DNA from: an uncultured Croceitalea sp.
GTDB lineage: Bacteria > Bacteroidota > Bacteroidia > Flavobacteriales > Flavobacteriaceae
DNA length: 64,000 bases
Assembly: GCA_947499565.1 (NCBI GenBank)
Contig: CANMOV010000001.1
Location: forward strand, 1,478,640-1,542,639
Direction of reading: 5' to 3'
Translations under genes and position numbers: made by a program
Shown here: one piece after another, positions 1-64,000 of the stretch
Numbering within the stretch: the first letter of the stretch is position 1
Layout of the letters: the number at the start of each line of letters is the position of its first letter
Notes under the pieces: generated by a model
Database searches by the model: none
What the model saw: the letters and a program-made list of their open reading frames with translations, nothing else
What the model was told of the DNA's origin: nothing

Positions 1-66
1 ACAAGGAAAAGTAAGTGCAAAAGCTGCACCTGCTCCTAAACTTCTCAAAAATTCTTTTCTTTCCAT
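1..66 (-). CDS. N-terminus of an exported lipoprotein (partial)
   Basis: Only the first 22 codons lie in the window; the rest runs off the left edge. The start is ATG at 64-66. The peptide reads MERKEFLRSLGAGAAFALTF then Pro-Cys: charged N-terminus, hydrophobic core and a cysteine at residue 22 that could be a lipidation site. Such a leader resembles those of flavobacterial Rieske-type or other cofactor-bearing lipoproteins, but nothing of the mature protein is visible, so the function is unknown. It lies 47 nt downstream of purM on the same strand and may be cotranscribed with it. Confidence 0.6.
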   Translation of the reverse strand, partial: MERKEFLRSLGAGAAFALTFPC

Positions 67-113
67 AGCATCATGTTTAATAAAAGAACGTGAGATTTTG
101 GTTAATCGTATGG

Positions 114-1292
114 CTAATACTCAAATGTTCCGTATTCGCTTTTTATGGTCAGTTTTTTTGTAGCACTTGCTTCTACCCTACCTATGATTTTCGCATCTAC
201 TTGAAATGACTTTGAAATTGAAATTAAATCCTCAGCAACTTCTGGGTCTACATACAATTCTAGGCGGTGGCCGCAATTAAAAACTTGGTACATTTCTTTC
301 CAATCCGTTCCTGATTGTTCCTGAATTAATTTGAATAACGGTGGCACAGGAAAAAGGTTATCTTTTACAATGTGCAGCGCATCTATAAAATGCAATATTT
401 TGGTTTGCGCTCCACCACTGCAATGCACCATTCCATGAATTTCTTTAGCAGAATATTTCTCCAAAATTTTCTTAACAATTGGTGCGTATGTTCTTGTTGG
501 AGACAAAACCAATTTACCAGCGTCTAATGGAGAATTAGCCACAGTGTCGGTTAATTTAGTTTGTCCAGAATACACCAAATCTTCTGGTACCGAAGCATCA
601 AAACTTTCTGGAAATTTTTCGGCCAGGTATTTGGAGAATACATCATGTCTAGCGGAAGTAAGTCCGTTACTTCCCATACCACCATTGTACTCTTTTTCAT
701 AACTGGCTTGACCAAAAGAAGTTAAACCAACAATAATATCACCAGCTTTAATATTGGCGTTGTCTATAACCTCACTACGTTTCATGCGCGCAGTAACTGT
801 AGAATCTACAATAATAGTTCTTACTAAATCCCCCACATCAGCAGTTTCACCCCCAGTGGAATGAATTGTGATGCCATGTTCCTTTAAATCGGAAATCAAT
901 TCTTCTGTCCCATTAATGATAGCAGAAATCACCTCCCCAGGAATTAAGTTTTTATTACGCCCAATTGTAGAGGAAAGCATAATATTATCCACAGCTCCTA
1001 CACATATTAAATCATCGATATTCATTATCAATGCATCCTGAGCAATACCCTTCCATACAGAAATATCTCCGGTTTCTTTCCAATACATATATGCTAAAGA
1101 AGATTTTGTACCCGCACCATCTGCATGCATTACCAAACAGTGGGCCGCACTCCCGGTTAAATGGTCTTCTACGATCTTGCAGAATGCCTTTGGAAAAAGT
1201 CCTTTATCTATATTTTTTATGGCATTATGAACATCTTCTTTTGAAGCAGAAACTCCACGTTGGGCATATCTTTTACTGGTGTCTGAGGACAT
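114..1292 (-). CDS. purM: Phosphoribosylformylglycinamidine cyclo-ligase (AIR synthase)
   Basis: The 392-aa protein matches PurM, which closes FGAM to aminoimidazole ribonucleotide with ATP in cytosolic purine synthesis. Visible signatures are the N-terminal KRYAQRGVSASKEDV segment, the glycine-rich HADGAGTKSSLAYMY loop (about 56-70), the DDLICVGA motif (about 93-100), STGGETADVGD (about 144-154) and the C-terminal MVHCSGGAQTKILHF region. Bacteroidota PurM proteins are longer (about 390 aa) than the roughly 345-aa E. coli enzyme, and this length fits. It starts at ATG just inside a promoter-like element, so the leader would be short. No damage seen. Confidence 0.93.
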   Translation of the reverse strand: MSSDTSKRYAQRGVSASKEDVHNAIKNIDKGLFPKAFCKIVEDHLTGSAAHCLVMHADGAGTKSSLAYMYWKETGDISVWKGIAQDALIMNIDDLICVGAVDNIMLSSTIGRNKNLIPGEVISAIINGTEELISDLKEHGITIHSTGGETADVGDLVRTIIVDSTVTARMKRSEVIDNANIKAGDIIVGLTSFGQASYEKEYNGGMGSNGLTSARHDVFSKYLAEKFPESFDASVPEDLVYSGQTKLTDTVANSPLDAGKLVLSPTRTYAPIVKKILEKYSAKEIHGMVHCSGGAQTKILHFIDALHIVKDNLFPVPPLFKLIQEQSGTDWKEMYQVFNCGHRLELYVDPEVAEDLISISKSFQVDAKIIGRVEASATKKLTIKSEYGTFEY

Positions 1293-1309
1293 GTGCTATT
1301 CTGTTTGGG

Positions 1310-1317
1310 CAAAAATA
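1310..1317 (-). promoter_or_regulatory. Candidate -7 promoter element for purM
   Basis: On the minus strand this reads TATTTTTG, an exact match to the Bacteroidota -7 consensus TAnnTTTG, 17 nt upstream of the purM ATG. No TTG box is evident at the usual -33 distance, so this is a half-match and only moderately convincing. Confidence 0.4.
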
Positions 1318-1439
1318 ATAAAACCGATGTTAGGAGTTGGGATTTAATTATGATGTTGCAAAAAATTAGTAATCAATAACAATATTTCAATTTTAGTTGT
1401 CACACTTGATTCTTAAATATTGTCTAATTTGTAGAAAGC

Positions 1440-2246
1440 ATGAAGGACAAACTCAAAATATTAGTAGAAAATGCAAAACAGGGTGATAAAAAATCTCTTG
1501 AATTGCTATTGATTGAAATCAAGGACTTAATTTATAACCTTTCTCTAAAAATGTTGTTGTTTCCAGAAGATGCTAAAGATGCTACACAAGAAATTTTGAT
1601 AAAAGTTGTGACGCACTTAAGCACATTTAAATATGAAAGCAAATTCAAGACTTGGGTCTATCGCGTAGCAACAAATTTTCTAAAAACCCATAAGGGTAAA
1701 AAGGCTATGGAGTTTGCAATGCCATTTAGCGATTATGCAGATTTAATTGATCTAGGACAGTCAGAGACCATCAGGTACACAAACAATGAAGGTGAGCTAA
1801 CTCTTTTGGAAGAAGAAGTTAAAGTTAGTTGCACACAAGGATTACTTCTTTGTTTGAATGAAGCTGATAGAATGGTTTATATATTATCTGAAATATTAGA
1901 CTACAATAGTATTGAAGGTTCGGAAATCCTAGAAATTACTCCTGAGAACTTTAGAAAAAAGTTATCGCGAGCAAGAACAAAAATTAGAAACTTTCTAACA
2001 AACAAATGTGGTTTAGCCAATCCGGAAAATCCATGTAGATGCAATAAAAAAATTGATTTTTTGATAGCAGAAAAGATAATCGATCCTAAAAATTTGCGCT
2101 TTGCTCAATTAACTTATAGAAGTATAGATATGGTTAAAAAAATTAAACATTTAGAAAAATCAGTTGCTCTTTACCGTTCTACACCAGACCTACCAGCCCC
2201 TACTACTATTTTGAATGAAATAGTATCAACCCTCAATTATAGATAA
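1440..2246 (+). CDS. ECF-type RNA polymerase sigma factor with C-terminal extension
   Basis: A 268-aa sigma-70 family protein. Region 2 is visible as DAKDATQEILIKVVTHL followed by FKTWVYRVATNFLKTH (about 43-83), and region 4 as a helix-turn-helix around EADRMVYILSEILDYNSIEG...FRKKLSRARTKIRNFL (about 140-183). After region 4 come about 80 further residues, starting with a cysteine cluster (NKCG...NPCRCNKK, about 184-200) not found in minimal ECF factors of about 180 aa. The target regulon is unknown. The downstream membrane-protein gene follows after 9 nt and is probably cotranscribed; it does not look like a standard anti-sigma factor. Confidence 0.8.
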   Translation: MKDKLKILVENAKQGDKKSLELLLIEIKDLIYNLSLKMLLFPEDAKDATQEILIKVVTHLSTFKYESKFKTWVYRVATNFLKTHKGKKAMEFAMPFSDYADLIDLGQSETIRYTNNEGELTLLEEEVKVSCTQGLLLCLNEADRMVYILSEILDYNSIEGSEILEITPENFRKKLSRARTKIRNFLTNKCGLANPENPCRCNKKIDFLIAEKIIDPKNLRFAQLTYRSIDMVKKIKHLEKSVALYRSTPDLPAPTTILNEIVSTLNYR

Positions 2247-2255
2247 GAAATAATC

Positions 2256-2705
2256 ATGCAAACTTTTAAGCTAAAACAGTTCTTTATTATCACCTTAATT
2301 ACAAGTATTTGGATAAACTTATCCGAAGTCTTTCGCTATTTTGTTTTAGTAATCCCTAGGGTCAAATCATTTTTTAATGATAAAAACGGTATTGCAGAAA
2401 TGGATTGGGTAATTTTTACAATCTGGGGCTTTTGGGACACCTTGTTAACAGCAGTTTTGGTGTTTATTTTTTGGTTGTATTCGAACACTTTTGGTCATAA
2501 TTTTAAATCAGTCTTTGCTTCCGGAACATTAGTTTGGTTGGCTGTATTTGTTATTTTTTGGGTAGCAACTTCCAATATGGGATTATCTAGTTGGAGTATA
2601 TTATGGATTACTTTATCCTTAAGTTGGTTAGAAATGATAGTTGGTGCTTGGATTGCTCATCAATTGTATAAAAAATATAATCAAAAACAAGCTCTTATTA
2701 TTTAA
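2256..2705 (+). CDS. Small integral membrane protein
   Basis: A 149-aa protein of unknown function with about four hydrophobic spans: roughly residues 8-30 (FFIITLITSIWINLSEVF), 50-75, 88-108 and 113-135. It is rich in Trp and Phe and ends in a basic tail (YKKYNQKQ). It starts 9 nt after the ECF sigma gene, so a shared transcript is likely and it may sense or respond to the same envelope signal (inference). Its 3' end overlaps the convergent dehydratase gene by 8 bp. No family was recognised. Confidence 0.65.
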   Translation: MQTFKLKQFFIITLITSIWINLSEVFRYFVLVIPRVKSFFNDKNGIAEMDWVIFTIWGFWDTLLTAVLVFIFWLYSNTFGHNFKSVFASGTLVWLAVFVIFWVATSNMGLSSWSILWITLSLSWLEMIVGAWIAHQLYKKYNQKQALII

Positions 2706-3690
2706 GTAATGTAGGCTCTTTTGTTAGGCAATCTTTCTCCCAAATCCTTTGCGTAGTTGGTTGATCAACATTACCTCCGGAAATCACCATTAATACCCGT
2801 TTTTTGGTTTTTTGGGATTGCAACCATCTTCTTATGGCCTCCATAGGCATGGCGCAGGTGGGTTCTATTCTGCATTTAAGCAAGTGTGTTAACCATTGGG
2901 TCCAGTAAATTAAATATTCTTCTTCAATTTCATAGAAGCCATCTAACTGTTTTAGATACTCAAAAGTGATATCCCCAACAGCCATAGTCATAGCACCATC
3001 GGCTAAGGTATCTGGTATACCAGGCAAACGTTGAATACTACCTTTTCGCAACGATTCTGCCGCATCATTAGCATTAAGGGGCTCTACTCCAAACATTTTT
3101 GCTTTAGGAGCAAGACCGCGTGTTGCAATTAAAGAACCTGATGTTAGTCCACCACCACCGCAAGGGGTAAAAACCGCATCTATATCTTTTAACTCACTTA
3201 ATGCTTCATAAGCTGCTGTGCCCTGCCCGCAGATAACTTGTTCATGATTAAATGGAGGAATCCAAAAGGTGCCTTCCGCTTTGGCTGCTTCTGCTACTTT
3301 AGTATCCGTAATATCGCGGGTTTCACTTAGCACTACATCAGCTCCATAGGCTTTTGTAGCTTGCACTTTAACTTTAGAGGAATAAGCTGCCATAAAAATG
3401 GTTGCAGGAATTTCAAATTGCTTTGCCGCATAAGCTACGGCTTGGGCATGGTTTCCAGAACTATTCGCAACAATATGCTTAGGTCGGTGTCCATTTTCTA
3501 AGAGCCATGCTAAAGTATTTACTCCTCCCCTAGCCTTAAAAGCCCCTATTTTTTGGAAGTTTTCTGCTTTAAAGTAAATTTCATGCCCCAGCCATTCGTT
3601 TAAAAGCGAAGAAGTGAGTATTGGTGTTTTATTAATGTAAGGGTCAATTCGCTTTTTGGCAGCTTCGATATCTTTTAGGCTAAGGTTCAT
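2698..3690 (-). CDS. PLP-dependent threonine/serine dehydratase
   Basis: A 330-aa fold-type II PLP enzyme. The PLP-binding lysine is K52 in IGAFKARGG, the substrate loop is SSGNHAQA (77-84), the phosphate-binding glycine loop is CGGGGLTSG (177-185), and a C-terminal SGGNVD motif is present. This matches catabolic-type threonine ammonia-lyase or serine dehydratase, converting Thr/Ser to 2-oxobutyrate/pyruvate plus ammonia. It lacks the C-terminal ACT domain of biosynthetic IlvA, so it is probably not feedback-controlled by isoleucine. A serine racemase role cannot be excluded. Position 3690 is an ATG start. Confidence 0.85.
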   Translation of the reverse strand: MNLSLKDIEAAKKRIDPYINKTPILTSSLLNEWLGHEIYFKAENFQKIGAFKARGGVNTLAWLLENGHRPKHIVANSSGNHAQAVAYAAKQFEIPATIFMAAYSSKVKVQATKAYGADVVLSETRDITDTKVAEAAKAEGTFWIPPFNHEQVICGQGTAAYEALSELKDIDAVFTPCGGGGLTSGSLIATRGLAPKAKMFGVEPLNANDAAESLRKGSIQRLPGIPDTLADGAMTMAVGDITFEYLKQLDGFYEIEEEYLIYWTQWLTHLLKCRIEPTCAMPMEAIRRWLQSQKTKKRVLMVISGGNVDQPTTQRIWEKDCLTKEPTLLK

Positions 3691-3806
3691 TAAGTCGCTT
3701 TAATCAAATTTAAAGAAATAGATTTATCAATACTCATGTAAAATATTGGATTGCAACCCTTCAAACAGATTTTGTGCTACAAACTATAAAAGACTTCTAG
3801 ATACAT

Positions 3807-3825
3807 CTCGGAACTTTGTTCCGAG
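3807..3825. repeat. Perfect short palindrome (REP-like)
   Basis: CTCGGAAC-TTT-GTTCCGAG forms a perfect 8-bp stem with a 3-nt loop, followed by GCACTCGAAGTAACA. It sits in the 156-bp gap between the dehydratase start and the glnN stop. There is no T-tract on either strand, so it is not a good intrinsic terminator. The form resembles dispersed REP-type palindromes, but no second copy occurs in this window. Confidence 0.45.
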
Positions 3826-3846
3826 GCACTCGAAGTAACATTAGTT

Positions 3847-6033
3847 TTATTTCACAAATAACAGCTCACGGTATTTTGTCAATGGCCATAATTCATCAGC
3901 CACTAATTGCTCCAAAGCATCTGCTTCTGAACGAATTTTTTCAAAATAAGGATTTACATCATTACAATAAGCTTGCGCTTTTTTAGCTATACTAGATAAA
4001 TTATGTACTTTCTCTTTAGTAAGTAACATAGCATCTGTTAGCTTCTTAGCTTCCATAATATGCTCCGCTATTTGTTCGAGAATATTTAACTGTGGTTCCG
4101 TTAATTTTTTGTGTGCTGCGCCATAAACTTCCTTGAGACCAGCAACATTTTCTAACAATATGTTCTGGTATTTTATTGCTGAAGGTATAATATGATTGTA
4201 AATAAGTTCGCCTAAAATTCGACCTTCAATCTGAATATGGAATACATAATTTTCTAGCTCTACCTCTTGATGGGCTTTTAACTCCTTTTCATTCATTACA
4301 GCTGTAACATCAAACAAAGCAATACTTTCTTTTGATGTTAACACCTTAAGTGCCTCTGGAGTATTCTTATTATTACTTAATTTTCTTTTACGTGCTTCGC
4401 TTTGCCAATCATCACTATAACCATCACCATCAAAACGAATACGTTTCGAATTTTTAATGTATTCCCTAAGCACGTTAAAAACAGCCTCGTCCTTCTTTAA
4501 GCTTTTCTTATCTATTAACGTATCAACCTCTTTCTTAAAATCGGTTAATTGCTTGGCGACAATGGTATTTAAAATGGTCATCGGCTTAGCGCAGTTCATT
4601 TTTGAACCCACCCCTCTCATTTCAAATTTATTTCCCGTAAAAGCAAAAGGCGAAGTACGATTGCGGTCTGTATTATCCAATAAAATTTCGGGGATTTTAC
4701 CAACCACATTTAATTTTAATTCTGTCTTTTCTTGTGGTGAAAGCTTCCCTTTAGAAACACCTTCTAATTCGTCTAAAACTTCTCCTAGTTGTTTCCCTAC
4801 AAATATGGAAATTATAGCTGGAGGCGCTTCATTAGCCCCTAACCGATGATCATTACTTGCTGAAGCGATTGAAGAACGCAATAACTCTTCATAAGTATCA
4901 ACAGCCTTAATTGTATTTACAAAAAAGGTTAAAAATTGTAGGTTCTTCATTGGAGTTTTCCCAGGGCTTAACAGGTTAACTCCTGTATCTGTAGCTAATG
5001 ACCAGTTATTGTGCTTCCCCGAACCGTTTATACCAGCAAACGGTTTTTCATGAAAGAGGACTTTAAACCCATGTTTATCTGCAATTTCATCCATCACGTC
5101 CATTAACAGCAAGTTATGATCAACGGATAAATTGGCTTCTTCAAAAACCGGAGCTAATTCAAATTGATTTGGTGCAACTTCATTATGTCTAGTTTTTACT
5201 GGAATCCCTAATTGCGTACATACTTTTTCTAATTCGCTCATAAAACTCAGAACACGGCTTGGAATTACACCAAAATAATGGTCATCTAATTGTTGTCCTT
5301 TTGCGGCAGAGTTACCCACTAAAGTTCTACCCGTCATTAAAATATCTGGGCGAGATTGTGCCAAAGCCTTATCAATTAAAAAGTATTCCTGCTCCCAACC
5401 TAATGTAGCATTTACCTTACGAACATTTTTATCAAAATATTGTGCTACGCTCGTAGCGGCCTCATCTACAGCATTAAGTGCTCTTAATAATGGTGCCTTA
5501 TTGTCCAAAGCTTCTCCAGTATAGGATACAAATATGGTAGGGATACAAAGGGTAGTTTTGTATATAAATGCTGGTGAAGTTGGATCCCAAGCGGTATATC
5601 CGCGAGCTTCAAAAGTATTTCTAATCCCCCCACTTGGAAAGCTTGAAGCATCTGGTTCTTGCTGCACCAACTGTCCTCCACCAAATTTTTCCATTGCGCG
5701 ACCATCAGGTAACAAATCGAAAAAAGCATCATGCTTTTCTGCTGTTGCACCTGTAAGTGGCTGAAACCAGTGGGTATAGTGCGTGGCTCCCATAGAAAGA
5801 GCCCATGCTTTCATTCCTTCTGCGACTTGATCCGCAATTTTTCTATCAATTTTACTCCCAGATAAAATTGCAGATTTTACTTTTTCATAAGCGTCAGTTG
5901 TTAAAAACTGAAGCATTTTTGACTCATTAAAAACATTCTTCCCAAATAAATCGGAGCGTTTTCCAGTCTCATCTATCAATATTTTTCCTCTTTTATGGCT
6001 ATCTGCCAAGGCATCGAATCTCATTTTAGACAT
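3847..6033 (-). CDS. glnN: Glutamine synthetase type III
   Basis: At 728 aa this has the length of GlnN, the large GSIII class typical of Bacteroidota and cyanobacteria. It makes glutamine from glutamate, ammonia and ATP. Characteristic stretches are the N-terminal GATHYTHWFQPLTG, GWEQEYFLID, VKTRHNEVAPNQFELAPVFE, the NGSGKHNNWS loop and the NDNTDRNRTSPFAFTGNKFE-like region (here LLDNTDRNRTSPFAF). All are intact. It diverges from the type II glutamine synthetase gene, with 203 bp between the two starts, so the two assimilation enzymes may share regulatory DNA. Confidence 0.95.
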   Translation of the reverse strand: MSKMRFDALADSHKRGKILIDETGKRSDLFGKNVFNESKMLQFLTTDAYEKVKSAILSGSKIDRKIADQVAEGMKAWALSMGATHYTHWFQPLTGATAEKHDAFFDLLPDGRAMEKFGGGQLVQQEPDASSFPSGGIRNTFEARGYTAWDPTSPAFIYKTTLCIPTIFVSYTGEALDNKAPLLRALNAVDEAATSVAQYFDKNVRKVNATLGWEQEYFLIDKALAQSRPDILMTGRTLVGNSAAKGQQLDDHYFGVIPSRVLSFMSELEKVCTQLGIPVKTRHNEVAPNQFELAPVFEEANLSVDHNLLLMDVMDEIADKHGFKVLFHEKPFAGINGSGKHNNWSLATDTGVNLLSPGKTPMKNLQFLTFFVNTIKAVDTYEELLRSSIASASNDHRLGANEAPPAIISIFVGKQLGEVLDELEGVSKGKLSPQEKTELKLNVVGKIPEILLDNTDRNRTSPFAFTGNKFEMRGVGSKMNCAKPMTILNTIVAKQLTDFKKEVDTLIDKKSLKKDEAVFNVLREYIKNSKRIRFDGDGYSDDWQSEARKRKLSNNKNTPEALKVLTSKESIALFDVTAVMNEKELKAHQEVELENYVFHIQIEGRILGELIYNHIIPSAIKYQNILLENVAGLKEVYGAAHKKLTEPQLNILEQIAEHIMEAKKLTDAMLLTKEKVHNLSSIAKKAQAYCNDVNPYFEKIRSEADALEQLVADELWPLTKYRELLFVK

Positions 6034-6103
6034 TTTGAATGAATTTAAGACTGTAAAATTAACAATTTAGCAATATATAGCCCAAAAAATGAAATTTTAT
6101 TAA

Positions 6104-6129
6104 TTAACCCCTTCAAAAAAGGGGGTTAA
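6104..6129. promoter_or_regulatory. Inverted repeat between divergent glutamine synthetase genes
   Basis: TTAACCCC - 10 nt - GGGGTTAA is a perfect 8-bp inverted repeat located 71 nt from the glnN start and 108 nt from the type II gene start. It is not followed by a U-tract. The central location between two divergent nitrogen-assimilation genes makes an operator or RNA hairpin plausible, but no known regulator site was recognised. Confidence 0.4.
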
Positions 6130-6236
6130 CAAAATTTTGATAACTTTTAACGATTTACTTCCCCTAAAAATTTATCATGTAGAGAAAATAATTATTTTTA
6201 CCACTTATTAAAATTTAAAGTAAACTACCCACTATT

Positions 6237-7253
6237 ATGAGTAAGTCAAAATTAGAATACATCTGGTTGGATGGCTATTTTCCAACGCAAAACATGCGAA
6301 GCAAGACTAAAGTAGTAAATGACTTTAGTGGTAAATTAGAAGACTGTCCAATGTGGTCTTTTGATGGAAGTTCAACAAGGCAAGCTGAAGGAGGATCTTC
6401 AGATTGTCTATTAAAGCCAGTGGCAATTTTCCCAGACCCTGCAAGAAACAATGGTTTTTTAGTAATGACTGAGGTTTTAAATGCAGATGGGACTCCACAC
6501 GAATCCAATGGTAGAGCAACAATAGATGATGATGATAATGATTTCTGGTTCGGTTTTGAACAAGAATATTTTATAATGGATACAGCTACACAATTACCTT
6601 TAGGCTTCCCAATTGGTGGATACCCTGCTCCACAAGGCATGTACTACTGCTCCGTTGGTGGTAAAAATACTCATGGTAGAGATTTAGTTGAAGAGCATGC
6701 TGATTTATGTATAGCAGCCGGAATTAATTTCGAAGGTATCAACCAAGAAGTTGCTTCTGGACAGTGGGAATTTCAATTATTTGCTAAAGGAGCAAAAAAA
6801 GCTGGTGATGAAATTTGGGTAGCTCGTTACCTATTAGATCGTTTGACTGAGCAATATGGTTTTTATATAGAATACCATCCAAAGCCTTTAGGTAAAGATA
6901 TGGACTGGAATGGTTCTGGTATGCATGCTAATTTCTCTAATACAACATTAAGAACTTGTGGAGATCAAGCTACATATGAGAAAATATGTGAAGCTTTCCG
7001 TCCGGTAGTAAAAGAACACATTGCTGTATATGGTGAATTTAACGATCAGCGTTTAACTGGAGATCACGAAACGCAATCTATTAATGAATTTAGTTTTGGT
7101 ATTTCTGACCGTGGAGCATCTATCCGTATTCCTATTGCTACCGTAGAGAGTGGTTGGAAAGGATGGTTAGAAGATAGAAGACCAGCTTCTAATGGTGACC
7201 CATACAAGATTGCAGGTAGAATTATCCAAACAGTAAAATCCGCTAAGGTTTAA
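6237..7253 (+). CDS. Glutamine synthetase type II (eukaryotic-like, beta-grasp)
   Basis: A 338-aa octameric/decameric-type (GSII) glutamine synthetase. Motifs include LEYIWLDGY, the GSII-like CPMWSFDGSSTRQAEGGSSD segment (about 37-56), FGFEQEYFIMD (about 103-113), GINQEVASGQWEFQ (Glu ligands, about 165-178), the NGSGMHANFS ATP loop, and the C-terminal RGASIRIP...GWLEDRRPASN (about 290-319). This is much shorter than GSI or GSIII and fits the family. It is monocistronic, ending in a clear terminator. Having both GSII and GSIII side by side suggests differential use with nitrogen status (inference). Confidence 0.93.
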   Translation: MSKSKLEYIWLDGYFPTQNMRSKTKVVNDFSGKLEDCPMWSFDGSSTRQAEGGSSDCLLKPVAIFPDPARNNGFLVMTEVLNADGTPHESNGRATIDDDDNDFWFGFEQEYFIMDTATQLPLGFPIGGYPAPQGMYYCSVGGKNTHGRDLVEEHADLCIAAGINFEGINQEVASGQWEFQLFAKGAKKAGDEIWVARYLLDRLTEQYGFYIEYHPKPLGKDMDWNGSGMHANFSNTTLRTCGDQATYEKICEAFRPVVKEHIAVYGEFNDQRLTGDHETQSINEFSFGISDRGASIRIPIATVESGWKGWLEDRRPASNGDPYKIAGRIIQTVKSAKV

Positions 7254-7283
7254 TTAAAGAAAATTAATTGTTGATTTTATATA

Positions 7284-7314
7284 AGACCGTCTTAGCAATA
7301 AGGCGGTTTTTTTA
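7284..7314 (+). terminator. Intrinsic terminator after GSII gene
   Basis: ACCGTCTT - short AT-rich loop - AAGGCGGT with one G-U pair, followed by a run of seven T residues. It lies 30 nt past the GSII stop, and its T-tract overlaps the stop codon of the convergent gene. Confidence 0.8.
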
Positions 7315-8937
7315 ATTACTAACCTTTTTTAAAGGAGTGTTCATCCAGTATTGTTCTTTATTGTTGGCATTAAAAACAGGCTGGTCACTATCCATAGACC
7401 TATTCTTTAACATTAAACTATCCTTTGCTATAGTTTTCTTAGGATATGGTACTACCTCTTGAGTAAAAAACTCTCTAAATTGATTTAGTTGCTCCGTTTC
7501 TTGTTTATTTATCAAATTATCATCACGGTCTCTTGCCCGATTTATTTTTATTTGTAATTCTATTTTCTCTGGATCATATTCTTTAGAAAACAAAAGCTTT
7601 AAAAGTTCCTGTTGCTTTTTGTTTTTTACGGTACCTGTACTTAAAACAAATTTCTTGGGTGAAATTTTTTCTAGTTTTTTTAGTTGGACTTTCTTGGAAT
7701 TATAAAAAAGTCTAAAATCTGACAATTTTAAACCTAAGTAGTTTACAGTATTTCTATTAAACCCTATCTCTATTTGTCCCTTAGATTCATTTAAAACCAC
7801 CTTGTTAATCCTAAATTTTGGAGGTCTAGTAATTTGAAACATGTTGTGAAAAGAAATGTAGTTAGGATACATCTTTTGATCTTGTGATTCTCGGTATTCG
7901 GTCTGAATTTCAAATAGTAGCTCATCGTTTGAAGAAATCGCTTTTGCATCCCTAGCATTATCATAAGGTATATCCCTAGTCTCACGAGTCCTTGCTTTTT
8001 TGTAATATTTAAAGACTGCATAGTCTAATTTTCTAATTGCAAAACTCTTTTTATCAATGTAAATGGAACCCACCACCCTATACTTTTCATTCTTCTTAAA
8101 AATAGAAATTTCATAAACGGGTTTATTGTGGTAGTATGTTGTTCTTTTAACAGTAAAATCATGATTATCAATAAAATCTTTTGACAATTGATATATAAAA
8201 GAAAAGCTCCTAATTCTATGACTCCTGATTGCATCATGAACTCTTAATAAAATTAATTCGTTACCGCCATAACTTTTAATTGACGCTTCCGGAATTATCT
8301 TATTAAATTTTTGATAGTCATATGGTTTTGCTGCAAATGAATCAATCTCAAAATCCAAATTCTTCCGATAATCATAAATTAAAAAATCAGATAAAATAGT
8401 ATCTACAGTATTAAATCCTTGGTCTAAAACTTTAACAATAGCTTCATTTAAGTTCACATATTGATTTCCTTTTAGTTGGTAATCACGATAGTAACCAACA
8501 TAAGCGAATTTATCCAGCGGGTAATTGACTTTTATATTATTTATAGCATACCTTATAATATCCTTTGCAGCAAGTGTTTTCAAGCTGCCTTTAAGTATTA
8601 CCTCATTAAGCTCATAAACCGCAGGTTTCAAAAAAAACAGATTTATACCTTCTTCATTTAAGGAAGATATTTCTATAGTATTAGTTTCATACCCCATGGA
8701 CGATATTTCTATAAAATCGCCCTTTTCTTGAAACGATTTTGGTATTCGAAAACTACCATCGTTGTTAGAAATTACGCCTATTGCTTTGTCCTTGATGCGA
8801 ATAGTTGCGAAAGCAATTGGTTCTCGAGTAGATTCTTCTAGTAATAAACCATTTAAAAAATCAACATAATTTTGTCCCAACAAAAAAAAGGGCAAGCATA
8901 GAAAAATAAAAAAGGAAATAATATCTTTCTTAATCAT
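7312..8937 (-). CDS. Secreted CarboxypepD_reg-like domain protein
   Basis: A 541-aa protein when started at the ATG at 8935-8937; a longer reading frame exists but would overlap the antiporter gene. It begins with a signal peptide (MIKKDIISFFIFLCLPFFLL, cleavage near GQ). Residues about 25-100 form a carboxypeptidase-regulatory-like beta domain (GLLLEESTREPIAFATIRIK...GVISNNDGSFRIP), the type found at the N-terminus of Bacteroidota outer-membrane proteins. The remaining 430 residues, mixed alpha/beta with many Tyr and Lys, match no family I recognise and lack an obvious TonB plug or large barrel. Function is unknown; an envelope location is likely. Confidence 0.7.
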   Translation of the reverse strand: MIKKDIISFFIFLCLPFFLLGQNYVDFLNGLLLEESTREPIAFATIRIKDKAIGVISNNDGSFRIPKSFQEKGDFIEISSMGYETNTIEISSLNEEGINLFFLKPAVYELNEVILKGSLKTLAAKDIIRYAINNIKVNYPLDKFAYVGYYRDYQLKGNQYVNLNEAIVKVLDQGFNTVDTILSDFLIYDYRKNLDFEIDSFAAKPYDYQKFNKIIPEASIKSYGGNELILLRVHDAIRSHRIRSFSFIYQLSKDFIDNHDFTVKRTTYYHNKPVYEISIFKKNEKYRVVGSIYIDKKSFAIRKLDYAVFKYYKKARTRETRDIPYDNARDAKAISSNDELLFEIQTEYRESQDQKMYPNYISFHNMFQITRPPKFRINKVVLNESKGQIEIGFNRNTVNYLGLKLSDFRLFYNSKKVQLKKLEKISPKKFVLSTGTVKNKKQQELLKLLFSKEYDPEKIELQIKINRARDRDDNLINKQETEQLNQFREFFTQEVVPYPKKTIAKDSLMLKNRSMDSDQPVFNANNKEQYWMNTPLKKVSN

Positions 8938-8942
8938 TGTAT

Positions 8943-9881
8943 TTAAGTAATAGTAAGATACACAAAAGCAATATAAACTGCAATGAGTACCAGACCATCT
9001 CTCCATCCCAAACGCAGTCCTTTTGGTAATAGCACCAATGGCAGTATTAAAAAGGATATTCCAAGCATCCAAAAGATATCATTGGTCAACAAGCCTTGAT
9101 CCACAACATTTATTGGTGTAATAATTGAAGTTATTCCTAAAACCGCCAAAAGGTTAAAAATATTAGAACCTATTAAATTACCTAAGGATATTGCTTTTTC
9201 CTTTTTAATAACAGCTATAATTGAAGCTGCTAATTCCGGTATACTAGTACCCACCGAAACCACAGTAACTCCAATTACTCTATCACTTACACCAAACTTA
9301 GAGGCCAAGCCTACGGCGCCATCAATTAAAAATTCCGATCCGCCCCAAAGTGCTACACCACCTAACCCTAAAAAGAGTGCTGTTTTATACAATGGTAGCG
9401 GTTTATCATCTTCCGGCAACTCATCAACAACAGCAGTTTTTTGAAATCGAAGTATATATATTAAGAATGCAAAAAGAAAGACTAGCATTATTATTCCTTC
9501 ATATCGCTGTAGTGTTCCATCAAAATAAATAAAACCTACAAATAGAACTGAAGCCATCATCATTACTGGCCAATCCGTGATATAAAAGCTTTTGCGCACA
9601 TCTATACTTCCTAATAATATAGTAATAGCTAAGACCAAGCCTAAATTGGCAATATTAGAGCCAATGACATTACCTAAGGCTAAATCTGGAAAACCATCTA
9701 AAGCTGCCTTTATACTTACAATAAGCTCAGGTGCAGATGTGGCAAAAGAAACAACGGTCATCCCAATTACTATTTTAGGAATTTCCAATCTGAGCGATAG
9801 TGCTACTGCAGATTTTAACAGCCAATTACCACCTAAAATCAACAAAACAAGGCCGAGGATTATAAAAAGTAAGTTTTGCAT
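8943..9881 (-). CDS. Calcium/sodium antiporter (CaCA family, YrbG-like)
   Basis: A 312-aa protein of about ten membrane spans with the two inverted alpha-repeats of the K+-dependent Na+/Ca2+ exchanger family. Repeat 1, GMTVVSFATSAPEL...ALGNVIGSNIANLGLVL, lies near 40-83. Repeat 2, GVTVVSVGTSIPEL...SLGNLIGSNIFNLLAVL, lies near 203-247. The acidic residues of the two PEL motifs are the expected ion ligands. It probably exports Ca2+ at the inner membrane using Na+ or H+. It is followed on the same strand, after 5 nt, by the CarboxypepD_reg-like gene. Confidence 0.9.
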   Translation of the reverse strand: MQNLLFIILGLVLLILGGNWLLKSAVALSLRLEIPKIVIGMTVVSFATSAPELIVSIKAALDGFPDLALGNVIGSNIANLGLVLAITILLGSIDVRKSFYITDWPVMMMASVLFVGFIYFDGTLQRYEGIIMLVFLFAFLIYILRFQKTAVVDELPEDDKPLPLYKTALFLGLGGVALWGGSEFLIDGAVGLASKFGVSDRVIGVTVVSVGTSIPELAASIIAVIKKEKAISLGNLIGSNIFNLLAVLGITSIITPINVVDQGLLTNDIFWMLGISFLILPLVLLPKGLRLGWRDGLVLIAVYIAFVYLTIT

Positions 9882-9898
9882 TAATGGTTTGTTTGCCG

Positions 9899-9906
9899 CA
9901 AAGATA
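9899..9906 (-). promoter_or_regulatory. Candidate -7 element for the antiporter gene
   Basis: The minus strand reads TATCTTTG, an exact TAnnTTTG match 17 nt upstream of the antiporter ATG, the same distance as at purM. The -33 area is occupied by a perfect palindrome (9923-9945) rather than a clear TTG box. Confidence 0.45.
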
Positions 9907-9922
9907 AACGAAGTTTTAGATG

Positions 9923-9945
9923 TTGAATTCTATTTCAGAATTCAA
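9923..9945. promoter_or_regulatory. Perfect inverted repeat upstream of the antiporter
   Basis: TTGAATTCT - ATTTC - AGAATTCAA is a perfect 9-bp inverted repeat with a 5-nt spacer. It covers the -33 region of the predicted antiporter promoter and lies about 80 bp from the divergent blaI-like start. Symmetry and position fit an operator. It differs from the TAGTTAAA-type palindrome next to it, so a different regulator is implied. Confidence 0.45.
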
Positions 9946-9960
9946 TAAAAACTAAATAAA

Positions 9961-9994
9961 TAGTTAAATAACTATAAAAATAGTTGTTTAACTA
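9961..9994. promoter_or_regulatory. Candidate BlaI-type operator palindrome
   Basis: TAGTTAAATAACTA - TAAAAA - TAGTTGTTTAACTA is a 14-bp inverted repeat with one mismatch, and each half is itself nearly palindromic around TAGTT/AACTA. BlaI/MecI dimers are known to bind TA-rich dyads of this kind and usually autoregulate. The right arm holds the -33 TTG of the promoter for the downstream blaI-like gene, so bound repressor would block transcription (inference). Confidence 0.6.
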
Positions 9995-10014
9995 CTTTTT
10001 ACTTAGTATGTTTG
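9984..10014 (+). promoter_or_regulatory. Promoter of the BlaI-M56 operon
   Basis: TTG at 9984-9986, a 20-nt spacer, then TATGTTTG at 10007-10014 match the Bacteroidota primary-sigma consensus (TTG - 19 to 21 nt - TAnnTTTG). The start site would lie only a few nucleotides before the ATG at 10028, or before the alternative ATG at 10034. Confidence 0.65.
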
Positions 10015-10027
10015 AAATCTAAAATCT

Positions 10028-10393
10028 ATGGTAATGCAAAAATTAACCAATAAGGAAGAAGAAGTAATGAAAATTCTCTGGAAACTAGAGAAAGCTTTTG
10101 TAAAAGAGATTCTTGCCAAAATTTCAGGTGATAAACCTCACTACAATACACTTTCTACGATTGTAAGAAATCTAGAAGAAAAAAAATATGTTGGTTATGA
10201 GGCATTTGGGAATACCCATCGTTACTATCCCTTAGTTACCAAAGAAGATTATCGCAAAACCTTTGTAAATTCCACTATAGCAGATTATTACGATAATTCC
10301 TATAAGAGCCTTGTTTCTTTTTTCGCTAAAGAGGAAAAGATATCAGTAGAAGAGCTAAAAGAAATTATTCAACTTATCGAAAAGAAAAAATAA
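10028..10393 (+). CDS. BlaI/MecI/CopY family transcriptional repressor
   Basis: A 121-aa winged-helix protein matching the BlaI family: LTNKEEEVMKILWKLEKAFVKEI followed by YNTLSTIVRNLEEKKYVGY (recognition helix and wing, about 35-60) and a C-terminal dimerisation helix. Family members repress an operon containing a membrane M56 protease that inactivates them on signal. The next gene encodes such a protease and overlaps it by one base (TAATG). The start could be the ATG at 10034, closer to the family norm. A strong dyad overlapping the promoter supports autoregulation. Confidence 0.9.
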   Translation: MVMQKLTNKEEEVMKILWKLEKAFVKEILAKISGDKPHYNTLSTIVRNLEEKKYVGYEAFGNTHRYYPLVTKEDYRKTFVNSTIADYYDNSYKSLVSFFAKEEKISVEELKEIIQLIEKKK

Positions 10394-12822
10394 TGGAACC
10401 GTTTTTTATACATCTCTTAAAATCATCCAGCATTCTGCTTTTGTTTCTGTTGTCATATTATCTTTTTTTACGAAAAGAAACTTTTTTTAATGGCAATAGA
10501 CTGTTTCTTATCTCTGGCCTTATAGTAGCTATAGTTCTACCTTTTATAACTATTACCAAAACCATATTAGTAGCACCTGCCCCATTAGCGCAAAACGATT
10601 TGTACATGATTGAGGAAATAGCAACCAATGCAAATAGCACTGCATCATTTAATTGGACATCCCTTATACTAACTATTTATCTTTTAGGAGCTTTATATTT
10701 TGCTGTAAAGTTGCTTATTCAACTTAGTACCATTAAAAAAATTAAAAAAACTAGTGATATTATAGAAGATGATAATTTCTATCATGTAAAGACCAAAAAG
10801 CAGATTTCTCCTTTTTCGTTTTTCAAACACATCTTTTATTTTCCTAAACAGTTCGAAGGCACAGAACTAAGAACTATTATCGAACACGAAAAAGTGCACG
10901 CTCGCGAGCTACACTCTATTGATATTTTATTGACAGAAATCTTGTTTATCATTCTTTGGTTTAATCCTATTATTTGGTTTTACAGAATAATCATTAAACA
11001 AAACTTAGAATTTTTAGCAGACGCAAAGACCTGTGCATTAGATCAAGACAAAAAGAACTACCAATACTTAATGCTTAAGCAAGCTTTAGGAAATCACAAT
11101 ATTTCAATCGCAAATCCATTTTATAATTCAATTATCAAAAAACGAATAGTCATGTTAAATCAAAATCAATCGAAATCAATCAATCGCCTAAAACTTTTGC
11201 TAGTACTTCCCTTTCTAGGTCTATTCCTATTTGGGTTCAATACGAAAGAGGTTCTTAAGTTTTCTGAACCAACGCATGCTCAGACGCCTTTAGTAGAAGA
11301 ATTACCAGAATTTATTAGCCCCCTAAAACAAGAGGATATAGAGCGGGTAACATTTGGCTTTGGAGAAACTAATACCGCTACCGGCGTCAAATTCCATAAT
11401 GGAATAGATTTGGTCGGAAGAGCAGGTAAAAATGTTATGGCAAGTGCCGATGGTATTGTAAAAAAAGCAACCGAAAATGAGGAGAATGGAAATTATGTTG
11501 TTATTGAGCATAGCGAAGGGTACAGTACCAAATACATGCATTTACGAGATAGAAACGTAACTCCTGGTGAAAAAGTAAGTTCCGGTAAAACAATTGGGCA
11601 TGTTGGAAATACTGGAAAGTCTACTGGACCGCATCTACACTTTGAAATTCTGAAAAAGGATAAACCAGTAAACCCAGCTAGTTTTATTCCATTTAAAACG
11701 ACAAAAAATGAAGTTCAAAAACAGAAGAATAGCTCACTAAACAAACCAAGCTATTCAAAAACCGTAAAAACAATCGAACTGAAGATTGATAAAAATACTA
11801 CGGACGAATCACTTGAAAAGATGAAAAGTGATTTAGCAAAAGATGCTACAGACTTTTCATATACGGTTGTTAGAAATAGTAGCAAAGAAATTATAGATAT
11901 CAGCATTCAAATAACAGGAACGGGGACTAATGGAAAAAAGTTTAATGGCAACTATAATACAAGTTCCGACTCTCCTATAAATCCAATTACTATTCTTTAT
12001 GATGATGAGAGTAATGCAGTCTCTTTTTGGAATAGTAAATCTACTTTTAACAAGTTCAACAAGAACCAGAATACTATGGTTTGGATAGATTCTGATGACG
12101 AGGATAATCCAAAGCAAATTGAAATCAAAAAAATAAATGGTAAGAAAATTATAACTGTTGATGGAAAAGAAATAGATGAAGAAGAATTAGAAGACATGAA
12201 GATTTTTATTAATAAAGATGGAAAATCTAACAACATGAAATTCTATATTGATTCTGATTATGACGATAATCAAGACGGTAATGGAGGTGTCTTTATCATA
12301 AAGGACGATGAAGATAATCAGACAAAAATCAAAGTCCGTTCTTCTTATTCTGATGATGATGAAAAGGATCCTTTAATTTATATAGATGGTAAAAAGGCCA
12401 CTAAAAAACAGATGGCTAAATTAAAATCTAACAAAATTAAATCTGTAAATGTTTTAAAAGGAAAAGCTGCGAAAAAGAAATATGGTAAACTTGGAAATGA
12501 TGGTGTAGTAGAAGTTATAACAAAGAATAACAAGAAGGTAATAGTTATCGGAAATTCTAATGATACTGAAGCTAGTAAAGACGAGAATGTTTTTGTTATT
12601 GATACAGATAGAGCTGGTGACTATGATAATGACATAAAATTTGTATCCAAGGGTCCTAAACCTGTTTTTATTGTGGATGGTAAAGAAGTAAAAAAATTAA
12701 GAAACACTAATCCGGATGAAATTGAATCTGTTAACGTTTTAAAAGGTAAAGCAGCAAGAAAAAAATACGGCAGAAAAGGGAAAAACGGTGTAGTTGAAAT
12801 TATTACAAAAGAGAAAAACTAG
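10393..12822 (+). CDS. M56 (BlaR1-like) membrane protease fused to M23 peptidase and plug-like repeats
   Basis: An 809-aa sensor. Residues 1-110 and about 175-200 hold membrane spans, and the M56 zinc site is H165-E166-K-V-H169. A further span near 270-285 leads to an exported part. Residues about 315-435 form an M23 (LytM-type) domain with H335xxxD339 and H414-L-H416-F-E, all zinc ligands present. A long acidic, Asp-rich stretch follows, and then two repeats (660-711 and 757-806), each holding a YIDGK/IVDGK start, SVNVLKGKAA[KR]KKYG and GVVE[VI]ITK. The repeats resemble TonB-receptor plug segments. It probably degrades or releases the neighbouring BlaI repressor upon an envelope or peptidoglycan signal (inference). 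It is much longer than BlaR1 (about 600 aa). Confidence 0.85.
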   Translation: MEPFFIHLLKSSSILLLFLLSYYLFLRKETFFNGNRLFLISGLIVAIVLPFITITKTILVAPAPLAQNDLYMIEEIATNANSTASFNWTSLILTIYLLGALYFAVKLLIQLSTIKKIKKTSDIIEDDNFYHVKTKKQISPFSFFKHIFYFPKQFEGTELRTIIEHEKVHARELHSIDILLTEILFIILWFNPIIWFYRIIIKQNLEFLADAKTCALDQDKKNYQYLMLKQALGNHNISIANPFYNSIIKKRIVMLNQNQSKSINRLKLLLVLPFLGLFLFGFNTKEVLKFSEPTHAQTPLVEELPEFISPLKQEDIERVTFGFGETNTATGVKFHNGIDLVGRAGKNVMASADGIVKKATENEENGNYVVIEHSEGYSTKYMHLRDRNVTPGEKVSSGKTIGHVGNTGKSTGPHLHFEILKKDKPVNPASFIPFKTTKNEVQKQKNSSLNKPSYSKTVKTIELKIDKNTTDESLEKMKSDLAKDATDFSYTVVRNSSKEIIDISIQITGTGTNGKKFNGNYNTSSDSPINPITILYDDESNAVSFWNSKSTFNKFNKNQNTMVWIDSDDEDNPKQIEIKKINGKKIITVDGKEIDEEELEDMKIFINKDGKSNNMKFYIDSDYDDNQDGNGGVFIIKDDEDNQTKIKVRSSYSDDDEKDPLIYIDGKKATKKQMAKLKSNKIKSVNVLKGKAAKKKYGKLGNDGVVEVITKNNKKVIVIGNSNDTEASKDENVFVIDTDRAGDYDNDIKFVSKGPKPVFIVDGKEVKKLRNTNPDEIESVNVLKGKAARKKYGRKGKNGVVEIITKEKN

Positions 12823-13189
12823 CTCAAAACTACCTCCGGATTAGTCGAAAACCAGTCATCTAATTGACTGGTTTTTTTATGATACCTAAAGATCAAATTG
12901 GCAAAAAGGCTGCTTTTTTAAATGAAATGCCCCTTGCTTTTCAAAAACACCACAAAATAACCCCTACAATTATTATAATTTATAATCATAATAGCATATT
13001 TCTATTACTATTCATAACTTTAACGTAGGGAGTCACTAATTTTTCGAAGGGTATCTCATTTAAAAACTTTCAATTTCGTATTCAATTGCATTGTTTTCAC
13101 TACAAATCCTTGGAAACATGACAATTATCATCATATATTCAAAAAACAATTTAGAAACACAATCAATTTTCACTTAAAAAATTAACCAT
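12823..13189. other. Intergenic region, mostly unassigned
   Basis: Apart from the operon terminator at 12850-12878 and a weaker hairpin AAAAAG-GCTG-CTTTTTT near 12904, this AT-rich DNA has no frame with coding character on either strand. It includes dyads around ATTATTATAATTTATAATCATAAT (about 12968-12992) and could hold the 5' part of a small RNA ending at the terminator at 13333-13362. Confidence 0.4.
12850..12878 (+). terminator. Intrinsic terminator of the BlaI-M56 operon
   Basis: AACCAGTCA - TCTAAT - TGACTGGTT is a perfect 9-bp stem whose last bases run into a seven-T tract, 28 nt after the M56 stop. Confidence 0.88.
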
Positions 13190-13252
13190 ATGATAGCCAT
13201 TGTAAAATTTATCGTTCTAGTATTTATGAGTATAGTAGGCATATTTATTTAA
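13190..13252 (+). CDS. Putative 20-aa hydrophobic peptide
   Basis: An ATG-started frame encodes MIAIVKFIVLVFMSIVGIFI, one short membrane helix with a single lysine. It lies alone in a 562-bp stretch (12823-13384) between two operons and is followed 80 nt later by a strong terminator, so a short independent transcript is likely. The composition fits small membrane peptides, including type I toxin-like or membrane-stress peptides, but AT-rich DNA yields such frames by chance. No promoter match was found and no family is recognised. Confidence 0.3.
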   Translation: MIAIVKFIVLVFMSIVGIFI

Positions 13253-13332
13253 TCAAATATTTAACCCAAGCCAGCTACTACCATACCAACCTTCTTTATA
13301 ATCATCAATCAAAAAAATCATCAATCAATCAT

Positions 13333-13362
13333 AAACCCGCTAAATAGCGGGTTTTATTTTTT
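13333..13362 (+). terminator. Intrinsic terminator of a short orphan transcript
   Basis: AAACCCGCTA - AA - TAGCGGGTTT is a perfect 10-bp stem followed by ATTTTTTG. No annotated-size gene lies upstream on this strand within 500 bp, which implies an sRNA or a small-peptide transcript ends here. Confidence 0.8.
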
Positions 13363-13384
13363 GTACTTTGCCAAAAATTAAAGT

Positions 13385-13537
13385 TTGGAAAAATCGTTAT
13401 TTAAAATTTTAGCGAAAATTAATAAAGTAGTTCTTCCTTCTTTTACTAAAAAAAGATTGGATTTGGCTAAAGCGAGTAAATTTCAATTGGCAATTATTGG
13501 TTGGCGCTATTTTGTTACCACAAAAGCTTTGGGCTAG
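13385..13537 (+). CDS. Small basic protein of about 50 aa (flavobacterial conserved type)
   Basis: Translation from TTG at 13385 gives 50 residues: (M)EKSLFKILAKINKVVLPSFT then KKRLDLAKASKFQLAIIGWR and YFVTTKALG. It has clear coding character (a basic amphipathic N-terminal half, an IIGWRYFVT tail) and an in-frame stop just upstream of the TTG, so the start is well bounded. I recognise the pattern as a short protein often seen in Flavobacteriaceae, sometimes carried in databases as hypothetical or loosely named; its role is unknown. It overlaps the 3' end of the convergent apt gene by 4 bp and starts just after a terminator. Confidence 0.6.
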   Translation: MEKSLFKILAKINKVVLPSFTKKRLDLAKASKFQLAIIGWRYFVTTKALG

Positions 13538-14046
13538 TAATTTAATAAAGCTTGTATATCATAGCCTTTTAACTTCTCAGCTCCATTCAAAAAGTCTAGC
13601 TGGATTAAAAAATTACATTGTACAATCTCTCCTCCTAATCTTTCTACCAGTTTGCATACTGCTTCCGCAGTACCTCCAGTGGCCAAAACATCGTCATGCA
13701 CAAGTACTTTGTCTCCTTTTTTAATGGCATCAGTATGAATTTCTAGCGTATCAGTTCCATACTCCAACTTATAAGACTCGGCAAGGGTTTCATAGGGTAA
13801 TTTTCCTTTTTTACGAACTGGAACAAACCCTGCATTAAGTTTAGAAGCTAAAAGTGGAGCAAAAATAAATCCGCGACTATCTACGCCAACTACCTTATCT
13901 ATATGTTGCTTATTTAACTTATCAAACAAAGTCTCGCAAGCTGCTTTTAGAGCGATTTTATCATTTAAAAGTGGTGTAATATCTTTAAAAACGACCCCAG
14001 GTTTTGGAAAATCATTAATATCTCTGATATAGGTTTTAAAATCCAT
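13534..14046 (-). CDS. apt: Adenine phosphoribosyltransferase
   Basis: A 170-aa protein from the ATG at 14044-14046. A longer in-frame extension reaching 14139 would read through tRNA-Arg and is rejected. The PRPP-binding loop is VLVHDDVLATGGTAEA (about 116-131), preceded by the APT signatures DFPKPGVVFKDITPLL (about 11-26), GVDSRGFIFAPLLA and FVPVRKKGKLPYET. It converts adenine plus PRPP to AMP in cytosolic purine salvage. Length and motifs are normal. Confidence 0.93.
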   Translation of the reverse strand: MDFKTYIRDINDFPKPGVVFKDITPLLNDKIALKAACETLFDKLNKQHIDKVVGVDSRGFIFAPLLASKLNAGFVPVRKKGKLPYETLAESYKLEYGTDTLEIHTDAIKKGDKVLVHDDVLATGGTAEAVCKLVERLGGEIVQCNFLIQLDFLNGAEKLKGYDIQALLNY

Positions 14047-14067
14047 TAGTTTTTGCTTGCTAGGGTT

Positions 14068-14097
14068 TTGTTGTAAATTTAAAAAGAAATATATTTG
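14068..14097 (+). promoter_or_regulatory. Promoter of tRNA-Arg
   Basis: TTG at 14068-14070, a 19-nt spacer and TATATTTG at 14090-14097 make an exact match to the Bacteroidota primary-sigma promoter, placing the transcript start a few bases before the tRNA at 14112. Confidence 0.75.
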
Positions 14098-14111
14098 CAC
14101 CCCATTAAAAA

Positions 14112-14185
14112 GGCCTCGTGGCGCAACTGAATAGCGCATCTGATTACGGCTCAGAAGGTTACAGGTTTGAATCCTGTCGAGGTCA
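14112..14185 (+). tRNA. tRNA-Arg (anticodon ACG)
   Basis: The 74-nt cloverleaf has acceptor GGCCTCG pairing with CGAGGTC (one G-U), D-arm GCGC...GCGC, anticodon stem TCTGA/TCAGA around loop TTACGGC (anticodon ACG), and T-arm ACAGG-TTTGAAT-CCTGT. The discriminator is A and CCA is not encoded. The last 23 bases (14163-14185) are the beginning of a 143-bp direct repeat whose partner is at 31937, the usual sign of integration at a tRNA 3' end. Confidence 0.95.
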
Positions 14186-14305
14186 CGAATAAATTAAAAG
14201 CAGGCTAAAACAAATAGCTTGCTTTTTTGTTTTAGAAGGATTTTGATTTTCAAAGCGGAGCTTTGTCAGGAAGGACGAAGTCAATCCTGTCGAGGTCACT
14301 TAAAG
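14163..14305 (+). repeat. Left copy of 143-bp direct repeat (putative att site, tRNA-Arg 3' end)
   Basis: Aligned without gaps to 31937-32079, 140 of 143 positions agree; the differences are C/T, G/A and G/A. It starts in the tRNA T-arm. It also contains a second copy of the tRNA 3' sequence: AATCCTGTCGAGGTCAC occurs at 14171-14187 and again at 14283-14299. A palindrome CAAAGC-GGA-GCTTTG lies between them. Confidence 0.9.
14197..14228 (+). terminator. Terminator of tRNA-Arg
   Basis: AAAGCAGGCTA - AAACAAA - TAGCTTGCTTT pairs over 11 bp with one G-U, followed by TTT. It lies 11 nt after the tRNA and inside the direct repeat. Confidence 0.8.
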
Positions 14306-14598
14306 TCATTACAAATGACATCAAAACCATGTAAGTCTTATGATTTACATGGTTTTCAAGTTTTTAGGAGTACATAAGATTTGAATTGATTTGACTTTCG
14401 TCCTACAAATTTGGTAAGCTTTATTCTACTTTATTCAATAGACAACCTCAAGGTGGGGAAGTTTTTATCCTCATTTTTAATGAGTTAGATTGGTTTTATT
14501 TAAAGAATGATTGGGAAAAACACAATACCAATCTAAACCAAAATTTATTTATGGAAGTCTTATTTTAATCTTCCCAAGGTGAGAACAACTATGGGAAT
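14306..14598. other. Island left-end noncoding region
   Basis: It contains a strong hairpin AAAACCATGTAA - 10 nt - TTACATGGTTTT (14323-14356) followed by CAAGTTTTT, a likely terminator on the plus strand. From about 14400 to 14567 the plus strand has an open frame of about 50 codons ending in NLNQNLFMEVLF-stop. It has no start codon and looks like a gene remnant of unknown origin. No intact gene is seen. Confidence 0.4.
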
Positions 14599-15434
14599 TT
14601 ATTCATCAGATTCTTCAATACGTTTCAACAAGGAGTCTTTAAGGCTATCTAAAAACTTGGTGCTATTTGATTTTCTTGAACGAATCTCAATAAAGGTATG
14701 ATAGTAGTTTCCTAAATCAATGTTGAACATCTGTTCGTAGGCCAAGGCCATTTCTTTAATATCGGCCGCGGCGCTATTGACAGCTCCGCTACTATGCAAT
14801 GCATAAATAAGCTCTATTAAATCAGTTTTACTTGCTGTCCAAAAGAGCTTGGAGGCACGTGTTCGGTTAGGAGATTCAATTGTTTCCATTCCATTGGTAT
14901 TTTCTAGTTTATCTATTTCTTTTTTAAGGTGTATAATCAACATATCATATGCCAATATTGTAGCCACTGAAGAGTCATGACTTGTCGAAAATTGTTTGTC
15001 AGCATAAAAATGAAAGGTGTCAGGATGGAGGCGTATATCTTCTTTTCCTCTTATGAAATAATGATTATCTAAAGTAGTAGCCTTCCTTCGATAATACTGG
15101 TAAAACTATAAATTGTCATTAAAATAGACCTGTAGTCTTTCTATATGATTGTTTAGGTATTTTATTTGCGATTTTCTGCTTCCTCGGGGTCTTTTACTTT
15201 CTAAGCTGAAGAGCTTTATATAATAAATAAGCTTACTATAAACAAAAGGTTTGACCTTTTTAAAAAAGTCTATTTCGTCCGATTCATTTTTGAACGTGTA
15301 TGTTATTACGTTTTGCCTTAGTTTATCTAAAGCAATATTTGTTAGTTTAATTCCTTTTGAGTGTCTTTGTTCTTCAGTTCTAAACTCTCCAAAGAAATTT
15401 CCAGTTCGTTTAATATTTTATCATTTTTTTTCAA
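14599..15434 (-). pseudogene. rteC: Broken rteC-like gene
   Basis: Conceptual translation over two frames recovers an RteC-family protein of about 275 residues. The N-terminal part, from TTG at 15434, reads KNDKILNELEISLESLEL. After a frameshift between about 15342 and 15375 it continues with KLTNIALDKLRQNVITYTF, PFVYSKLIYYIKLFSLESKR and YFNDNL. An in-frame TAG at 15106-15108 then interrupts it before FYQYYRRKATTLDNHYFIRG. The intact C-terminal 122 codons (14599-14967) carry KTDLIELIYALHSSGAVN and the YYHTFIEIRSRK motif. RteC controls excision genes of CTnDOT-type elements. Two lesions make this nonfunctional as a full-length protein. Confidence 0.8.
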
Positions 15435-15482
15435 AATATTATTGATATGCTTCTAAAGTATGAGAATAGAAAAACTGAGTCT

Positions 15483-15884
15483 CTAATCATCCCCTTTATT
15501 TCCCTTTGTCAACCAAAAAGTATAGACTTTATTTCTAGGTGTACTTAAAAGGTTTATTACTATACAATCCCAGTTATCATCTATTAAATCGTCATTAATA
15601 CTCAAAATACCTCCAGCAGCTATCTTATAAATAACTCGTTTTTCGTCACCTCTTTCAATAGTTCTAAATAATTCGATGGTTCCGCTTAAAGTTCCTCCAT
15701 CTGGTAATTCTGCTCGAAAGCTATTACCATCTATATCTACCTTTTTAATAAGTTTTGTTTCAACTCTGTCCGCAAATCCACCAATAGTTATCTTTTGTTG
15801 TGGAGAAACATAGGTTTGGGCAGCTAAAGGTTTAAGGAAGCATAGTAATACTATGCACAAAATTGTTTTGATTTGTTTTTTCAA
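15483..15884 (-). CDS. Small exported protein of unknown function
   Basis: About 133 aa from a TTG start at 15882-15884, giving a signal peptide (MKKQIKTILCIVLLCFLKPL, cleavage near AAQ). A longer frame to 15941 begins inside a recurrent 16-bp motif and is less plausible. The mature part (about 110 residues, ISINDDLIDDNWDCIVINLL near the C-terminus) is probably beta-rich and matches no family I recognise. It stands alone in the island. Confidence 0.55.
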   Translation of the reverse strand: MKKQIKTILCIVLLCFLKPLAAQTYVSPQQKITIGGFADRVETKLIKKVDIDGNSFRAELPDGGTLSGTIELFRTIERGDEKRVIYKIAAGGILSINDDLIDDNWDCIVINLLSTPRNKVYTFWLTKGNKGDD

Positions 15885-15932
15885 TTTGGATGATGTTTTT
15901 TTAATAAAAGTAGTTGTACTTATCCAAAAGTT

Positions 15933-15948
15933 CTTGTACAATTTGGCT
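15933..15948 (-). repeat. Recurrent island motif, copy A
   Basis: The minus strand reads AGCCAAATTGTACAAG, centred on the palindrome TTGTACAA. Identical or similar copies lie at 18974, 20261 and 27570, each 36-75 nt upstream of a minus-strand island gene. Confidence 0.6.
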
Positions 15949-16149
15949 GTATGTTAAAGGCCAACATAGCTCAACCATAGGTATTAATTGAACCTTCATT
16001 CGTATTAAAATATGAGGCAGGTATTCGTTTAGTTTACTTTTACTATTACATTCGTAAATGCTAGCAATATTCCCTGACAGTCATCTATATAAGATTCTCC
16101 ATCTATGTTTGTGCAATAACTAAAACAACTAAGTCAATATTATACACTA

Positions 16150-16659
16150 TTATCTATTGTATCGATAGATGTAATGGGGGCCAAAATTCAGCAACTCGAT
16201 AGTCCTTTCGTAAAGAGCACCAATCTTTACAGCTGTGCGTTTGGATGCTTCGTTATCTGGGTCTATATAACTCACCAAAGTAGAAAGGCCTAACTTCTCA
16301 AAAGCAAAATTCTTGGAAGCAATACCGGCTTCTGTGGCATAACCCTTTCCATACATTTCCGGGAGAATCCAGTACCCTAATTCCACTTCTGGCCAAGGTT
16401 CCGATTTCCAGAGACCAACACAACCTACAAAGTCTCTTGAATCTCTTTCTTCGACAGCCCAATAACCAAAACCCTTTAATTGCCAATGTCCGATAAGAGA
16501 AACCATTTTTCGCCAGGCCATTTCTTTATCCAACTTTCCTCCAACGTATTTAGCAAGTTGTTCATTAGAGTAGTATTCAGAATATATTTTAAAGTCGGTT
16601 TCTCTCCATTGTCGTAATTTTAATCTTGATGTTTCAATTTCAATAAATTCCTTTGCCAT
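16150..16659 (-). CDS. GNAT N-acetyltransferase, RimJ/RimL type
   Basis: A 169-aa protein from ATG at 16657-16659; a TTG three codons upstream is the alternative. RimJ/RimL-like features are ETSRLKLRQWRETDF at the N-terminus, then WPEVELGYWILPEMYGKGYATEA (acetyl-CoA loop YGKGYATEA, about 105-113), SYIDPDNEASKRTAVKIGA and a short C-terminal strand. It would transfer acetyl from acetyl-CoA to an amine; the substrate (protein N-terminus, antibiotic or metabolite) cannot be inferred. It is flanked by noncoding DNA on its 5' side. Confidence 0.85.
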   Translation of the reverse strand: MAKEFIEIETSRLKLRQWRETDFKIYSEYYSNEQLAKYVGGKLDKEMAWRKMVSLIGHWQLKGFGYWAVEERDSRDFVGCVGLWKSEPWPEVELGYWILPEMYGKGYATEAGIASKNFAFEKLGLSTLVSYIDPDNEASKRTAVKIGALYERTIELLNFGPHYIYRYNR

Positions 16660-16706
16660 AATTATCAATATTTTTTTAACGAGTATGAAAGCTATTCTTG
16701 ACTCTT

Positions 16707-17194
16707 TTAAACTTTAGAGATAAGTTTGGTTGGGGAAACTGAAGGTAAATCCAACATCATTGCGCAATCCGCCATTTCGTAATTGGAGTGTGAAAATGAG
16801 ACTTCCGTAAAGCCTAATTTTCGGTATAGCTGAATGGCTTTATAAAGTTTCTTATTGGTAGTAAGATAAATCTTTTCAAATTTTTCTTTTTTAGCCACAT
16901 CAATGCAATGTAACATTAGTTTTTTGCCAATGCCTCTTTTCCGATACTCCTTAGTCACTCCCAACTTTAAAATCTCGACATATCCATTTTTCAAAGGCAT
17001 TAGAGTTGCTGTTCCTGCAATCTTATCTTCCAATTTGGCTAAAAAAATGCTCCCCCTTTATTTAAAATCTCTACTTGTGGATTATTCAATATAAATCCAT
17101 CGATTTCTTCAAACAAGTTGTTCTCTTCCAACCATTCCAATGACAAACTTTTGAAATCTGTATGATACTTTTTATGGTATTTGATTATTTGCAA
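16707..17194 (-). pseudogene. GNAT acetyltransferase disrupted by a frameshift
   Basis: Two frames join into one GNAT protein of about 162 aa. The N-terminal part starts at TTG 17194 (MQIIKYHKKYHTDFKSLSLE) and runs to a stop just after NKGGAFF. The C-terminal part continues from AKLEDKIAGTATLMPLKNG through the acetyl-CoA loop VTKEYRKRGIGKKLM. The break falls at a run of seven A (17041-17047 on the plus strand); an eighth A would restore the frame. It may be a real inactivating slip, a phase-variable tract or a sequencing error. The start lies 13 nt after the preceding gene's stop, suggesting an operon. Confidence 0.75.
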
Positions 17195-17207
17195 CCGGGA
17201 TATGATT

Positions 17208-17522
17208 TTATAAGGGACCAAACTCAGCGAATATACTATCGCTTTCTTTTACATTGTTCAAAGGAATGTATTCGCAAACTTTTGAATATTCTTCCCACAT
17301 TTTTTGAACTTTCTTATTAGAATGAGCCAATTCAATAGCTTCTTTTGACTTCCACCCAAATACTTCTAAAATTGTTCCGTCTTCCGCCTCACAAATAATC
17401 GATTTCCTATCCGTAACTAAATCTTCCGCATTGAGAATATCCCAATGGGAATACATCAGATTTTTTAAGTCGTTTGCTTTTCCTGGAAAAGGTTTATATG
17501 CCACTATTACTATTCTCTCCAT
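17208..17522 (-). CDS. Small protein, possibly a dimeric alpha/beta-barrel (ABM-like)
   Basis: About 104 aa from ATG at 17520-17522; the upstream extension overlaps the previous gene and is discarded. The sequence MERIVIVAYKPFPGKANDLK followed by a central EDGTILEVFGWKSKEAIELA and helix KKVQKMWEEYSKV has the beta-alpha-beta-beta-alpha-beta look of antibiotic-biosynthesis-monooxygenase-like folds. This is fold-level pattern recognition only. It lies in a putative operon with the NTF2-like lipoprotein (20 nt upstream) and the broken GNAT gene. Confidence 0.55.
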   Translation of the reverse strand: MERIVIVAYKPFPGKANDLKNLMYSHWDILNAEDLVTDRKSIICEAEDGTILEVFGWKSKEAIELAHSNKKVQKMWEEYSKVCEYIPLNNVKESDSIFAEFGPL

Positions 17523-17542
17523 GATTGTTCTCTTTTTATGTT

Positions 17543-18052
17543 CTACTCCGATTGATTTTGATTTTCGTTTTTGCCTGAAGAGTGACCTATAATAAATTTC
17601 CATTCTTCATTTTCCTTTTTCATTAAAATGGTCATCGCACCATTAATGTCAATCTTTTGGTCAGAAGAAAAAACCAAAACCTGTTCATATTCAACATAGA
17701 ACATCACATTGGAATCATTGATTGGAGTGACTTTTTTATCCAATGAGTTAAACTCCATACTTTTTAATGAAGGATAAAAACTTTTAATAGAACTACGGGC
17801 AGCTTCTCCAGAGGGATAAGCAATGGAGCCATTTTCTACCCAAAAAAATCTTGGGTCTTCTGAGTAGTATTTAGAAATTGTTTCCAAATCTCCATTAGAT
17901 AAGCTACTTTCGAACTTCGCAAATTCAGCTAGGACTTCCTTCTCAATAGTTTCGATTTCATCTCTTGTTAAATTATTTTCTCGATAATTACATGAAATCA
18001 TTAAAAAGGAACTAAAAGCCAGCAAATAAATCAGATTATAAATCTTTACCAT
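17543..18052 (-). CDS. NTF2-like (SnoaL/DUF4440-type) lipoprotein
   Basis: A 169-aa lipoprotein: hydrophobic leader with lipobox ending at C21 (SFLMISC). Residues about 30-150 fit an NTF2-like fold: N-terminal helix EIETIEKEVLAEFAKFESSL, the SNGDLETISKYYSEDPRFFW motif, then strands up to EEWKFIIGHSSG. DUF4440/SnoaL-like proteins bind small ligands in a cone-shaped cavity; enzymatic activity is not implied. It follows the AraC regulator by 4 nt, so coregulation is likely. Confidence 0.7.
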   Translation of the reverse strand: MVKIYNLIYLLAFSSFLMISCNYRENNLTRDEIETIEKEVLAEFAKFESSLSNGDLETISKYYSEDPRFFWVENGSIAYPSGEAARSSIKSFYPSLKSMEFNSLDKKVTPINDSNVMFYVEYEQVLVFSSDQKIDINGAMTILMKKENEEWKFIIGHSSGKNENQNQSE

Positions 18053-18056
18053 AATT

Positions 18057-18926
18057 CTATATATTAATTTTCTTAATTATTTCATTATTTCCGTAATCAC
18101 CCATTATTGTTGTGTTTAAAGAAAAATGATTGATGTTATTGCAAGGAATAATTCTTGTTTCTTTTTCGTAGGCTTTTATCTTACTCGGAGGAACACCAAT
18201 TATTTCAACAAAAGATTTTGTCATATGTGAAGCATCAGAAAATCCATAGTCATAGGCCGCATTTATAAGTTTTTTACCCTTTAAAACGTGATTCAATGAA
18301 TCAATAACTCTCATCCATTTAACGAAATTCTGGATTGACTGCCCAACATGCTCTTTAAAGAGGTGTCTTAATCTGCTTTCTGAAAGTCCAACTTCTAAGG
18401 CTACTTCTTTTACCTTGAAATTTTTAACAGGGGATTTTATGATATAATCAATGGCTTTTTCAACTCGCTTATCAATTGGTTCTTGCTGCGGTAAATCCAG
18501 CAGTTCTTGAATAATCGAAATACAACCCTTGAACATCTCATTACAATTATTCTGAACCAATAACTGCTTTAAGAAATTGTCGTTGGCATTGAGTATTTTA
18601 AGTTTTTTCAATCCCTTTATTGGGTTTTTTTCAAGGTATTTTTCGCTCAAAAGTTTAGCATATTTACTTTCTACATCTAAGTAAAGAAATAGTTGTATGC
18701 TATTATTACTATCCAACTGATGCAAATGGTCAGCATCTATTAATACTGCTGAATAAGGAGTCCAGTCAGTTTCCTTATCTTTTAACAAAAATTCCTTCTC
18801 AATATCGAATACTATTTGAAGTGTATTATGAGCATGAGGGTCAGTATGAAATGAAGTACCCCAAAAAACACAGAGTCCATTCCATAAATAAAGTGCTGAT
18901 GTGTGACCTAAATTTCCAGTATTCAA
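18057..18926 (-). CDS. AraC family transcriptional regulator
   Basis: A 289-aa protein. The N-terminal 100 residues form a cupin-like sensor (FHTDPHAHNTLQIVFDIEKE). Residues about 157-255 are the double helix-turn-helix: FKVKEVALEVGLSESRLRHLFKEHVGQSI and LINAAYDYGFSDASHMTKSFVEIIGVPPS. The frame appears to start with TTG. It heads a run including an NTF2-like lipoprotein, an ABM-like protein and a GNAT gene, which it may control. A copy of the 16-bp island motif lies 48 nt upstream. Confidence 0.85.
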   Translation of the reverse strand: MNTGNLGHTSALYLWNGLCVFWGTSFHTDPHAHNTLQIVFDIEKEFLLKDKETDWTPYSAVLIDADHLHQLDSNNSIQLFLYLDVESKYAKLLSEKYLEKNPIKGLKKLKILNANDNFLKQLLVQNNCNEMFKGCISIIQELLDLPQQEPIDKRVEKAIDYIIKSPVKNFKVKEVALEVGLSESRLRHLFKEHVGQSIQNFVKWMRVIDSLNHVLKGKKLINAAYDYGFSDASHMTKSFVEIIGVPPSKIKAYEKETRIIPCNNINHFSLNTTIMGDYGNNEIIKKINI

Positions 18927-18973
18927 TATGTTGTAAGTTTTTTCTTAAAATTAATATAATTTGACGATAGTGA

Positions 18974-18989
18974 CTTGTACAATTTGGCT
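18974..18989 (-). repeat. Recurrent island motif, copy B
   Basis: Minus strand AGCCAAATTGTACAAG, identical over 16 bp to copy A, upstream of the AraC gene. Confidence 0.6.
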
Positions 18990-19055
18990 AAATTATAAAA
19001 GGGCAATCCCATCATAAATCTGGTTTCTTTTGCATGTATCTCTCGTAGAGAAAAA

Positions 19056-19592
19056 TCAATCTATATGCAAAATCGAAGCTTCTTCTTCTAATAATGGTCC
19101 AATTACTTCAATGTGTCTACCTCCTTTATCTAACAATTCTCTTGTTGGCATTTCAAATACCCAATTAGGATTGTCTCTGCCAACTATCTCATAGTACCTC
19201 GTTTTACTTAGCCCATAAACGAGTTTTCCAACACCACTCCAATAAATAGCAGAAGTACACATTGGACATGGCTCATCGCTGGTGTAAACGGAGCAGTCTC
19301 TAAGAAATTCATAGCCATATTTTATACAAGCATCTCTTATCAAGTTAATCTCAGCGTGAGCAAGACAATCCTTATCCGTATTAATTGTATTTTCTCCTTT
19401 TAAAATGACTTCCCCTTCACTATTAACCAAAACACACCCGAATGGTAAGTTCCCATTTAACTTTGATTCTTTGGCGACTTCGATGGCCATTCTTACATAT
19501 TTTTCTTCATTTTCCATATTCTCATTTGGTTTGGAGTTTTCATTACATGAGAGAAATGCAATAAAAAAGGTTATTGTTAAAAGCTGTCTCAT
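19056..19592 (-). CDS. CMP/dCMP-type deaminase with lipoprotein leader
   Basis: A 178-aa protein. After a leader with lipobox (FIAFLSC16) comes a complete cytidine-deaminase-fold domain: PFGCVLV (about 50-56), zinc motif H79-A-E81 and P108-C-P-M-C112, with the catalytic glutamate present. The form resembles guanine deaminase/TadA-like nucleoside deaminases, which are cytosolic. An exported, lipid-anchored version is odd: either the leader is real and the enzyme acts in the envelope, or an internal start (M26 of NENMENEEKYVRMA) gives a cytosolic form. Its start overlaps the stop of the methyltransferase gene by 1 nt. Confidence 0.8.
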   Translation of the reverse strand: MRQLLTITFFIAFLSCNENSKPNENMENEEKYVRMAIEVAKESKLNGNLPFGCVLVNSEGEVILKGENTINTDKDCLAHAEINLIRDACIKYGYEFLRDCSVYTSDEPCPMCTSAIYWSGVGKLVYGLSKTRYYEIVGRDNPNWVFEMPTRELLDKGGRHIEVIGPLLEEEASILHID

Positions 19593-20224
19593 TACCGTCT
19601 TAAATTTACTTTTGTTCTGCCTACCTTTCTTACCAAATTCCCCATGTAAATCTGATTTCTATTGTGCTCATGGTCAATAAAAACTTTTTCAAACTCAATG
19701 ATACCCAGCCGTTTTTCAAAATATTCATAATCCCATTCAGGAGATGAAAAAATGATAATATTAGATGTTATATAATTCTGTATTTTACTTATCAGTTCTC
19801 TAAGTGGTGGGTTTTTTAATCTCAAATCCCCTTGGTTTTCCTCTTTATGAGCATACCAAAAGGGAACATCATAAATGACAATGTCAGCATCAATACTTTT
19901 TAAAATATCATCCTCAAATACATCACCATAAATGAGTTCTACTTTATCATCATGCCCTACTTCTTGTAGATTAACTTTACATATTTCCAATATGTCTTTA
20001 TCATTATCAACACCTATTACTTTTTTAAATGCAGGGGCTAGATATTCTAAAGTGACACCAATACAACAACAGAGTTCCGCCAAAATGAGCTCTGAATTAC
20101 CAATCCTGCTTCGCAAGTATTTTAAATTAGACGGATAATTAGATATAAATAGTGAAAACCTATCGCCCTTGATATTCTTACGGTAGCCTCTCCTATTTAT
20201 GATGTCTCTTACGTAGATTTCCAT
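19592..20224 (-). CDS. Class I SAM-dependent methyltransferase
   Basis: A 210-aa Rossmann methyltransferase. SAM motif I is atypical (AELCCCIGVTLEYLAP, about 49-64, with CCCIG where DxFxGxG is usual), motif II is KKVIGVDND (about 67-75), then VELIYGDVFEDD (about 95-106) and a DVPFWYA motif (about 118-124) like the (N/D)PPF/W motif of N-methylating enzymes of RNA or DNA. It resembles TGS1/Trm-like RNA methyltransferases at motif level; the substrate is unknown. It is cotranscribed with the deaminase. Confidence 0.7.
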   Translation of the reverse strand: MEIYVRDIINRRGYRKNIKGDRFSLFISNYPSNLKYLRSRIGNSELILAELCCCIGVTLEYLAPAFKKVIGVDNDKDILEICKVNLQEVGHDDKVELIYGDVFEDDILKSIDADIVIYDVPFWYAHKEENQGDLRLKNPPLRELISKIQNYITSNIIIFSSPEWDYEYFEKRLGIIEFEKVFIDHEHNRNQIYMGNLVRKVGRTKVNLRR

Positions 20225-20522
20225 TTAAGCCGTGAAAATATATCATTTCCTTCCTGAAATCTTGTACAAAATGGCTATTGTCCTTAACCAATATCATATC
20301 TCTTTTGGGACATAAGCGATCTTTTTAGATTTAAGCTATTTGAGAAGTTTAACTAACACCTATAGTTAAGCTATATTGACCCCTAATATACAGTCGAATT
20401 ATACAAGTGTTTTTTTGTTAGAGTGCTTATTTTTCAATTGTGAAAAGCGTTTCATCCATATTTATGCTTTTCATCTAAACAAAGGCATAACCATTTCAGC
20501 ATGTACAATATAAAATATTAAA
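20225..20522. other. Divergent intergenic region in the island
   Basis: This 298-bp region separates the minus-strand genes from the plus-strand genes. It holds copy C of the island motif (20261-20276) and an inverted repeat AGTTTAACTA - 7 nt - TAGTTAAGCT (20346-20372, one mismatch). No coding frame is apparent. Confidence 0.5.
20261..20276 (-). repeat. Recurrent island motif, copy C
   Basis: Minus strand AGCCATTTTGTACAAG, 14 of 16 positions as in copies A and B, 36 nt upstream of the methyltransferase ATG. Confidence 0.55.
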
Positions 20523-20939
20523 ATGAAAAAAACAGCTCTAACAATAGTTGTATTACTCATGTTAAGTTGTTCAAATGATAATGGAAATTCTAATGATTGT
20601 GAATTTGAAATTGTTATAAGTGATGAACTATATAGAAAGGCTCCATCAGACCAACTAGCAATTAATGTTATAGAAATAAATGGCAATTGTTTAAGAATCG
20701 ATTTTAGCGCAAGTGGTTGTAGTGGCGATACCTGGGAATTAAGCCTTGTTGATTCTGGAATAATTTTAGAATCACTTCCACCTCAAAGGATGTTACGACT
20801 TTCATTAGAGAATAAGGAACTTTGTGATGTTTTAATTACCAAACAATTGACATTCGATATCTCAAACTTAAAAGTTAATGGAGATAGCTTTTTATTAAAC
20901 ATTGCAAATTTTGAAGAGAAAATATTATTTGAATATTAA
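20523..20939 (+). CDS. Small lipoprotein of unknown function
   Basis: A 138-aa protein with a lipoprotein leader (MKKTALTIVVLLMLSC, C16) and an Asn/Asp-rich linker. Two cysteines in NCLRIDFSASGCSG (about 58-71) and one in ELCDVL may form disulfides. The rest is predicted beta-rich. No family recognised. It precedes the M1 peptidase by 12 nt and is probably cotranscribed with it. Confidence 0.65.
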   Translation: MKKTALTIVVLLMLSCSNDNGNSNDCEFEIVISDELYRKAPSDQLAINVIEINGNCLRIDFSASGCSGDTWELSLVDSGIILESLPPQRMLRLSLENKELCDVLITKQLTFDISNLKVNGDSFLLNIANFEEKILFEY

Positions 20940-20951
20940 AAGCAACAAGAT

Positions 20952-22967
20952 ATGCTTCCCGTTGAAGAAATAGACAAGTTTAGAATAACCATTTTAGCTC
21001 TTTTTTTTTTTACTTGTACTATCTATGGTCAAAAAATCAAATCTAATTCGAAAAAACTAGAAACTTTAGATTGGAAAATAATGTATTGTGGAAGAGCAGA
21101 AATTGGAAAAAAAGACCCCTGTTCTTTATACGTAAAAAATGAAACAGCCTATGTAATACAGGGTTATCGATTGGATTACTATAATCAATTGGTTAAAATA
21201 AAATCAGGAAAAATTGGCCCTTATGAGACAAGTAAATTAAAGACCAAAACAAATGAATATTGGGTCTTTGGCGATTCACTTAATAATGCACTTGGTATAT
21301 TTAAAACTACCTCTGGAACTAATAATATTACAATAGATGATTCGAATTTCAAAGAATCAGTAAAACTTCCGAAGAGCATACGCGATAGAAGCACTATTGG
21401 TACACCCTCTGGCGGAAAAATTTTAATAGAACAGCAATCTTATGATGTATTACACTATGATTTGAAGCTTGAAATTTTTACAGAAAGGCAGTATATAAAA
21501 GGAAATAATACAATTACAGCTAAGGTTTTGAAAGACTTAGAAGATTTTGTATTTGATTTGGATTCACTACTAACTATTGAAAATGTTTACTTAAAACAGA
21601 ATAATAGAAAAATTAAATTACCAGTAAAGACTATCAATGGTAAACATTGGTGTAAACTACCAACAGTAAGTAAAAAAGACCGATTAATTATTATTGATAT
21701 TGAGTATAGTGGAAACCCAAGAATAGCCACTCATGCGCCTTACAAAGGTGGGTTTTCCTGGAACAAAACATTGGATTGTCAGCCTTGGATTGCCACGTCT
21801 TGTCAAATTGATGGGGCTGATGTTTGGCTGCCTTGCAAGGATTATCAGTGGGATGAAGCAGATTCTGTTAACCTTTCTTTTACTGTTCCAAAAGGGCTGA
21901 AAGCTGTATCCAATGGAATTCTAACTAATAAAATAGAGAATAACAATGAAACTACCACTTATGATTGGAAAGTTGAAACCCCTATAAATAACTATAATAT
22001 TACACTAAATATAGCACCCTATGCATTTATTCCAGACACCTATGTGGGCGTTACAAAAGATAGTTTGGATTTGGGATATTGGGTTCTACCCGAAAATCTT
22101 GATAAGGCCACAGAATTTTATGCACACAGCAAGAAATATCTCAAATTTCTAGAATTACACCTTGGACCTTATCCATTTAGGAAAGAGAAGTTGGGAGTAG
22201 TTGAAGTTCCTTTTGTTGCAATGGAACATCAAACTATTATTGCTTTCGGCCCAAATTATTCTACAAAATACCCGGAATATAATTCAACTCTTTTCCACGA
22301 AATTAGTCACGAATGGTTTGGAAATATGGTAACGGCACTTGATTGGAAAGATTTTTGGATTCAAGAATCTCTAACGGGCTATATGGAAGCCTTATATGAA
22401 GAATCATTAAGAGGAGAGCAAGGTTACAAAGAGAAAGTTGCATCGTTCAAGAGAAGACTATTGAATAAAAATCCTCTAGCACCTGCTACAATGGTAAATT
22501 CAAGACAAATTTATAGTGGGGATTCATATAATAAAGGAGCTTATCTTCTTCATACGCTACGCTATTTAATGGGTAAAGACAATCTGCTTGAGGTGCTTCG
22601 ATTAATGTCTTATCCAGATAAAAATTTGGAATTAATAAATGATGGAGGGCAATGCCGGTTTACTTCTACAGATGAATTTTTTAGTATAGTAAATAGAGTA
22701 AGTGGTCAAGATTTCAGCTGGTTTAAAAATGTATATTTTAAAAACGCTACACTTCCAAAGTTATCAATTACTGAAAATAAGGAAGGTGTAATGTTAAAAT
22801 GGTTTACAAAAAGTAATATGGACTTTTCGATGCCCTTAGAAATAAAAACTGAGGAGGGTGTTCTGAAGATTCATTTTATAGATGGTTTGGCTCAACTAAA
22901 TTTTGGGATGGAAGAAATTGTTGAAATAGACCCAAATAAATGGATTTTATTTGAAAAAATAGAATAA
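20952..22967 (+). CDS. M1 family (gluzincin) metallopeptidase, exported
   Basis: A 671-aa protein with a signal-like segment (ILALFFFTCTIYGQ). The zinc site is H449-E-I-S-H453 with the third ligand E472 (WIQESLTGYM) at the canonical spacing. The exopeptidase motif is VAMEHQT instead of GAMEN, a substitution seen in some Bacteroidota M1 enzymes. A 140-residue N-terminal extension precedes the M1 N-domain (about 165-370). It probably removes N-terminal residues from peptides in the envelope. The signal-peptide region contains an 11-T run (21001-21011), a possible slippage site. Confidence 0.88.
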   Translation: MLPVEEIDKFRITILALFFFTCTIYGQKIKSNSKKLETLDWKIMYCGRAEIGKKDPCSLYVKNETAYVIQGYRLDYYNQLVKIKSGKIGPYETSKLKTKTNEYWVFGDSLNNALGIFKTTSGTNNITIDDSNFKESVKLPKSIRDRSTIGTPSGGKILIEQQSYDVLHYDLKLEIFTERQYIKGNNTITAKVLKDLEDFVFDLDSLLTIENVYLKQNNRKIKLPVKTINGKHWCKLPTVSKKDRLIIIDIEYSGNPRIATHAPYKGGFSWNKTLDCQPWIATSCQIDGADVWLPCKDYQWDEADSVNLSFTVPKGLKAVSNGILTNKIENNNETTTYDWKVETPINNYNITLNIAPYAFIPDTYVGVTKDSLDLGYWVLPENLDKATEFYAHSKKYLKFLELHLGPYPFRKEKLGVVEVPFVAMEHQTIIAFGPNYSTKYPEYNSTLFHEISHEWFGNMVTALDWKDFWIQESLTGYMEALYEESLRGEQGYKEKVASFKRRLLNKNPLAPATMVNSRQIYSGDSYNKGAYLLHTLRYLMGKDNLLEVLRLMSYPDKNLELINDGGQCRFTSTDEFFSIVNRVSGQDFSWFKNVYFKNATLPKLSITENKEGVMLKWFTKSNMDFSMPLEIKTEEGVLKIHFIDGLAQLNFGMEEIVEIDPNKWILFEKIE

Positions 22968-23039
22968 AGACTAGAGGTAAGAAAGGGTATTACAAGTTAT
23001 TATGTGTAAGAGAGATAATTAATTTATTCTTAAATTAAA

Positions 23040-23927
23040 ATGAACAAGCTCAAAATCATCTCGATAATTATGATTAGTTTTTTTAGTTGTAAAAATGAAA
23101 CTCGGGAATTAAATATTCTTAGTAAATCTGTACCAAAAGATATTCCAATAGACTTTAAACAAGACCTGATTCCTGAAGATAAGTTAATACATAGAGGAAT
23201 ATTTAGCCCAGATTTAAAAGAATATTACTACACCATTTCTGATAAAGATTTTGAAAACTTTGATGTGTATGTCATTAAGAGCAAAGGTAAAAATTGGTCA
23301 GAACCTCAAAAAGCATTTTTCAACACGGAGTACGATGAACACGGTATGAATTTTTCTCCTGATGGCAAAACGCTTTATTTTAGTTCAACAAGACCAATAA
23401 ATGTTGAAGGGTATCTCCCAACTTGGCATATTTGGAAATCAAATAGAGTCGATGGTAAATGGAATAAGCCAGTTTTAGTCGACATTCCTAATTTAAGAGA
23501 CAAATTGGTTTCTCATCCAACAATCACAAATTCTGGAACTCTTTATTTCCATTCAAGTAATTTAGACTACAGCGAAATGGACATTTATTGTTCGAAACTA
23601 GTGAAAGGTAAATTTCAAAATGCAGAAAGAATCAAATTCTCACCAACCCTGAATGTCAATATTTGTACCCCTTTTGTTTCACCAAAAGAAGATTATATCG
23701 TATTCGCTTCCATTGGAAACCAACTAGAATTAATGATTAGTTATTCTGATGGAATAGGAGGTTGGACCAATACAAAAAAACTCAATAGTAGTATTAATAG
23801 TAAAGGACAAGGCAACCCTTATATAACAGCTGATGATAAGTTCCTGTTCTTTACAACCGGAGACCATGGAAAAAAGAACTGGAAAGTCAAATGGGTCAAT
23901 ATAGAATTTGAAATAAGAAGTAACTAA
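23040..23927 (+). CDS. PD40/TolB-like beta-propeller lipoprotein
   Basis: A 295-aa lipoprotein (leader IISIIMISFFSC, C17). Repeated blades show the WD40-like PD40 pattern: GIFSPDLKEYYYTIS, MNFSPDGKTLYFSSTRP, PTITNSGTLYFHSSNL, PFVSPKEDYIVFASIG and PYITADDKFLFFTTGD. Such propellers bind peptides or glycans and often accompany peptidases. No catalytic residues are evident. It sits 72 nt after the M1 peptidase gene on the same strand. Confidence 0.78.
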   Translation: MNKLKIISIIMISFFSCKNETRELNILSKSVPKDIPIDFKQDLIPEDKLIHRGIFSPDLKEYYYTISDKDFENFDVYVIKSKGKNWSEPQKAFFNTEYDEHGMNFSPDGKTLYFSSTRPINVEGYLPTWHIWKSNRVDGKWNKPVLVDIPNLRDKLVSHPTITNSGTLYFHSSNLDYSEMDIYCSKLVKGKFQNAERIKFSPTLNVNICTPFVSPKEDYIVFASIGNQLELMISYSDGIGGWTNTKKLNSSINSKGQGNPYITADDKFLFFTTGDHGKKNWKVKWVNIEFEIRSN

Positions 23928-23993
23928 TGCAACTTAATAAATAATATAAACAGAAATGAAAAAGCATCACAATACTCAGCAAACAAATCATCT

Positions 23994-24791
23994 ATGCATA
24001 GACTTGCTATCCTAATACCATTTTTAATTCAAATCAATATGCTCTCTCAAACACCTAAGAAATCAGAATCTGTCTTAATTAATGGAAAAAGCATTTACTA
24101 TGAGGTTTATGGTGAGGGAGAACCTTTGCTACTGTTACATGGTTACTCTCAATCTTCTAAATCTTGGAGGCCTTATATTCAAGATTATGAAAAAGAATAT
24201 GAGGTATACTTAATCGATTTAACCGGACATGGAAAATCAGAACCGTTTAAGGAAAATCTAAATATAAAAGCTGTAGCGAAAGACCTTCATTTCTTAATCC
24301 AGCATTTAAAACTGGAAAAAATTAAAGCGATTGGGTTTAGTTTCGGAGGAGATGTGCTTTATCAATTGGCGCTAATCAATCCAACTGTAATGGAGTGCAT
24401 TATAACTATAGGTGCGGTGGGCACTTGGACAATTCAAGACTTTCCACAGTACCTAGAAACATACAACTTTGAGAATCGTGCTAACTTTCCTTGGCTAAAA
24501 GAAGCGCATGATAGCGAAGAGCAAGTTAAAGGTATAATGAATCAGTTTAAGAATTATATCGTTAAGTTAAGTGATAAAGAATTGCAAAGTATAAAGCCCG
24601 AAGTATTAATTATTGTCGGTGATGATGATGAAGGTATGGACTTGAAAGAAGTCGCTCGCGTAAGGGAAAATCTACCAAATTCTGACCTATGGATTTTACC
24701 TAACGTTTCTCATGGAGCTCACGAAGGTGAAAATAAAGAAGAATTTATTTTAAAATCTAAAGCTTTTTTAATTAAAGAAAGAACTGAATAA
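23994..24791 (+). CDS. Alpha/beta hydrolase
   Basis: A 265-aa protein with an N-terminal hydrophobic leader (LAILIPFLIQINMLSQ), so probably exported. The fold is typical: oxyanion region LLLLHGYSQSSKSW (about 43-56), DLTGHGKSEPF, nucleophile elbow GFSFGGD (about 115-121, S117), acid VGDDDEGMD and catalytic His in NVSHGAHEGE. The substrate is unknown. Its last codons abut a truncated DinB gene, suggesting a deletion or rearrangement at this junction. Confidence 0.8.
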   Translation: MHRLAILIPFLIQINMLSQTPKKSESVLINGKSIYYEVYGEGEPLLLLHGYSQSSKSWRPYIQDYEKEYEVYLIDLTGHGKSEPFKENLNIKAVAKDLHFLIQHLKLEKIKAIGFSFGGDVLYQLALINPTVMECIITIGAVGTWTIQDFPQYLETYNFENRANFPWLKEAHDSEEQVKGIMNQFKNYIVKLSDKELQSIKPEVLIIVGDDDEGMDLKEVARVRENLPNSDLWILPNVSHGAHEGENKEEFILKSKAFLIKERTE

Positions 24792-24816
24792 AGGGCTTTT
24801 AGTTTCTGCGCAAAAA

Positions 24817-25011
24817 ATGAAAGAGATTATGGTAAATCTATTTTCACAAAATTTGATAAAAGGATTTAAACCGCATCCAACAGCTTTCTTTGCCAAAATG
24901 ATTTCTCATGAGTCTCATCATCGGGGACAAATAATGGCGACAATTACAAGAAATGGATTCAAAATAAATAAATCAGTGAACTTTGGATTGTGGTCTTGGC
25001 ATACGAAATGA
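24817..25011 (+). pseudogene. C-terminal remnant of a DinB-family protein
   Basis: The 64-codon frame carries GFKPHPTAFFAKMISHESHH followed by RGQIMATITRNGFKI, the third helix and the metal-binding HExxHHRGQ part of DinB/YfiT-like four-helix proteins (normally 150-170 aa). The N-terminal two-thirds are missing; the frame stays open upstream for about 13 codons and then enters the alpha/beta hydrolase gene. A start at 24817 would give only the last helices, so a functional protein is unlikely. Confidence 0.7.
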
Positions 25012-25117
25012 TATAGCGGTTTAAATAAACCTTTAAGGTATTACTTAAAATTCTTTCGAATTAAGTTGCAACGCTAGAGAAAAGAATCAGTCCTTAGTTT
25101 AAAATCAACACACTAAA

Positions 25118-26002
25118 ATGAAAAAAATAGCTATACTTATTTTCATGACGATTGCAATATTTAGTTGTAAATCTGTAAGAAAACCCACTGAATTAAAGAA
25201 ATTAGGCTCGAGAGGTTGGCATACTACAGTTGCCCCAGTCGCAGAGTTTGACCCTAGACATAAGTCTGTTGAAATATGGACGCCCAAACAGGTGAAAAAC
25301 CCACCTGTTGTCATATATGCTCATGGTGGTGCAGGTTTTAGAGAAGATGACCGAGCTCGAATTGATATGTTACAACGAAACGGTTTTGCAACTATCTCCT
25401 TTGACTCTTATGAAATGAATGGACTGGATTGGAACTTTGTAACCAGGAGAGTTACAAACAACGGTAAGCAGAATCTAATCTGGGGAGTATTTGAAGGAGC
25501 TCTTAAATACGCTTTAAAAGAAAATAAAAGATGGGATGTTAACAATATCTTTTTATATGGAGCATCAAATGGTGGGCGCACAGTATTGTATGCCGGGAAT
25601 GAACTCCCTATTAAGAATATACGTGGTATAATCTCCGAAGCTCCCGCAGCAACTGGTTATGCTCTGGGAGACTTGAATATCCCAACCATAGTTCTTTACG
25701 GTGCAAAGGATAACTGGGCTGGTAAATCAGAAACAGATTATGTTTGGACAAGAACTTACCCTAACTCTCCTATATCCGTGGAAGATTGGTTAAAATCCCA
25801 ACAAGAAAAATCTCATCACATTAAATTCATTTTCTATGAAAATGCGGGACATTTATTATTTGAAGGTCCATTAGAAAAGGTTACTGTGAAAAGAGGGGAT
25901 AAAATTGCATTTACTGCTTATCAAGGAGCAAGTGATGAAGCTTTAAAACGTTACGAAAATGATGTCATAACTTTTATCAACGATAATATAGAAAAGAGGT
26001 AA
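25118..26002 (+). CDS. Alpha/beta hydrolase lipoprotein (dienelactone-hydrolase-like)
   Basis: A 294-aa lipoprotein (leader MKKIAILIFMTIAIFSC, C17). Hydrolase features are PPVVIYAHGGAGFREDDRAR (oxyanion loop, about 67-86), nucleophile GASNGGR (about 149-155, S151), acid in VLYGAKDNW and a late His in ENAGHLLFEG (about 249-258). The DLH-like order and exported location suggest hydrolysis of an ester or peptide in the envelope. It is a single gene with its own 106-nt leader region. Confidence 0.8.
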   Translation: MKKIAILIFMTIAIFSCKSVRKPTELKKLGSRGWHTTVAPVAEFDPRHKSVEIWTPKQVKNPPVVIYAHGGAGFREDDRARIDMLQRNGFATISFDSYEMNGLDWNFVTRRVTNNGKQNLIWGVFEGALKYALKENKRWDVNNIFLYGASNGGRTVLYAGNELPIKNIRGIISEAPAATGYALGDLNIPTIVLYGAKDNWAGKSETDYVWTRTYPNSPISVEDWLKSQQEKSHHIKFIFYENAGHLLFEGPLEKVTVKRGDKIAFTAYQGASDEALKRYENDVITFINDNIEKR

Positions 26003-26100
26003 AGCTCTTATAAAACAATAATCCAAATGTGATACTCAGCTTTGAATATTGCCAACCTAGCCTATGTAGAATTGGTTGTTCTTTTTTGTTTATAAATAAC

Positions 26101-26316
26101 TTATTCGGTTAAATACTCTTTTTCAAATTGATGTATTGCTCCATTACCTTCAGCAGATTCAAATAAATCATATATCCATGTGTGTTTTGATTCTTGAGTA
26201 ATTTCCATAAAGGATTTGAGCAGGTCCTTGGTTGTGGCATATCGCTTTGTTTCCAACCTTAAATACCCATCATAGCTACTCCATTTTTTTATAAAGTTCT
26301 GCAATGCTTGATTCAC
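26101..26316 (-). CDS. Short hypothetical protein
   Basis: A 71-aa frame from a GTG start, 6 nt after the stop of the 390-aa protein gene on the same strand. It is predicted helical with many charged residues (NQALQNFIKKWSSYDGYLRL, EYLTE at the end). Codon use looks like a real gene and the spacing suggests translational coupling. No family recognised. Confidence 0.5.
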   Translation of the reverse strand: MNQALQNFIKKWSSYDGYLRLETKRYATTKDLLKSFMEITQESKHTWIYDLFESAEGNGAIHQFEKEYLTE

Positions 26317-26322
26317 AGTTTT

Positions 26323-27495
26323 TTAATTATTTTTTGATGGCGCAAAATGATTACTACCTATAATAAAGTGCTTATTGTCTTTTGGATACAACCCAAAAAA
26401 GAATGATTCTGTAACTCCATTATTATAGGTAAGAGTAATTGTATTGTCATCTATTTTATAATTCCCTGAAGAATTTGACTTCGCAAATATTGGTTTCCAT
26501 ACAGTATTGCCGCCTTTAACTGTCTTCCATGCAAACCTTCCCTGTCTATCAAAATAGACAGTGCTAGCATTGATTACTGTTGAACCTCCAAAAGCGTCCA
26601 GAGAATTAAATTTACCCATTAGTTTAAAGTCATTTGAAGCTGGCCTTACTTTGTGCCATTTTTTCCAACTAACTATTTTTCCATTTTTACTTCTAGTAAC
26701 TTGTATTATATTTCCTTTTTTACGCCACTTATCCCAGTTGTTCGGTTTATCTTTTTTAGATTCGTTGATATTAAATGATTCTAGGGGTTTAGACGGATTG
26801 GTAAAAACATCACCATTTTCAAAGAGAATGGAAACTTTATTTGTTATATAAACACCATTCAATCCATAAGAGGTTACCGTTCTCAATATAATGTCATAAA
26901 TCTTAGGGTTGGTCTTTGTAGATGAAGTAGTTTTATCTTGATTGTCCGTAACAGCTCTGTTGTCTTTTTTCACTCCAGTGATGCGAACTTTATCTGACTC
27001 AATAAGATTATTAACTAATTCCTTTGCAGTTTTAGAGTCAACCTTCCCCGAGTTTGACATTTGAGCAATCCACATTGTCTTAAGAATTAAGGCATCATAT
27101 TTCAGTTGTTTTTCTTCATTTGTTAGGTTTATATCCCGATTATTACTTTGGTAGAACTTAAATATTGTCTGGAGCTCACCATCGGTATGTACTTTCCCTT
27201 CTAGAATTTCCTCACATATCACTTTAAAAAAAGTTGTGATAGTTGCTAGGTCATAAGCATTGTACCCTTTGGCACTTGCAAGCCTTTCATATTCCTTGAA
27301 ATACGCATCTGATTGAAATATTTTGCTATATAGATATTGCTCTCTTGATGGAGTTTGAGGTTTTAATTCTTGCCAAGTTTGCTGTCGAATGATTTCTCTT
27401 AAGGAAAATTCAGGCGAATAAGTCACTTGTGAAAATATAACTGTACTATACAGTGATACCAAAACTATAATTATATGGCGATATTTGGTTCTCAT
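26323..27495 (-). CDS. Exported protein of unknown function
   Basis: A 390-aa protein with a signal peptide (IIIVLVSLYSTVIFSQ). The N-terminal half (about 30-170) is helical, including ATITTFFKVICEEIL and SKTAKELVNNLIES. A Thr/Lys-rich linker (about 180-195) leads to a C-terminal beta-rich half with Trp/Lys repeats (NNWDKWRKKGNIIQV, IVSWKKWHKV) and ending FIIGSNHFAPS. The two-part layout with a C-terminal lipid- or ligand-binding-like barrel is an inference; no family is recognised. Confidence 0.6.
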   Translation of the reverse strand: MRTKYRHIIIVLVSLYSTVIFSQVTYSPEFSLREIIRQQTWQELKPQTPSREQYLYSKIFQSDAYFKEYERLASAKGYNAYDLATITTFFKVICEEILEGKVHTDGELQTIFKFYQSNNRDINLTNEEKQLKYDALILKTMWIAQMSNSGKVDSKTAKELVNNLIESDKVRITGVKKDNRAVTDNQDKTTSSTKTNPKIYDIILRTVTSYGLNGVYITNKVSILFENGDVFTNPSKPLESFNINESKKDKPNNWDKWRKKGNIIQVTRSKNGKIVSWKKWHKVRPASNDFKLMGKFNSLDAFGGSTVINASTVYFDRQGRFAWKTVKGGNTVWKPIFAKSNSSGNYKIDDNTITLTYNNGVTESFFFGLYPKDNKHFIIGSNHFAPSKNN

Positions 27496-27569
27496 TTATA
27501 CTCAAATTTTTCAGATGAATCAAAAGGCGATTAAAGCACTTTAAAAGTAAATGTTTCTGCGTTGAAAGA

Positions 27570-27585
27570 GTTGTATAATCTGGCT
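27570..27585 (-). repeat. Recurrent island motif, copy D (degenerate)
   Basis: Minus strand AGCCAGATTATACAAC, 13 of 16 positions as in copies A and B, 74 nt upstream of the 390-aa protein gene. Confidence 0.4.
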
Positions 27586-27630
27586 CTACATATTTGGATA
27601 AAAAAATTGGTGTCAGTTTCTTTACTAAGT

Positions 27631-28308
27631 TTATAAAGCCTTAAGATTCTGTTTATATGTTCGTCCAATTGGAATTACCTTCTTTCCTATATAAATTCGA
27701 TTTCCTTCAATAGCAGTTACCATATCTTTATTGATTATAAACGAATTATGAATCCTCAAAAATTGTTCAGATAGTGCTGACTGCATATCAGATATACCCC
27801 TTAATGTAAGTAGGTTTCCAGTTTTAATAACTACTTTACAATAGTTACCTTGGGCTTCAATAAACAAGATTTCCGATAATTTTACACGATGTCTTTTCTT
27901 GTCTACTTTAATTTCAATAAAGTCAGATAAAACATCTGTAGGTTTGGTTATGTTTTCCTTAAGTTCCAAAACTGTATTAACTGCCTTGAGAAAACGCGAA
28001 AATGTAAATGGCTTCAATAAATAATCTGATACTTGAAATTCGTAGCCTTCCAAGGCAAATTCCCTATAGGCAGTGGTGACAATAATTTTTGGTGGGTTTT
28101 TGAGCGTTTTCAGCATTTCAAAACCTGTGAGTTTTGGCATATTAATGTCTAGAAACAATAAATCTATTTTCTTTTTTTGTAATAAATCAATAGCCTGAAA
28201 AGCATCATAGCAGTTATCCACTTTTTGCAAGCTTATAATTTCTTTTGCAAACTCTTCAATAATACTGTGAGCAATTGGTTCGTCATCTATGATGGCATAT
28301 TTTATCAT
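27631..28308 (-). CDS. LytTR-type response regulator
   Basis: A 225-aa protein. The receiver domain (1-115) has acidic pocket D8-D9, phospho-acceptor D54 in LLFLDINMPKLTG, T in VTTAY and K in LLKPF. The LytTR DNA-binding domain (about 125-225) has IEIKVDKKRHRVKLSEILFI, EAQGNYCKV and the FLRIHNSFIINKDMV segment. It pairs with the overlapping histidine kinase gene just upstream. The target genes are unknown, but the divergent beta-lactamase-family gene is a candidate. Confidence 0.92.
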   Translation of the reverse strand: MIKYAIIDDEPIAHSIIEEFAKEIISLQKVDNCYDAFQAIDLLQKKKIDLLFLDINMPKLTGFEMLKTLKNPPKIIVTTAYREFALEGYEFQVSDYLLKPFTFSRFLKAVNTVLELKENITKPTDVLSDFIEIKVDKKRHRVKLSEILFIEAQGNYCKVVIKTGNLLTLRGISDMQSALSEQFLRIHNSFIINKDMVTAIEGNRIYIGKKVIPIGRTYKQNLKAL

Positions 28309-29105
28309 TCGGTCAATAATGTAACTTTAGCGTGATATATATTTTTATCATCTCCCAAAACCAAACTGTGTTTTTTGGGATATAAATGTTGCAGTCTTTT
28401 CCCTAGGTTTTTCAAACCTAATCCCCCTGGTATTTCAGGTTTCGATTCAAAATTATTGATAACTTCAAAAGTAACCCTACATTCTTTTTGAACTATATCA
28501 ATATGAACAAAAGCGTCTTCCGTAAGGCTTTCAATACCATGCTTAAACGCATTTTCAACTAACATAATAAATAGTAGTGGAGCAACTAATATCGATTCAT
28601 CTTCTACATCTGTTTTGAATTGTATATCAACATTTTTCTGGTATCTTATTTTTTGGATGTCAATATATTCCTCAAGATAGTTGATTTCACTTTTCAGGGA
28701 TGTCTGGTTCTTTTCTCCCACATAGATGGTGTATCGCATTATTTCAGATAGTTTTTGGATAGCCTCTGGCGTCTTGTCTGATTTGGCTATGGCGAGTCCA
28801 TATAAATTATTCAGTGTATTGAAAAAGAAATGTGGGTCAATCTTGCTTTTTAACAAACTCAATTCAGCCTCTAATTTTTCATTTTTCAGCAGTCTATAAC
28901 TGCGTATTAATTTGAAAATCCAGGAAACTAATAAATAGCCAATTACGGCAAAAAACAGCACTTGAAAAATCAAAAAGTAAGTTTCGTAAACTGTCTCTGA
29001 TGAACTTTCCAGTAATTGTTTATAGTGAACCATACCGATGCTCGCACCTACTAATAGTATGATTACTACGAAATAAGACAGATATTTCTTTTCTACTGAA
29101 ACCAT
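28305..29105 (-). CDS. LytS/YpdA-family sensor histidine kinase
   Basis: A 266-aa protein with two N-terminal membrane spans (about 9-27 and 43-65) and a short periplasmic loop, then a coiled helix leading to the His_kinase domain: H92 in IDPHFFFNTLNNLYGLA and N-box LVENAFKHGIES (about 183-194), with ATP lid GGLGLKNLGKRLQHLY. The lack of a large sensor domain suggests it reads membrane state or a partner protein. Its stop overlaps the response regulator start by 4 nt (coupled translation). Confidence 0.9.
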   Translation of the reverse strand: MVSVEKKYLSYFVVIILLVGASIGMVHYKQLLESSSETVYETYFLIFQVLFFAVIGYLLVSWIFKLIRSYRLLKNEKLEAELSLLKSKIDPHFFFNTLNNLYGLAIAKSDKTPEAIQKLSEIMRYTIYVGEKNQTSLKSEINYLEEYIDIQKIRYQKNVDIQFKTDVEDESILVAPLLFIMLVENAFKHGIESLTEDAFVHIDIVQKECRVTFEVINNFESKPEIPGGLGLKNLGKRLQHLYPKKHSLVLGDDKNIYHAKVTLLTE

Positions 29106-29310
29106 AGTACAAAGGTATTTGAATAAAAAACTGATTACAATTTATTTGACGGATTGCTGATTTTTCCATATAACCCACATTAAATCCTGAACAAGTGGTA
29201 TTTATCACTAAGAGAGTGTTTATTATAGTATTACATAGGTCATCAATCAATTTTTTTATTTAATGACCCTTTATAAAACTAAGTTTACCCCAACTTTAAA
29301 ATACTATGTA

Positions 29311-30435
29311 ATGAAAACCTTGACATCAATACTATTGCTTGCTTTACTATGGGTCAATACAAGTTTAATAGCGCAATCACCAACAACTAAAAAAACGAAA
29401 TCCATTGACCAACTAATGGATACTAAAATTCCGTCCTTAATTGAAGAAAATAATGTGCCAGGAATTGCTGTTGCCATTCTTGAAGGCGGTAAGATTATTT
29501 ATCAAAAGGGATATGGCTATGCCGATAAATCAAATAAAGTCAAGATGACCACAACTACCGGGTTCAATATCGGCTCTATTTCAAAATTGTTTACTGCTTG
29601 GGGAGTTATGAATTTAGTTGAAGATGGCAAACTTGAACTTGATGTGCCTATAGAAAGCTACCTAACACGATGGAAATTGCCTAAATCTGAATTTGACCAC
29701 AGCAAAGTTACGATAAGGTCAATATTAAGCCATAGCGCAGGATTATCTGTACATGGATATCCGGGTTTTCATCCTGATTCCAAATTACCAACTTTAGAAG
29801 CATCATTAAATGGAGAGAATGGACCTATGAGAGAAAATGAAGCCGTAAAGGTTATTCTAGAACCGCAAACTCAGTTTAAATATTCAGGTGGTGGTTATAC
29901 CATTTTGCAGCTTGTTATCGAAGAAGTAACAGGACAAAAATTTGAAAATTATATGCGAAAGAGCGTTTTCGAACCACTTCATATATATAATACTAGTTTT
30001 ATCATTGATGATGGAATAAAGAAAAATTCAGCAAAACCTTATGACAAGGAGGCTAACGAAATTTATTTGGAACGATTTACTGCAAAGGCAGCAGCTGGTC
30101 TCCAAACAACTCTTGACGATATGTCCACTTTCGCAAAAGCACAATTCTGGGAAAATATAGTTTTAAATCAAGAGACTATTCAAGAAATGACACAAATTAT
30201 CCCAATAACCAAAACGAAGAGAAGTGCCTATGGTTTGGGCTATGCCACATATAATTTTGGACCTATTAAAGTTACAGGTCATGCAGGCACTAATACAGGT
30301 TGGGAAGCTGGCTTTATGATGGACTTTGAGAAAAAGGACGGAATTATCATTCTCGCAAACAGCTCTAATGGTAAAAAAGTTGCTATTAATACATTACAAA
30401 CTTGGGCCAAATGGCGTATGACTCAACAAAAATAA
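29311..30435 (+). CDS. Beta-lactamase-family serine hydrolase (class C/PBP-like)
   Basis: A 374-aa protein from ATG at 29311; the upstream in-frame ATG at 29263 gives an unnatural leader. A signal peptide (MKTLTSILLLALLWVNTSLI, AQ) precedes the serine-hydrolase fold: S89-I-S-K92 (SxxK), YSGGGY (YxN-like, about 199-204) and HAGTNTGW as the third motif. Such enzymes are peptidases or esterases rather than resistance beta-lactamases in most Bacteroidota. It is followed after 4 nt by an M28 peptidase gene and diverges from the LytS/LytTR pair. Confidence 0.85.
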   Translation: MKTLTSILLLALLWVNTSLIAQSPTTKKTKSIDQLMDTKIPSLIEENNVPGIAVAILEGGKIIYQKGYGYADKSNKVKMTTTTGFNIGSISKLFTAWGVMNLVEDGKLELDVPIESYLTRWKLPKSEFDHSKVTIRSILSHSAGLSVHGYPGFHPDSKLPTLEASLNGENGPMRENEAVKVILEPQTQFKYSGGGYTILQLVIEEVTGQKFENYMRKSVFEPLHIYNTSFIIDDGIKKNSAKPYDKEANEIYLERFTAKAAAGLQTTLDDMSTFAKAQFWENIVLNQETIQEMTQIIPITKTKRSAYGLGYATYNFGPIKVTGHAGTNTGWEAGFMMDFEKKDGIIILANSSNGKKVAINTLQTWAKWRMTQQK

Positions 30436-30439
30436 GTCC

Positions 30440-31342
30440 ATGCTTAAAACTATCATCACTTGCTATTTACTACTCTCAATTTCATTTGGTATCGCGCAAG
30501 AAAAAGACACTTCTATAAGTATTATAAATTATCAAAAAGAGGTCATAGCAAAATTGACAGGTAAAAATACCATTTCAAAAAATCGCTTTTTGAGGCAAAG
30601 AGCAAGCTATGAAGAACGTTTTCTATCCGCTGAATATTTGGCAAGCGAGCTCAAAAGGTCTGGATGGTCATTCGAATTGCAAAAGTACCGAACTCCTCAG
30701 AGTAATTATTTTTTGGATTTGTTTTTCAATCCCAATAAGGGTATCAACGTAGTTGGAAAGCTTTTAGCTTCAAAACCAACAAAGAAATATCTTATACTTG
30801 GTGCTCATTACGATTCTGAAAGAAATTCTCCCGGTGCAGTAGACAATGCAAGTGGTGTGGCTTTGTGTCTGGCTCTTGCAAAAGAGTTACAACAATTTAA
30901 ACACAGGCAATACAATATTATTATTGCCTTTTTTGACCAGGAAGAGGATGATGAAGTGGGTAGCAACGTATTTGTAGAAAAGATTCAAAATGAAAATTTT
31001 GAAGTGCATTCTGTACATATATTTGATTTGATAGGTTATGATTCAGACAATGACTTTGCTTTAACACTGCAATCACCTGCACCTCTTTTGGAGGATGTCT
31101 ATTTAAGAAAGGCTAAGGAAGAAAACATCTCTATTCAAATTATTGGCGGAGCTGCATCAGACAACAAACCTTTTCTAGAGGCAAAGTATGCAACTATTCA
31201 TCCCTTTGAGGAACTTGATGACAGAACACCATATTATCACAGTCCGCAAGATAGCTATGAAACTGTCAATTTTGAATTTTTGGCTAATACCACTCAATAT
31301 ATTGGAAATGTGCTGTCAGAAATTATCGAAAATAATGAATGA
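30440..31342 (+). CDS. M28 family zinc aminopeptidase, exported
   Basis: A 300-aa protein with a signal peptide (MLKTIITCYLLLSISFGIAQ). Zinc-site residues are H123 (GAHYDS), D135 (GAVDNASG), E168/E169 (DQEEDD, catalytic and ligand) and later Asp and His (FDLIGYDSD; TPYYHSPQDSY). It would release N-terminal residues from peptides outside the cytoplasm. It is coupled with the preceding serine hydrolase and the following membrane protein. Confidence 0.88.
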   Translation: MLKTIITCYLLLSISFGIAQEKDTSISIINYQKEVIAKLTGKNTISKNRFLRQRASYEERFLSAEYLASELKRSGWSFELQKYRTPQSNYFLDLFFNPNKGINVVGKLLASKPTKKYLILGAHYDSERNSPGAVDNASGVALCLALAKELQQFKHRQYNIIIAFFDQEEDDEVGSNVFVEKIQNENFEVHSVHIFDLIGYDSDNDFALTLQSPAPLLEDVYLRKAKEENISIQIIGGAASDNKPFLEAKYATIHPFEELDDRTPYYHSPQDSYETVNFEFLANTTQYIGNVLSEIIENNE

Positions 31343-31721
31343 GATGAATAAAGATAGATTTAAAAATAACCAAGCTGTTTTATTAGTTAGCTTTTTGCCA
31401 CTATTGATTCATGTCATACGACACCTGATGACATATTCCTATTTTCCTTTATTGTTTACATTATTATTGGTAATTGTGTTTACTATTCTTTGGAAACTGA
31501 GAATTATTACTTCAGCTCTTCTTGTTAAAATTTGGTCTATAGTATTAATAGGATATGGGATAATTCGTTTGGTTCTATCTGTATTGGTTTTACTTACCGG
31601 TAATAGCGTTCCATCCGACGTTTATTTTCAAATTGATATTTGGTATTTTTCCATGTCAGTGTTTGTGTTATTTTCTGGTATTTGGATTTTTCGAAGAAAG
31701 AAATCTGAATTTTATATATAA
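31335..31721 (+). CDS. Small four-span membrane protein
   Basis: About 128 aa from ATG at 31335, overlapping the M28 gene by 8 bp; ATG 31344 is the alternative. A longer frame reaching 31188 lies inside the M28 gene and is rejected. Four hydrophobic spans are visible: AVLLVSFLPLLIHVIRHLM, FPLLFTLLLVIVFTILW, SIVLIGYGIIRLVLSVLVLL and WYFSMSVFVLFSGIWIF, followed by a basic tail RRKKSEF. No family recognised; probably cotranscribed with the two hydrolases. Confidence 0.65.
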   Translation: MNEMNKDRFKNNQAVLLVSFLPLLIHVIRHLMTYSYFPLLFTLLLVIVFTILWKLRIITSALLVKIWSIVLIGYGIIRLVLSVLVLLTGNSVPSDVYFQIDIWYFSMSVFVLFSGIWIFRRKKSEFYI

Positions 31722-31936
31722 CCCTAAATTCAAAACCTATATCGCGAAGCTTAAAATGGAAGGGAGTGGAGTTACATGCTAATTTAATTCTGGCTGTTTT
31801 ATAGGTATTTATTATACCTTTGATTGAGATTAAAGTTCATTTCTAAACAATCTAATTCAATAAAAAAGGTAGTTATTTGACTACCTCGATAAATTTGACA
31901 TCTTAGAATACTTAAAAATAAAGGCACTTACAAGAT
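31722..31936. other. Island right-end noncoding region
   Basis: No gene is seen. A hairpin AGGTAGT - TATTTG - ACTACCT at 31867-31886 is followed on the minus strand by TTTTTTA and would act as a terminator for leftward transcription. The stretch AATTCTGGCTGTTTTATAGG near 31784-31805 loosely resembles the island 16-bp motif. Confidence 0.4.
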
Positions 31937-32079
31937 AGGTTTGAATCCTGTCGAGGTCATGAATAAATTAAAAGCAAGCTAAAACAAATAGCTTGCTTTT
32001 TTGTTTTAGAAGGATTTTGATTTTCAAAGCGGAGCTTTGTCAGGAAGGACGAAGTCAATCCTGTCGAGATCACTTAAAG
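31937..32079 (+). repeat. Right copy of 143-bp direct repeat (putative att site)
   Basis: It is 140/143 identical to 14163-14305. It begins with the last 23 bases of tRNA-Arg (T-arm 3' part and acceptor 3' strand) but no 5' tRNA half precedes it, so it is a tRNA fragment, not a gene. The terminator hairpin (31971-32002) is perfect here because G is replaced by A. The internal 17-bp tRNA-end repeat is present at 31945-31961 and 32057-32073, one base changed in each. Confidence 0.9.
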
Positions 32080-32417
32080 CACAAGCTCTGTATGAAAATG
32101 CAGGGTTTTGTTATTTATTGAAGTGTCAAAAAGCCAAAGACTATAGTAAGCAGAAAGAAATGACAATACTATAGCGTACCTGCGTTGTATAGATATATTT
32201 TCAGGAGGGAATTCAAAGGAACACCGAAGGTAATCTGTCGTAATCACCTAAAATGAAAAGCTCACAAAAGGTGGGCTTTCTTATTTGAATGAGCTGGAAG
32301 CTCGCTTCCAAATGGAAGCGTTTAACGCTTTTCAATATAGGTTACAATTTTTTAATCAACATCAACTGTTGATTACTAATCAAAAGTTTAATTCAAACGG
32401 TCTTTAATCTTAATCCA
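32080..32417. other. Noncoding region right of the island
   Basis: No coding frame of note. It contains a weak hairpin-plus-T (CTCTGTA...TGCAGGG, about 32084-32110), a hairpin AAAGCTCAC - AAAAG - GTGGGCTTT at 32257-32279 followed by CTTATTT (likely plus-strand terminator), and small palindromes AAGCG-TTTAA-CGCTT near 32316-32332. The string TCTGTCGTAATCACC near 32234 resembles the tRNA-end repeat and may be another eroded att-like site. Confidence 0.4.
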
Positions 32418-33191
32418 TCAAATATCTATAAGGTTACTTTTATAGGCCCGTCCAATAGGTATTTGCTCACCATTAACAAAGACTGAATTACTTTGAATTG
32501 TATCTATATACTTCCGATTTAAAATATAGGATTTGTGCACCCTTAGAAACCCTAATTCCTTATAACTCTCTTCTATACTGCGCATTGTTTGAAGAGCGAT
32601 AACATTTCTGCTCTTTGTATGCCAAACAACATATTCTTTTAAACCTTTAATATAATAAACATCGTCAATTGCTATTTTATGCGTCTGATGCCCTTCTTTG
32701 ATAGTTATAATTTTATTCTTGCTATTCTTGATGATATTTTGTTTGAGTTCCAGATGAGCACTATCCTTTTCATTATTTAGAATAATAAGTTTATATACCA
32801 GACTACAGACTAGAGCCAAAGAATAAAAGGAGGAACCTGATAAAATTTCCCAAAAATCCGTTGCAAATCTTAGCTCGAGCATCCCCTTAAAACTAGGATA
32901 TACAAATCCAAAAAGCATATCAATCAATCCAAAAGATATTGTGAAAGCAATATAAATAAGTAAGAAACTCAAAATACTATATAGGAGGTATTTTTTCTTC
33001 ATAAAAAATAGTGGAAATAATACCTTAAGATTTAAGTAAACCACAAAGATTTGAAGCCCTACAAGCACAATATTCTTTACCAAATAAAAATGTACTTCTT
33101 TGCCACCGCTCATTAAAACGGACTGAATAAACCAATATACAATCCAGAATATATAAACCTTAAATCTACTTTTAGACAAATTGAATATCAT
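32418..33191 (-). CDS. Membrane-anchored LytTR transcriptional regulator
   Basis: A 257-aa protein. The N-terminal 145 residues hold four membrane spans (about 10-28, 36-58, 68-92, 118-140). The C-terminal LytTR domain (about 160-257) includes NKIITIKEGHQTHKIAIDDV, YYIKGLKEYVVWHT and GFLRVHKSYILNRKYIDTI. There is no receiver domain, so signal sensing is probably done by the membrane part directly, and DNA binding occurs from the membrane (inference). It is divergent from the exported-protein gene at 33323. Confidence 0.85.
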   Translation of the reverse strand: MIFNLSKSRFKVYIFWIVYWFIQSVLMSGGKEVHFYLVKNIVLVGLQIFVVYLNLKVLFPLFFMKKKYLLYSILSFLLIYIAFTISFGLIDMLFGFVYPSFKGMLELRFATDFWEILSGSSFYSLALVCSLVYKLIILNNEKDSAHLELKQNIIKNSKNKIITIKEGHQTHKIAIDDVYYIKGLKEYVVWHTKSRNVIALQTMRSIEESYKELGFLRVHKSYILNRKYIDTIQSNSVFVNGEQIPIGRAYKSNLIDI

Positions 33192-33322
33192 TAAATTCTA
33201 TTAGAACCCTAATATAAAAGGTTTAGCGTAAAAATGGGTTTGTCGTTCGTATAGTTAATGATGTCGTTTGTTGATTTGGCACCTATATCTCCTAAAGACT
33301 TCCTATTTTGAAATAAAAAACA

Positions 33323-33841
33323 ATGAAGCGCACATTTACATTTTTGATTTTCCTTTGTTCTCTTTCAGCACTCAGCCAAAGCAATTACAGGGTGATTTTT
33401 GAGGCTGATAGTAAAGGGAAAACTATTTCGGGAAAACGACAAGACCTTATCAATTATGTTCAAAATGGCAATCCTATTAGGGTTGGTTGGGTGTTGAATT
33501 TTAAACACCCTAAAACAAGGGATATAGTTGAAATGCAACATTGGACCGATGCTGGATTTATTACAACATTAGATGGACACGTATTTGCTCAAATTAAATC
33601 CATTTATCAACAAGGGCCTAGTCCATCTGAGCCTCCTTCTGTTTTCTTGGTAGACGATAAGCCTAATGGGTGGGTAGCTATTATCGGAACAACAGGTGTT
33701 ATGAGGCAAAAATACACCAGAGATGAAAAGATGGTAAAAATGATGCTTGATAGTGGATTATCGCAAGAAGAAGTCGACAAACAATTAAAGGATATGGAGA
33801 TATTGAATGTTAGAACAAAATGGGCGGTTTCCTTAAACTAA
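33323..33841 (+). CDS. Exported protein of unknown function
   Basis: A 172-aa protein with a signal peptide (MKRTFTFLIFLCSLSALS, QS). The mature part contains GKRQDLINYVQNGNPIRVGW and VEMQHWTDAGFITTLDGHVF (possible beta-sandwich), and a charged C-terminal helix (DSGLSQEEVDKQLKDMEIL). No family recognised. It faces the divergent membrane LytTR regulator, which might control it. Confidence 0.6.
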   Translation: MKRTFTFLIFLCSLSALSQSNYRVIFEADSKGKTISGKRQDLINYVQNGNPIRVGWVLNFKHPKTRDIVEMQHWTDAGFITTLDGHVFAQIKSIYQQGPSPSEPPSVFLVDDKPNGWVAIIGTTGVMRQKYTRDEKMVKMMLDSGLSQEEVDKQLKDMEILNVRTKWAVSLN

Positions 33842-33940
33842 TCATTACTTTTTATTATCTATCTTTTAAAGAAATAAAAAGTTTATTCAGCTAAGCTGTT
33901 GTTAAGTTAAATTAAGTATACCAAAAACACCTATTAAAAA

Positions 33941-34615
33941 ATGAAAGCACTTTTAAAAACGGCATTAGTTGGATTTTTACTACTAGGATGCCAACAAGTC
34001 AAAAAAGAAAAACTCGAACAGAAAGTAGTATTTAATCAAGATTTAGCCAATGAGCTTAATAAAATGGTTAAAGTAGACCAAATAGCAGCATATATACCGC
34101 AGGGTAAATATGAGCAAATGACCAAAGAGCAGTGGAACGCTTTTAAAGACAGTGTTTTTACCACACATCAAAAACGACTTGAACAACTATTTGACCAATA
34201 CGGATTTATGGGTTTTGACTTAGTAGGAGAAGAAGGGTCTCAGAATTTTTGGCTAATGGTGCAGCATTCTGACCACAATCCGGACTTTCAAAAAGAAGTT
34301 TTAAAAAAGATGAAAATCGCTATGGATAATAAAAATGCAAAACCAAGTAATTATGGTTTATTAGTTGACCGTGTGCGAATAAATACTGGCAAAAAACAAG
34401 TCTTTGGAACACAAGTTACCTACAACACCGCAATTGGACAGGCGTATCCCAAAGAATTAGAAGATAGCATAAATGTTAATCAAAGGAGAAAATCTATCGG
34501 ACTTGAATCCATTGAAGAATATCTTAATAATATGACAAAAATGCATTTCGAAATGAATAAAGCTTATTATGAGGAAAAGGGAATAAAAGAACCAAAACTA
34601 TACAAAACCAACTAA
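33941..34615 (+). CDS. Lipoprotein with DUF6624-like domain
   Basis: A 224-aa lipoprotein (leader TALVGFLLLGC, C17). The body resembles DUF6624 proteins: an N-terminal LANELNKMVKVDQ segment, QKRLEQLFDQYGFMGFDLVG, the hallmark FWLMVQHSDHNPDFQKEVLK (conserved QH.D pattern), and NYGLLVDRVRINTGKKQVFG. The function of the family is unknown. The family assignment is from memory of the pattern and needs an HMM check. Confidence 0.65.
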   Translation: MKALLKTALVGFLLLGCQQVKKEKLEQKVVFNQDLANELNKMVKVDQIAAYIPQGKYEQMTKEQWNAFKDSVFTTHQKRLEQLFDQYGFMGFDLVGEEGSQNFWLMVQHSDHNPDFQKEVLKKMKIAMDNKNAKPSNYGLLVDRVRINTGKKQVFGTQVTYNTAIGQAYPKELEDSINVNQRRKSIGLESIEEYLNNMTKMHFEMNKAYYEEKGIKEPKLYKTN

Positions 34616-34718
34616 TGATTGAAAATCTTCCCTTTTGAATTGTATTTTATAATTCTTCAATAAGTATAAGGTATTTGTTTGATTTTAATCAGAAATTAAA
34701 TAGTAATCCTAGGAATAT

Positions 34719-34726
34719 TACTTTTG
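34719..34726 (+). promoter_or_regulatory. Candidate -7 element for galK-galT
   Basis: TACTTTTG matches TAnnTTTG and lies 17 nt upstream of the galK TTG start. A TTG -33 box is not seen at the correct spacing. Confidence 0.4.
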
Positions 34727-34742
34727 TGAAAATTTTATACGA

Positions 34743-35852
34743 TTGAAAACTACAATAAAAGTTGCTTCCCCTGGTAGGATAAATCTTATTGGTGAACACA
34801 TAGATTATAATGATGGTTTTGTATTACCAGCAGCTATTGATAAATGTCTTTATTTGACCTTTAAGCCTAATGGAAATGAAAAACGTTGTACTATACAGAG
34901 TAAGGGCTTTGATAGTATTCTAGTTGTAGACTTAAGCGAGTTGGGGCAAGGTACAGAAGGGTGGCATAATTATGTTATTGGTGTCATAAATGAAATACAG
35001 AAATTAACCCCTGGATTAAAAGGTTTTGATTGCACTATGGAAAGTAAAGTTCCTGTAGGTTCTGGAGTAAGTTCTTCGGCTGCCTTAGAATGTGGACTAG
35101 CATATGGCTTAAATGAACTTTTTAACCTGGGCTTAGATAAATGGCAACTCATTAAAATTGGACAAAATGCCGAACATAATTACGTAGGTACAAAGTGTGG
35201 TATCATGGATCAATTTGCTTCTGTTATGGGAAAGAAAAATTATACCATGTTATTAGATTGCCGCTCTTTAGAATTTGAATATATACAAACGACTATTGAA
35301 CCCTACAGGCTTCTTTTATTAAACACTAATGTAGCGCACAATCTTTCTACAGGGGAATATAATGTTCGCCGAGAAGAATGTGAAGAAGGTTTAGAGTTTC
35401 TAGCCAAACAGTATAAGGTGGAGAAGTCTTTTAGGAATATTACATTAGAAATGGTCCAATCTTCAAAAAAAGAGCTAAGAAAAGTTGTCTATAATAGATG
35501 TTCTTATGTTGTACAAGAGATTGAAAGGGTTCTAAAAGCTGTAGCCTTTTTAAAAAAAAATGAGCTAAAAGAATTTGGCGCGTTAATGTATCAAACTCAT
35601 GAAGGCTTAAGCAAAAAATACGAAGTAAGCTGTCCAGAACTAGACTTTTTAGTAAAACTCTCGTTAAATAACCCTCATATTCTAGGAGCAAGAATGATGG
35701 GTGGAGGCTTTGGAGGTTGCACTATAAATCTTATTCATAAAGATGCTATAGAAGATTTTATTCAAGAAGCTTCAAAAGCTTATAAAAATAAATTTAATAT
35801 CGACTTAACCCATTTTCAAACTGTTCCAAGCAATGGAACGCATCTAATCTAA
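34743..35852 (+). CDS. galK: Galactokinase
   Basis: A 369-aa GHMP kinase. Galactokinase signature GRINLIGEHIDYNDGFVLPA (11-30), ATP loop VPVGSGVSSSAALE (103-116), and C-terminal MMGGGFGGCTINL. It phosphorylates galactose to galactose-1-phosphate in the Leloir pathway. The start is TTG at 34743, fixed by the conserved N-terminus (MKTTIKVASPGRINL). galT follows after 8 nt, and no galE or galM lies nearby. Confidence 0.95.
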   Translation: MKTTIKVASPGRINLIGEHIDYNDGFVLPAAIDKCLYLTFKPNGNEKRCTIQSKGFDSILVVDLSELGQGTEGWHNYVIGVINEIQKLTPGLKGFDCTMESKVPVGSGVSSSAALECGLAYGLNELFNLGLDKWQLIKIGQNAEHNYVGTKCGIMDQFASVMGKKNYTMLLDCRSLEFEYIQTTIEPYRLLLLNTNVAHNLSTGEYNVRREECEEGLEFLAKQYKVEKSFRNITLEMVQSSKKELRKVVYNRCSYVVQEIERVLKAVAFLKKNELKEFGALMYQTHEGLSKKYEVSCPELDFLVKLSLNNPHILGARMMGGGFGGCTINLIHKDAIEDFIQEASKAYKNKFNIDLTHFQTVPSNGTHLI

Positions 35853-35860
35853 TACTCCAA

Positions 35861-36901
35861 ATGAAACTAGATATAAATGAACATCCACATAAAAGATATA
35901 ATATATTAACAGGGGAATGGGTATTAGTATCGCCACACCGCACCAAAAGACCTTGGCAAGGCAAGCAGGAAAAAATAAACCATGAGAGGCAACCAAGCTA
36001 CGATGAAACATGCTACTTATGCCCTGGTAATACAAGAGCCAACGGCGTAACCAATCCCAAATACGAATCTACATATAGCTTTACTAATGACTTTTCGGCG
36101 TTACTATCTGATACACCGTTAGAAACTATAGAAGATGGATTATTGCTGGCAAGAGGCGAAAGTGGTCTTTGTAAAGTAGTTTGTTTTTCTCCAGATCATT
36201 CGCTTACACTTCCGCTTATGGAAACAGCAGCAATAGAAAATGTAATTACGCTATGGCAAAAGGAATACAAAACCTTAGGTATGATAGAAGGTATAAACCA
36301 TGTACAAATTTTTGAAAATAAAGGAGCAACCATGGGATGTAGTAATCCACACCCACATGGTCAAATATGGTCTCAAAGTTCTATTCCCGAAGAAGTAGTA
36401 AAAAAAACAGCTCATCAAAAGAAGTACTGGCAAACAAATAATAAAAGTCTATTAGGAACTTATCTGGAACAAGAAGTAAAAAAGCAAGAAAGAATCCTTT
36501 TTGAAGATGATTATTTCATTGCTTTAATACCCTATTGGGCTGTATGGCCTTATGAGGTAATGATTGCGCCTAAGAGACATGTACAACATATTGGTAACTT
36601 AAGCAAACAAGAGAAAACTAGTTTTGCCAAAATAATTAAACAGGTTACTATTAGTTACGACAATTTGTTTGAAACCTCTTTCCCATACTCCATGGGTATA
36701 CATCAGGCACCAACCGATGGTAACAATTATGAAGAGTGGCATTTTCATATGTCTTTTTATCCTCCTCTTTTGCGCTCGGCTACAGTGAAAAAATTTATGG
36801 TAGGTTATGAGATGTTTGCTAATCCACAACGTGATATAACGGCTGAACAAGCTGTGGAGAAATTACGTAGCCTTCCTACAACGCATTATTTGAAAGTGTA
36901 A
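35861..36901 (+). CDS. galT: Galactose-1-phosphate uridylyltransferase
   Basis: A 346-aa HIT-superfamily enzyme: N-terminal RYNILTGEWVLVSPHRTKRP, zinc-type C51xxC54 (CYLCPGN), and the active site NPH164-P-H166-GQIW with the nucleophilic histidine. A second HIT-like segment includes GIHQAPTDGN and EWHFHMSFYPPLLRS. It exchanges UMP between UDP-glucose and galactose-1-phosphate and forms an operon with galK. Confidence 0.95.
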   Translation: MKLDINEHPHKRYNILTGEWVLVSPHRTKRPWQGKQEKINHERQPSYDETCYLCPGNTRANGVTNPKYESTYSFTNDFSALLSDTPLETIEDGLLLARGESGLCKVVCFSPDHSLTLPLMETAAIENVITLWQKEYKTLGMIEGINHVQIFENKGATMGCSNPHPHGQIWSQSSIPEEVVKKTAHQKKYWQTNNKSLLGTYLEQEVKKQERILFEDDYFIALIPYWAVWPYEVMIAPKRHVQHIGNLSKQEKTSFAKIIKQVTISYDNLFETSFPYSMGIHQAPTDGNNYEEWHFHMSFYPPLLRSATVKKFMVGYEMFANPQRDITAEQAVEKLRSLPTTHYLKV

Positions 36902-36997
36902 TACTATTTACGAATATAGTAACATGCTAAGGGAATTTTAAGCATCGGTATTGTTGTTGGTCTAGAAAAGATTTGCCAACAAGTTTCTTATTCGCTA

Positions 36998-38821
36998 CTA
37001 TGAGTCGGCATAGATATTAGCTATCTCAGTTTTGTATTTTTCACGTATCACCCTTCTTTTTAATTTTAAAGTAGGTGTTAGTTCCGCATCAGAGCCATCT
37101 TCGTGGATAGGTAACCAAGGTGTTGAAATCAAACTTATTTTCTTCACCTGCTCAATATGGCTAAACTCCGAATTATAGTTCGCAATTATTTTATCATATT
37201 TTGCAATGACCTTCTTTTTTTTAACCATCTCGGGCAAACTAGTCCATTTCATTTTTTTGTGAAGACACCAATTTTTTAGTGCTTCTTCTGCCGGAACAAT
37301 AAGAGCAGAAACAAATTTTTGTTTGTCACCAACAATCATCATCTGTTCAACTAAGAAATCTTCCTTAACTCTATTTTCAATTGGAGCCGGAGCAACATAC
37401 TTTCCTCCAGATGTTTTTAGTAATTCCTTTTTCCTATCTGTAATTTTAAGAAACTCTCTGCCCCCTGGTCCTTTTATTAGTTTTCCTATATCTCCTGTAC
37501 AAAACCATGTCTTTCCATCTATTTCCTTAAATACTTTAGCATTAATCTCTGGTTTTTTATAATAACCAACCATTACATTTGGTCCATGTGCAAGTATTTC
37601 ACCCTCATTTTCTTTATAATCACCATCTGAGCTATCTATAAACAACTCCACTCCTTCAATAGCATAACCAACAGTTCCTAAAAGTGTTCCGTTGGGTTTC
37701 ATGGTATTACCAGTTAAAGTTGGAGAGGTTTCTGTTAACCCATACGCTTCTCTTACATTAATACCAGAAGCACAAAAAACCCGTAATATCTTTACCGGAC
37801 ATGGAGCTGCTCCGGTAACAATCATTCTAATATTCCCTCCAAGTGCGGCTCTCCATTTACTAAAAATTAGCTTATCTGCAGCTTTCCATTTCAATTTTTG
37901 CCCAAAAGAAAGTTTCCTATCTATGTCAAAATCGTCAGTAAGGGCTAGCGCCCAAAAGAATAATTTTCTCTTAATTCCTTCTAGTGCAAGCCCTTTATTG
38001 TAAATAGCTTCGTATACTTTTTCCAACAATCTGGGCACCGTTGTAAACATCACTGGTTTTACAGTAGCTAAATCACCTTCTGGTCCACTAAGGTTATCTG
38101 TTCCTGTGAAATGTATGGCAACACACTTATAATAGTAGGCAAAAGACACCGTTCGTTCGTAAATATGGCATAAGGGCAAAAAACTTAAAACCTTCTCCCC
38201 AGCATTTGCTACCAATAAATCAGAAGTTTCTATAACAATATGCATAATATTGCTATGCTTTAACATTACTCCCTTAGGGTTACCTGTAGTACCAGAAGTA
38301 TAGATTATCGTAGCTAAATCATCTCCTGTAATACCGGCTTTAATCTCCGCAATGGTCTCCAACTTTTCAGTATTGAAAATGGTTTTCCAAAATGGTTTTC
38401 CCTCCTCTTCATTGAAGCAATAAATATCTTTTAGACTTTTAGTATTTTTCTGAGCAACTTTAAGTTTATCAAATAAATCCTCCCCGCCACAAAATGCTAC
38501 TTTTACCTCAGCTTCATTAAGGATATACTCATACTCTTTAGAACTAATTGTAGGATACAAAGGGATACTTACTAAACCCGCCATTTGAATTGCAAAATCC
38601 ATAATGAGCCATTCTGGTCTATTTTTATAAGATACTACAGCAACTTTATCTCCTTTTTTAAGTCCTAATTGCAACAGCCCTGAAGCAGCCTGCATAGCAG
38701 TATCCTTTATCTCGGATGAGCTATATGATACCCAATTACCTGATACATCCTGATAATTTACTGCATTATTAAGAGGATAATTTTTTATTTGATACTCTAG
38801 AAGGTCAAATAATCTAGTCAT
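36998..38821 (-). CDS. Long-chain-fatty-acid-CoA ligase (AMP-forming)
   Basis: A 607-aa ANL-superfamily enzyme from ATG at 38819-38821; a TTG three codons earlier is less likely. Motifs: P-loop IIYTSGTTGNPKGVMLKHSN (about 171-190), YGLTETSP (about 365-372), TGDIGK and the K in LKTSGGKYVAPAPIENRVK. The type is the FadD15-like bacterial long-chain synthetase (about 600 aa). It activates acyl groups to acyl-CoA for the dehydrogenases in the same run. It is the last gene of a minus-strand cluster reaching 48785. Confidence 0.9.
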   Translation of the reverse strand: MTRLFDLLEYQIKNYPLNNAVNYQDVSGNWVSYSSSEIKDTAMQAASGLLQLGLKKGDKVAVVSYKNRPEWLIMDFAIQMAGLVSIPLYPTISSKEYEYILNEAEVKVAFCGGEDLFDKLKVAQKNTKSLKDIYCFNEEEGKPFWKTIFNTEKLETIAEIKAGITGDDLATIIYTSGTTGNPKGVMLKHSNIMHIVIETSDLLVANAGEKVLSFLPLCHIYERTVSFAYYYKCVAIHFTGTDNLSGPEGDLATVKPVMFTTVPRLLEKVYEAIYNKGLALEGIKRKLFFWALALTDDFDIDRKLSFGQKLKWKAADKLIFSKWRAALGGNIRMIVTGAAPCPVKILRVFCASGINVREAYGLTETSPTLTGNTMKPNGTLLGTVGYAIEGVELFIDSSDGDYKENEGEILAHGPNVMVGYYKKPEINAKVFKEIDGKTWFCTGDIGKLIKGPGGREFLKITDRKKELLKTSGGKYVAPAPIENRVKEDFLVEQMMIVGDKQKFVSALIVPAEEALKNWCLHKKMKWTSLPEMVKKKKVIAKYDKIIANYNSEFSHIEQVKKISLISTPWLPIHEDGSDAELTPTLKLKRRVIREKYKTEIANIYADS

Positions 38822-38844
38822 GGTATTCAAGTTTTAGTAGCGAT

Positions 38845-39369
38845 TTATTGCTTTCGTCTCTTTCTTTTTTCTTTGTAAAAATTCTTGTCTGCGATATATA
38901 TTGTTTTATGAACCTCACAAAAAACTTTGTCCCTACTCTTATCTGTAAGTTTTGTAACTCTTATAATTTCAATTTCATTATGCTGAGCGACACGCGATTT
39001 TATATCATTCACCTCTACAGAAGTAAATTCAAAATCTGCGAAAAGATTCTCACGAGCAGGGCGTTTAAAAAAAATCTCTGCCGATTTATCCCACACCACA
39101 TAATCATCTCCTAATATATTGATTAATTGTACCATTGGAATAGGGTCAATAGCAGAAAACATGCTTCCTCCAAAAATAGAATTTACATAATTTTTATTCT
39201 TATAACTAATTGGAAGTTTGATTGTAATTTTATACAAATCCTTAGAAACAGAGCTAATTTTAGCTGTACTTCTGCGATACATTGGAGAAAGATTAAAACC
39301 ATACTTAAAAAGCTTGTCCCTACCTATAAGTTTGGTACCTATCTTAGTCATTTTTTGATATATGGACAT
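38845..39369 (-). CDS. DUF4442 (hotdog-type) protein
   Basis: A 174-aa protein fitting DUF4442: NLSPMYRRSTAKISSVSKDL, a central helix NSIFGGSMFSAIDPIPMVQL typical of the hotdog fold, and EIFFKRPARENLFADFEF. Hotdog proteins of this type are thought to act as thioesterases on acyl-CoA, which fits its location between the acyl-CoA synthetase and the MaoC hydratase, but activity is an inference. Confidence 0.75.
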   Translation of the reverse strand: MSIYQKMTKIGTKLIGRDKLFKYGFNLSPMYRRSTAKISSVSKDLYKITIKLPISYKNKNYVNSIFGGSMFSAIDPIPMVQLINILGDDYVVWDKSAEIFFKRPARENLFADFEFTSVEVNDIKSRVAQHNEIEIIRVTKLTDKSRDKVFCEVHKTIYIADKNFYKEKRKRRKQ

Positions 39370-39396
39370 CTTTAATTTCCTTTTTTAATTAACATG

Positions 39397-39861
39397 TTAC
39401 TCAAACATTAAGCCTAGAAACTCTGCTACACACGCCGGTTTATCTTGTCCCTGTATTTCAACACTGCAATTCCAAGTAATTTTTAAGCCATTTTCACTGT
39501 ATTCTTCAATAGCCAAAATTTCGGAATGAAGACGAATTTTACTATCCACTAATAAAGGGCTGGGAAAACGAACTTTATTGAGTCCATAATTTATGCCCAT
39601 TTTAGAAGACTTAATTTCGATTAAATCCATCAACATTTTAGATAACAATGCTACGGACATAAAGCCATGAGCAATCGGTTTTTTAAAAGGTGAGTGTTTT
39701 TTAATCTTATCAATGTCTACATGTAACCATTGAAAATCATGTGTTGCTTTTGCAAAATCATTTATCATTTCTTGTGTTACTGTTAGCCACTCCCCTAAAG
39801 GAAGCTTTGTACCTTTTAAATCACGAAAAGTACTAAAATCCGCTACTACTAATTTTTCCAT
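39397..39861 (-). CDS. MaoC-like enoyl-CoA hydratase
   Basis: A 154-aa hotdog protein of the (R)-specific enoyl-CoA hydratase type. The catalytic motif is visible: NDFAKATHDFQWLHVDIDKI followed by SPFKKPIAHGFMSVALLSKM (Asp/His pair about 42 and 47; AHGF near 63-66). It hydrates 2-enoyl-CoA to (R)-3-hydroxyacyl-CoA. It is followed after 4 nt by an SDR of FabG/PhaB type that could oxidise or form the 3-oxo product. Confidence 0.88.
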   Translation of the reverse strand: MEKLVVADFSTFRDLKGTKLPLGEWLTVTQEMINDFAKATHDFQWLHVDIDKIKKHSPFKKPIAHGFMSVALLSKMLMDLIEIKSSKMGINYGLNKVRFPSPLLVDSKIRLHSEILAIEEYSENGLKITWNCSVEIQGQDKPACVAEFLGLMFE

Positions 39862-39865
39862 GGTT

Positions 39866-40603
39866 TTATCTTGAAGTTCCTCCGTCTATTGTCAAACATA
39901 TGCCGGAAACAAATCTTGCCTCATCTGAGGCTAAGTATAAGTAGCCATAAGCAATATCAATTGGTTGCGCAGCAGTTTTTAAAGGAATACTAGCTTTAAT
40001 TGCTTCAATACGTTCTTTTGGTATTTTATCCACCATATCGGTCATCGTAAATCCTGGAGCGATAGCATTCGCCGTTATGCCATATTTTCCAAATTCAACC
40101 GTCCATGTTTTAGACATGGCAATAACTCCTGCCTTGGTGGCTGCATAATTAGTTTGCCCAAAATTACCTCTTAAACCCACATTGGAAGCAGCGCTAACAA
40201 TTCTGCCATAGCCATTTGCCTTCATGTAAGGCACTGCTGCTTGTGTACAAAGAAATACACCCTTTAAATTTACTTCCACTACTGCATCCCATTCGTCCTC
40301 ACTCATTTTTTCAAGTGTTCTATCACGAGTAATGCCGGCATTGTTGATTAAGATATCCAACTTGCCGTATTTGGTATTTAGATTATGAAAAAGTGTTGTT
40401 ATAGCTTCTTTGTCCGTTACCGAGACAGCATGAAATTCTGCTTTTCCTCCAGCATTATGTATTGCATCTACAACCTCTTGTCCTTGTGGAAGTAAATCTA
40501 CAATTATTACCACTGCGCCTTCTTTACTAAAAAGCTCGGCTACCGATTGTCCTATCCCTCTAGAGCCACCTGTAACAACTGCTATTTTATCCTTTAATCT
40601 CAT
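39866..40603 (-). CDS. 3-oxoacyl-ACP/acetoacetyl-CoA reductase (SDR)
   Basis: A 245-aa SDR with NAD(P) motif TGGSRGIG (about 12-19), NNAG (about 87-90), catalytic S and Y-x-x-x-K in YAATKAG (about 153-159) and the FabG-type end DEARFVSGICLTIDGGTSR. The sequence is close to FabG/PhaB. Beside MaoC and acyl-CoA genes it probably works on 3-hydroxyacyl-CoA or 3-oxoacyl-CoA rather than in primary fatty acid synthesis. Confidence 0.88.
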   Translation of the reverse strand: MRLKDKIAVVTGGSRGIGQSVAELFSKEGAVVIIVDLLPQGQEVVDAIHNAGGKAEFHAVSVTDKEAITTLFHNLNTKYGKLDILINNAGITRDRTLEKMSEDEWDAVVEVNLKGVFLCTQAAVPYMKANGYGRIVSAASNVGLRGNFGQTNYAATKAGVIAMSKTWTVEFGKYGITANAIAPGFTMTDMVDKIPKERIEAIKASIPLKTAAQPIDIAYGYLYLASDEARFVSGICLTIDGGTSR

Positions 40604-40609
40604 ATTCTT

Positions 40610-41587
40610 TTAATTTACTTTTATCACTAGTTTCCCTTTTACTTTTCTATTTATCATCTCCTCAAGTGCCATAGAAGTCTCTTCCAAACCGTAAATAGAA
40701 TGAATATGTGGCTTTAATTTTCCTTGGGCATACCACTTCATAAGCGTCATGGTATTCTGCATATTTTCACTAGGATTTTTCATTGCAAATCCTCCCCAAA
40801 AAACACCCACAATTGAAACTCCTTTTAATAAGGGTAGATTAAGTGGTATTTTAGGAATATTACCCGCAGCAAAACCTACAACAAGAAATCTACCATTCCA
40901 TGCTGTCCCTCTTAATGCAGCTTCCGAATAATTTCCACCTACAGGATCATAGACTACATCTACTCCTTTCCAATTAGTTATTTCTTTTAGTGTTGTCTTT
41001 AAATCTTGTGAATTATAGTTAATAATTTCATCGGCACCGTAGGACTTACATAGTGCCAATTTTTCATCATTAGATGCTGCAGCAATAACTCTAGCACCGA
41101 GTAATTTGCCCAGTTCTACAGCAGCCAAACCTACCCCACCGGAAGCACCTAAAACCAAAAGCGTTTCTCCTGCTTTAAGTTTAGCCCGGTCCTTTAAGGC
41201 ATGAAAAGAAGTTCCGTAAGCCATCATAAAAGATGCTGCTATGGGAAAATCCATTTGCGGAGGTTTGGAAAAACACGCATTTGATGGAACAATAACTTCT
41301 TCCGCCAAAGCGCCATGAGCTACAAAACCAAAAACTTCATCTCCAGCTTTTAAATGCGTTACACCATCCCCTACTTCTTTTACTATTCCCGCTAAATCAC
41401 TGCCTGGTGTAAAGGGTAATTCTGGCTTAATTTGGTACAAGCCTTGTATAATTAATGTGTCTGGAAAGTTAAGTCCACAAGCCTTAACCGTTACTAGAAC
41501 CTCCTTAGCATTTGGTTTTAAATTTTCTACTTCTTCTATTACTAAAGAAGCTGGTGGACCATATGCTTTGCATCTAATTGCTTTCAT
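40610..41587 (-). CDS. NADPH:quinone oxidoreductase-type MDR enzyme
   Basis: A 325-aa medium-chain dehydrogenase/reductase of the QOR class: N-terminal VKACGLNFPDTLIIQGLYQ, PFTPGSDLAGIVKEVGDGV, and nucleotide motif LGASGGVGLAAVELGKLLGA (about 147-166). Zinc ligands of alcohol dehydrogenases are absent. Members reduce quinones or 2-enoyl compounds with NADPH. Its start overlaps the preceding gene's stop by 1 nt, showing operon structure. Confidence 0.85.
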   Translation of the reverse strand: MKAIRCKAYGPPASLVIEEVENLKPNAKEVLVTVKACGLNFPDTLIIQGLYQIKPELPFTPGSDLAGIVKEVGDGVTHLKAGDEVFGFVAHGALAEEVIVPSNACFSKPPQMDFPIAASFMMAYGTSFHALKDRAKLKAGETLLVLGASGGVGLAAVELGKLLGARVIAAASNDEKLALCKSYGADEIINYNSQDLKTTLKEITNWKGVDVVYDPVGGNYSEAALRGTAWNGRFLVVGFAAGNIPKIPLNLPLLKGVSIVGVFWGGFAMKNPSENMQNTMTLMKWYAQGKLKPHIHSIYGLEETSMALEEMINRKVKGKLVIKVN

Positions 41588-42588
41588 TAATCTTCAATTA
41601 CCTTTAATACCAATTTTCCCATTTTTTCCCCGGAAAATAGTCTGTTATAGGTTTCTGGGAAATTTTCAATTCCCTCATATACATCTTCTCTACTTTTAAG
41701 TTTTCCCTTTGCAAGCCATCCCCCTAAAATCTGTGCGCCTTCTGCATATCTATCAGCATAATCAAAAACAACCATTCCTGTCATACTAGCTCTATTTACT
41801 AATAATGATAAGTAATTACTAGGCCCCTTTATCTTTGTTTTGTTATTGTACTGTGAAATAGCTCCACATATCACGATACGTGCGTGCATTCGGAGCCTAC
41901 TTAATGCAATTTCCAGTATCTCACCTCCTACATTATCAAAATAAATATCAATCCCTTTAGGGCACTCTTCTTTAAATCGTGAAGCTACATTCTCGTTTTT
42001 ATAATCTATACAAGCATCAAAACCAAGCTCCTCTACAACATATTTGCATTTATCAGGTCCACCAGCTATTCCCACTACTTTACATCCTTTTATCTTAGCA
42101 ACCTGTCCCACAATACTCCCTACTGCACCGGCTGCACCAGAAACCAAAACAGTTTCACCTTCTTTAACTTTAGCAACTTCGGTAATTCCAAAATAAGCGG
42201 TCATGCCTGGCATGCCAAGCGTACCAATATACATGGGCAAAGGCGCTATCTGTGGATCTACTTGGTAATAACCTTTCCCATCTGTGACGGCATACTGTTG
42301 AACACCTCCAGTCCCTGCGACATACTGACCAATCTTAAATTTTGGATTTTTAGTAGCTACCACCTCTCCTACCGAACCAGCCCGCATTACCGACCCAATT
42401 TCCATAGGAGCTATATATGATTTTCCCTCATTCATCCAACCACGCATTGCTGGATCTAATGAAATATAGTGTTGCTTTACTAAAATCTGCCCTTCCTTAA
42501 TTTCAGGAATAGGGTTTTCTTCTAATGACCATGTAGAAGCATCAGCAGCTCCAATTGGTCGTTTTATAAATAATAGTTGTTTATTCAT
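41587..42588 (-). CDS. NADP-dependent alkenal/one oxidoreductase (LTB4DH-like MDR)
   Basis: A 333-aa zinc-free MDR of the leukotriene-B4 dehydrogenase/CurA type: HYISLDPAMRGWMNEGKSYI (about 44-63), GTLGMPGMTAYFG, the nucleotide motif VSGAAGAVGSIVGQVAKIKG (about 149-168) and YFDNVGGEIL. The family reduces alpha,beta-unsaturated ketones and aldehydes. In this operon it may handle unsaturated or lipid-peroxidation products (inference). A 129-bp gap upstream has no gene. Confidence 0.85.
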   Translation of the reverse strand: MNKQLLFIKRPIGAADASTWSLEENPIPEIKEGQILVKQHYISLDPAMRGWMNEGKSYIAPMEIGSVMRAGSVGEVVATKNPKFKIGQYVAGTGGVQQYAVTDGKGYYQVDPQIAPLPMYIGTLGMPGMTAYFGITEVAKVKEGETVLVSGAAGAVGSIVGQVAKIKGCKVVGIAGGPDKCKYVVEELGFDACIDYKNENVASRFKEECPKGIDIYFDNVGGEILEIALSRLRMHARIVICGAISQYNNKTKIKGPSNYLSLLVNRASMTGMVVFDYADRYAEGAQILGGWLAKGKLKSREDVYEGIENFPETYNRLFSGEKMGKLVLKVIED

Positions 42589-42717
42589 CTTGTATCTGTT
42601 CTATGATTTCTTTTTATTCGAAAAAATTTCTACATATTTCTTCATTTTCGCCTGTATTTCTGGTTTCTACCAAAGTTTAGAAGCTTCTATCTATCTAAAA
42701 TTAAATTGCTCATTAAA

Positions 42718-43473
42718 TTATAATGAAGTTCCACCGTCTAAGGTTATCGTTTGGCCAGTAATAAATTTTGAGTTCTCAGATGCCAACCAGCAAACTGCTT
42801 CTGCAATTTCTACTGCTTCTCCGAATCTTCCCATAGGAATAAATCGTTTTAATTTATCACCCATATCTGGACTAACCGAAAGCAACTGGTCTAGTAGAGC
42901 TGAATTTGTAAAACCAGGACAGACTGCATTGATACGAATGTTTTTTCTACCATATTCCAACGCTGCCGATTTCGTCATCCCAACAACTGCAAATTTACTT
43001 GCGCTATAGGAAAGGTTATTTCCTGAAGCCTTTAAACCCGCTAAGGAAGCCACATTAACTATATTTCCATGACCTTGCTTCCTCATTTGTTGAAGTGCCA
43101 ACTTCATACAGTAGAAAACTCCAGTTTGATTAACGGCGATAACATTATGCCAATCTTCATGGGTATGCTCCGCAGTTCTTAATTGGTTTTTACCAGCAAT
43201 TCCTGCATTATTTACCATAACATCTAATTTATTATGATTGGCTACGGTTTGTTTTATTAATGACGCTACTTCCTCAAATTGAGTAACATCAGTTTTAATT
43301 GCTGAGGCGCTTCCACCATCGGCAGCAATCTCATCTACTACTTTTTGCGCATTTTCCAGATTAATATCTGAAACAATGACCTTAGCATTATGTCTACCAA
43401 AAAGTTTTGCAGTTGCAGCACCAATTCCGCTACCCGCGCCTGTTACGATTACTACTTTATTATCCAGGTTCAT
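42718..43473 (-). CDS. SDR family oxidoreductase
   Basis: A 251-aa classical SDR: TGAGSGIG (about 11-18), NNAG (about 89-92), YSASKFA (about 155-161), with end GQTITLDGGTSL. The specific substrate is unknown; closest in form to 3-hydroxyacyl or glucose dehydrogenase-like SDRs. It follows the DUF1330 gene by 3 nt in the operon. Confidence 0.85.
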   Translation of the reverse strand: MNLDNKVVIVTGAGSGIGAATAKLFGRHNAKVIVSDINLENAQKVVDEIAADGGSASAIKTDVTQFEEVASLIKQTVANHNKLDVMVNNAGIAGKNQLRTAEHTHEDWHNVIAVNQTGVFYCMKLALQQMRKQGHGNIVNVASLAGLKASGNNLSYSASKFAVVGMTKSAALEYGRKNIRINAVCPGFTNSALLDQLLSVSPDMGDKLKRFIPMGRFGEAVEIAEAVCWLASENSKFITGQTITLDGGTSL

Positions 43474-43476
43474 ATA

Positions 43477-43866
43477 TTATATCCAATTACAATGAATTAA
43501 TCTTGAATCTTTTAAGGCTTGCCTTCTTAACTGTGAAGGATAACCTACTGCTTTTACCATACCTAGAAAACCGGCTATAGTATCATATTTTACTAATAAA
43601 ATCTTATCCCATAAGCCCTCATCCTCCGGTCCAATTAGTATAGTTTGAGGTTTTCCCATATAAAGAACTTTAGCACCTGCCTTGGCGAAAAAGGGAGTAG
43701 CTTTTTTCATGTATTCTTTATAGGCTAACGCTCCTGTTAAACCAGTTTCAGGTACGCTATCTTTAAACTTTAACAAATTCAACATAACCACGGGAGTGTC
43801 CATTGGCAATTCCATAAATTTTTGAAATTGTTCTTTATTAATTTCCAAGAAAGATTCCTTCTCCAT
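43477..43866 (-). CDS. DUF1330 domain protein
   Basis: A 129-aa protein of the dimeric alpha/beta-barrel DUF1330 type: VVMLNLLKFKDS (about 25-36), AYKEYMKKATPFFAKAGAKV (about 47-66) and the WDKILLVKYDTIAGFLGMVK region. Its function is unknown. It sits 5 nt after the APH-type kinase gene, with which it may cooperate; the lva operon of Pseudomonas also places a small protein next to its kinase, although homology cannot be judged here. Confidence 0.75.
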   Translation of the reverse strand: MEKESFLEINKEQFQKFMELPMDTPVVMLNLLKFKDSVPETGLTGALAYKEYMKKATPFFAKAGAKVLYMGKPQTILIGPEDEGLWDKILLVKYDTIAGFLGMVKAVGYPSQLRRQALKDSRLIHCNWI

Positions 43867-43871
43867 CTGTC

Positions 43872-44951
43872 TTAAAATAAATTATCAATTTTTTTCTTTT
43901 GAATAGCTTGCCAGGCTGTGTTACAACATAACTCTGACGCTTTATTTAAATAGGCAAATTTGGGGTCATTCGTATGCCCATGCTTATATCTATAAAAAAT
44001 TTGCTGTGCGATTACCGCTATTTTAAACAAGCCATAGGCGTAATAAAAAATTAGGTTGTCTATATTTCGTCCGCTTTTTAACACATATTGCTGAACAATT
44101 TCCGAACGCGACGGATTACCCAGCATTACCGTTGGTGACTGCAAACCCTGTTTCATGAATTCCGGGTCTGAATGGGTTGTCCAGTAACCAAGTGAAGTTC
44201 CCAAATCCATTAAAGGGTCTCCGAGCGTACACATTTCCCAATCTAAAATTGCCGAAATTTCTTCCCATGAATCATCTTTAAAAACCACATTGTCATATTT
44301 GAAGTCGTTATGAATAATTGTATAGTCATATTGTTTAGGCTGATTCTCCTGCATCCACTGCATTACTTTTTCCGAAGCAGGCACATCATCAGTTGCCGCA
44401 GCTAAGTATTGTTTCCCCCAGTTGGTTACTTGCCGTTCTACATAACCTTCTGGTCTTCCTAAATCTTTTAGCCCCGCCTCTTTATAATCTATATTATGAA
44501 AGGCTACAAAAGTAGCTAACCAAGTATTTGAGATTGTTTTGAACTCATTGGGAGTAACATTTCTTTTCCCTGCTTCCTTTGCAGTTAAAATCTCCCCAGC
44601 AACCTTACTCATAATATAAAAAGGAGCCCCAAGGATGTCTTTGTCATCTGAGAATGCAATTGCCTTTGGTGTTTTTTCGAAAACCGTATTAAGGTTATGT
44701 ATTACTTTATATTCTCTGCCCATATCATGACCACGTTTTGGTGCAGCAAATGGGGGGCGCCTTAGAACGTATTCTTTACCCTCTATGTTTAAAAGATAGG
44801 TAAGGTTAGAAAAACCATTAGAGAATTGAACGATTTCCAATTCACTTTGTAAATCCTTTATCAGACCATGTTGTAGTAGGAAATTTTTCAAATTTGTTTC
44901 CTCTAGCTCTTCACCTTTTTGAACCGGTTTTGTATGCTTATTTGTTGACAT
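43872..44951 (-). CDS. APH-family phosphotransferase (ACAD10/11 kinase-domain type)
   Basis: A 359-aa aminoglycoside-phosphotransferase-fold kinase: nucleotide region FSNGFSNLTYLLN (43-55) and LRRPP, catalytic loop H214-N-D216-F-K-Y-D-N221, and metal motif D237-W-E with GDPLMDLG. It matches the kinase domain that in animal ACAD10/ACAD11 is fused to an acyl-CoA dehydrogenase and in Pseudomonas LvaA phosphorylates 4-hydroxyacyl-CoA. Here the dehydrogenase partner is the separate adjacent gene, 2 nt upstream in the operon. A drug-resistance role is unlikely. Confidence 0.82.
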   Translation of the reverse strand: MSTNKHTKPVQKGEELEETNLKNFLLQHGLIKDLQSELEIVQFSNGFSNLTYLLNIEGKEYVLRRPPFAAPKRGHDMGREYKVIHNLNTVFEKTPKAIAFSDDKDILGAPFYIMSKVAGEILTAKEAGKRNVTPNEFKTISNTWLATFVAFHNIDYKEAGLKDLGRPEGYVERQVTNWGKQYLAAATDDVPASEKVMQWMQENQPKQYDYTIIHNDFKYDNVVFKDDSWEEISAILDWEMCTLGDPLMDLGTSLGYWTTHSDPEFMKQGLQSPTVMLGNPSRSEIVQQYVLKSGRNIDNLIFYYAYGLFKIAVIAQQIFYRYKHGHTNDPKFAYLNKASELCCNTAWQAIQKKKIDNLF

Positions 44952-44953
44952 TG

Positions 44954-46171
44954 TTATGCTTTGGCATATTTTTTAATAATGTTCTTTCCTAACTGACTCA
45001 TATGAACTTCATCTGGTCCATCTGCTAAGCGGAGCATCCTAGCTGCTGCAAAATAATGCGCCAAAGGTGTATCACTGCCTACTCCTGCACCACCCATAAT
45101 TTGTATGGCTCTATCAACAACACGCAAGGTCATGTTAGGTGTGATAATTTTAATCATAGCAATTAAATCTTTAGCCTCTTTGTTACCTAAACGGTCCATT
45201 TTGTCCGCAGCAGATAATACTAGCAAACGAGTCTGCTCTATCTCACAAGCAGAATTTGCGATATCCTGACGAATGCTACTATAAGTATCCAAAGTTCTTC
45301 CAAAAGGAGTACGTTTTGTTGTACGCTCAGACATTAATTCTAGGGAACGCTGTGCCATTCCAATTAGTCGCATGCAGTGATGTATTCTACCTGGACCTAG
45401 TCGTCCTTGAGCAATCGCGAAGCCCTGCCCTTCGCCAACTAATAAATTCTGTTTTGGGACACGAACATTATCTAGAATTATTTCTGCATGCCCTTCTGGG
45501 GAATCGTTATAACCAAAAACCTTAAGAGGTCTCACAATTTTTAGTCCTGCAGTGTCCATCGGCACCAAAATCATGCTTTGTTGTATATGTCGGGGAGCAT
45601 TAAAATCTGTTTTTCCCATAACAATGGCTACCTTACAATTTGGATCCATTGTACCAGATGACCACCATTTTGTGCCATTAATAACATAATCATCACCATC
45701 AGCAACAATTGAAGTTTCAATATTAGTAGCATCAGAAGAAGCAACATCTGGTTCTGTCATTAAAAAAGCGGAACGAATAGCACCATTCATTAAAGGTTGT
45801 AACCACTCTTTTTTTTGTTCGGGGGTACCATATTTTGCTAGTACTTCCATATTACCTGTATCTGGAGCGCTACAATTAAATATTTCCGAAGACCATAAAA
45901 TACGACCCATAATTTCTGCTAAAGGAGCATATTCCAAATTGGTTAGTCCAGGGCTTAAATCACCATAAGACTTAGGAAGAAATAAATTCCATAAGCCATT
46001 CTTTTTTGCCTTCTGCTTTAAAACTTCAAGACCTGGCCATCTTTTCCATGCATTTTCTGGATTTAGATGAAATGCTTCAACTTCCTTTTCAACAGGAGTA
46101 ATATTATCCGCAATAAACTGCTTTAATTTTTCCTGAAGCGCAACTGACTTTTCGCTGTACTCAAAATTCAT
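44954..46171 (-). CDS. Acyl-CoA dehydrogenase, ACAD10/11-like
   Basis: A 405-aa flavoprotein. Features: [23 protein letters not shown]/substrate segments [16 protein letters not shown] (about 137-152) and [30 protein letters not shown], and the C-terminal [16 protein letters not shown]. The GPDEVH motif and length are those of the ACAD10/11 dehydrogenase domain. With the adjacent kinase it could convert 4-phospho-acyl-CoA to the 2-enoyl or 3-hydroxy isomer, as known for 4-hydroxy acid breakdown (inference for this organism). Confidence 0.88.
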
Positions 46172-46179
46172 ATTCTCTT

Positions 46180-46953
46180 TTATCCTGAAATTAAATATCC
46201 ACCATCAGCGGCATAGACACCACCGGTCATATAAGAACCTGCATCTGAAGCTAAAAGCATCACAAGTCCCGCCATCTCATCTGGTTCTGCCATACGCTGT
46301 AGCGGTACCATTTGATTGTAACCCGCAACGAGTTTTTCATTAGACCATAGGCTTTCACTAAATTTTGTTTTTATAAGTCCTGGGCAAACCACATTGGAAC
46401 GAATTCCATATCTACCCCATTCTTTGGCCTGATTTTTTGTTAACATAATCAAAGCTGATTTTGTCATACTATATAACCCCAATCGAAATCCAGGGTGAAT
46501 GCCTTCAACAGATGAAATATTTATAATACTTCCACTTTCATTTGCTTTCATATGTGGCTGCACCATGTTGGAAAGCAACCAGGGTGCCTTTACATTCACA
46601 CTCATTATTTTATCAAAAACTTCTTCTCCAGAAGTTTCCAAAGGACCATAAAAAGGATTAATGGCAGCATTATTAACCAAAATGTCAATTCTTCCATATT
46701 CCTCAACAGTTTTTGTAACTAATGCTTTTCGCTGTTCTTCATCACCAATATGGCAAGCAATTCCAATAGCTTCCAGACCAGATGAATTAAATTCTTCAGC
46801 AATAGTATCAACCGCATCTTGCTTTCGACTACTAATAACAACTTTAGCACCATTCTCTGCCAAGCCTCTAGCGATAGAAAGGCCAATACCTTTACTGGAT
46901 CCCGTTACAATAGCTACTTTGCCGCTGAGGTCAAATTTTTGTTTTATGCTCAT
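46180..46953 (-). CDS. SDR family oxidoreductase
   Basis: A 257-aa [11 protein letters not shown] (about 17-24), NNAA (about 92-95), YSMTKSA (about 161-167) and [20 protein letters not shown] at the end. In Pseudomonas lva-like clusters an SDR (LvaD) works beside the dehydrogenase and kinase, and this gene lies 8 nt from the ACAD10/11-like gene. Substrate otherwise unknown. Confidence 0.87.
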
Positions 46954-46973
46954 TATCGTTTTGGTTCTTTTAA

Positions 46974-48785
46974 TTAAATGAAAATCTTTTCGTTTGCACC
47001 TATTGTTAAGGCTTGCTCATCCATTAATATTTCTGCCAATCCATTTGTTTTTGGCAACTCATACTTAAAGTAAAAACGCATGGTGTGAATTTTGTTTTGA
47101 TAAAAATCCATACTGTTTTTAGCGCTTCCATTATCCAATGCATGTTGAGCTTCTCTAGCAATATCTAACCACACCCAACCTAAAACTATATTGCCAAAAA
47201 ATTCCATAAACGGAGTAGCATCCGCCAGAAAACGCTCGTAATTTCCCTTCATAGCATATCCCATAAGTGATTTGAGCACTTCCTGCGTTAGCTCAAGTTT
47301 TGCTCCCAATTTTCTAGCATATGGCTCTAATTCTTTGTAAGCCATACTAGCCTTAATAGAATCTGTGATTTCCTCCGAAAGTAATTGTAATGCCTTACCA
47401 TTATTCATAGTGATTTTTCTACCCAACAAATCCTGAGATTGTATTCCAGTAGTGCCTTCATATAATGCGGAAATACGTATATCTCTAAAATATTGTTGTA
47501 ATACATAATCAGAACAGAATCCATACCCTCCTAAAATCTGCAGTCCATTATCAACAGCTACTCTCCCCATTTCAGATGGATACGTCTTTACCACTGGGGT
47601 CATAATTTCAAGCAATAAATTATATTTCTCTCTTTCATTTGTATCTGCATGTGAAAGAGATAAATCATGATATTTTGCAGCTAAGAACACCAAACTCAAT
47701 GAACCTTCTGTTACTGCTTTTTGCAACAGTAGCATTCTTCTTACATCTGGGTGATTAATAATTAAAGTTTGTTCCTCGTTGGCATCTTTTTTTCCTGTGC
47801 TCGTTAGTTTTCTGCCTTGCGCCCGTTCGTTAGCATAATTAAGTGAAGCTTGATATGCTGCTGTAGCAATTGCTGCTGCCCCTCTACCAACTGCTATTCT
47901 TGCTCCATTCATCATCAAGAACATATATTTAAGCCCCTTATTTTCTTCTCCAACTAACCATCCTTTACAATCCTGTTTATCTCCAAAAAATAGGTGCGTC
48001 GTGCAGTATCCGCGCTGTCCCATTTTTTCAAAATCCGCAACTGTTTGTACATCATTAGGGGTAAGACTCCCATCCGTACTAGGTCGTTTTTTAGGCACAA
48101 CAAATAGCGAAATTCCTTTAGTACCTGCAGGAGCACCTTTAATTCTGGCTAAAACCAAATGAACAATATTTTCAGCACCTTCATAATCTCCTCCCGAAAT
48201 AAATATTTTCTGTCCGTGAATTTTATAAGCGTCACCATCAGGTGTTGCAGAAGTAATGATATCGGATAAGGAGCTACCCGCCTGAGGTTCCGTTAAACAC
48301 ATAGTGCCGCCCCATTTACCTTCTAGCATCTTGGGTACATATGTTTTATTTAATTCTTCATTTGCAAAATGCGTAATTAACTCTGCAGAACCAACGGTAA
48401 GGCCAATATAACCAGGCAAATGATTATTAGCTGCATCTTGAATAAACGCTGAAGCATTAACGACCATTGAAGGCAGCTGCATGCCGCCATCTTCATAAGG
48501 GAATCCTCCTGAAATAAATCCCATCTCTCCTCCAGCTTTCATATACTTTCTAACTTGTGGATGCACTACAATTTCCCCATCTTTAAAATGAGCGGGGTTT
48601 TCGTCCATCTCACGGAAATAAGGAAACAATTCTTTATCAGAAAACTCTTTTACTGAGTTTAATAGTAGCTCTATTGAATCCTTATCATAATCTGCGTATT
48701 TAGATTGATTAAGGACTTCTTGCAGACCTTGCACCTTAAATAATAAAAACTTTAGCGTTTCTAAATCAACATATTGGTTCGCCAT
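46974..48785 (-). CDS. Acyl-CoA dehydrogenase (large, FadE5-type)
   Basis: A 603-aa protein of the large bacterial acyl-CoA dehydrogenase class with an N-terminal helix, the FAD/substrate motifs MCLTEPQAGSSLSDI (about 157-171) and HGQKIFISGGDYE, the catalytic Glu region SALYEGTTGIQSQDLLGRK (about 431-449) and a C-terminal helical extension (about 460-603) typical of this class. It is the first gene of the minus-strand operon that ends with the acyl-CoA synthetase at 36998; a promoter in the 170 bp upstream was not resolved. Confidence 0.9.
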   Translation of the reverse strand: MANQYVDLETLKFLLFKVQGLQEVLNQSKYADYDKDSIELLLNSVKEFSDKELFPYFREMDENPAHFKDGEIVVHPQVRKYMKAGGEMGFISGGFPYEDGGMQLPSMVVNASAFIQDAANNHLPGYIGLTVGSAELITHFANEELNKTYVPKMLEGKWGGTMCLTEPQAGSSLSDIITSATPDGDAYKIHGQKIFISGGDYEGAENIVHLVLARIKGAPAGTKGISLFVVPKKRPSTDGSLTPNDVQTVADFEKMGQRGYCTTHLFFGDKQDCKGWLVGEENKGLKYMFLMMNGARIAVGRGAAAIATAAYQASLNYANERAQGRKLTSTGKKDANEEQTLIINHPDVRRMLLLQKAVTEGSLSLVFLAAKYHDLSLSHADTNEREKYNLLLEIMTPVVKTYPSEMGRVAVDNGLQILGGYGFCSDYVLQQYFRDIRISALYEGTTGIQSQDLLGRKITMNNGKALQLLSEEITDSIKASMAYKELEPYARKLGAKLELTQEVLKSLMGYAMKGNYERFLADATPFMEFFGNIVLGWVWLDIAREAQHALDNGSAKNSMDFYQNKIHTMRFYFKYELPKTNGLAEILMDEQALTIGANEKIFI

Positions 48786-48957
48786 AGCAGTATTTTCTAA
48801 AATTATTAGTCTTTGAAGTTAAAATTATTTTAAGCCAATCTCATTAAACTGGTATAATAAAATCCTGTCTTTAAAAGATTTACAATTATATATTTAACTT
48901 TTGAAACTTAGTTATGCCTATATTTAAATTTGTTGTAGAAATAATCAGTTGAGTTTT

Positions 48958-49827
48958 ATGGACAATATTTCAAATGCTATTCTTGCCTTATCCCTTATAA
49001 TTATCATGTTTGGCATGGGATTATCATTAAGTCCTAAGGATTTTGTTCAAGTTTTTGTTCGTCCAAAAGCAATTTTAATTGGATTGATTTGTCAATTAAT
49101 TTTACTCCCAATCATTGGTTTTTCCTTAATTAATACTTTTACCTTATCCCCAGAGATTGCAATAGGTGTTATTATTATGGCTGCTTGTCCAGGAGGTCCT
49201 ACATCTAATTTAATTACACATTTAGCAAATGGTGATACAGCGTTATCTGTTTCTCTAACCGCAATTAGCAGTCTAATTACATTAATATCTATCCCATTTA
49301 TTATTAATCTTGGATTGCAGCATGTTTTAGGTGAAGGAACAGTAATTCAACTTGATGTATTAGCCACTATACTACAAGTCTTCGTCATTGTTATACTTCC
49401 GGTAGCATTAGGAATGTTCCTTAAAGCTAAAAAGCCACACTTTGCCTTAAAAATGGAAAAACCTGTGAAAAAAGCTTCAGGTATATTTTTTGTTTTAGTG
49501 CTAGTCGCTATAATAGTCAAAGAAAGAGCATTACTTTTTTCCTACCTACAACAAGCTGGCTTAGTCTCATTAGCACTAAATATTCTTACCATGGGAGTTG
49601 GTTATCTTTTAGGCTATTTATTTCATTTATCTTTAAAACAACGCATTTCCATTGCTATCGAAGGAGGTATTCAAAATGGTACACTAGGAATTAGTATCGC
49701 TACTATTCTATTACAAAATACAGCCTATGCAGTTACTCCGGCCGTATATGGAATTATCATGTTTATAACCGCTGGAGTTTTTATTTATTGGAGTAATAGA
49801 GCACTGAGCAGGCAGATAAAAAATTAA
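48958..49827 (+). CDS. Bile acid:sodium symporter family (BASS) transporter
   Basis: A 289-aa protein from ATG at 48958 (a TTG three codons earlier is possible), with about nine to ten membrane spans. BASS family signs are LSLIIIMFGMGLSLSPKDF (about 11-29), IIMAACPGGPTSNLITHLAN (about 74-93, helix-break motif) and EGGIQNGTLGISIATILL (about 236-253). Family members move organic acids such as bile acids, pantoate or 2-keto acids with sodium. The substrate is not predictable, but its position next to the acyl-CoA operon suggests a carboxylate. Confidence 0.85.
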   Translation: MDNISNAILALSLIIIMFGMGLSLSPKDFVQVFVRPKAILIGLICQLILLPIIGFSLINTFTLSPEIAIGVIIMAACPGGPTSNLITHLANGDTALSVSLTAISSLITLISIPFIINLGLQHVLGEGTVIQLDVLATILQVFVIVILPVALGMFLKAKKPHFALKMEKPVKKASGIFFVLVLVAIIVKERALLFSYLQQAGLVSLALNILTMGVGYLLGYLFHLSLKQRISIAIEGGIQNGTLGISIATILLQNTAYAVTPAVYGIIMFITAGVFIYWSNRALSRQIKN

Positions 49828-49831
49828 AATA

Positions 49832-50431
49832 CTACCCTTTCCCCAGACGTTTTCTAATCTTAGAAAGCCCTACAGGTGTAAGCCCAAGATAGGAAGCAAT
49901 TAAGTATTGTGGGACCCTTTGGAATAAATCCGGTCTTTTTTGGAGTAAACGTACATACCGTTCTTCGTTACTCCTACTATTTAAACGCTCTATTCGATTA
50001 AAAGATTTTATAAAAGCTTCCTGCATAGACAACCTGCCAAAACGCTCTAGCTGATGTGATTTATTGAAAGATCTTTCTGCATCAGATTTTTTTATGGCGT
50101 AAAGAATTGTTTCCTCTGTCGCACTTAAATTATAATTAGAAGGAGCACCTTTTACATAAGCTGGGACATCCGTAAAGAAAACATCATCCGTATAAAATTC
50201 TAACACTCTTTTTTCTCCATCTTCAAGCTTGTAATAAAAAATACACCCTTTTGCTACGTAGTAGAAATGATTTACCAGTTGCCCTTCGGACACCAAATTG
50301 TCTCCTTTGTTTAGCCTAATCTTTTTATAATACTGCATTTCATGAGAAAGCCATTCCTCATCTACTTTAGTGTAGGATAAAATTTTTTGTTTTAGATTGG
50401 TTAAATATTTTTCTTCAAGAAGCTTTTCCAT
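49832..50431 (-). CDS. Crp/Fnr family transcriptional regulator
   Basis: A 199-aa protein. The cyclic-nucleotide-binding fold runs from about 25 to 120 (IRLNKGDNLVSEGQLVNHFY, YYKLEDGEKRVLEFYTDDVFF), a linking helix follows, and the C-terminal wing-helix segment is QYLIASYLGLTPVGLSKIRK (about 175-194). The Arg and Glu of a canonical cAMP-binding loop are not evident, so the ligand is unclear. It is convergent with the BASS gene (4 nt gap). Confidence 0.85.
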   Translation of the reverse strand: MEKLLEEKYLTNLKQKILSYTKVDEEWLSHEMQYYKKIRLNKGDNLVSEGQLVNHFYYVAKGCIFYYKLEDGEKRVLEFYTDDVFFTDVPAYVKGAPSNYNLSATEETILYAIKKSDAERSFNKSHQLERFGRLSMQEAFIKSFNRIERLNSRSNEERYVRLLQKRPDLFQRVPQYLIASYLGLTPVGLSKIRKRLGKG

Positions 50432-50520
50432 GAAAAGAGTAGTAATTAAATACTGGACTTAAATATAAGTTTTAGTACTATCTTATTCAAAACGAATACC
50501 TTTAAAAATAGTATTAGAAA

Positions 50521-51180
50521 CTATTCTACATTAACAGTAGCTTTATCCTCTATTTTTTCCTTTAAAAACTCTATCTGGCGTTTAAGTTCTTCTTGTTCTT
50601 GATAATTCTGAAGTTGAATTTCATCCAGTCTTTTCTCAAATTCAGTTTTTGATATTTTATTAGTGTCGGTAAACAAATTTTTTATGATACTAAATAACGT
50701 AAAAAGAAAACTTAAAAAAACTGCTGCTATTAAAAAATATAACAGGTTTCTTTCCCTCTTATAGGATATTTTTTCTGTTTTACCTAAGCTAACTTTTTCT
50801 TCCGCTGTAAGTTTTCTAGAGTTTGAGAGCTGCGACAAAAAGGCATCCCATTTTTCTTCTTCTTCGATATAAATATCTTTGAATCCACCCTCTTCGACAA
50901 ACTCCTTGCTATTTGCTGTTGCAGAAAGCATAAATATTTTTGAACCATTGCCACTCATTATATCAAGTAAATGAGGATTATAGTCAATAATTTCAAGAAT
51001 AAGTTTTTCTACAAATTGTAAACTATAATTGGGTCTTAAAAATTCGTCATACAGTAGTTGTACTTCAAAATAATCATCTCTTTCTGAAGCATATTGCAAA
51101 AACTTGTCTTTTAATTCTGCTTTAAAAAACTCGCTCATTGTTGATGTCTGTGCAATTGAAAAATCTACAGGGAAACTCAT
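50521..51180 (-). CDS. Single-span membrane protein of unknown function
   Basis: A 219-aa protein: a soluble N-terminal region of about 145 residues (AELKDKFLQYASERDDYFEV, FVEKLILEIIDYN), one membrane span (about 149-171, LLYFLIAAVFLSFLFTLFSII) and a C-terminal coiled-coil (EKRLDEIQLQNYQEQEELKR...EFLKEKIED). No family recognised. It lies between the Crp-like gene and the glucan cluster and may be independent of both. Confidence 0.6.
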   Translation of the reverse strand: MSFPVDFSIAQTSTMSEFFKAELKDKFLQYASERDDYFEVQLLYDEFLRPNYSLQFVEKLILEIIDYNPHLLDIMSGNGSKIFMLSATANSKEFVEEGGFKDIYIEEEEKWDAFLSQLSNSRKLTAEEKVSLGKTEKISYKRERNLLYFLIAAVFLSFLFTLFSIIKNLFTDTNKISKTEFEKRLDEIQLQNYQEQEELKRQIEFLKEKIEDKATVNVE

Positions 51181-51273
51181 TAGATGGTTGCAAATTTAAA
51201 TGAATCTTAAATTTGGCAATTACTAATCACAAAATAATTAGAGAAAACTACTTAAAATTGTGTTTTGTACAAA

Positions 51274-52182
51274 CTAAAACTTCAATTTTTCATTTTTATC
51301 CCAAAGTCCCCAAAAGGCTCCAACATCACCTTCTGCTCCAACTTTCCAAGATTCATCAAAGGAAGAAAAATATAGAATATCTATATCATCTTTTGCAGAC
51401 CAAGCTTGTGTATTAATAAAATACTTCATGGCATTTACAGCATTGGAAATAGAGCCCCTTAAAGTACTACCTTCACTAGGCCATCCAGTTTCGGTAATAA
51501 TAACTTTTTTTCCTCTTGCAGCATCCGTAGCTTGCCCAAACATTTGTTGCATATGATTTAGAGAATACTCCATTGGACAACCTTCCCAATAAGGGTAGCA
51601 ATTAGCCAAAACCACGTCAGTCGCATCTACAATATCCGGATGTTGGGTAAACTCATAATACGCATCTACATAACCAACCTGGGTATTGGGCAGCGCTTCT
51701 TTAACGCGATGGATATATCCCAACAATTGCTCCTTTGTTAAATCATTTCGATATAAAACCTCATTACCAACAGCAGCAATATCTACACAGCCCTCTTTTG
51801 CTAAGGTTATTAAACCAGCTATTTCCTTTTCATTCAATTCTAGGTCATCACCCAACCAAGCTCCAACCATAGTCTTTAACCCTTGTTGTTTGGCAATACG
51901 TGGGATATGTTCATTACCTTCTATACACGAAAAGGATCGCACCCACTTGGTATAAGGTTTTATAATCTCAATACGCCTAGAGACCTGTTCTTCTGTAATC
52001 ACGTCACCAGGTTTCTGTCCATCTTCATACATACTAAAACAAAGTCCGTGCATTCCATTTTGCAATGTTTCTAACCATAATTCCCTTAATTCATCTTCAG
52101 AAACTTTACTGAAATCAATTCCTGCATGACTTGAATAACTATGCTTTTCTAGGGTAAAATGATGACCTTTTCTATATGACAT
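51274..52182 (-). CDS. GH17 family glucan hydrolase (cytosolic type)
   Basis: A 302-aa (beta/alpha)8 GH17 enzyme without signal peptide. Acid/base E141 in AAVGNEVLYRND and nucleophile E231 in VIITETGWPSEGS are in place. GH17 enzymes cleave beta-1,3-glucans. The absence of a leader suggests it trims imported oligosaccharides in the cytoplasm. It is the last gene of the minus-strand cluster and follows an MFS transporter after 19 nt. Confidence 0.9.
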   Translation of the reverse strand: MSYRKGHHFTLEKHSYSSHAGIDFSKVSEDELRELWLETLQNGMHGLCFSMYEDGQKPGDVITEEQVSRRIEIIKPYTKWVRSFSCIEGNEHIPRIAKQQGLKTMVGAWLGDDLELNEKEIAGLITLAKEGCVDIAAVGNEVLYRNDLTKEQLLGYIHRVKEALPNTQVGYVDAYYEFTQHPDIVDATDVVLANCYPYWEGCPMEYSLNHMQQMFGQATDAARGKKVIITETGWPSEGSTLRGSISNAVNAMKYFINTQAWSAKDDIDILYFSSFDESWKVGAEGDVGAFWGLWDKNEKLKF

Positions 52183-52201
52183 TTTTTATTAATTAGTTAT
52201 T

Positions 52202-53608
52202 TTATTTTTTTTTATTTTCTTCGAGTTGTCTTCGTATTTCATTTGCTTTTTCTTCTGTTACATCATAACTGCGCATAACAAGCATCGCAGCTAAAGTTCC
52301 AAGTATTGGAAAAAAAGTATAAAATAACCTCATCCCGGTAATTGCGCCATCTGGTTGTGTTGGAGCATCAGGAGTGTATCCTACCCAAGCCATAAACAAG
52401 CCACTTAAAAGCCCGGCAATCGCAAATCCGAATTTAACCATCCACCAATAAATTGCGCCAAAAATTCCTTCTCTACGTTGCCCTGTATTGAGTTCATCTA
52501 AATCAATTACGTCTGCAGTCATCGACATCATCAAAGTAAACAAACCACCAATACCAAACGAAAAGAAAGGTAAAGCAATTAAAAACATATACGGTTTACC
52601 CGGAATAAATAGGAACCAAAATAAAATATATCCAATTATTGAAATTCCTTGCGATAACATAAATGTTTTTTTCTTACCCATTTTTTTAGAGATAGCATCA
52701 ATTACAGGTATTACCAAAAATGTGGTTACCAAAGCACCAATACTGCCATGCAAAGTTGGCCATATCCCAGCAGCACCCGCATCTCCGTTAAACATGTAAG
52801 AAACAATTATAAAAAATGAAAATGCAGAAATGGTCATGAATGAATTGTAAATTAAAAAGGTAGCAGTACACAAAATTTTAAACTGTGGAATACGAAAAGC
52901 TTCCTTAAAGCTTACTAAAATTTTCTTCAGACTATTAGAAATATTATTTTTATTTATTGGCGTAAAATCTACTCTATCTAAAGTAGATTCACTCTTAATA
53001 AATAGTGCTGGCACTAAGGCTAAGACTGTACAAAATGCTGCGACATAATAGGATAATTTTCTAGTTGCTGCCGGAACACTTTCAAACATTTCTGGATCAT
53101 ACAAAATAATCCAAAACCAAGGTACGATAACCCAGGCCCACTGACCTATCATCTGTGCTACAGCCATTATACTTGTTCGCTCATGAAAATCATCGCTCAT
53201 TTCATAACCCATAGCAACATATGGCACGCTAAATATGGTTAGACCTAGGTAGAAAATAAAAGATAACACCATGAAATAGGTGAAATTATACAGCAATCCA
53301 TTTTCGGGATATAATTGCCACATAGCGATAAATGCGATACCCATAATTAGGCCTCCAGCAAAAACGTAATGCCTTCTCCTACCCCATTTGGATCTTGTAT
53401 TATCCGAAATAAAACCCATAATTGGGTCTGTAAAAGCATCAAAAATTCTGGGTGCAAAGAATATTATTCCCCATAACAAAGGAGGAAAGCCTAAACCTTT
53501 TACCAAAACCATCATGAAAATCTGTAACGCTGCGGGAAACATTTGGTTTGCTAGCATCCCTATTCCAAAGGCGATTTTTTGACTTAATGCAACTTTATTT
53601 TTATTCAC
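52202..53608 (-). CDS. MFS transporter, GPH (glycoside-pentoside-hexuronide) type
   Basis: A 468-aa twelve-span carrier. GPH-type signs are the early DAFTDPIMGFISDNTRSKWGRRR loop (shown in part; about 56-78), GYEMSDDFHERTSIMAV, and a late IDLDELNTGQRREGIFGAIYW stretch. GPH carriers import oligosaccharides with a cation. With GH17/GH30 neighbours it probably imports laminari-oligosaccharides or glucosides across the inner membrane. It is paralogous to the gene at 54344. Confidence 0.88.
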   Translation of the reverse strand: MNKNKVALSQKIAFGIGMLANQMFPAALQIFMMVLVKGLGFPPLLWGIIFFAPRIFDAFTDPIMGFISDNTRSKWGRRRHYVFAGGLIMGIAFIAMWQLYPENGLLYNFTYFMVLSFIFYLGLTIFSVPYVAMGYEMSDDFHERTSIMAVAQMIGQWAWVIVPWFWIILYDPEMFESVPAATRKLSYYVAAFCTVLALVPALFIKSESTLDRVDFTPINKNNISNSLKKILVSFKEAFRIPQFKILCTATFLIYNSFMTISAFSFFIIVSYMFNGDAGAAGIWPTLHGSIGALVTTFLVIPVIDAISKKMGKKKTFMLSQGISIIGYILFWFLFIPGKPYMFLIALPFFSFGIGGLFTLMMSMTADVIDLDELNTGQRREGIFGAIYWWMVKFGFAIAGLLSGLFMAWVGYTPDAPTQPDGAITGMRLFYTFFPILGTLAAMLVMRSYDVTEEKANEIRRQLEENKKK

Positions 53609-53676
53609 GATAGGCTTTTTAATAACTTAAAACATTGATAATCCTTACTAGATTTATGGTCATAAAAGGTCACATC

Positions 53677-54297
53677 CTAAAAAACTCCTCTACAGTTTTT
53701 CCTTGTATAAATAGCAAGGCGTTCTACCTCTTTTGCTCCTGCAGGCATTTCTTCTAATTGCAACCCAGGATAGTTATCTGCTTCCTTCCACTTTAATATT
53801 GTGGAACTAAAAAAGGAAGAGGCTTCAGAATCTGCTTCGTAAATAATTAAGTCATATGCCTCACCCATATCTCCCCCAAAACGAGTAACAACTTGCCATT
53901 CCCCATCTCTTTTGTAGGAAGTATTGGTATGATCGGATTGTGGGTAATACCTATCATCTGTAGGTCTAATAATAACCCAAATGTCCTTTTCATGGGATTC
54001 TGGGTATACACCCATCGTAAGAATACGGCAATCTACAGAGTCTTTGTCTATTGGCGAAACCACTTTAACCTTACTGACTGGTCCATTAATTTTTATTTTA
54101 TTTCCTATAGAAACTTGTTCCATTTGACTGTTATAATTGACCAAATCCGATGAATAACTTCCATAAATCATCATTAAAACACCAATTACTCCCAAGAATA
54201 CTCCAAGCTTACTGGAACTACTTTTTTTAATAGCGAACAGCCCAATTAAGATTAATAAAACTCCTATTATTACTATTATTAATTTAGTTGACATCAT
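53677..54297 (-). CDS. Membrane-anchored protein of unknown function
   Basis: A 206-aa protein with two N-terminal hydrophobic spans (KLIIVIIGVLLILIGLFAI and LGVFLGVIGVLMMIYGSYSS) and a soluble C-terminal domain of about 150 residues, predicted beta-rich (GNKIKINGPVSKVKVVSPID, VITRFGGDMG-like segment, ERLAIYTRKNCRGVF). It sits between the two MFS genes in the glucan cluster, so a role tied to transport or sensing is possible; no family recognised. Confidence 0.6.
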   Translation of the reverse strand: MMSTKLIIVIIGVLLILIGLFAIKKSSSSKLGVFLGVIGVLMMIYGSYSSDLVNYNSQMEQVSIGNKIKINGPVSKVKVVSPIDKDSVDCRILTMGVYPESHEKDIWVIIRPTDDRYYPQSDHTNTSYKRDGEWQVVTRFGGDMGEAYDLIIYEADSEASSFFSSTILKWKEADNYPGLQLEEMPAGAKEVERLAIYTRKNCRGVF

Positions 54298-54343
54298 CTT
54301 ATTTTTTTAGTTAGGTAAATTTTCACTTAACAACATCATGTTG

Positions 54344-55774
54344 TTATAACACACCTCTTCTTTCTTCCAGTTGATTTTTAATATCTTTTGCCCTTTCTTC
54401 TGAAAGATTATATTTCCACATAATCCATATAGCCAAAGCTGCTGTAACCACTGGAATTACGATATCGGCGATTCTTAGTTTAGTTAAAGTATCCATTGTC
54501 TGCGTAGCTGCATTACCATCAAATCCGATTAGTTTTAAAACTAGACCACCTAAAACAAGAGCTAGGCCTTGTCCTAACTTTACAACCCACCAATATAATG
54601 CCCCGAAAGTACCCTCTTTTCTGGGCATTCCATTAACCAGCTCGTCCAAATCACAAACATCCGCGGTCATGCTCATCATCAATGTAAATAGACTTCCCAA
54701 ACCAAATGACATTAATGGAATTGGAACAAATGATAACCAAATATTATCCGGTGTAAATGCCCACCATTTCATAGCATATCCTACTATAGAAAGGGCCGTA
54801 GAAATAATGAAAGCCTTCTTTTTACCCCATTTTGTAGCCATTTTAGATACAATTGGAATTACTAAAAATGCTGAAACCAAAGCTCCAACCGAACTAAACC
54901 AAGCAGGCCATGTGGACGTAGCCTCGTAGCTTCCATTAAAAATGTAAAAAACGAAAATGAAAAAACTAAAAGATGCCACAATTTGGTAGCCATTAAATAC
55001 TAAAAAAGTAGCACCGCATAACTTCATAAACGGCTTATTTTTTACGGCTTCTTTTATACTTATAAATAGATCCTTCAAATTGCTAAATATAGAAGTAAAG
55101 GTTAGCTTTTTTCTGTCTCCCATATTAGAGGCATCTATACCTCTACAGAAAATAGCTGGCAATAATCCAAGCAATAAACAGACAACTCCAACGTACATTG
55201 CCATTGTCCTTACTCCTTCTGCCTGATTGCTAAAAAAATCCGGATCGGCAATAATCACCCAAAACCAAGGTACAATTACCCAAGCCAATAAACCAACCGT
55301 TTGTGAGAATGCCATTAAACGCGTACGCTCATTATAATCAGAAGTCATTTCATAACCCAAACCAACCAAAGGTGTTGCAAACATGGTGTTTCCAATAAGA
55401 AATACCATAGACATAATTAAGAAGTACCAAAAATTATAATCTGAAGAATTGTTTTCATCTAATTGCCAAAGCAAAACAAATGTAAAAGCACTTAAAATAC
55501 CTCCTACTAAAATGTATGGCCTCCTTCGCCCATATTTTGAACTTGTATTATCCGAAATAAAGCCCATAATTGGATCGGTAATTGCATCAAAAAAACGAGG
55601 CAATCCGCCTAAAAGGCCAGCTAAAAATGGATCCATTCCAAAAGCTGTTAGCAAGAAGAACATAAAGAAACCTAGGGCTCCTGGATATAAGTTTAAAACC
55701 AAATGTCCAGCTCCAAAAGCTGCTTTTTGACCGAGAGGAACTCTATTCGATGTGACTGTTTTTACATTTGGCAT
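54344..55774 (-). CDS. MFS transporter, GPH type (second copy)
   Basis: A 476-aa twelve-span carrier with the same markers as its neighbour: DAITDPIMGFISDNTSSKYG (about 61-80), LGYEMTSDYNERTRLMAFSQ and CDLDELVNGMPRKEGTFGAL. Two GPH carriers in one cluster suggest different glucan products (for example linear versus beta-1,6-branched, inference). It is separated by 33 nt from the GH30 gene upstream. Confidence 0.88.
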   Translation of the reverse strand: MPNVKTVTSNRVPLGQKAAFGAGHLVLNLYPGALGFFMFFLLTAFGMDPFLAGLLGGLPRFFDAITDPIMGFISDNTSSKYGRRRPYILVGGILSAFTFVLLWQLDENNSSDYNFWYFLIMSMVFLIGNTMFATPLVGLGYEMTSDYNERTRLMAFSQTVGLLAWVIVPWFWVIIADPDFFSNQAEGVRTMAMYVGVVCLLLGLLPAIFCRGIDASNMGDRKKLTFTSIFSNLKDLFISIKEAVKNKPFMKLCGATFLVFNGYQIVASFSFFIFVFYIFNGSYEATSTWPAWFSSVGALVSAFLVIPIVSKMATKWGKKKAFIISTALSIVGYAMKWWAFTPDNIWLSFVPIPLMSFGLGSLFTLMMSMTADVCDLDELVNGMPRKEGTFGALYWWVVKLGQGLALVLGGLVLKLIGFDGNAATQTMDTLTKLRIADIVIPVVTAALAIWIMWKYNLSEERAKDIKNQLEERRGVL

Positions 55775-55807
55775 AATTTTAATTTTTAGTTAATCTATAG
55801 TTATATC

Positions 55808-57346
55808 TTATAGTTTAGGAATCATAATAGTTTGAATGGCCTGTGCGTCTATTGAAAACTCCACATTCTTTTCATTTAGCGATAAGTTTATGCTTTTGGG
55901 AGTTTTAAACTCATTAAAAAGGACTACTACCGTTGAACCATCGGGATTAATAGCAGCAGTTGCCATTAATTTATCGTCAGACTTTTCCAGTGCTATAACT
56001 TTGGCATCAGGTCTAATAAATTTACTAAAATGCGCCATTGTCTGATAAAGTGGTGTAAAGTACACCTCATCTTTATCAGGGTCCACAATTACTGGAGCAA
56101 TACACCAGTTTTTAAACCAGTTAGGTCCCCCCTTTGTATCCAAAACCATATTCCAATCTACCCAACCGTCTACCCAATTATTTAAACAACCTATAATATC
56201 CCTTGCATAACGATTTACGGGTGCATATTTAGGATGCAAATGCTTGTCTTTCTCTGGAGCCCAAGTAAATCCCCAATCTGTTGCTTCTTTTTTCCAATAC
56301 CAAGCATCATCTTTCCATACGGGAACTTGCGCATCTATGCATGCTTCTGACTGAATTAAAAGTTTATTAGGTGCCTTTTTATGGGCATTTTGTAATTCTT
56401 CCGGGAAATAATCATAAGTACTGGCATACCAATGGATCGCTGTTCCATCAAAATATTTTGATGTTTCTTCATTTTTAAATTGAGAATCTACCCATTCTTT
56501 TAAGTGTTCCCTATTCTGGTCATAACCCAAAATCTTCAAATCTCCTTTTCCATCTGCTTCCAGTTTTGGCCCTAAGTGATTCACAACAAAATTGGTCATT
56601 TCATCTGGTGTATAGTGCATACTTTCCCAGTTGTTTCCATTACCTAAGGGTTCATTTTCAACAGTAAATCCCCAGATATCTATACCTTCTGCTTTGTAAG
56701 CATCTACATATTTTGAAAAAAACAAAGCCCAAGTATCATAATATTCTGGAAGTAATTTTCCTCCAACCCAATTGTTATTATCCTTCATCCAAGGAGCAGC
56801 TGTCCATGGTGACCCAAAAATTTTAAATCCGTCTGTAGAAGCTGCCATAGCTTCCTTAATAAATGGAATTAAATCATCCCTATCTTCTTCAATGGTAAAA
56901 TGCTCTAAATCTTTATCGCCTTCTACAGGGGTATAGGAATAATTGCTTACTGAAAAATCACAAGAGTTCATATGTGATCTTGTTAAAGAATAGTGTGCGC
57001 CTTCCTTACTAAAATAGGCATCAATAATTTTTTTTCGATTTTCTTTGCTCAACTTATTCAACAAATACGCCGAAGACTCTGTAAATGCACCACCAAAACC
57101 TGTAATGGTTTGAAGTTTCTCTTCTGGCAACAGCTTTATTTTAACAGCATTTTTATTAAAAGAAATTGGCTCAACCTTACTTAATTTATCGCCGCTAGCA
57201 GAAGTTTGAAAAATTTCTATATCTAATTTTTTGTCTTCTTGCATACAACTAATACTTAATAAAAACATTAAACAAAGCATAGCATAGGCCCCTTTTTGAA
57301 CCTCTCTCTTTCCAAATATTCCTATATGTTTTTTTCTGTCTTTCAT
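55808..57346 (-). CDS. GH30 family glucosidase/beta-1,6-glucanase, lipoprotein
   Basis: A 512-aa protein with a lipoprotein leader (lipobox SISC34 after an unusually long basic N-terminus; an internal start at M23 would give a more usual leader). GH30 core: ITGFGGAFTESSAYLL (81-96), FGSPWTAAPWMKDNNNW (177-193), acid/base E232 in TVENEPLGNGNNW, nucleophile E334 in QSEACID, and a C-terminal beta-sandwich. Bacterial GH30 enzymes of this form cleave beta-1,6-glucan or glucosyl branches, which fits laminarin side chains. The stop and the next gene's start region overlap by 1 nt. Confidence 0.9.
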   Translation of the reverse strand: MKDRKKHIGIFGKREVQKGAYAMLCLMFLLSISCMQEDKKLDIEIFQTSASGDKLSKVEPISFNKNAVKIKLLPEEKLQTITGFGGAFTESSAYLLNKLSKENRKKIIDAYFSKEGAHYSLTRSHMNSCDFSVSNYSYTPVEGDKDLEHFTIEEDRDDLIPFIKEAMAASTDGFKIFGSPWTAAPWMKDNNNWVGGKLLPEYYDTWALFFSKYVDAYKAEGIDIWGFTVENEPLGNGNNWESMHYTPDEMTNFVVNHLGPKLEADGKGDLKILGYDQNREHLKEWVDSQFKNEETSKYFDGTAIHWYASTYDYFPEELQNAHKKAPNKLLIQSEACIDAQVPVWKDDAWYWKKEATDWGFTWAPEKDKHLHPKYAPVNRYARDIIGCLNNWVDGWVDWNMVLDTKGGPNWFKNWCIAPVIVDPDKDEVYFTPLYQTMAHFSKFIRPDAKVIALEKSDDKLMATAAINPDGSTVVVLFNEFKTPKSINLSLNEKNVEFSIDAQAIQTIMIPKL

Positions 57347-58629
57347 TAGTTATGTGGTGACACTAGTACTTCTTTCATCATTGCTTCTCTATCTCCGTCA
57401 AAGGTTTTTGTTATTGGTTTACCACCTCGGGTAAGCCCTTCAAAAGCACCTTTGTCAACCATGGGCCAAAGTGTATACTTTGCTTTTCCGTCAACTTTGA
57501 ACAAGCCAAAATGCTTTTCTGAATTACCTGGCTCATCGCCCCCTTTCCAAGGTTCATCAAATGCTTCAAAGTAAAAACAAGACATACCAGCTTCATTAGT
57601 CCAGTCTCGCATGTGCTTGTAATACAATGCCTCTTTATACTCATCGCAGGCTCTTGAACCATCAGCGCCATATTGACCCGAGGAAAAACTTGCCCACCCT
57701 GTTTCACCAATATGTATTGGTTTATTCACACCTATGCTTTCCATATAGTTTTTCACGTTGCCATATTGCATTATGGCATATTCTTTAGCTCTTAACATCG
57801 AAATTTCAATTTTCTCCATGTCTGATTTACCATCCATTCCTTCACCGTTTAACCAAAATTCTGGTTGGTAATGTGTATCGTGCATTGGATAGGTATGCAT
57901 AGAAATAAAATCAACTGCTTTAATCAACTTATTTAAGTCTTCTACATGATATTCCTCTCCACCGCCTCCCCAAGAAGCAAAATTATCAGAACTTGTTATC
58001 CACAAATCTTTAGCTAGTTTCCCCTCTTTCTTTAAGTCTTGGAGGTGATTTACCCATTTTAAGATAATCCATGGTTCCACATAATAACTTGCCGCCCATT
58101 TTACCATAGCCTCGTTACCAACGGCTATCACTTTTACTATATCTGGGTATTTGTTTGCTAGTGCAACAGCTCTATCAATCTCAGCAGCATTTTCTTTGTT
58201 CTCTTCGTTATGAATTGGTTCTCCGTTGCCAGAATTAAAAGAATTTTTACAATCTACCCATGCCCCTAACATCACATACATTTCAAAGCCTGGGTCTTCT
58301 TTTTTCATGTCACTAATGACCTTTACTAAATTAGCTGCCTGTGGTTTAAGCAACTTGTAGGTTCGTAACATTCTAACTCCCATGGCATGAAGGATTTTCA
58401 TGTCTTCTTTGAGTTCCTCCATTGTCGGTTCTATACTATGATCAGCATATCGATATCCCCCATAAGACATTGCTTGATACTCCGGATTTCCTAAAATATC
58501 CTTAGCCGAAACTTCTTTTTCTGAAACTTCTTCTTTCACCTTACTCTTTTTAACCTCATTACAAGAAACGATTGAACCGATTAAAAATACCGATAAACAA
58601 ATTCTTATTATTGAAAAATAATTTTTCAT
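57346..58629 (-). CDS. GH17-like glucan hydrolase, lipoprotein
   Basis: A 427-aa lipoprotein (lipobox IVSC23, followed by a Lys/Glu-rich linker to about 40). The GH17-like barrel has acid/base E173 (IAVGNEAMVKW) and nucleophile E309 (IHIGETGWASF). SYGGYR and GVRMLRTYKLLKP are shared with the following paralogue. It is anchored in the envelope and should attack beta-1,3-glucan oligosaccharides there. Confidence 0.88.
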   Translation of the reverse strand: MKNYFSIIRICLSVFLIGSIVSCNEVKKSKVKEEVSEKEVSAKDILGNPEYQAMSYGGYRYADHSIEPTMEELKEDMKILHAMGVRMLRTYKLLKPQAANLVKVISDMKKEDPGFEMYVMLGAWVDCKNSFNSGNGEPIHNEENKENAAEIDRAVALANKYPDIVKVIAVGNEAMVKWAASYYVEPWIILKWVNHLQDLKKEGKLAKDLWITSSDNFASWGGGGEEYHVEDLNKLIKAVDFISMHTYPMHDTHYQPEFWLNGEGMDGKSDMEKIEISMLRAKEYAIMQYGNVKNYMESIGVNKPIHIGETGWASFSSGQYGADGSRACDEYKEALYYKHMRDWTNEAGMSCFYFEAFDEPWKGGDEPGNSEKHFGLFKVDGKAKYTLWPMVDKGAFEGLTRGGKPITKTFDGDREAMMKEVLVSPHN

Positions 58630-58651
58630 AGTTTATACTTTTAGTCTCCCA

Positions 58652-59830
58652 TTATGCTAAAGGTGGAAGAAGTGCCTCTAACAGCAAATCTTCTCTTTGT
58701 CCTTTGAATGTTTTTGTTATGGGTATTCCATCCCTTGTTAATCCTTTAAAATTGCCTTCATCTACCAAATTCCAAATGGCGTATTTGGCTTCTCCTTTGA
58801 GGTTAATTAGTCCAAAGTGGTTTTCGGAACCTAAAGGATTCGCCGCATCTTTCCACTGTTCATCAAAAGCTTCAAAATAAAAACAAGAGACTTTTTCTTT
58901 ATTACTCCACTCTCTTATAAGCCTGTAATATTTTCCAGACTTATACTCATCAGCAGCCTTGGACCCATCAGCACCATAGGGACCATTGGAAGTTGTTGCC
59001 CAACCAGTTTCTCCAATATGTACGGGTTTATCTACACCTAAGCTTTTAACAAAATTTGAAACCCCTTCGTATTGCTTGGCTGCAAATTCAAGAGCACGTT
59101 GCATTCCTGATTCAATCTTTTGCTTATTCGAAAAATTCCATTCATTATCAGGTACTAACCAAAAAGCCGGGTTATAATGTGAGTTATGCATGGGGTAAGT
59201 ATGCATAGACACATAATCCACTGTATTAATTAATTTTATTAAATCTTCCGTATGATAGATTGGATCACCACCACCCCATGATGAAAAATCATCCGAGCTA
59301 GTAACCCATAAATCTTCTGGAAGCTCCCCATTTTTTTTTAAAGTTTGTAAATGATTAACCCATTTTAAAATAACCTTAGGGCGCACAAAATAATTTGTAG
59401 CCCAATGCACCATTGCTTCATTTCCAACAGCCAAAATCTTAACAATCTCTGGATACTGTTTGGCCAATGCTACAGCTCTATCTATCTCACCTGCGTTATG
59501 TTCGCTTTCAATTTCATGATTTGGTGTATGTCCTGACCATGCATTATGACAATCTATCCAAGCACCTAACATAACATACATCTCGAAAGATGGATTTTCA
59601 GCATTCAACTGACTAATTGCAATCAATAAATTTGGCACCTGCTGTAACTGCACATTATAGGTTCTTAATATTTTGATACCCATTGCACTTAAGATTTTCA
59701 TATCATCCTTAAGTTGCTGAATTGTAGGTTGAATATCTCTGGACTTCTCCCTATATCCGCCATAAGAAATGGCCAAATAATATGGATTGCCTAAAATATC
59801 TTTTGCAGTTTTCTTTCTATCTACAATCAT
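58652..59830 (-). CDS. GH17-like glucan hydrolase without signal peptide
   Basis: A 392-aa paralogue of the gene at 57346: AKDILGNPYYLAISYGGYRE at the N-terminus aligns with the lipoprotein's post-linker region. Acid/base E138 (LAVGNEAMVHW) and nucleophile E274 (VHIGETGWATTS) are present. It lacks a leader, so the pair looks like a periplasmic/cytoplasmic duplication. It follows the phosphorylase gene by 13 nt. Confidence 0.88.
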   Translation of the reverse strand: MIVDRKKTAKDILGNPYYLAISYGGYREKSRDIQPTIQQLKDDMKILSAMGIKILRTYNVQLQQVPNLLIAISQLNAENPSFEMYVMLGAWIDCHNAWSGHTPNHEIESEHNAGEIDRAVALAKQYPEIVKILAVGNEAMVHWATNYFVRPKVILKWVNHLQTLKKNGELPEDLWVTSSDDFSSWGGGDPIYHTEDLIKLINTVDYVSMHTYPMHNSHYNPAFWLVPDNEWNFSNKQKIESGMQRALEFAAKQYEGVSNFVKSLGVDKPVHIGETGWATTSNGPYGADGSKAADEYKSGKYYRLIREWSNKEKVSCFYFEAFDEQWKDAANPLGSENHFGLINLKGEAKYAIWNLVDEGNFKGLTRDGIPITKTFKGQREDLLLEALLPPLA

Positions 59831-59843
59831 AGACTGTTATCAT

Positions 59844-62800
59844 CTATTTAATAATAGTTACTTCAATTCGTTGGATTTCTCCTTTTCTTTCAAATAAACT
59901 AGCTGAAGTAGAACTATCTAACATTGAGCCTTCAAATACCGTTCTAGATTTATCATTCATATAAACTGTAATGTTCATAACCTCACCTAAATTATATAGT
60001 ATAGGTACTTGACAATATGTAAAGCCTAAAGAACCCTCCTTTAATAGTAATTGCTCTAATTGTCCATTTACACTTAAAAATTTGAATTCAGAATTCTTTT
60101 TAAGAAATTCATCTTTACGCAATAAATGAGGTTCAAACTTTACTTTGCCTTGCTCCACTGAGACACCGAGTTCTCCAAACCTACTTAGAATATCTTCTTT
60201 TACCTGACCTGTCATCCCAGGTTGCTGCGCACCTTTACCTGTGGGAGTATGTGAATAAGGATCTGTTGGAAATGCTCCATACAATTCTGGAGACTTATGA
60301 ACTCCAATACCTTCATTAATTTCATAGTAATGCTCTAGTAATCTGCCTATTGTTTCCTCACTTACACCTTCATTAATAGCCCTTAAACAAGTTTCTTGGA
60401 CAGCAAGCAACAGTTTAGAAACCATGTGCCAATAGATAGAGCCTAAACCTTCATAACCAAAGAAAGTCCCAGATCTACCCGTAAAAGATTTGTGGTCAAA
60501 TATTTCTTCAAAAACAGAAAGTAAAAATGGCTCATCTTCTTTGACGAGTTTTCCATATTTATCTGGAGATAAATTAGATAAGGCCCTTTTTAAACTATCA
60601 GCATTATTAAAAGAACCATTAAAGTGATAAGCGCCGTTAATATCTTTAGTGATAATATCAATATTATCTTCTTTTAAAAGCTGTTGCACCAAGGCAGATT
60701 GTTCTATCTTTTTAGCAGGAATAGTATTCTTGTCAACAAATCTTGAAAGTTCCTTATTAGGATAAAGCAAATAGCTGTATTGGTCATCCCTAAAAAGTGC
60801 ACTACTTTTTAATCCATCTAATAGCGCTAAAGAATCTTCACTTGAAATATAACCCGAACTTAAAGCCGCCACTTGGCCTTCCAACATTTCCGACAAGTAA
60901 GAAACAGATACTTCAGTATCATTTTCAACGGTCATTAAATTATAAGAATGGTATAAATTATCGGAACGCTTGTTTGCATCAATACTTTGCTCAAGGTATT
61001 TTAAGGTAATCTGGACAAACTGCAGCACATCATCCTTAGTTAGAGATTTTAATTGATTACTAAAGCCAGTGTTATAAATCTTATCCCTATAGTTACTTCC
61101 CGCTGTACCCAAACCATCCATTACCAATTTTCTTTCAGTATTTGAAATTGTGCTGGAAAGAATAGAACTATTTTGACTTAGATTTGTTCGTACCTCATTA
61201 AAAAAGGTAATCAGTTCTTTAGATATTTTAAATTTTTCTTCAGAAAGTTCTTCTACAACTTTTTCAAAAAAGGTTAAAAATCTTCTTAAATAATTTAGCG
61301 TAACCATCGAAACTCCATTCCCGACCAATGCATTATTGGCATCATTCCATTCTGGTCTTTGGGTATTCATCCAAATACCTCCTTCAGGAATAAAGTTAGA
61401 AACCTTGGCAAGTACTGTTGCTAATAACTTTTCTAGTAGATTTACTCTGTAGATAGAATTGTCAATACTCTTTAATAAAGCACCATCCGCCCCTAATACT
61501 GATCTTTCTTCCCTAATTTTTAAATCTAGCTCCTCATCAAAGACAATTGTATCCTTAGGGTTTTTAAGTGTAGCTTTATAATCTTTAATTTTATAGGGAA
61601 CATTAGCATACACAAAAATGCGCTCGTTAAAATAACTGCCTAGTTTCCCTGGGTAATAATTCTCTATAAACTCCAAGAATTTTAAAAGGTAGATGATTTG
61701 ATGATCTCCCCAATACCCAATATAAGACCAAGGGTCATCAGGCTCTATTGCTTCCCAATCAAAACCATCTTTTGTTACTCTATATGGGTTATATCCATCA
61801 AATGTAGAAGCGTTTAGAAATTTATGAATCATACTATCCACAAATGCAGGATAAGAATGTGCTAATGCTTCCCAGTTTTGAAATATGTCTCGCCAATTAC
61901 CTTCATAGTCCAAAATTTTAGAACCGTCTTCCGCAACAGTATTAATAGAAAATTTGTTCCATGGCCTACTAGGGTCTCCATGTCTTCTGCTAAACTTTAA
62001 GGGCATGTATTCATAAGCCAATCGCTTAAAATCAGCATCACTATCATTTTCTGCTAATTCTCTTAAGTCTTTTAGTGTAAACTCCGAAGCAAGTTTATTT
62101 ATTACTGCTTCTTTTTGCTTATATAAATTCTTGTTTGCTCCTTGTAAATATTTTACAAAATCTAAGTGTTCAATTTTGTAATTATCATCAAAAGTTCCTC
62201 CCCGCATAATATTAAAAAGCGTATTGGAAAAATGCCTTGTATTTCTAAGCTTATCAGCAGTAAACTGTAATGCATCCGAAGCAGCATTTAATTGAACCAG
62301 TTGTTTTGAACCTAATTCTATATCTTGTTCAATCAAATTAAAAAGGTTCTTTTCTTTTTTAATTTTTTCTGAAATAACAGCGATATCCCCAATAGATTGG
62401 TTTACTTCTGCAACCGTCATCCAACTTTTAGATGTACTAGGTTTTAAAGCCAGATCTGCGTTAAGGAAGTATGCCCCCTTTTTTGCTTTTACATTTATTT
62501 CTTGTTTGAGGTTTTTGCCATTTCTAAAAGCATCCAATTGCGAGGAGGAAACTAAATAGTTGCAATTTTGAAGTCCTGTAGACCATACAGTAGTTGCCTT
62601 TAAAGCTTCGCTTGGTTCTGCCCTATCTACAATAATTGCACTTAACGCATAAATCCCTAAACCAATATCCGCTTCAAGTTCACTTTTCTTATACGCATCT
62701 ACGAGGTTACTACTAGCATTTTGGAGTGCAGAGTTTACTCCATATGGCATAATATTCTGTATACCGTCTAGGAGTGTAACTTCGCTGGCATTATTAGTGT

Positions 62801-63302
62801 TGTTAATCAGTGTAGATTTTTTTACAAATCCATAAGCATCACTCGAATTCCATTGATATCTATAAGTTAGCCCTAAATCTTCGTTTATTTCCTCAAAGAC
62901 AACCTTGTTACCATAATTGTTTTTATATAAGTTTCTATAAATTTTATATAAACCTGTATAATCATTTGAGAAAGGCTCCCATAAATAAATCTTATCTCCC
63001 GATTGCACTTGAAGAATAGTTTTACTCCCAGTAATATGTGCTGTCTCCGTTATTTTATCATCAGTATAATAAGGAAATAAAGATGATTCAGAATTTTGTC
63101 TACCTGCGGTAAGAGCACCATTACTAGATATAAACATCCAATGATTGGAATGACTTACGATGCTCATAAAAAATGGAGGCATAGCGTCATAGTTTGAAAT
63201 CTTATAGTAGCTCTCATTTTCAAACTGAACTATCTCGCCATTAATCTCTTTCTCTGTAGATTTTAGTTTTGAGTTACCTATGTAGATGTCTTTATCTAAC
63301 AT
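59844..63302 (-). CDS. Large glycan phosphorylase, GH94/GH149/GH161 clan
   Basis: A 1152-aa protein without signal peptide. The N-terminal third is beta-sandwich-like; a helical linker includes RNTRHFSNTLFNIMRGGTFD (about 370-390). The catalytic (alpha/alpha)6 part shows a putative general acid D533 in IGYWGDHQIIYLL, QRPEWNDANN (D654) like the DWND motif of GH94, and near the C-terminus KGAQQPGMTGQ like the HTPSxxGAQQPGM-type phosphate-site motif of cellobiose phosphorylases. Length and context fit beta-1,3-glucan phosphorylases (GH149 or GH161) that yield glucose-1-phosphate. The exact family needs an HMM; a hydrolase of the same fold is the alternative. Confidence 0.75.
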   Translation of the reverse strand: MLDKDIYIGNSKLKSTEKEINGEIVQFENESYYKISNYDAMPPFFMSIVSHSNHWMFISSNGALTAGRQNSESSLFPYYTDDKITETAHITGSKTILQVQSGDKIYLWEPFSNDYTGLYKIYRNLYKNNYGNKVVFEEINEDLGLTYRYQWNSSDAYGFVKKSTLINNTNNASEVTLLDGIQNIMPYGVNSALQNASSNLVDAYKKSELEADIGLGIYALSAIIVDRAEPSEALKATTVWSTGLQNCNYLVSSSQLDAFRNGKNLKQEINVKAKKGAYFLNADLALKPSTSKSWMTVAEVNQSIGDIAVISEKIKKEKNLFNLIEQDIELGSKQLVQLNAASDALQFTADKLRNTRHFSNTLFNIMRGGTFDDNYKIEHLDFVKYLQGANKNLYKQKEAVINKLASEFTLKDLRELAENDSDADFKRLAYEYMPLKFSRRHGDPSRPWNKFSINTVAEDGSKILDYEGNWRDIFQNWEALAHSYPAFVDSMIHKFLNASTFDGYNPYRVTKDGFDWEAIEPDDPWSYIGYWGDHQIIYLLKFLEFIENYYPGKLGSYFNERIFVYANVPYKIKDYKATLKNPKDTIVFDEELDLKIREERSVLGADGALLKSIDNSIYRVNLLEKLLATVLAKVSNFIPEGGIWMNTQRPEWNDANNALVGNGVSMVTLNYLRRFLTFFEKVVEELSEEKFKISKELITFFNEVRTNLSQNSSILSSTISNTERKLVMDGLGTAGSNYRDKIYNTGFSNQLKSLTKDDVLQFVQITLKYLEQSIDANKRSDNLYHSYNLMTVENDTEVSVSYLSEMLEGQVAALSSGYISSEDSLALLDGLKSSALFRDDQYSYLLYPNKELSRFVDKNTIPAKKIEQSALVQQLLKEDNIDIITKDINGAYHFNGSFNNADSLKRALSNLSPDKYGKLVKEDEPFLLSVFEEIFDHKSFTGRSGTFFGYEGLGSIYWHMVSKLLLAVQETCLRAINEGVSEETIGRLLEHYYEINEGIGVHKSPELYGAFPTDPYSHTPTGKGAQQPGMTGQVKEDILSRFGELGVSVEQGKVKFEPHLLRKDEFLKKNSEFKFLSVNGQLEQLLLKEGSLGFTYCQVPILYNLGEVMNITVYMNDKSRTVFEGSMLDSSTSASLFERKGEIQRIEVTIIK

Positions 63303-63332
63303 TAATTGATTTTGATGGTTGTAATGGTTGAA

Positions 63333-63367
63333 AAAGGCTAGTTGAATTTTATTTCAAACTAGCCTTT
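63333..63367 (-). terminator. Intrinsic terminator between glycan-binding gene and phosphorylase
   Basis: AAAGGCTAGTT - 13 nt - AACTAGCCTTT is a perfect 11-bp stem; on the minus strand it is followed by TTTTTC. It lies 21 nt after the stop of the gene at 63389 and 30 nt before the phosphorylase ATG. It would attenuate or end transcription from the upstream surface-protein genes. Confidence 0.75.
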
Positions 63368-63388
63368 ACTATTTATTCATTGCACTTT

Positions 63389-64000
63389 TTATTCCAGAAT
63401 TATATCATCGATATAATAAGTTTCCGATGAAGAAGTGGGGTTGTTCGCTGGATTAAAATCTGGTATTATAACAATGCCGTTATAAATACTTGGATCAAAA
63501 CTAGCTGGAACCACAGCCCCAAAATCAAAGGTTAACTCTACCCATTCATTTGCATTAGTAACGGTTTGTTGTAAACTATAATTTGGAATACCTGCATCTG
63601 TTGGTCTTCTCTGCAACTCAAACTGAAATACTACATTTGGTTTTGTAGAATAGACCTTTACTTTAAATGTTCTTGTTGTTGTCATATCTAAAGGTGAAGC
63701 AAAAACATTTTCCATACCTCCATAAAACTCTGTCCCTGCAGGTTTATTAAAAGTGTAGACATTAGCAGATGTATTAATTCCACCTGATACAGTATTTGCA
63801 GTGATTGACCCATTAACACTTGCAGGTTCAAAAACAGCACTAAATTCTTCTCCACTTTCAAAATCTGCTGGTAACGAAGATAAAGCGGTAACTCCGCCGC
63901 CGCCAGAGCCTCCATTGTCACACAGCCTAATGTTATCAAACTGAATAGTCCAATCTGCACTACCATCTCCTTGAGTACCATTATCCATAATCAAGGTAAT
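63389..64000 (-). CDS. C-terminal part of a putative surface glycan-binding protein (partial)
   Basis: At least 203 codons are present; the start is beyond the right edge. Two tandem beta-sandwich modules are seen: the end of one (WTIQFDNIRLCDNGG) and, after a Gly-rich hinge (GGSGGGG), a full module of about 160 residues (ALSSLPADFESGEEFSAVFE ... SETYYIDDIILE). The closing pattern, YYIDDI/FDNIRL, is typical of CBM-like galactose-binding folds used in SGBP or laminarin-binding proteins of PULs. It is probably the third protein after SusC/SusD. Substrate binding is inferred from context only. Confidence 0.7.
   Translation of the reverse strand: MTLIMDNGTQGDGSADWTIQFDNIRLCDNGGSGGGGVTALSSLPADFESGEEFSAVFEPASVNGSITANTVSGGINTSANVYTFNKPAGTEFYGGMENVFASPLDMTTTRTFKVKVYSTKPNVVFQFELQRRPTDAGIPNYSLQQTVTNANEWVELTFDFGAVVPASFDPSIYNGIVIIPDFNPANNPTSSSETYYIDDIILE

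Follow-up and report, generated by a model that had tools for sequence, protein, structure and literature searches.

A probable decayed integrated element in tRNA-Arg(ACG) of an uncultured Croceitalea and a folded 113-bp unit trailing tRNA genes of Flavobacteriaceae

Conjugative transposons of the RteC/TraM/TraG kind, CTnDOT among them, occur in Bacteroidota, and the rtT repeats of the E. coli tyrT operon represent tandem units behind a tRNA gene that carry copies of the tRNA 3' end. An RNA role of rtT is treated in the available text of PMC4986893. Cis-mobilizable relics (CIMEs) and site-specific accretion, in which att sites are kept, integration and transfer genes are lost and elements are stacked at the 3' end of one gene, are covered in the available part of PMC5704250, where transfer of composite ICE/IME/CIME arrays as a whole is described as possible. 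The ssrA islands of Dehalococcoides lie in tandem behind one RNA gene, have short copies of its 3' end as borders, are inserted in the T-loop and in some cases lack the integration module (PMC3146451, in its available text). The locus reported here resembles both systems in these respects. It departs from the CIMEs of PMC5704250 in repeats that reach 113 bp past the core, as both ends possess their own copy of a tRNA-trailing unit, and from the ssrA islands, for which a serine recombinase and 20-bp repeats are given and a gene-less hairpin unit is not mentioned in the available text of PMC3146451.

The window, the whole stretch of 64,000 nucleotides that was analysed, stems from an uncultured Croceitalea sp. 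(GCA_947499565.1, contig CANMOV010000001.1, positions 1,478,640 to 1,542,639), and a first-pass annotation had described in it a tRNA-linked island bracketed by 143-bp repeats. Comparison of the window with itself (BLAST, E 9e-65) recovered these repeats at 14163-14305 and 31937-32079, ungapped, with 140 of 143 positions identical and mismatches at positions 24, 41 and 133. The left copy begins within tRNA-Arg(ACG), as had been claimed, and according to the ARAGORN call (Table 1) therefore includes its last 24 bases; the right copy has the same 24-base stretch with the final base changed. A 17-nt tRNA tail, AATCCTGTCGAGGTCAC, occurs twice inside each repeat at a spacing of 113 bp, both tails of the right copy having one mismatch each, and the attR core contains the full T-loop. 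Since the 3.88-Mb genome has just two full copies of the 143-bp sequence (E 0.001), a dispersed repeat family was ruled out; two partial matches lie at another unit-bearing tRNA-Arg near C1:237 kb (same threshold). The earlier reading of the long repeats as a mark of integration is valid for a 23-bp attachment core, whereas the remainder is a separate, conserved 113-bp unit that trails tRNA genes in many genomes of the family, and the whole 143 bp was thus discarded as attachment core. Long direct repeats beside a tRNA gene need not be att sites throughout.

Table 1. Features of the tRNA-Arg(ACG) locus (positions in the window).
Feature	Position	Strand	Basis
tRNA-Arg(ACG), probable integration target; T-arm CAGG-TTTGAAT-CCTG	14112..14186	+	ARAGORN; Rfam RF00005, 59.1 bits
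attL core inside tRNA, AGGTTTGAATCCTGTCGAGGTCAC; tail copy 1 from 14170	14163..14186	+	equals 31937-31960 except last base
Unit U1: P1 terminator-like hairpin (14196-14226 and outer stem), P2 CAAAGC-GGA-GCTTTG, motif CAGGA, P3 pseudo T-arm	14187..14282	+	covariance model R1, 117 bits; structure from alignment A1; terminator-like pattern at 14196-14226
Second copy of tRNA 3' tail (att2)	14283..14299	+	17/17 identical to 14170-14186
Left end of element E1: terminator-like hairpin (14323-14356) and arm-like region	14300..14398	+	homology to G004 ICE end; hairpin pattern
rteC, interrupted: one frame, two stretches, stop between; listed ORF 14599-14967	14599..15417	-	PF09357
Cargo: two GNAT acetyltransferases, SnoaL-like protein, AraC-type regulator, deaminase, methyltransferase, M1 peptidase, PD40 protein, alpha/beta hydrolase, BD-FAE-like protein (match under curated cut-off), three family-less	15483..26002		Pfam
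Cargo: LytTR response regulator, His_kinase, serine hydrolase (Beta-lactamase family PF00144), M28 peptidase; two proteins and one further ORF family-less	26101..31721		Pfam
Right end of element E1	31802..31936	+	homology to G025 and G004 element ends
attR core, AGGTTTGAATCCTGTCGAGGTCAT; tail copy 3 from 31944	31937..31960	+	BLAST of window vs itself
Unit U2, second copy of tRNA-trailing unit	31961..32056	+	covariance model R1, 115.6 bits
Tail copy 4, one mismatch	32057..32073	+	sequence comparison
Gene-less mini-unit m2	32074..32231	+	matches to G004 and G025 units
Degenerate tail copy 5	32232..32247	+	3 substitutions, 1 deletion vs core
Further extra DNA: LytTR protein, galactokinase-like GHMP kinase, GalT; acyl-CoA/fatty-acid type operon, SBF transporter, cNMP-binding protein	32418..50431		absent between tRNA and flank in G002
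Conserved right flank, GH17/GH30/MFS cluster	50521..63994	-	beyond tRNA hot spot in G002, G004, G033

The block of 17,774 bp between 14163 and 31936, which includes element E1, is probably a decayed integrated element (CIME) in the T-arm of tRNA-Arg(ACG), which taken as a whole is the best explanation of the locus. An integrase gene had been reported missing from the island, and no Phage_integrase was indeed detected among 21 ORFs between the cores in a Pfam scan that comprised 20 of the 22 ORFs of at least 80 aa and one of 71 aa, the two excluded ones being antisense to larger ORFs. Tra or Mob families were likewise not encountered among these 21 ORFs, six of which had no Pfam match at 1e-3, and two tRNA-Arg integrases of same-genus genomes gave no tblastn match to the window at E 1e-3. 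Searched separately and unmended, the two stretches of rteC match PF09357 at positions 2-53 (15109-15417, E 5e-14) and 56-219 (14602-15105, E 1.5e-61). Together with its tail, the left end of E1 (14284-14398) shares 86% identity over 115 bp with the end nearest the tRNA of an ICE in the same-genus genome G004, where this end directly precedes the integrase gene. The right end of E1 matches an element end in genome G025 at 79% over 159 bp and, attachment core included, the right terminus of the G004 ICE at 78% over 133 bp. With attL and attR cores kept, integrase and transfer genes lost, and descent from an ICE or IME indicated by both homologous ends and the rteC remnant, the island is, judged by its sequence features, best called a cis-mobilizable relic. 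An RteC-type ICE would possess its own integrase and conjugation module, whereas E1 retains only the ends and a broken rteC. In base composition the block (0.328) is not set apart from its flanks (0.338 and 0.349).

The G004 element itself, 43 kb in length and conjugative, resides at tRNA-Arg(ACG) and is similar to the Bacteroidota conjugative transposons in coding for a tyrosine recombinase with arm-binding domain, TraM, TraG and an RteC homologue. Three integrase matches were obtained at this locus, the third spanning residues 3-340 of 417, and a 172-bp mini-unit also lies between the tRNA and the displaced 113-bp unit. Additional tail copies are present at the same tRNA in G033 and G025, and homologues of the island's kinase, regulator, hydrolase and peptidase (43-62% identity) are found in the same hot spot of G033. 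In G003 two tandem units stand ahead of an integrase element. The sister genome G005 has a unit at the same tRNA that differs from U1 at 6 of 143 positions, and behind it stands an element left end in diverged form (69% over 112 bp); within the 7.4 kb available there, none of the E1 genes was detected except a weak response-regulator match (32%, E 8e-6). An empty site in relatives, proposed earlier as a check, was encountered in part: in G002 the flank is only 0.2 kb away from the tRNA, but an element left end remains (72% over 110 bp), and the site is not pristine. An integrase remnant suspected there by eye was dropped, as it had no match at E 1e-3. Integrases elsewhere in the host genome do exist, three of them with 49-50% identity to the G004 tRNA-Arg(ACG) integrase, but these closest relatives are situated beside tRNA-Arg(CCT) and two tRNA-Pro genes and none beside tRNA-Arg(ACG).

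The 113-bp unit is composed of a terminator-like hairpin (P1), a GNA-loop hairpin (P2) and a pseudo T-arm (P3), and a further copy of the tRNA tail forms its end. With covariance model R1 it was recovered, in a patchy distribution, from 182 of 395 Flavobacteriaceae genomes, where tRNA-Arg(ACG/TCG/TCT) and tRNA-Tyr serve as hosts and one P1 type is common to the units at all four tRNA types. Part of the fold is supported by compensatory changes in P1; P2 and the motif are invariant in alignment A1, because only loci with the exact 21-mer were admitted to it (43 of 66 distinct units). The host genome yielded three covariance-model matches and, with up to 3 mismatches, two copies of the P2 motif. 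In the loci inspected, units are located directly at tRNA 3' ends or at displaced tails apart from a few, among them the P2/P3 half at locus L075, which lies 504 bp from its tRNA. Tandem units occur in G003 and at loci L104 and L138; a second tail succeeds the motif in 26 of 102 motif copies (up to 3 substitutions), and several of these, inspected by eye, run on into element-type left ends or another unit. Like the rtT repeats the units are arranged in tandem behind tRNA genes and include copies of the tRNA 3' end, yet they have other hairpins, a motif tracking the host tRNA and a location at integration hot spots, and the rtT covariance model of Rfam had no match in 13000-33000 at E up to 1. 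No Rfam family matched in that range and at that threshold apart from tRNA and, weakly and under its cut-off, a plastid family, so that a known RNA family was rejected; the literature searched contained no earlier description of the unit. This conserved folded element behind tRNA-Arg and tRNA-Tyr, present in nearly half of the sampled genomes of the family, matters more than the island, which is unremarkable as a relic of a conjugative element targeting a tRNA and is of value in offering integrase-bearing and decayed versions of a similar element at the same tRNA in one genus.

The motif of the unit was complementary to the 3' strand of the T-stem of the preceding tRNA in 38 of 67 units, compared with 13.9 in shuffles, often at sites where the local partner of the motif had drifted. 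These counts ignore relatedness, some genomes having been entered twice, and derive from 80 loci hand-picked from roughly 150 listed model matches, with 30 loci that had been cut out beforehand left aside. The test took in 67 of 78 tRNA rows; eight of the eleven dropped were neighbouring tRNA-Pro or tRNA-Ser, the unit was displaced in L236 and L255, and the start pattern did not fit in L186. A narrower run with 34 of the 78 rows resulted in 18 matches against 10.0 when shuffled. A variant that counted the P2 loop as a match was set aside except for its tail count in the 21-mer set, in which 52 of 58 tRNA rows were used. Dropped from this set were the second tRNA (CCT) of L130, the loci L080, L088, L114 and L118, which have other sequence after the tRNA and all share the tail TCCTG, and L090, where the unit directly follows the tRNA and the tail TCTTG does not fit the motif. 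We tentatively suggest that the unit might be a tRNA-coupled DNA/RNA element of a new class in the Flavobacteriaceae, its motif being kept complementary to the T-stem 3' strand of its own tRNA and either marking this tRNA as landing place or decoy, via base pairing or as an inverted recombinase half-site, or controlling read-through tRNA precursors. The motif makes it testable how tRNA genes become, or resist becoming, integration sites.

Site-specific integration at the tRNA, as surmised at first pass, and loss of the integrase are supported by the matched ends of the G004 ICE, the stacked tails elsewhere and the nearly empty locus of G002. Beside the anatomy, shared ends, hot spot and unit family observed here, we infer an order of events, in which the resident tRNA would already have been trailed by a family-typical 113-bp unit when an ICE of the G004 type entered the T-arm by means of its tyrosine recombinase and shifted this unit to the right. 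Integrase and transfer genes would then have been lost and rteC broken, with ends and cargo left, and a second unit copy, U1, would have come to lie between tRNA and element. Its most likely source would be a circle of element plus unit that re-entered the tRNA through the full T-arm core at attR, from which would follow the order tRNA-U1-tail-E1-core-U2 and a repeat of 143 bp instead of about 23 bp. The unit may form part of the integration site, combining a tRNA terminator with an inverted copy of the right half-site of the tRNA, which could act as a second landing place for arriving elements. An excised circle of the island was not seen, nor a pristine empty site among the genomes compared. 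The exact 21-mer P2 motif was missing from viral contigs and the 143 bp of the window from phage and plasmid collections (blastn, E 1e-3), which makes movement of units with elements a tentative assumption.

Entry of E1 at the tail between two pre-existing tandem units, with AATCCTG of P3 as attachment site, would dispense with the composite circle. The known tandems and the motif copies that run into second tails and then into element ends or units speak for such an event, but the attR core includes the T-loop AGGTTTG, which is absent from P3, so that the overlap would have been mismatched at the left junction, and we regard this history as possible though doubtful. A composite circle, entry into a two-unit tandem as in G003 and a later independent arrival of U1 could all have led to identical DNA. 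That the block is ordinary chromosome between repeats generated by homologous recombination or duplication is, despite its base composition near that of the flanks, hardly tenable, as its ends are common to integrase-bearing elements at the same tRNA and G002 has its flank 0.2 kb from the tRNA.

With regard to the unit, an alternative is a conserved RNA or tRNA-trailer that serves expression or processing of tRNA-Arg, comparable to the rtT repeats, with its repetition at the island incidental. Covariation in P1, the position directly at tRNA 3' ends, the complementarity to the tRNA and the occurrence in 182 of 395 genomes are in its favour; P1, however, fits an intrinsic-terminator pattern, so that P2 and P3 would be transcribed only on read-through, its covariation may come from termination alone, Rfam gave no match above cut-off besides tRNA, and presence of the unit is patchy. 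This makes a trailer function a rather uncertain proposition. The ends of IS200/IS605 elements employ a guide mechanism, and the unit could similarly be a miniature mobile element whose single-stranded form is moved by a HUH (Y1) transposase with the motif as guide, to which the pair of GNA-loop hairpins, the complementarity between motif and target and one P1 type shared among units at four tRNA types would correspond. Against this stand the confinement of inspected units, L075 and few others excepted, to tRNA tails or displaced tails, and their absence from the viral contigs, phages and plasmids searched. Neither a Y1 transposase (PF01797, 0 matches in the host genome, the one genome searched) nor the many dispersed copies of REP/RAYT or IS200/IS605-like systems were found, a host HUH transposase was accordingly rejected, and we consider such transposition quite improbable.

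The limits given to the island in the first-pass annotation apply to the repeat-bracketed block, but variable DNA continues past 32079: compared with G002, all DNA of the window from the tRNA to about 50.4 kb is extra, by gain here or loss in G002. Together with the tail, the first part of m2 shares 81% identity over 110 bp with the 172-bp att-to-att unit of G004 (E 3e-24), and 46 bp at the right end of m2 are 83% identical to a unit from G025 (E 2e-6). A search for an attachment core around the right edge, at about 50.4 kb, was negative with up to 4 errors allowed. These data support E1 as one element within a larger integration hot spot, in which the interval from tRNA to flank amounts to about 0.2, 18.6, 36.3 and 74.5 kb across four genomes.

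The island at tRNA-Arg(ACG), E1, is a cis-mobilizable element (CIME) in a tRNA hot spot and as such a further case of a known type; the unusual part of the finding is the conserved, tRNA-tracking unit of 113 bp that makes up the bulk of its 143-bp repeats. Self-BLAST of the window bore out the repeat pair described in the first-pass annotation, which aligns gap-free with three mismatches. The left copy also begins inside the tRNA gene as described there, since the extent of tRNA-Arg(ACG) places its start in the T-arm. The full-length sequence occurs in two places only in the whole genome, namely these copies.

Features of the hot spot and its surroundings (window coordinates)
Feature	Position	Description
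ORF	10393-12822	single 809-aa ORF joining BlaR1-type M56 peptidase, M23 peptidase and TonB-receptor plug domain
tRNA-Arg(ACG)	14112-14186	
Left 143-bp repeat	14163-14305	contains left unit, U1
E1	14163-31936	17,774 bp
Left end of E1	14284-14398	part matching G004 element
Right 143-bp repeat	31937-32079	contains right unit, U2
Mini-unit m2	32074-32231	gene-less, att to att
Fifth tail copy	32232	degenerate
GH17/GH30/MFS cluster	50521 on	conserved right flank
GH17-like gene pair	57384-59806	neighbouring genes, 67% DNA identity over 1.1 kb; probable tandem duplication within the conserved flank

At its left end, E1 aligns with the tRNA-proximal end of an integrase-bearing element in G004, a genome of the same genus (86% over 115 bp, E 8e-34). 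Its right end has two counterparts, the distal end of that G004 element (78% over 133 bp, E 2e-19) and, outside the genus, the end of an element in G025 (79% over 159 bp, E 2e-32). Included in these alignments are 16 bases of the core, the attachment site. With both ends of E1 thus paired to the two ends of the G004 element, the layout of site-specific integration read earlier was upheld. Apart from these ends, E1 consists of cargo and an interrupted rteC, whose two stretches are parted by a stop and align with 2-53 and 56-219 of the RteC profile (219 positions in all). The reported lack of an integrase also held: neither an integrase nor a recognised transfer gene was found among the 21 ORFs scanned, and two related integrases used as queries were without match in E1. 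Such content, i.e., ends and cargo without recognised integrase or transfer genes, fits the CIME definition of PMC5704250, in which CIME arrays provide a close precedent, as do the Dehalococcoides ssrA islands of PMC3146451.

A genome-wide search for an integrase acting in trans, as proposed at first pass, gave 15 integrase-family matches above cut-off elsewhere in the genome. At five of the 12 integrase loci whose tRNA neighbours were examined (out of 16 matches), the integrase was clearly related to that of G004 (41-50% identity) and lay near a tRNA or tmRNA gene (tRNA-Arg(CCT); tRNA-Pro(GGG); tRNA-Ser(GCT)/Pro(TGG); tRNA-Lys(TTT); tmRNA); a sixth locus, L037, has tRNA genes nearby and a weak match to the G004 integrase. 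None of the 12 was beside tRNA-Arg(ACG), and therefore no obvious candidate for moving E1 in trans emerged among them.

Left of the tRNA lies a phosphoribosyltransferase gene (PF00156), by positions common to this locus in G002, G003, G004, G005, G006 and G033. The distance to the right flank, taken as that between the tRNA tail and the first flank gene with a match, amounts to ~0.2 kb in G002, 18.6 kb in G033 (first match the homologue of 51274-52182), 36.3 kb in the window and 74.5 kb in G004. This interval is the hot spot, and in the window it is only half filled by E1. The notion of one island with an empty counterpart in relatives agrees with the short interval of G002, but the interval beyond E1 is variable as well. 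Four cargo proteins of E1, the kinase, regulator, serine hydrolase and M28 peptidase, have homologues (43-62% identity) at this hot spot in G033, where they are arranged differently.

In G004, the order from the tRNA is an integrative conjugative element (ICE), a second stretch with an integrase at its start, a 172-bp gene-less mini-unit, a third stretch, the 113-bp unit and the flank. The ICE extends over 43.25 kb between tails 218 and 43471. At its start is a tyrosine recombinase of 417 aa with Phage_integrase, SAM and arm-binding domains; TraM and TraG were recognised among nine of its proteins scanned, and an RteC homologue is also present. The second integrase is 40% identical to that of the ICE, and the third stretch holds an integrase match of 57% over residues 3-340 of 417. 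The unit lies 66.4 kb from the tRNA tail, with the conserved flank 8 kb further on. Repeated insertion into the tRNA, displacing the resident unit rightward, would give this arrangement. At L080, L088, L114 and L118, the tRNA-Arg(ACG) tail is followed by other sequence, with tRNA-to-unit distances of 240, 2297, 266 and 259 bp, respectively; these are probably further units displaced by insertion at the tRNA. Gene-less mini-units of ~150-170 bp were seen in G004 (C5, oriented 56401-56573), G025 (tails 273, 440 and 611) and the window (m2). The latter matches the G004 mini-unit at 81% over 110 bp, and its right end matches those of G025 at 83% over 46 bp; by eye, xxGGA, a hairpin and AATCC are also present at mini-unit right ends.

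Each 143-bp copy is compound, containing the 17-nt tRNA tail AATCCTGTCGAGGTCAC twice at a spacing of 113 bp, and insertion at the T-arm alone would produce a repeat of ~23 bp. Over 143 positions, U1 and U2 differ at three, U1 and the unit of the sister genome G005 at six, and U2 and the latter at nine; at all three U1/U2 differences U1 shares the G005 base, and therefore U1 is closest to the sister-genome tRNA copy and U2 represents a second line. The main rival is that E1 entered a tandem array of units, as found in the same-genus genome G003. The favoured explanation is a circle of element plus unit, which would enter through the T-arm core and so give the 143-bp repeat.

The unit comprises a terminator-like hairpin (P1), a GNA-loop hairpin (P2) and a pseudo T-arm (P3). 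In the minimum-energy RNA fold predicted for the tRNA with U1 (14112-14305), the acceptor 5' strand pairs with tail copy 2 and not copy 1, which may mean little because both are identical; the model illustrates how closely P3 and tail imitate T-arm and acceptor strand. An alignment of 43 units contained 32 pairs, 19 of them varied on both sides, with 96.2% paired cells (77.3% in shuffles) and a covariation score of 0.440 (0.118 shuffled), reached by none of 500 shuffles. Variation falls in the P1 pairs and the inner P3 pairs, whereas P2 and the outer P3 pairs are invariant owing to how the aligned set was chosen. Terminators covary by nature, and P1 matches a terminator pattern, so covariation alone is no proof of an RNA function. 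We take rtT to be an analogue of the unit. An RNA function of rtT is described in PMC4986893. Literature searches, with most subscription journals outside their scope, found no paper describing the unit in Flavobacteriaceae, which is weak evidence of novelty.

An exact P2-motif scan of genome_contigs (one genome per species, 84,980 species) yielded 72 stretches, among the matches listed all, by record title, from Flavobacteriia, Flavobacteriales or unspecified Bacteroidota except a Legionella locus (L107) without tRNA or unit context. tRNA-Arg(ACG or TCG) was present in 57 stretches and absent from 15, in several because the motif lay at a contig end. The longest tandem run, ten copies of the P2 motif at 96-bp spacing behind tRNA-Arg(TCG) (L069, CALSTV010000001.1), is without further full tRNA tails past the first; here part of the unit seems to have been amplified locally. 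A covariance model detected the unit in 182/395 family genomes (115/203 genera) and, in a phylum sample, in 15 genomes, all Flavobacteriaceae, out of 345, a denominator for the phylum and not for the family. Of 80 fetched matches, 70 had a tRNA and ten none; the 67 usable rows comprised tRNA-Arg(TCG) (37), (ACG) (21) and (TCT) (6) and tRNA-Tyr (3). In the genome of the window, tRNA-Arg(ACG) and tRNA-Arg(TCT) both have units. Of 111 distinct units, 48, spread over four tRNA types, have one P1 type in common (single linkage, 88% identity), which suggests exchange between tRNA loci; common descent could also have left a shared type.

After P2 stands a motif xxGGA, in which xx follows the tRNA T-stem: CA in 15/31 units with TCCTG, AG in 12/19 with TCCCT, GA in 7/8 with TCCTC and CT in 3/4 with TCCAG, the rarer TCCTT (1/2) and TCCTA (0/3) showing no clear trend. 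In 38/67 units, motif and tRNA agree at no fewer than two positions adjoining GGA, versus 13.9 (s.d. 3.0) with shuffled tails, none of 5000 shuffles reaching 38; within the tRNA-Arg(TCG) subset the match averages 1.81 versus 0.91. In a separate set picked solely for CAGGA, TCCTG preceded 51 of 52 units (a 53rd, L090, outside the script's count, has TCTTG). This coupling is far from complete. Of the 54 units whose P3 could be read, 30 have a motif that fits the tRNA, and in 21 of these 30 the local 3' strand has lost its fit; a fitting 3' strand is present in 22, 13 of them with a misfitting motif, and neither fits in 11. Pairing within P3 is therefore not the full explanation of the coupling, given the 21 units with drifted 3' strand. 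At L192 (C1:236400-238700), the tRNA-Arg(TCT) locus of this genome, the motif AAAGGA matches its different tail AATCCTTTC, and the second tail is nearly full.
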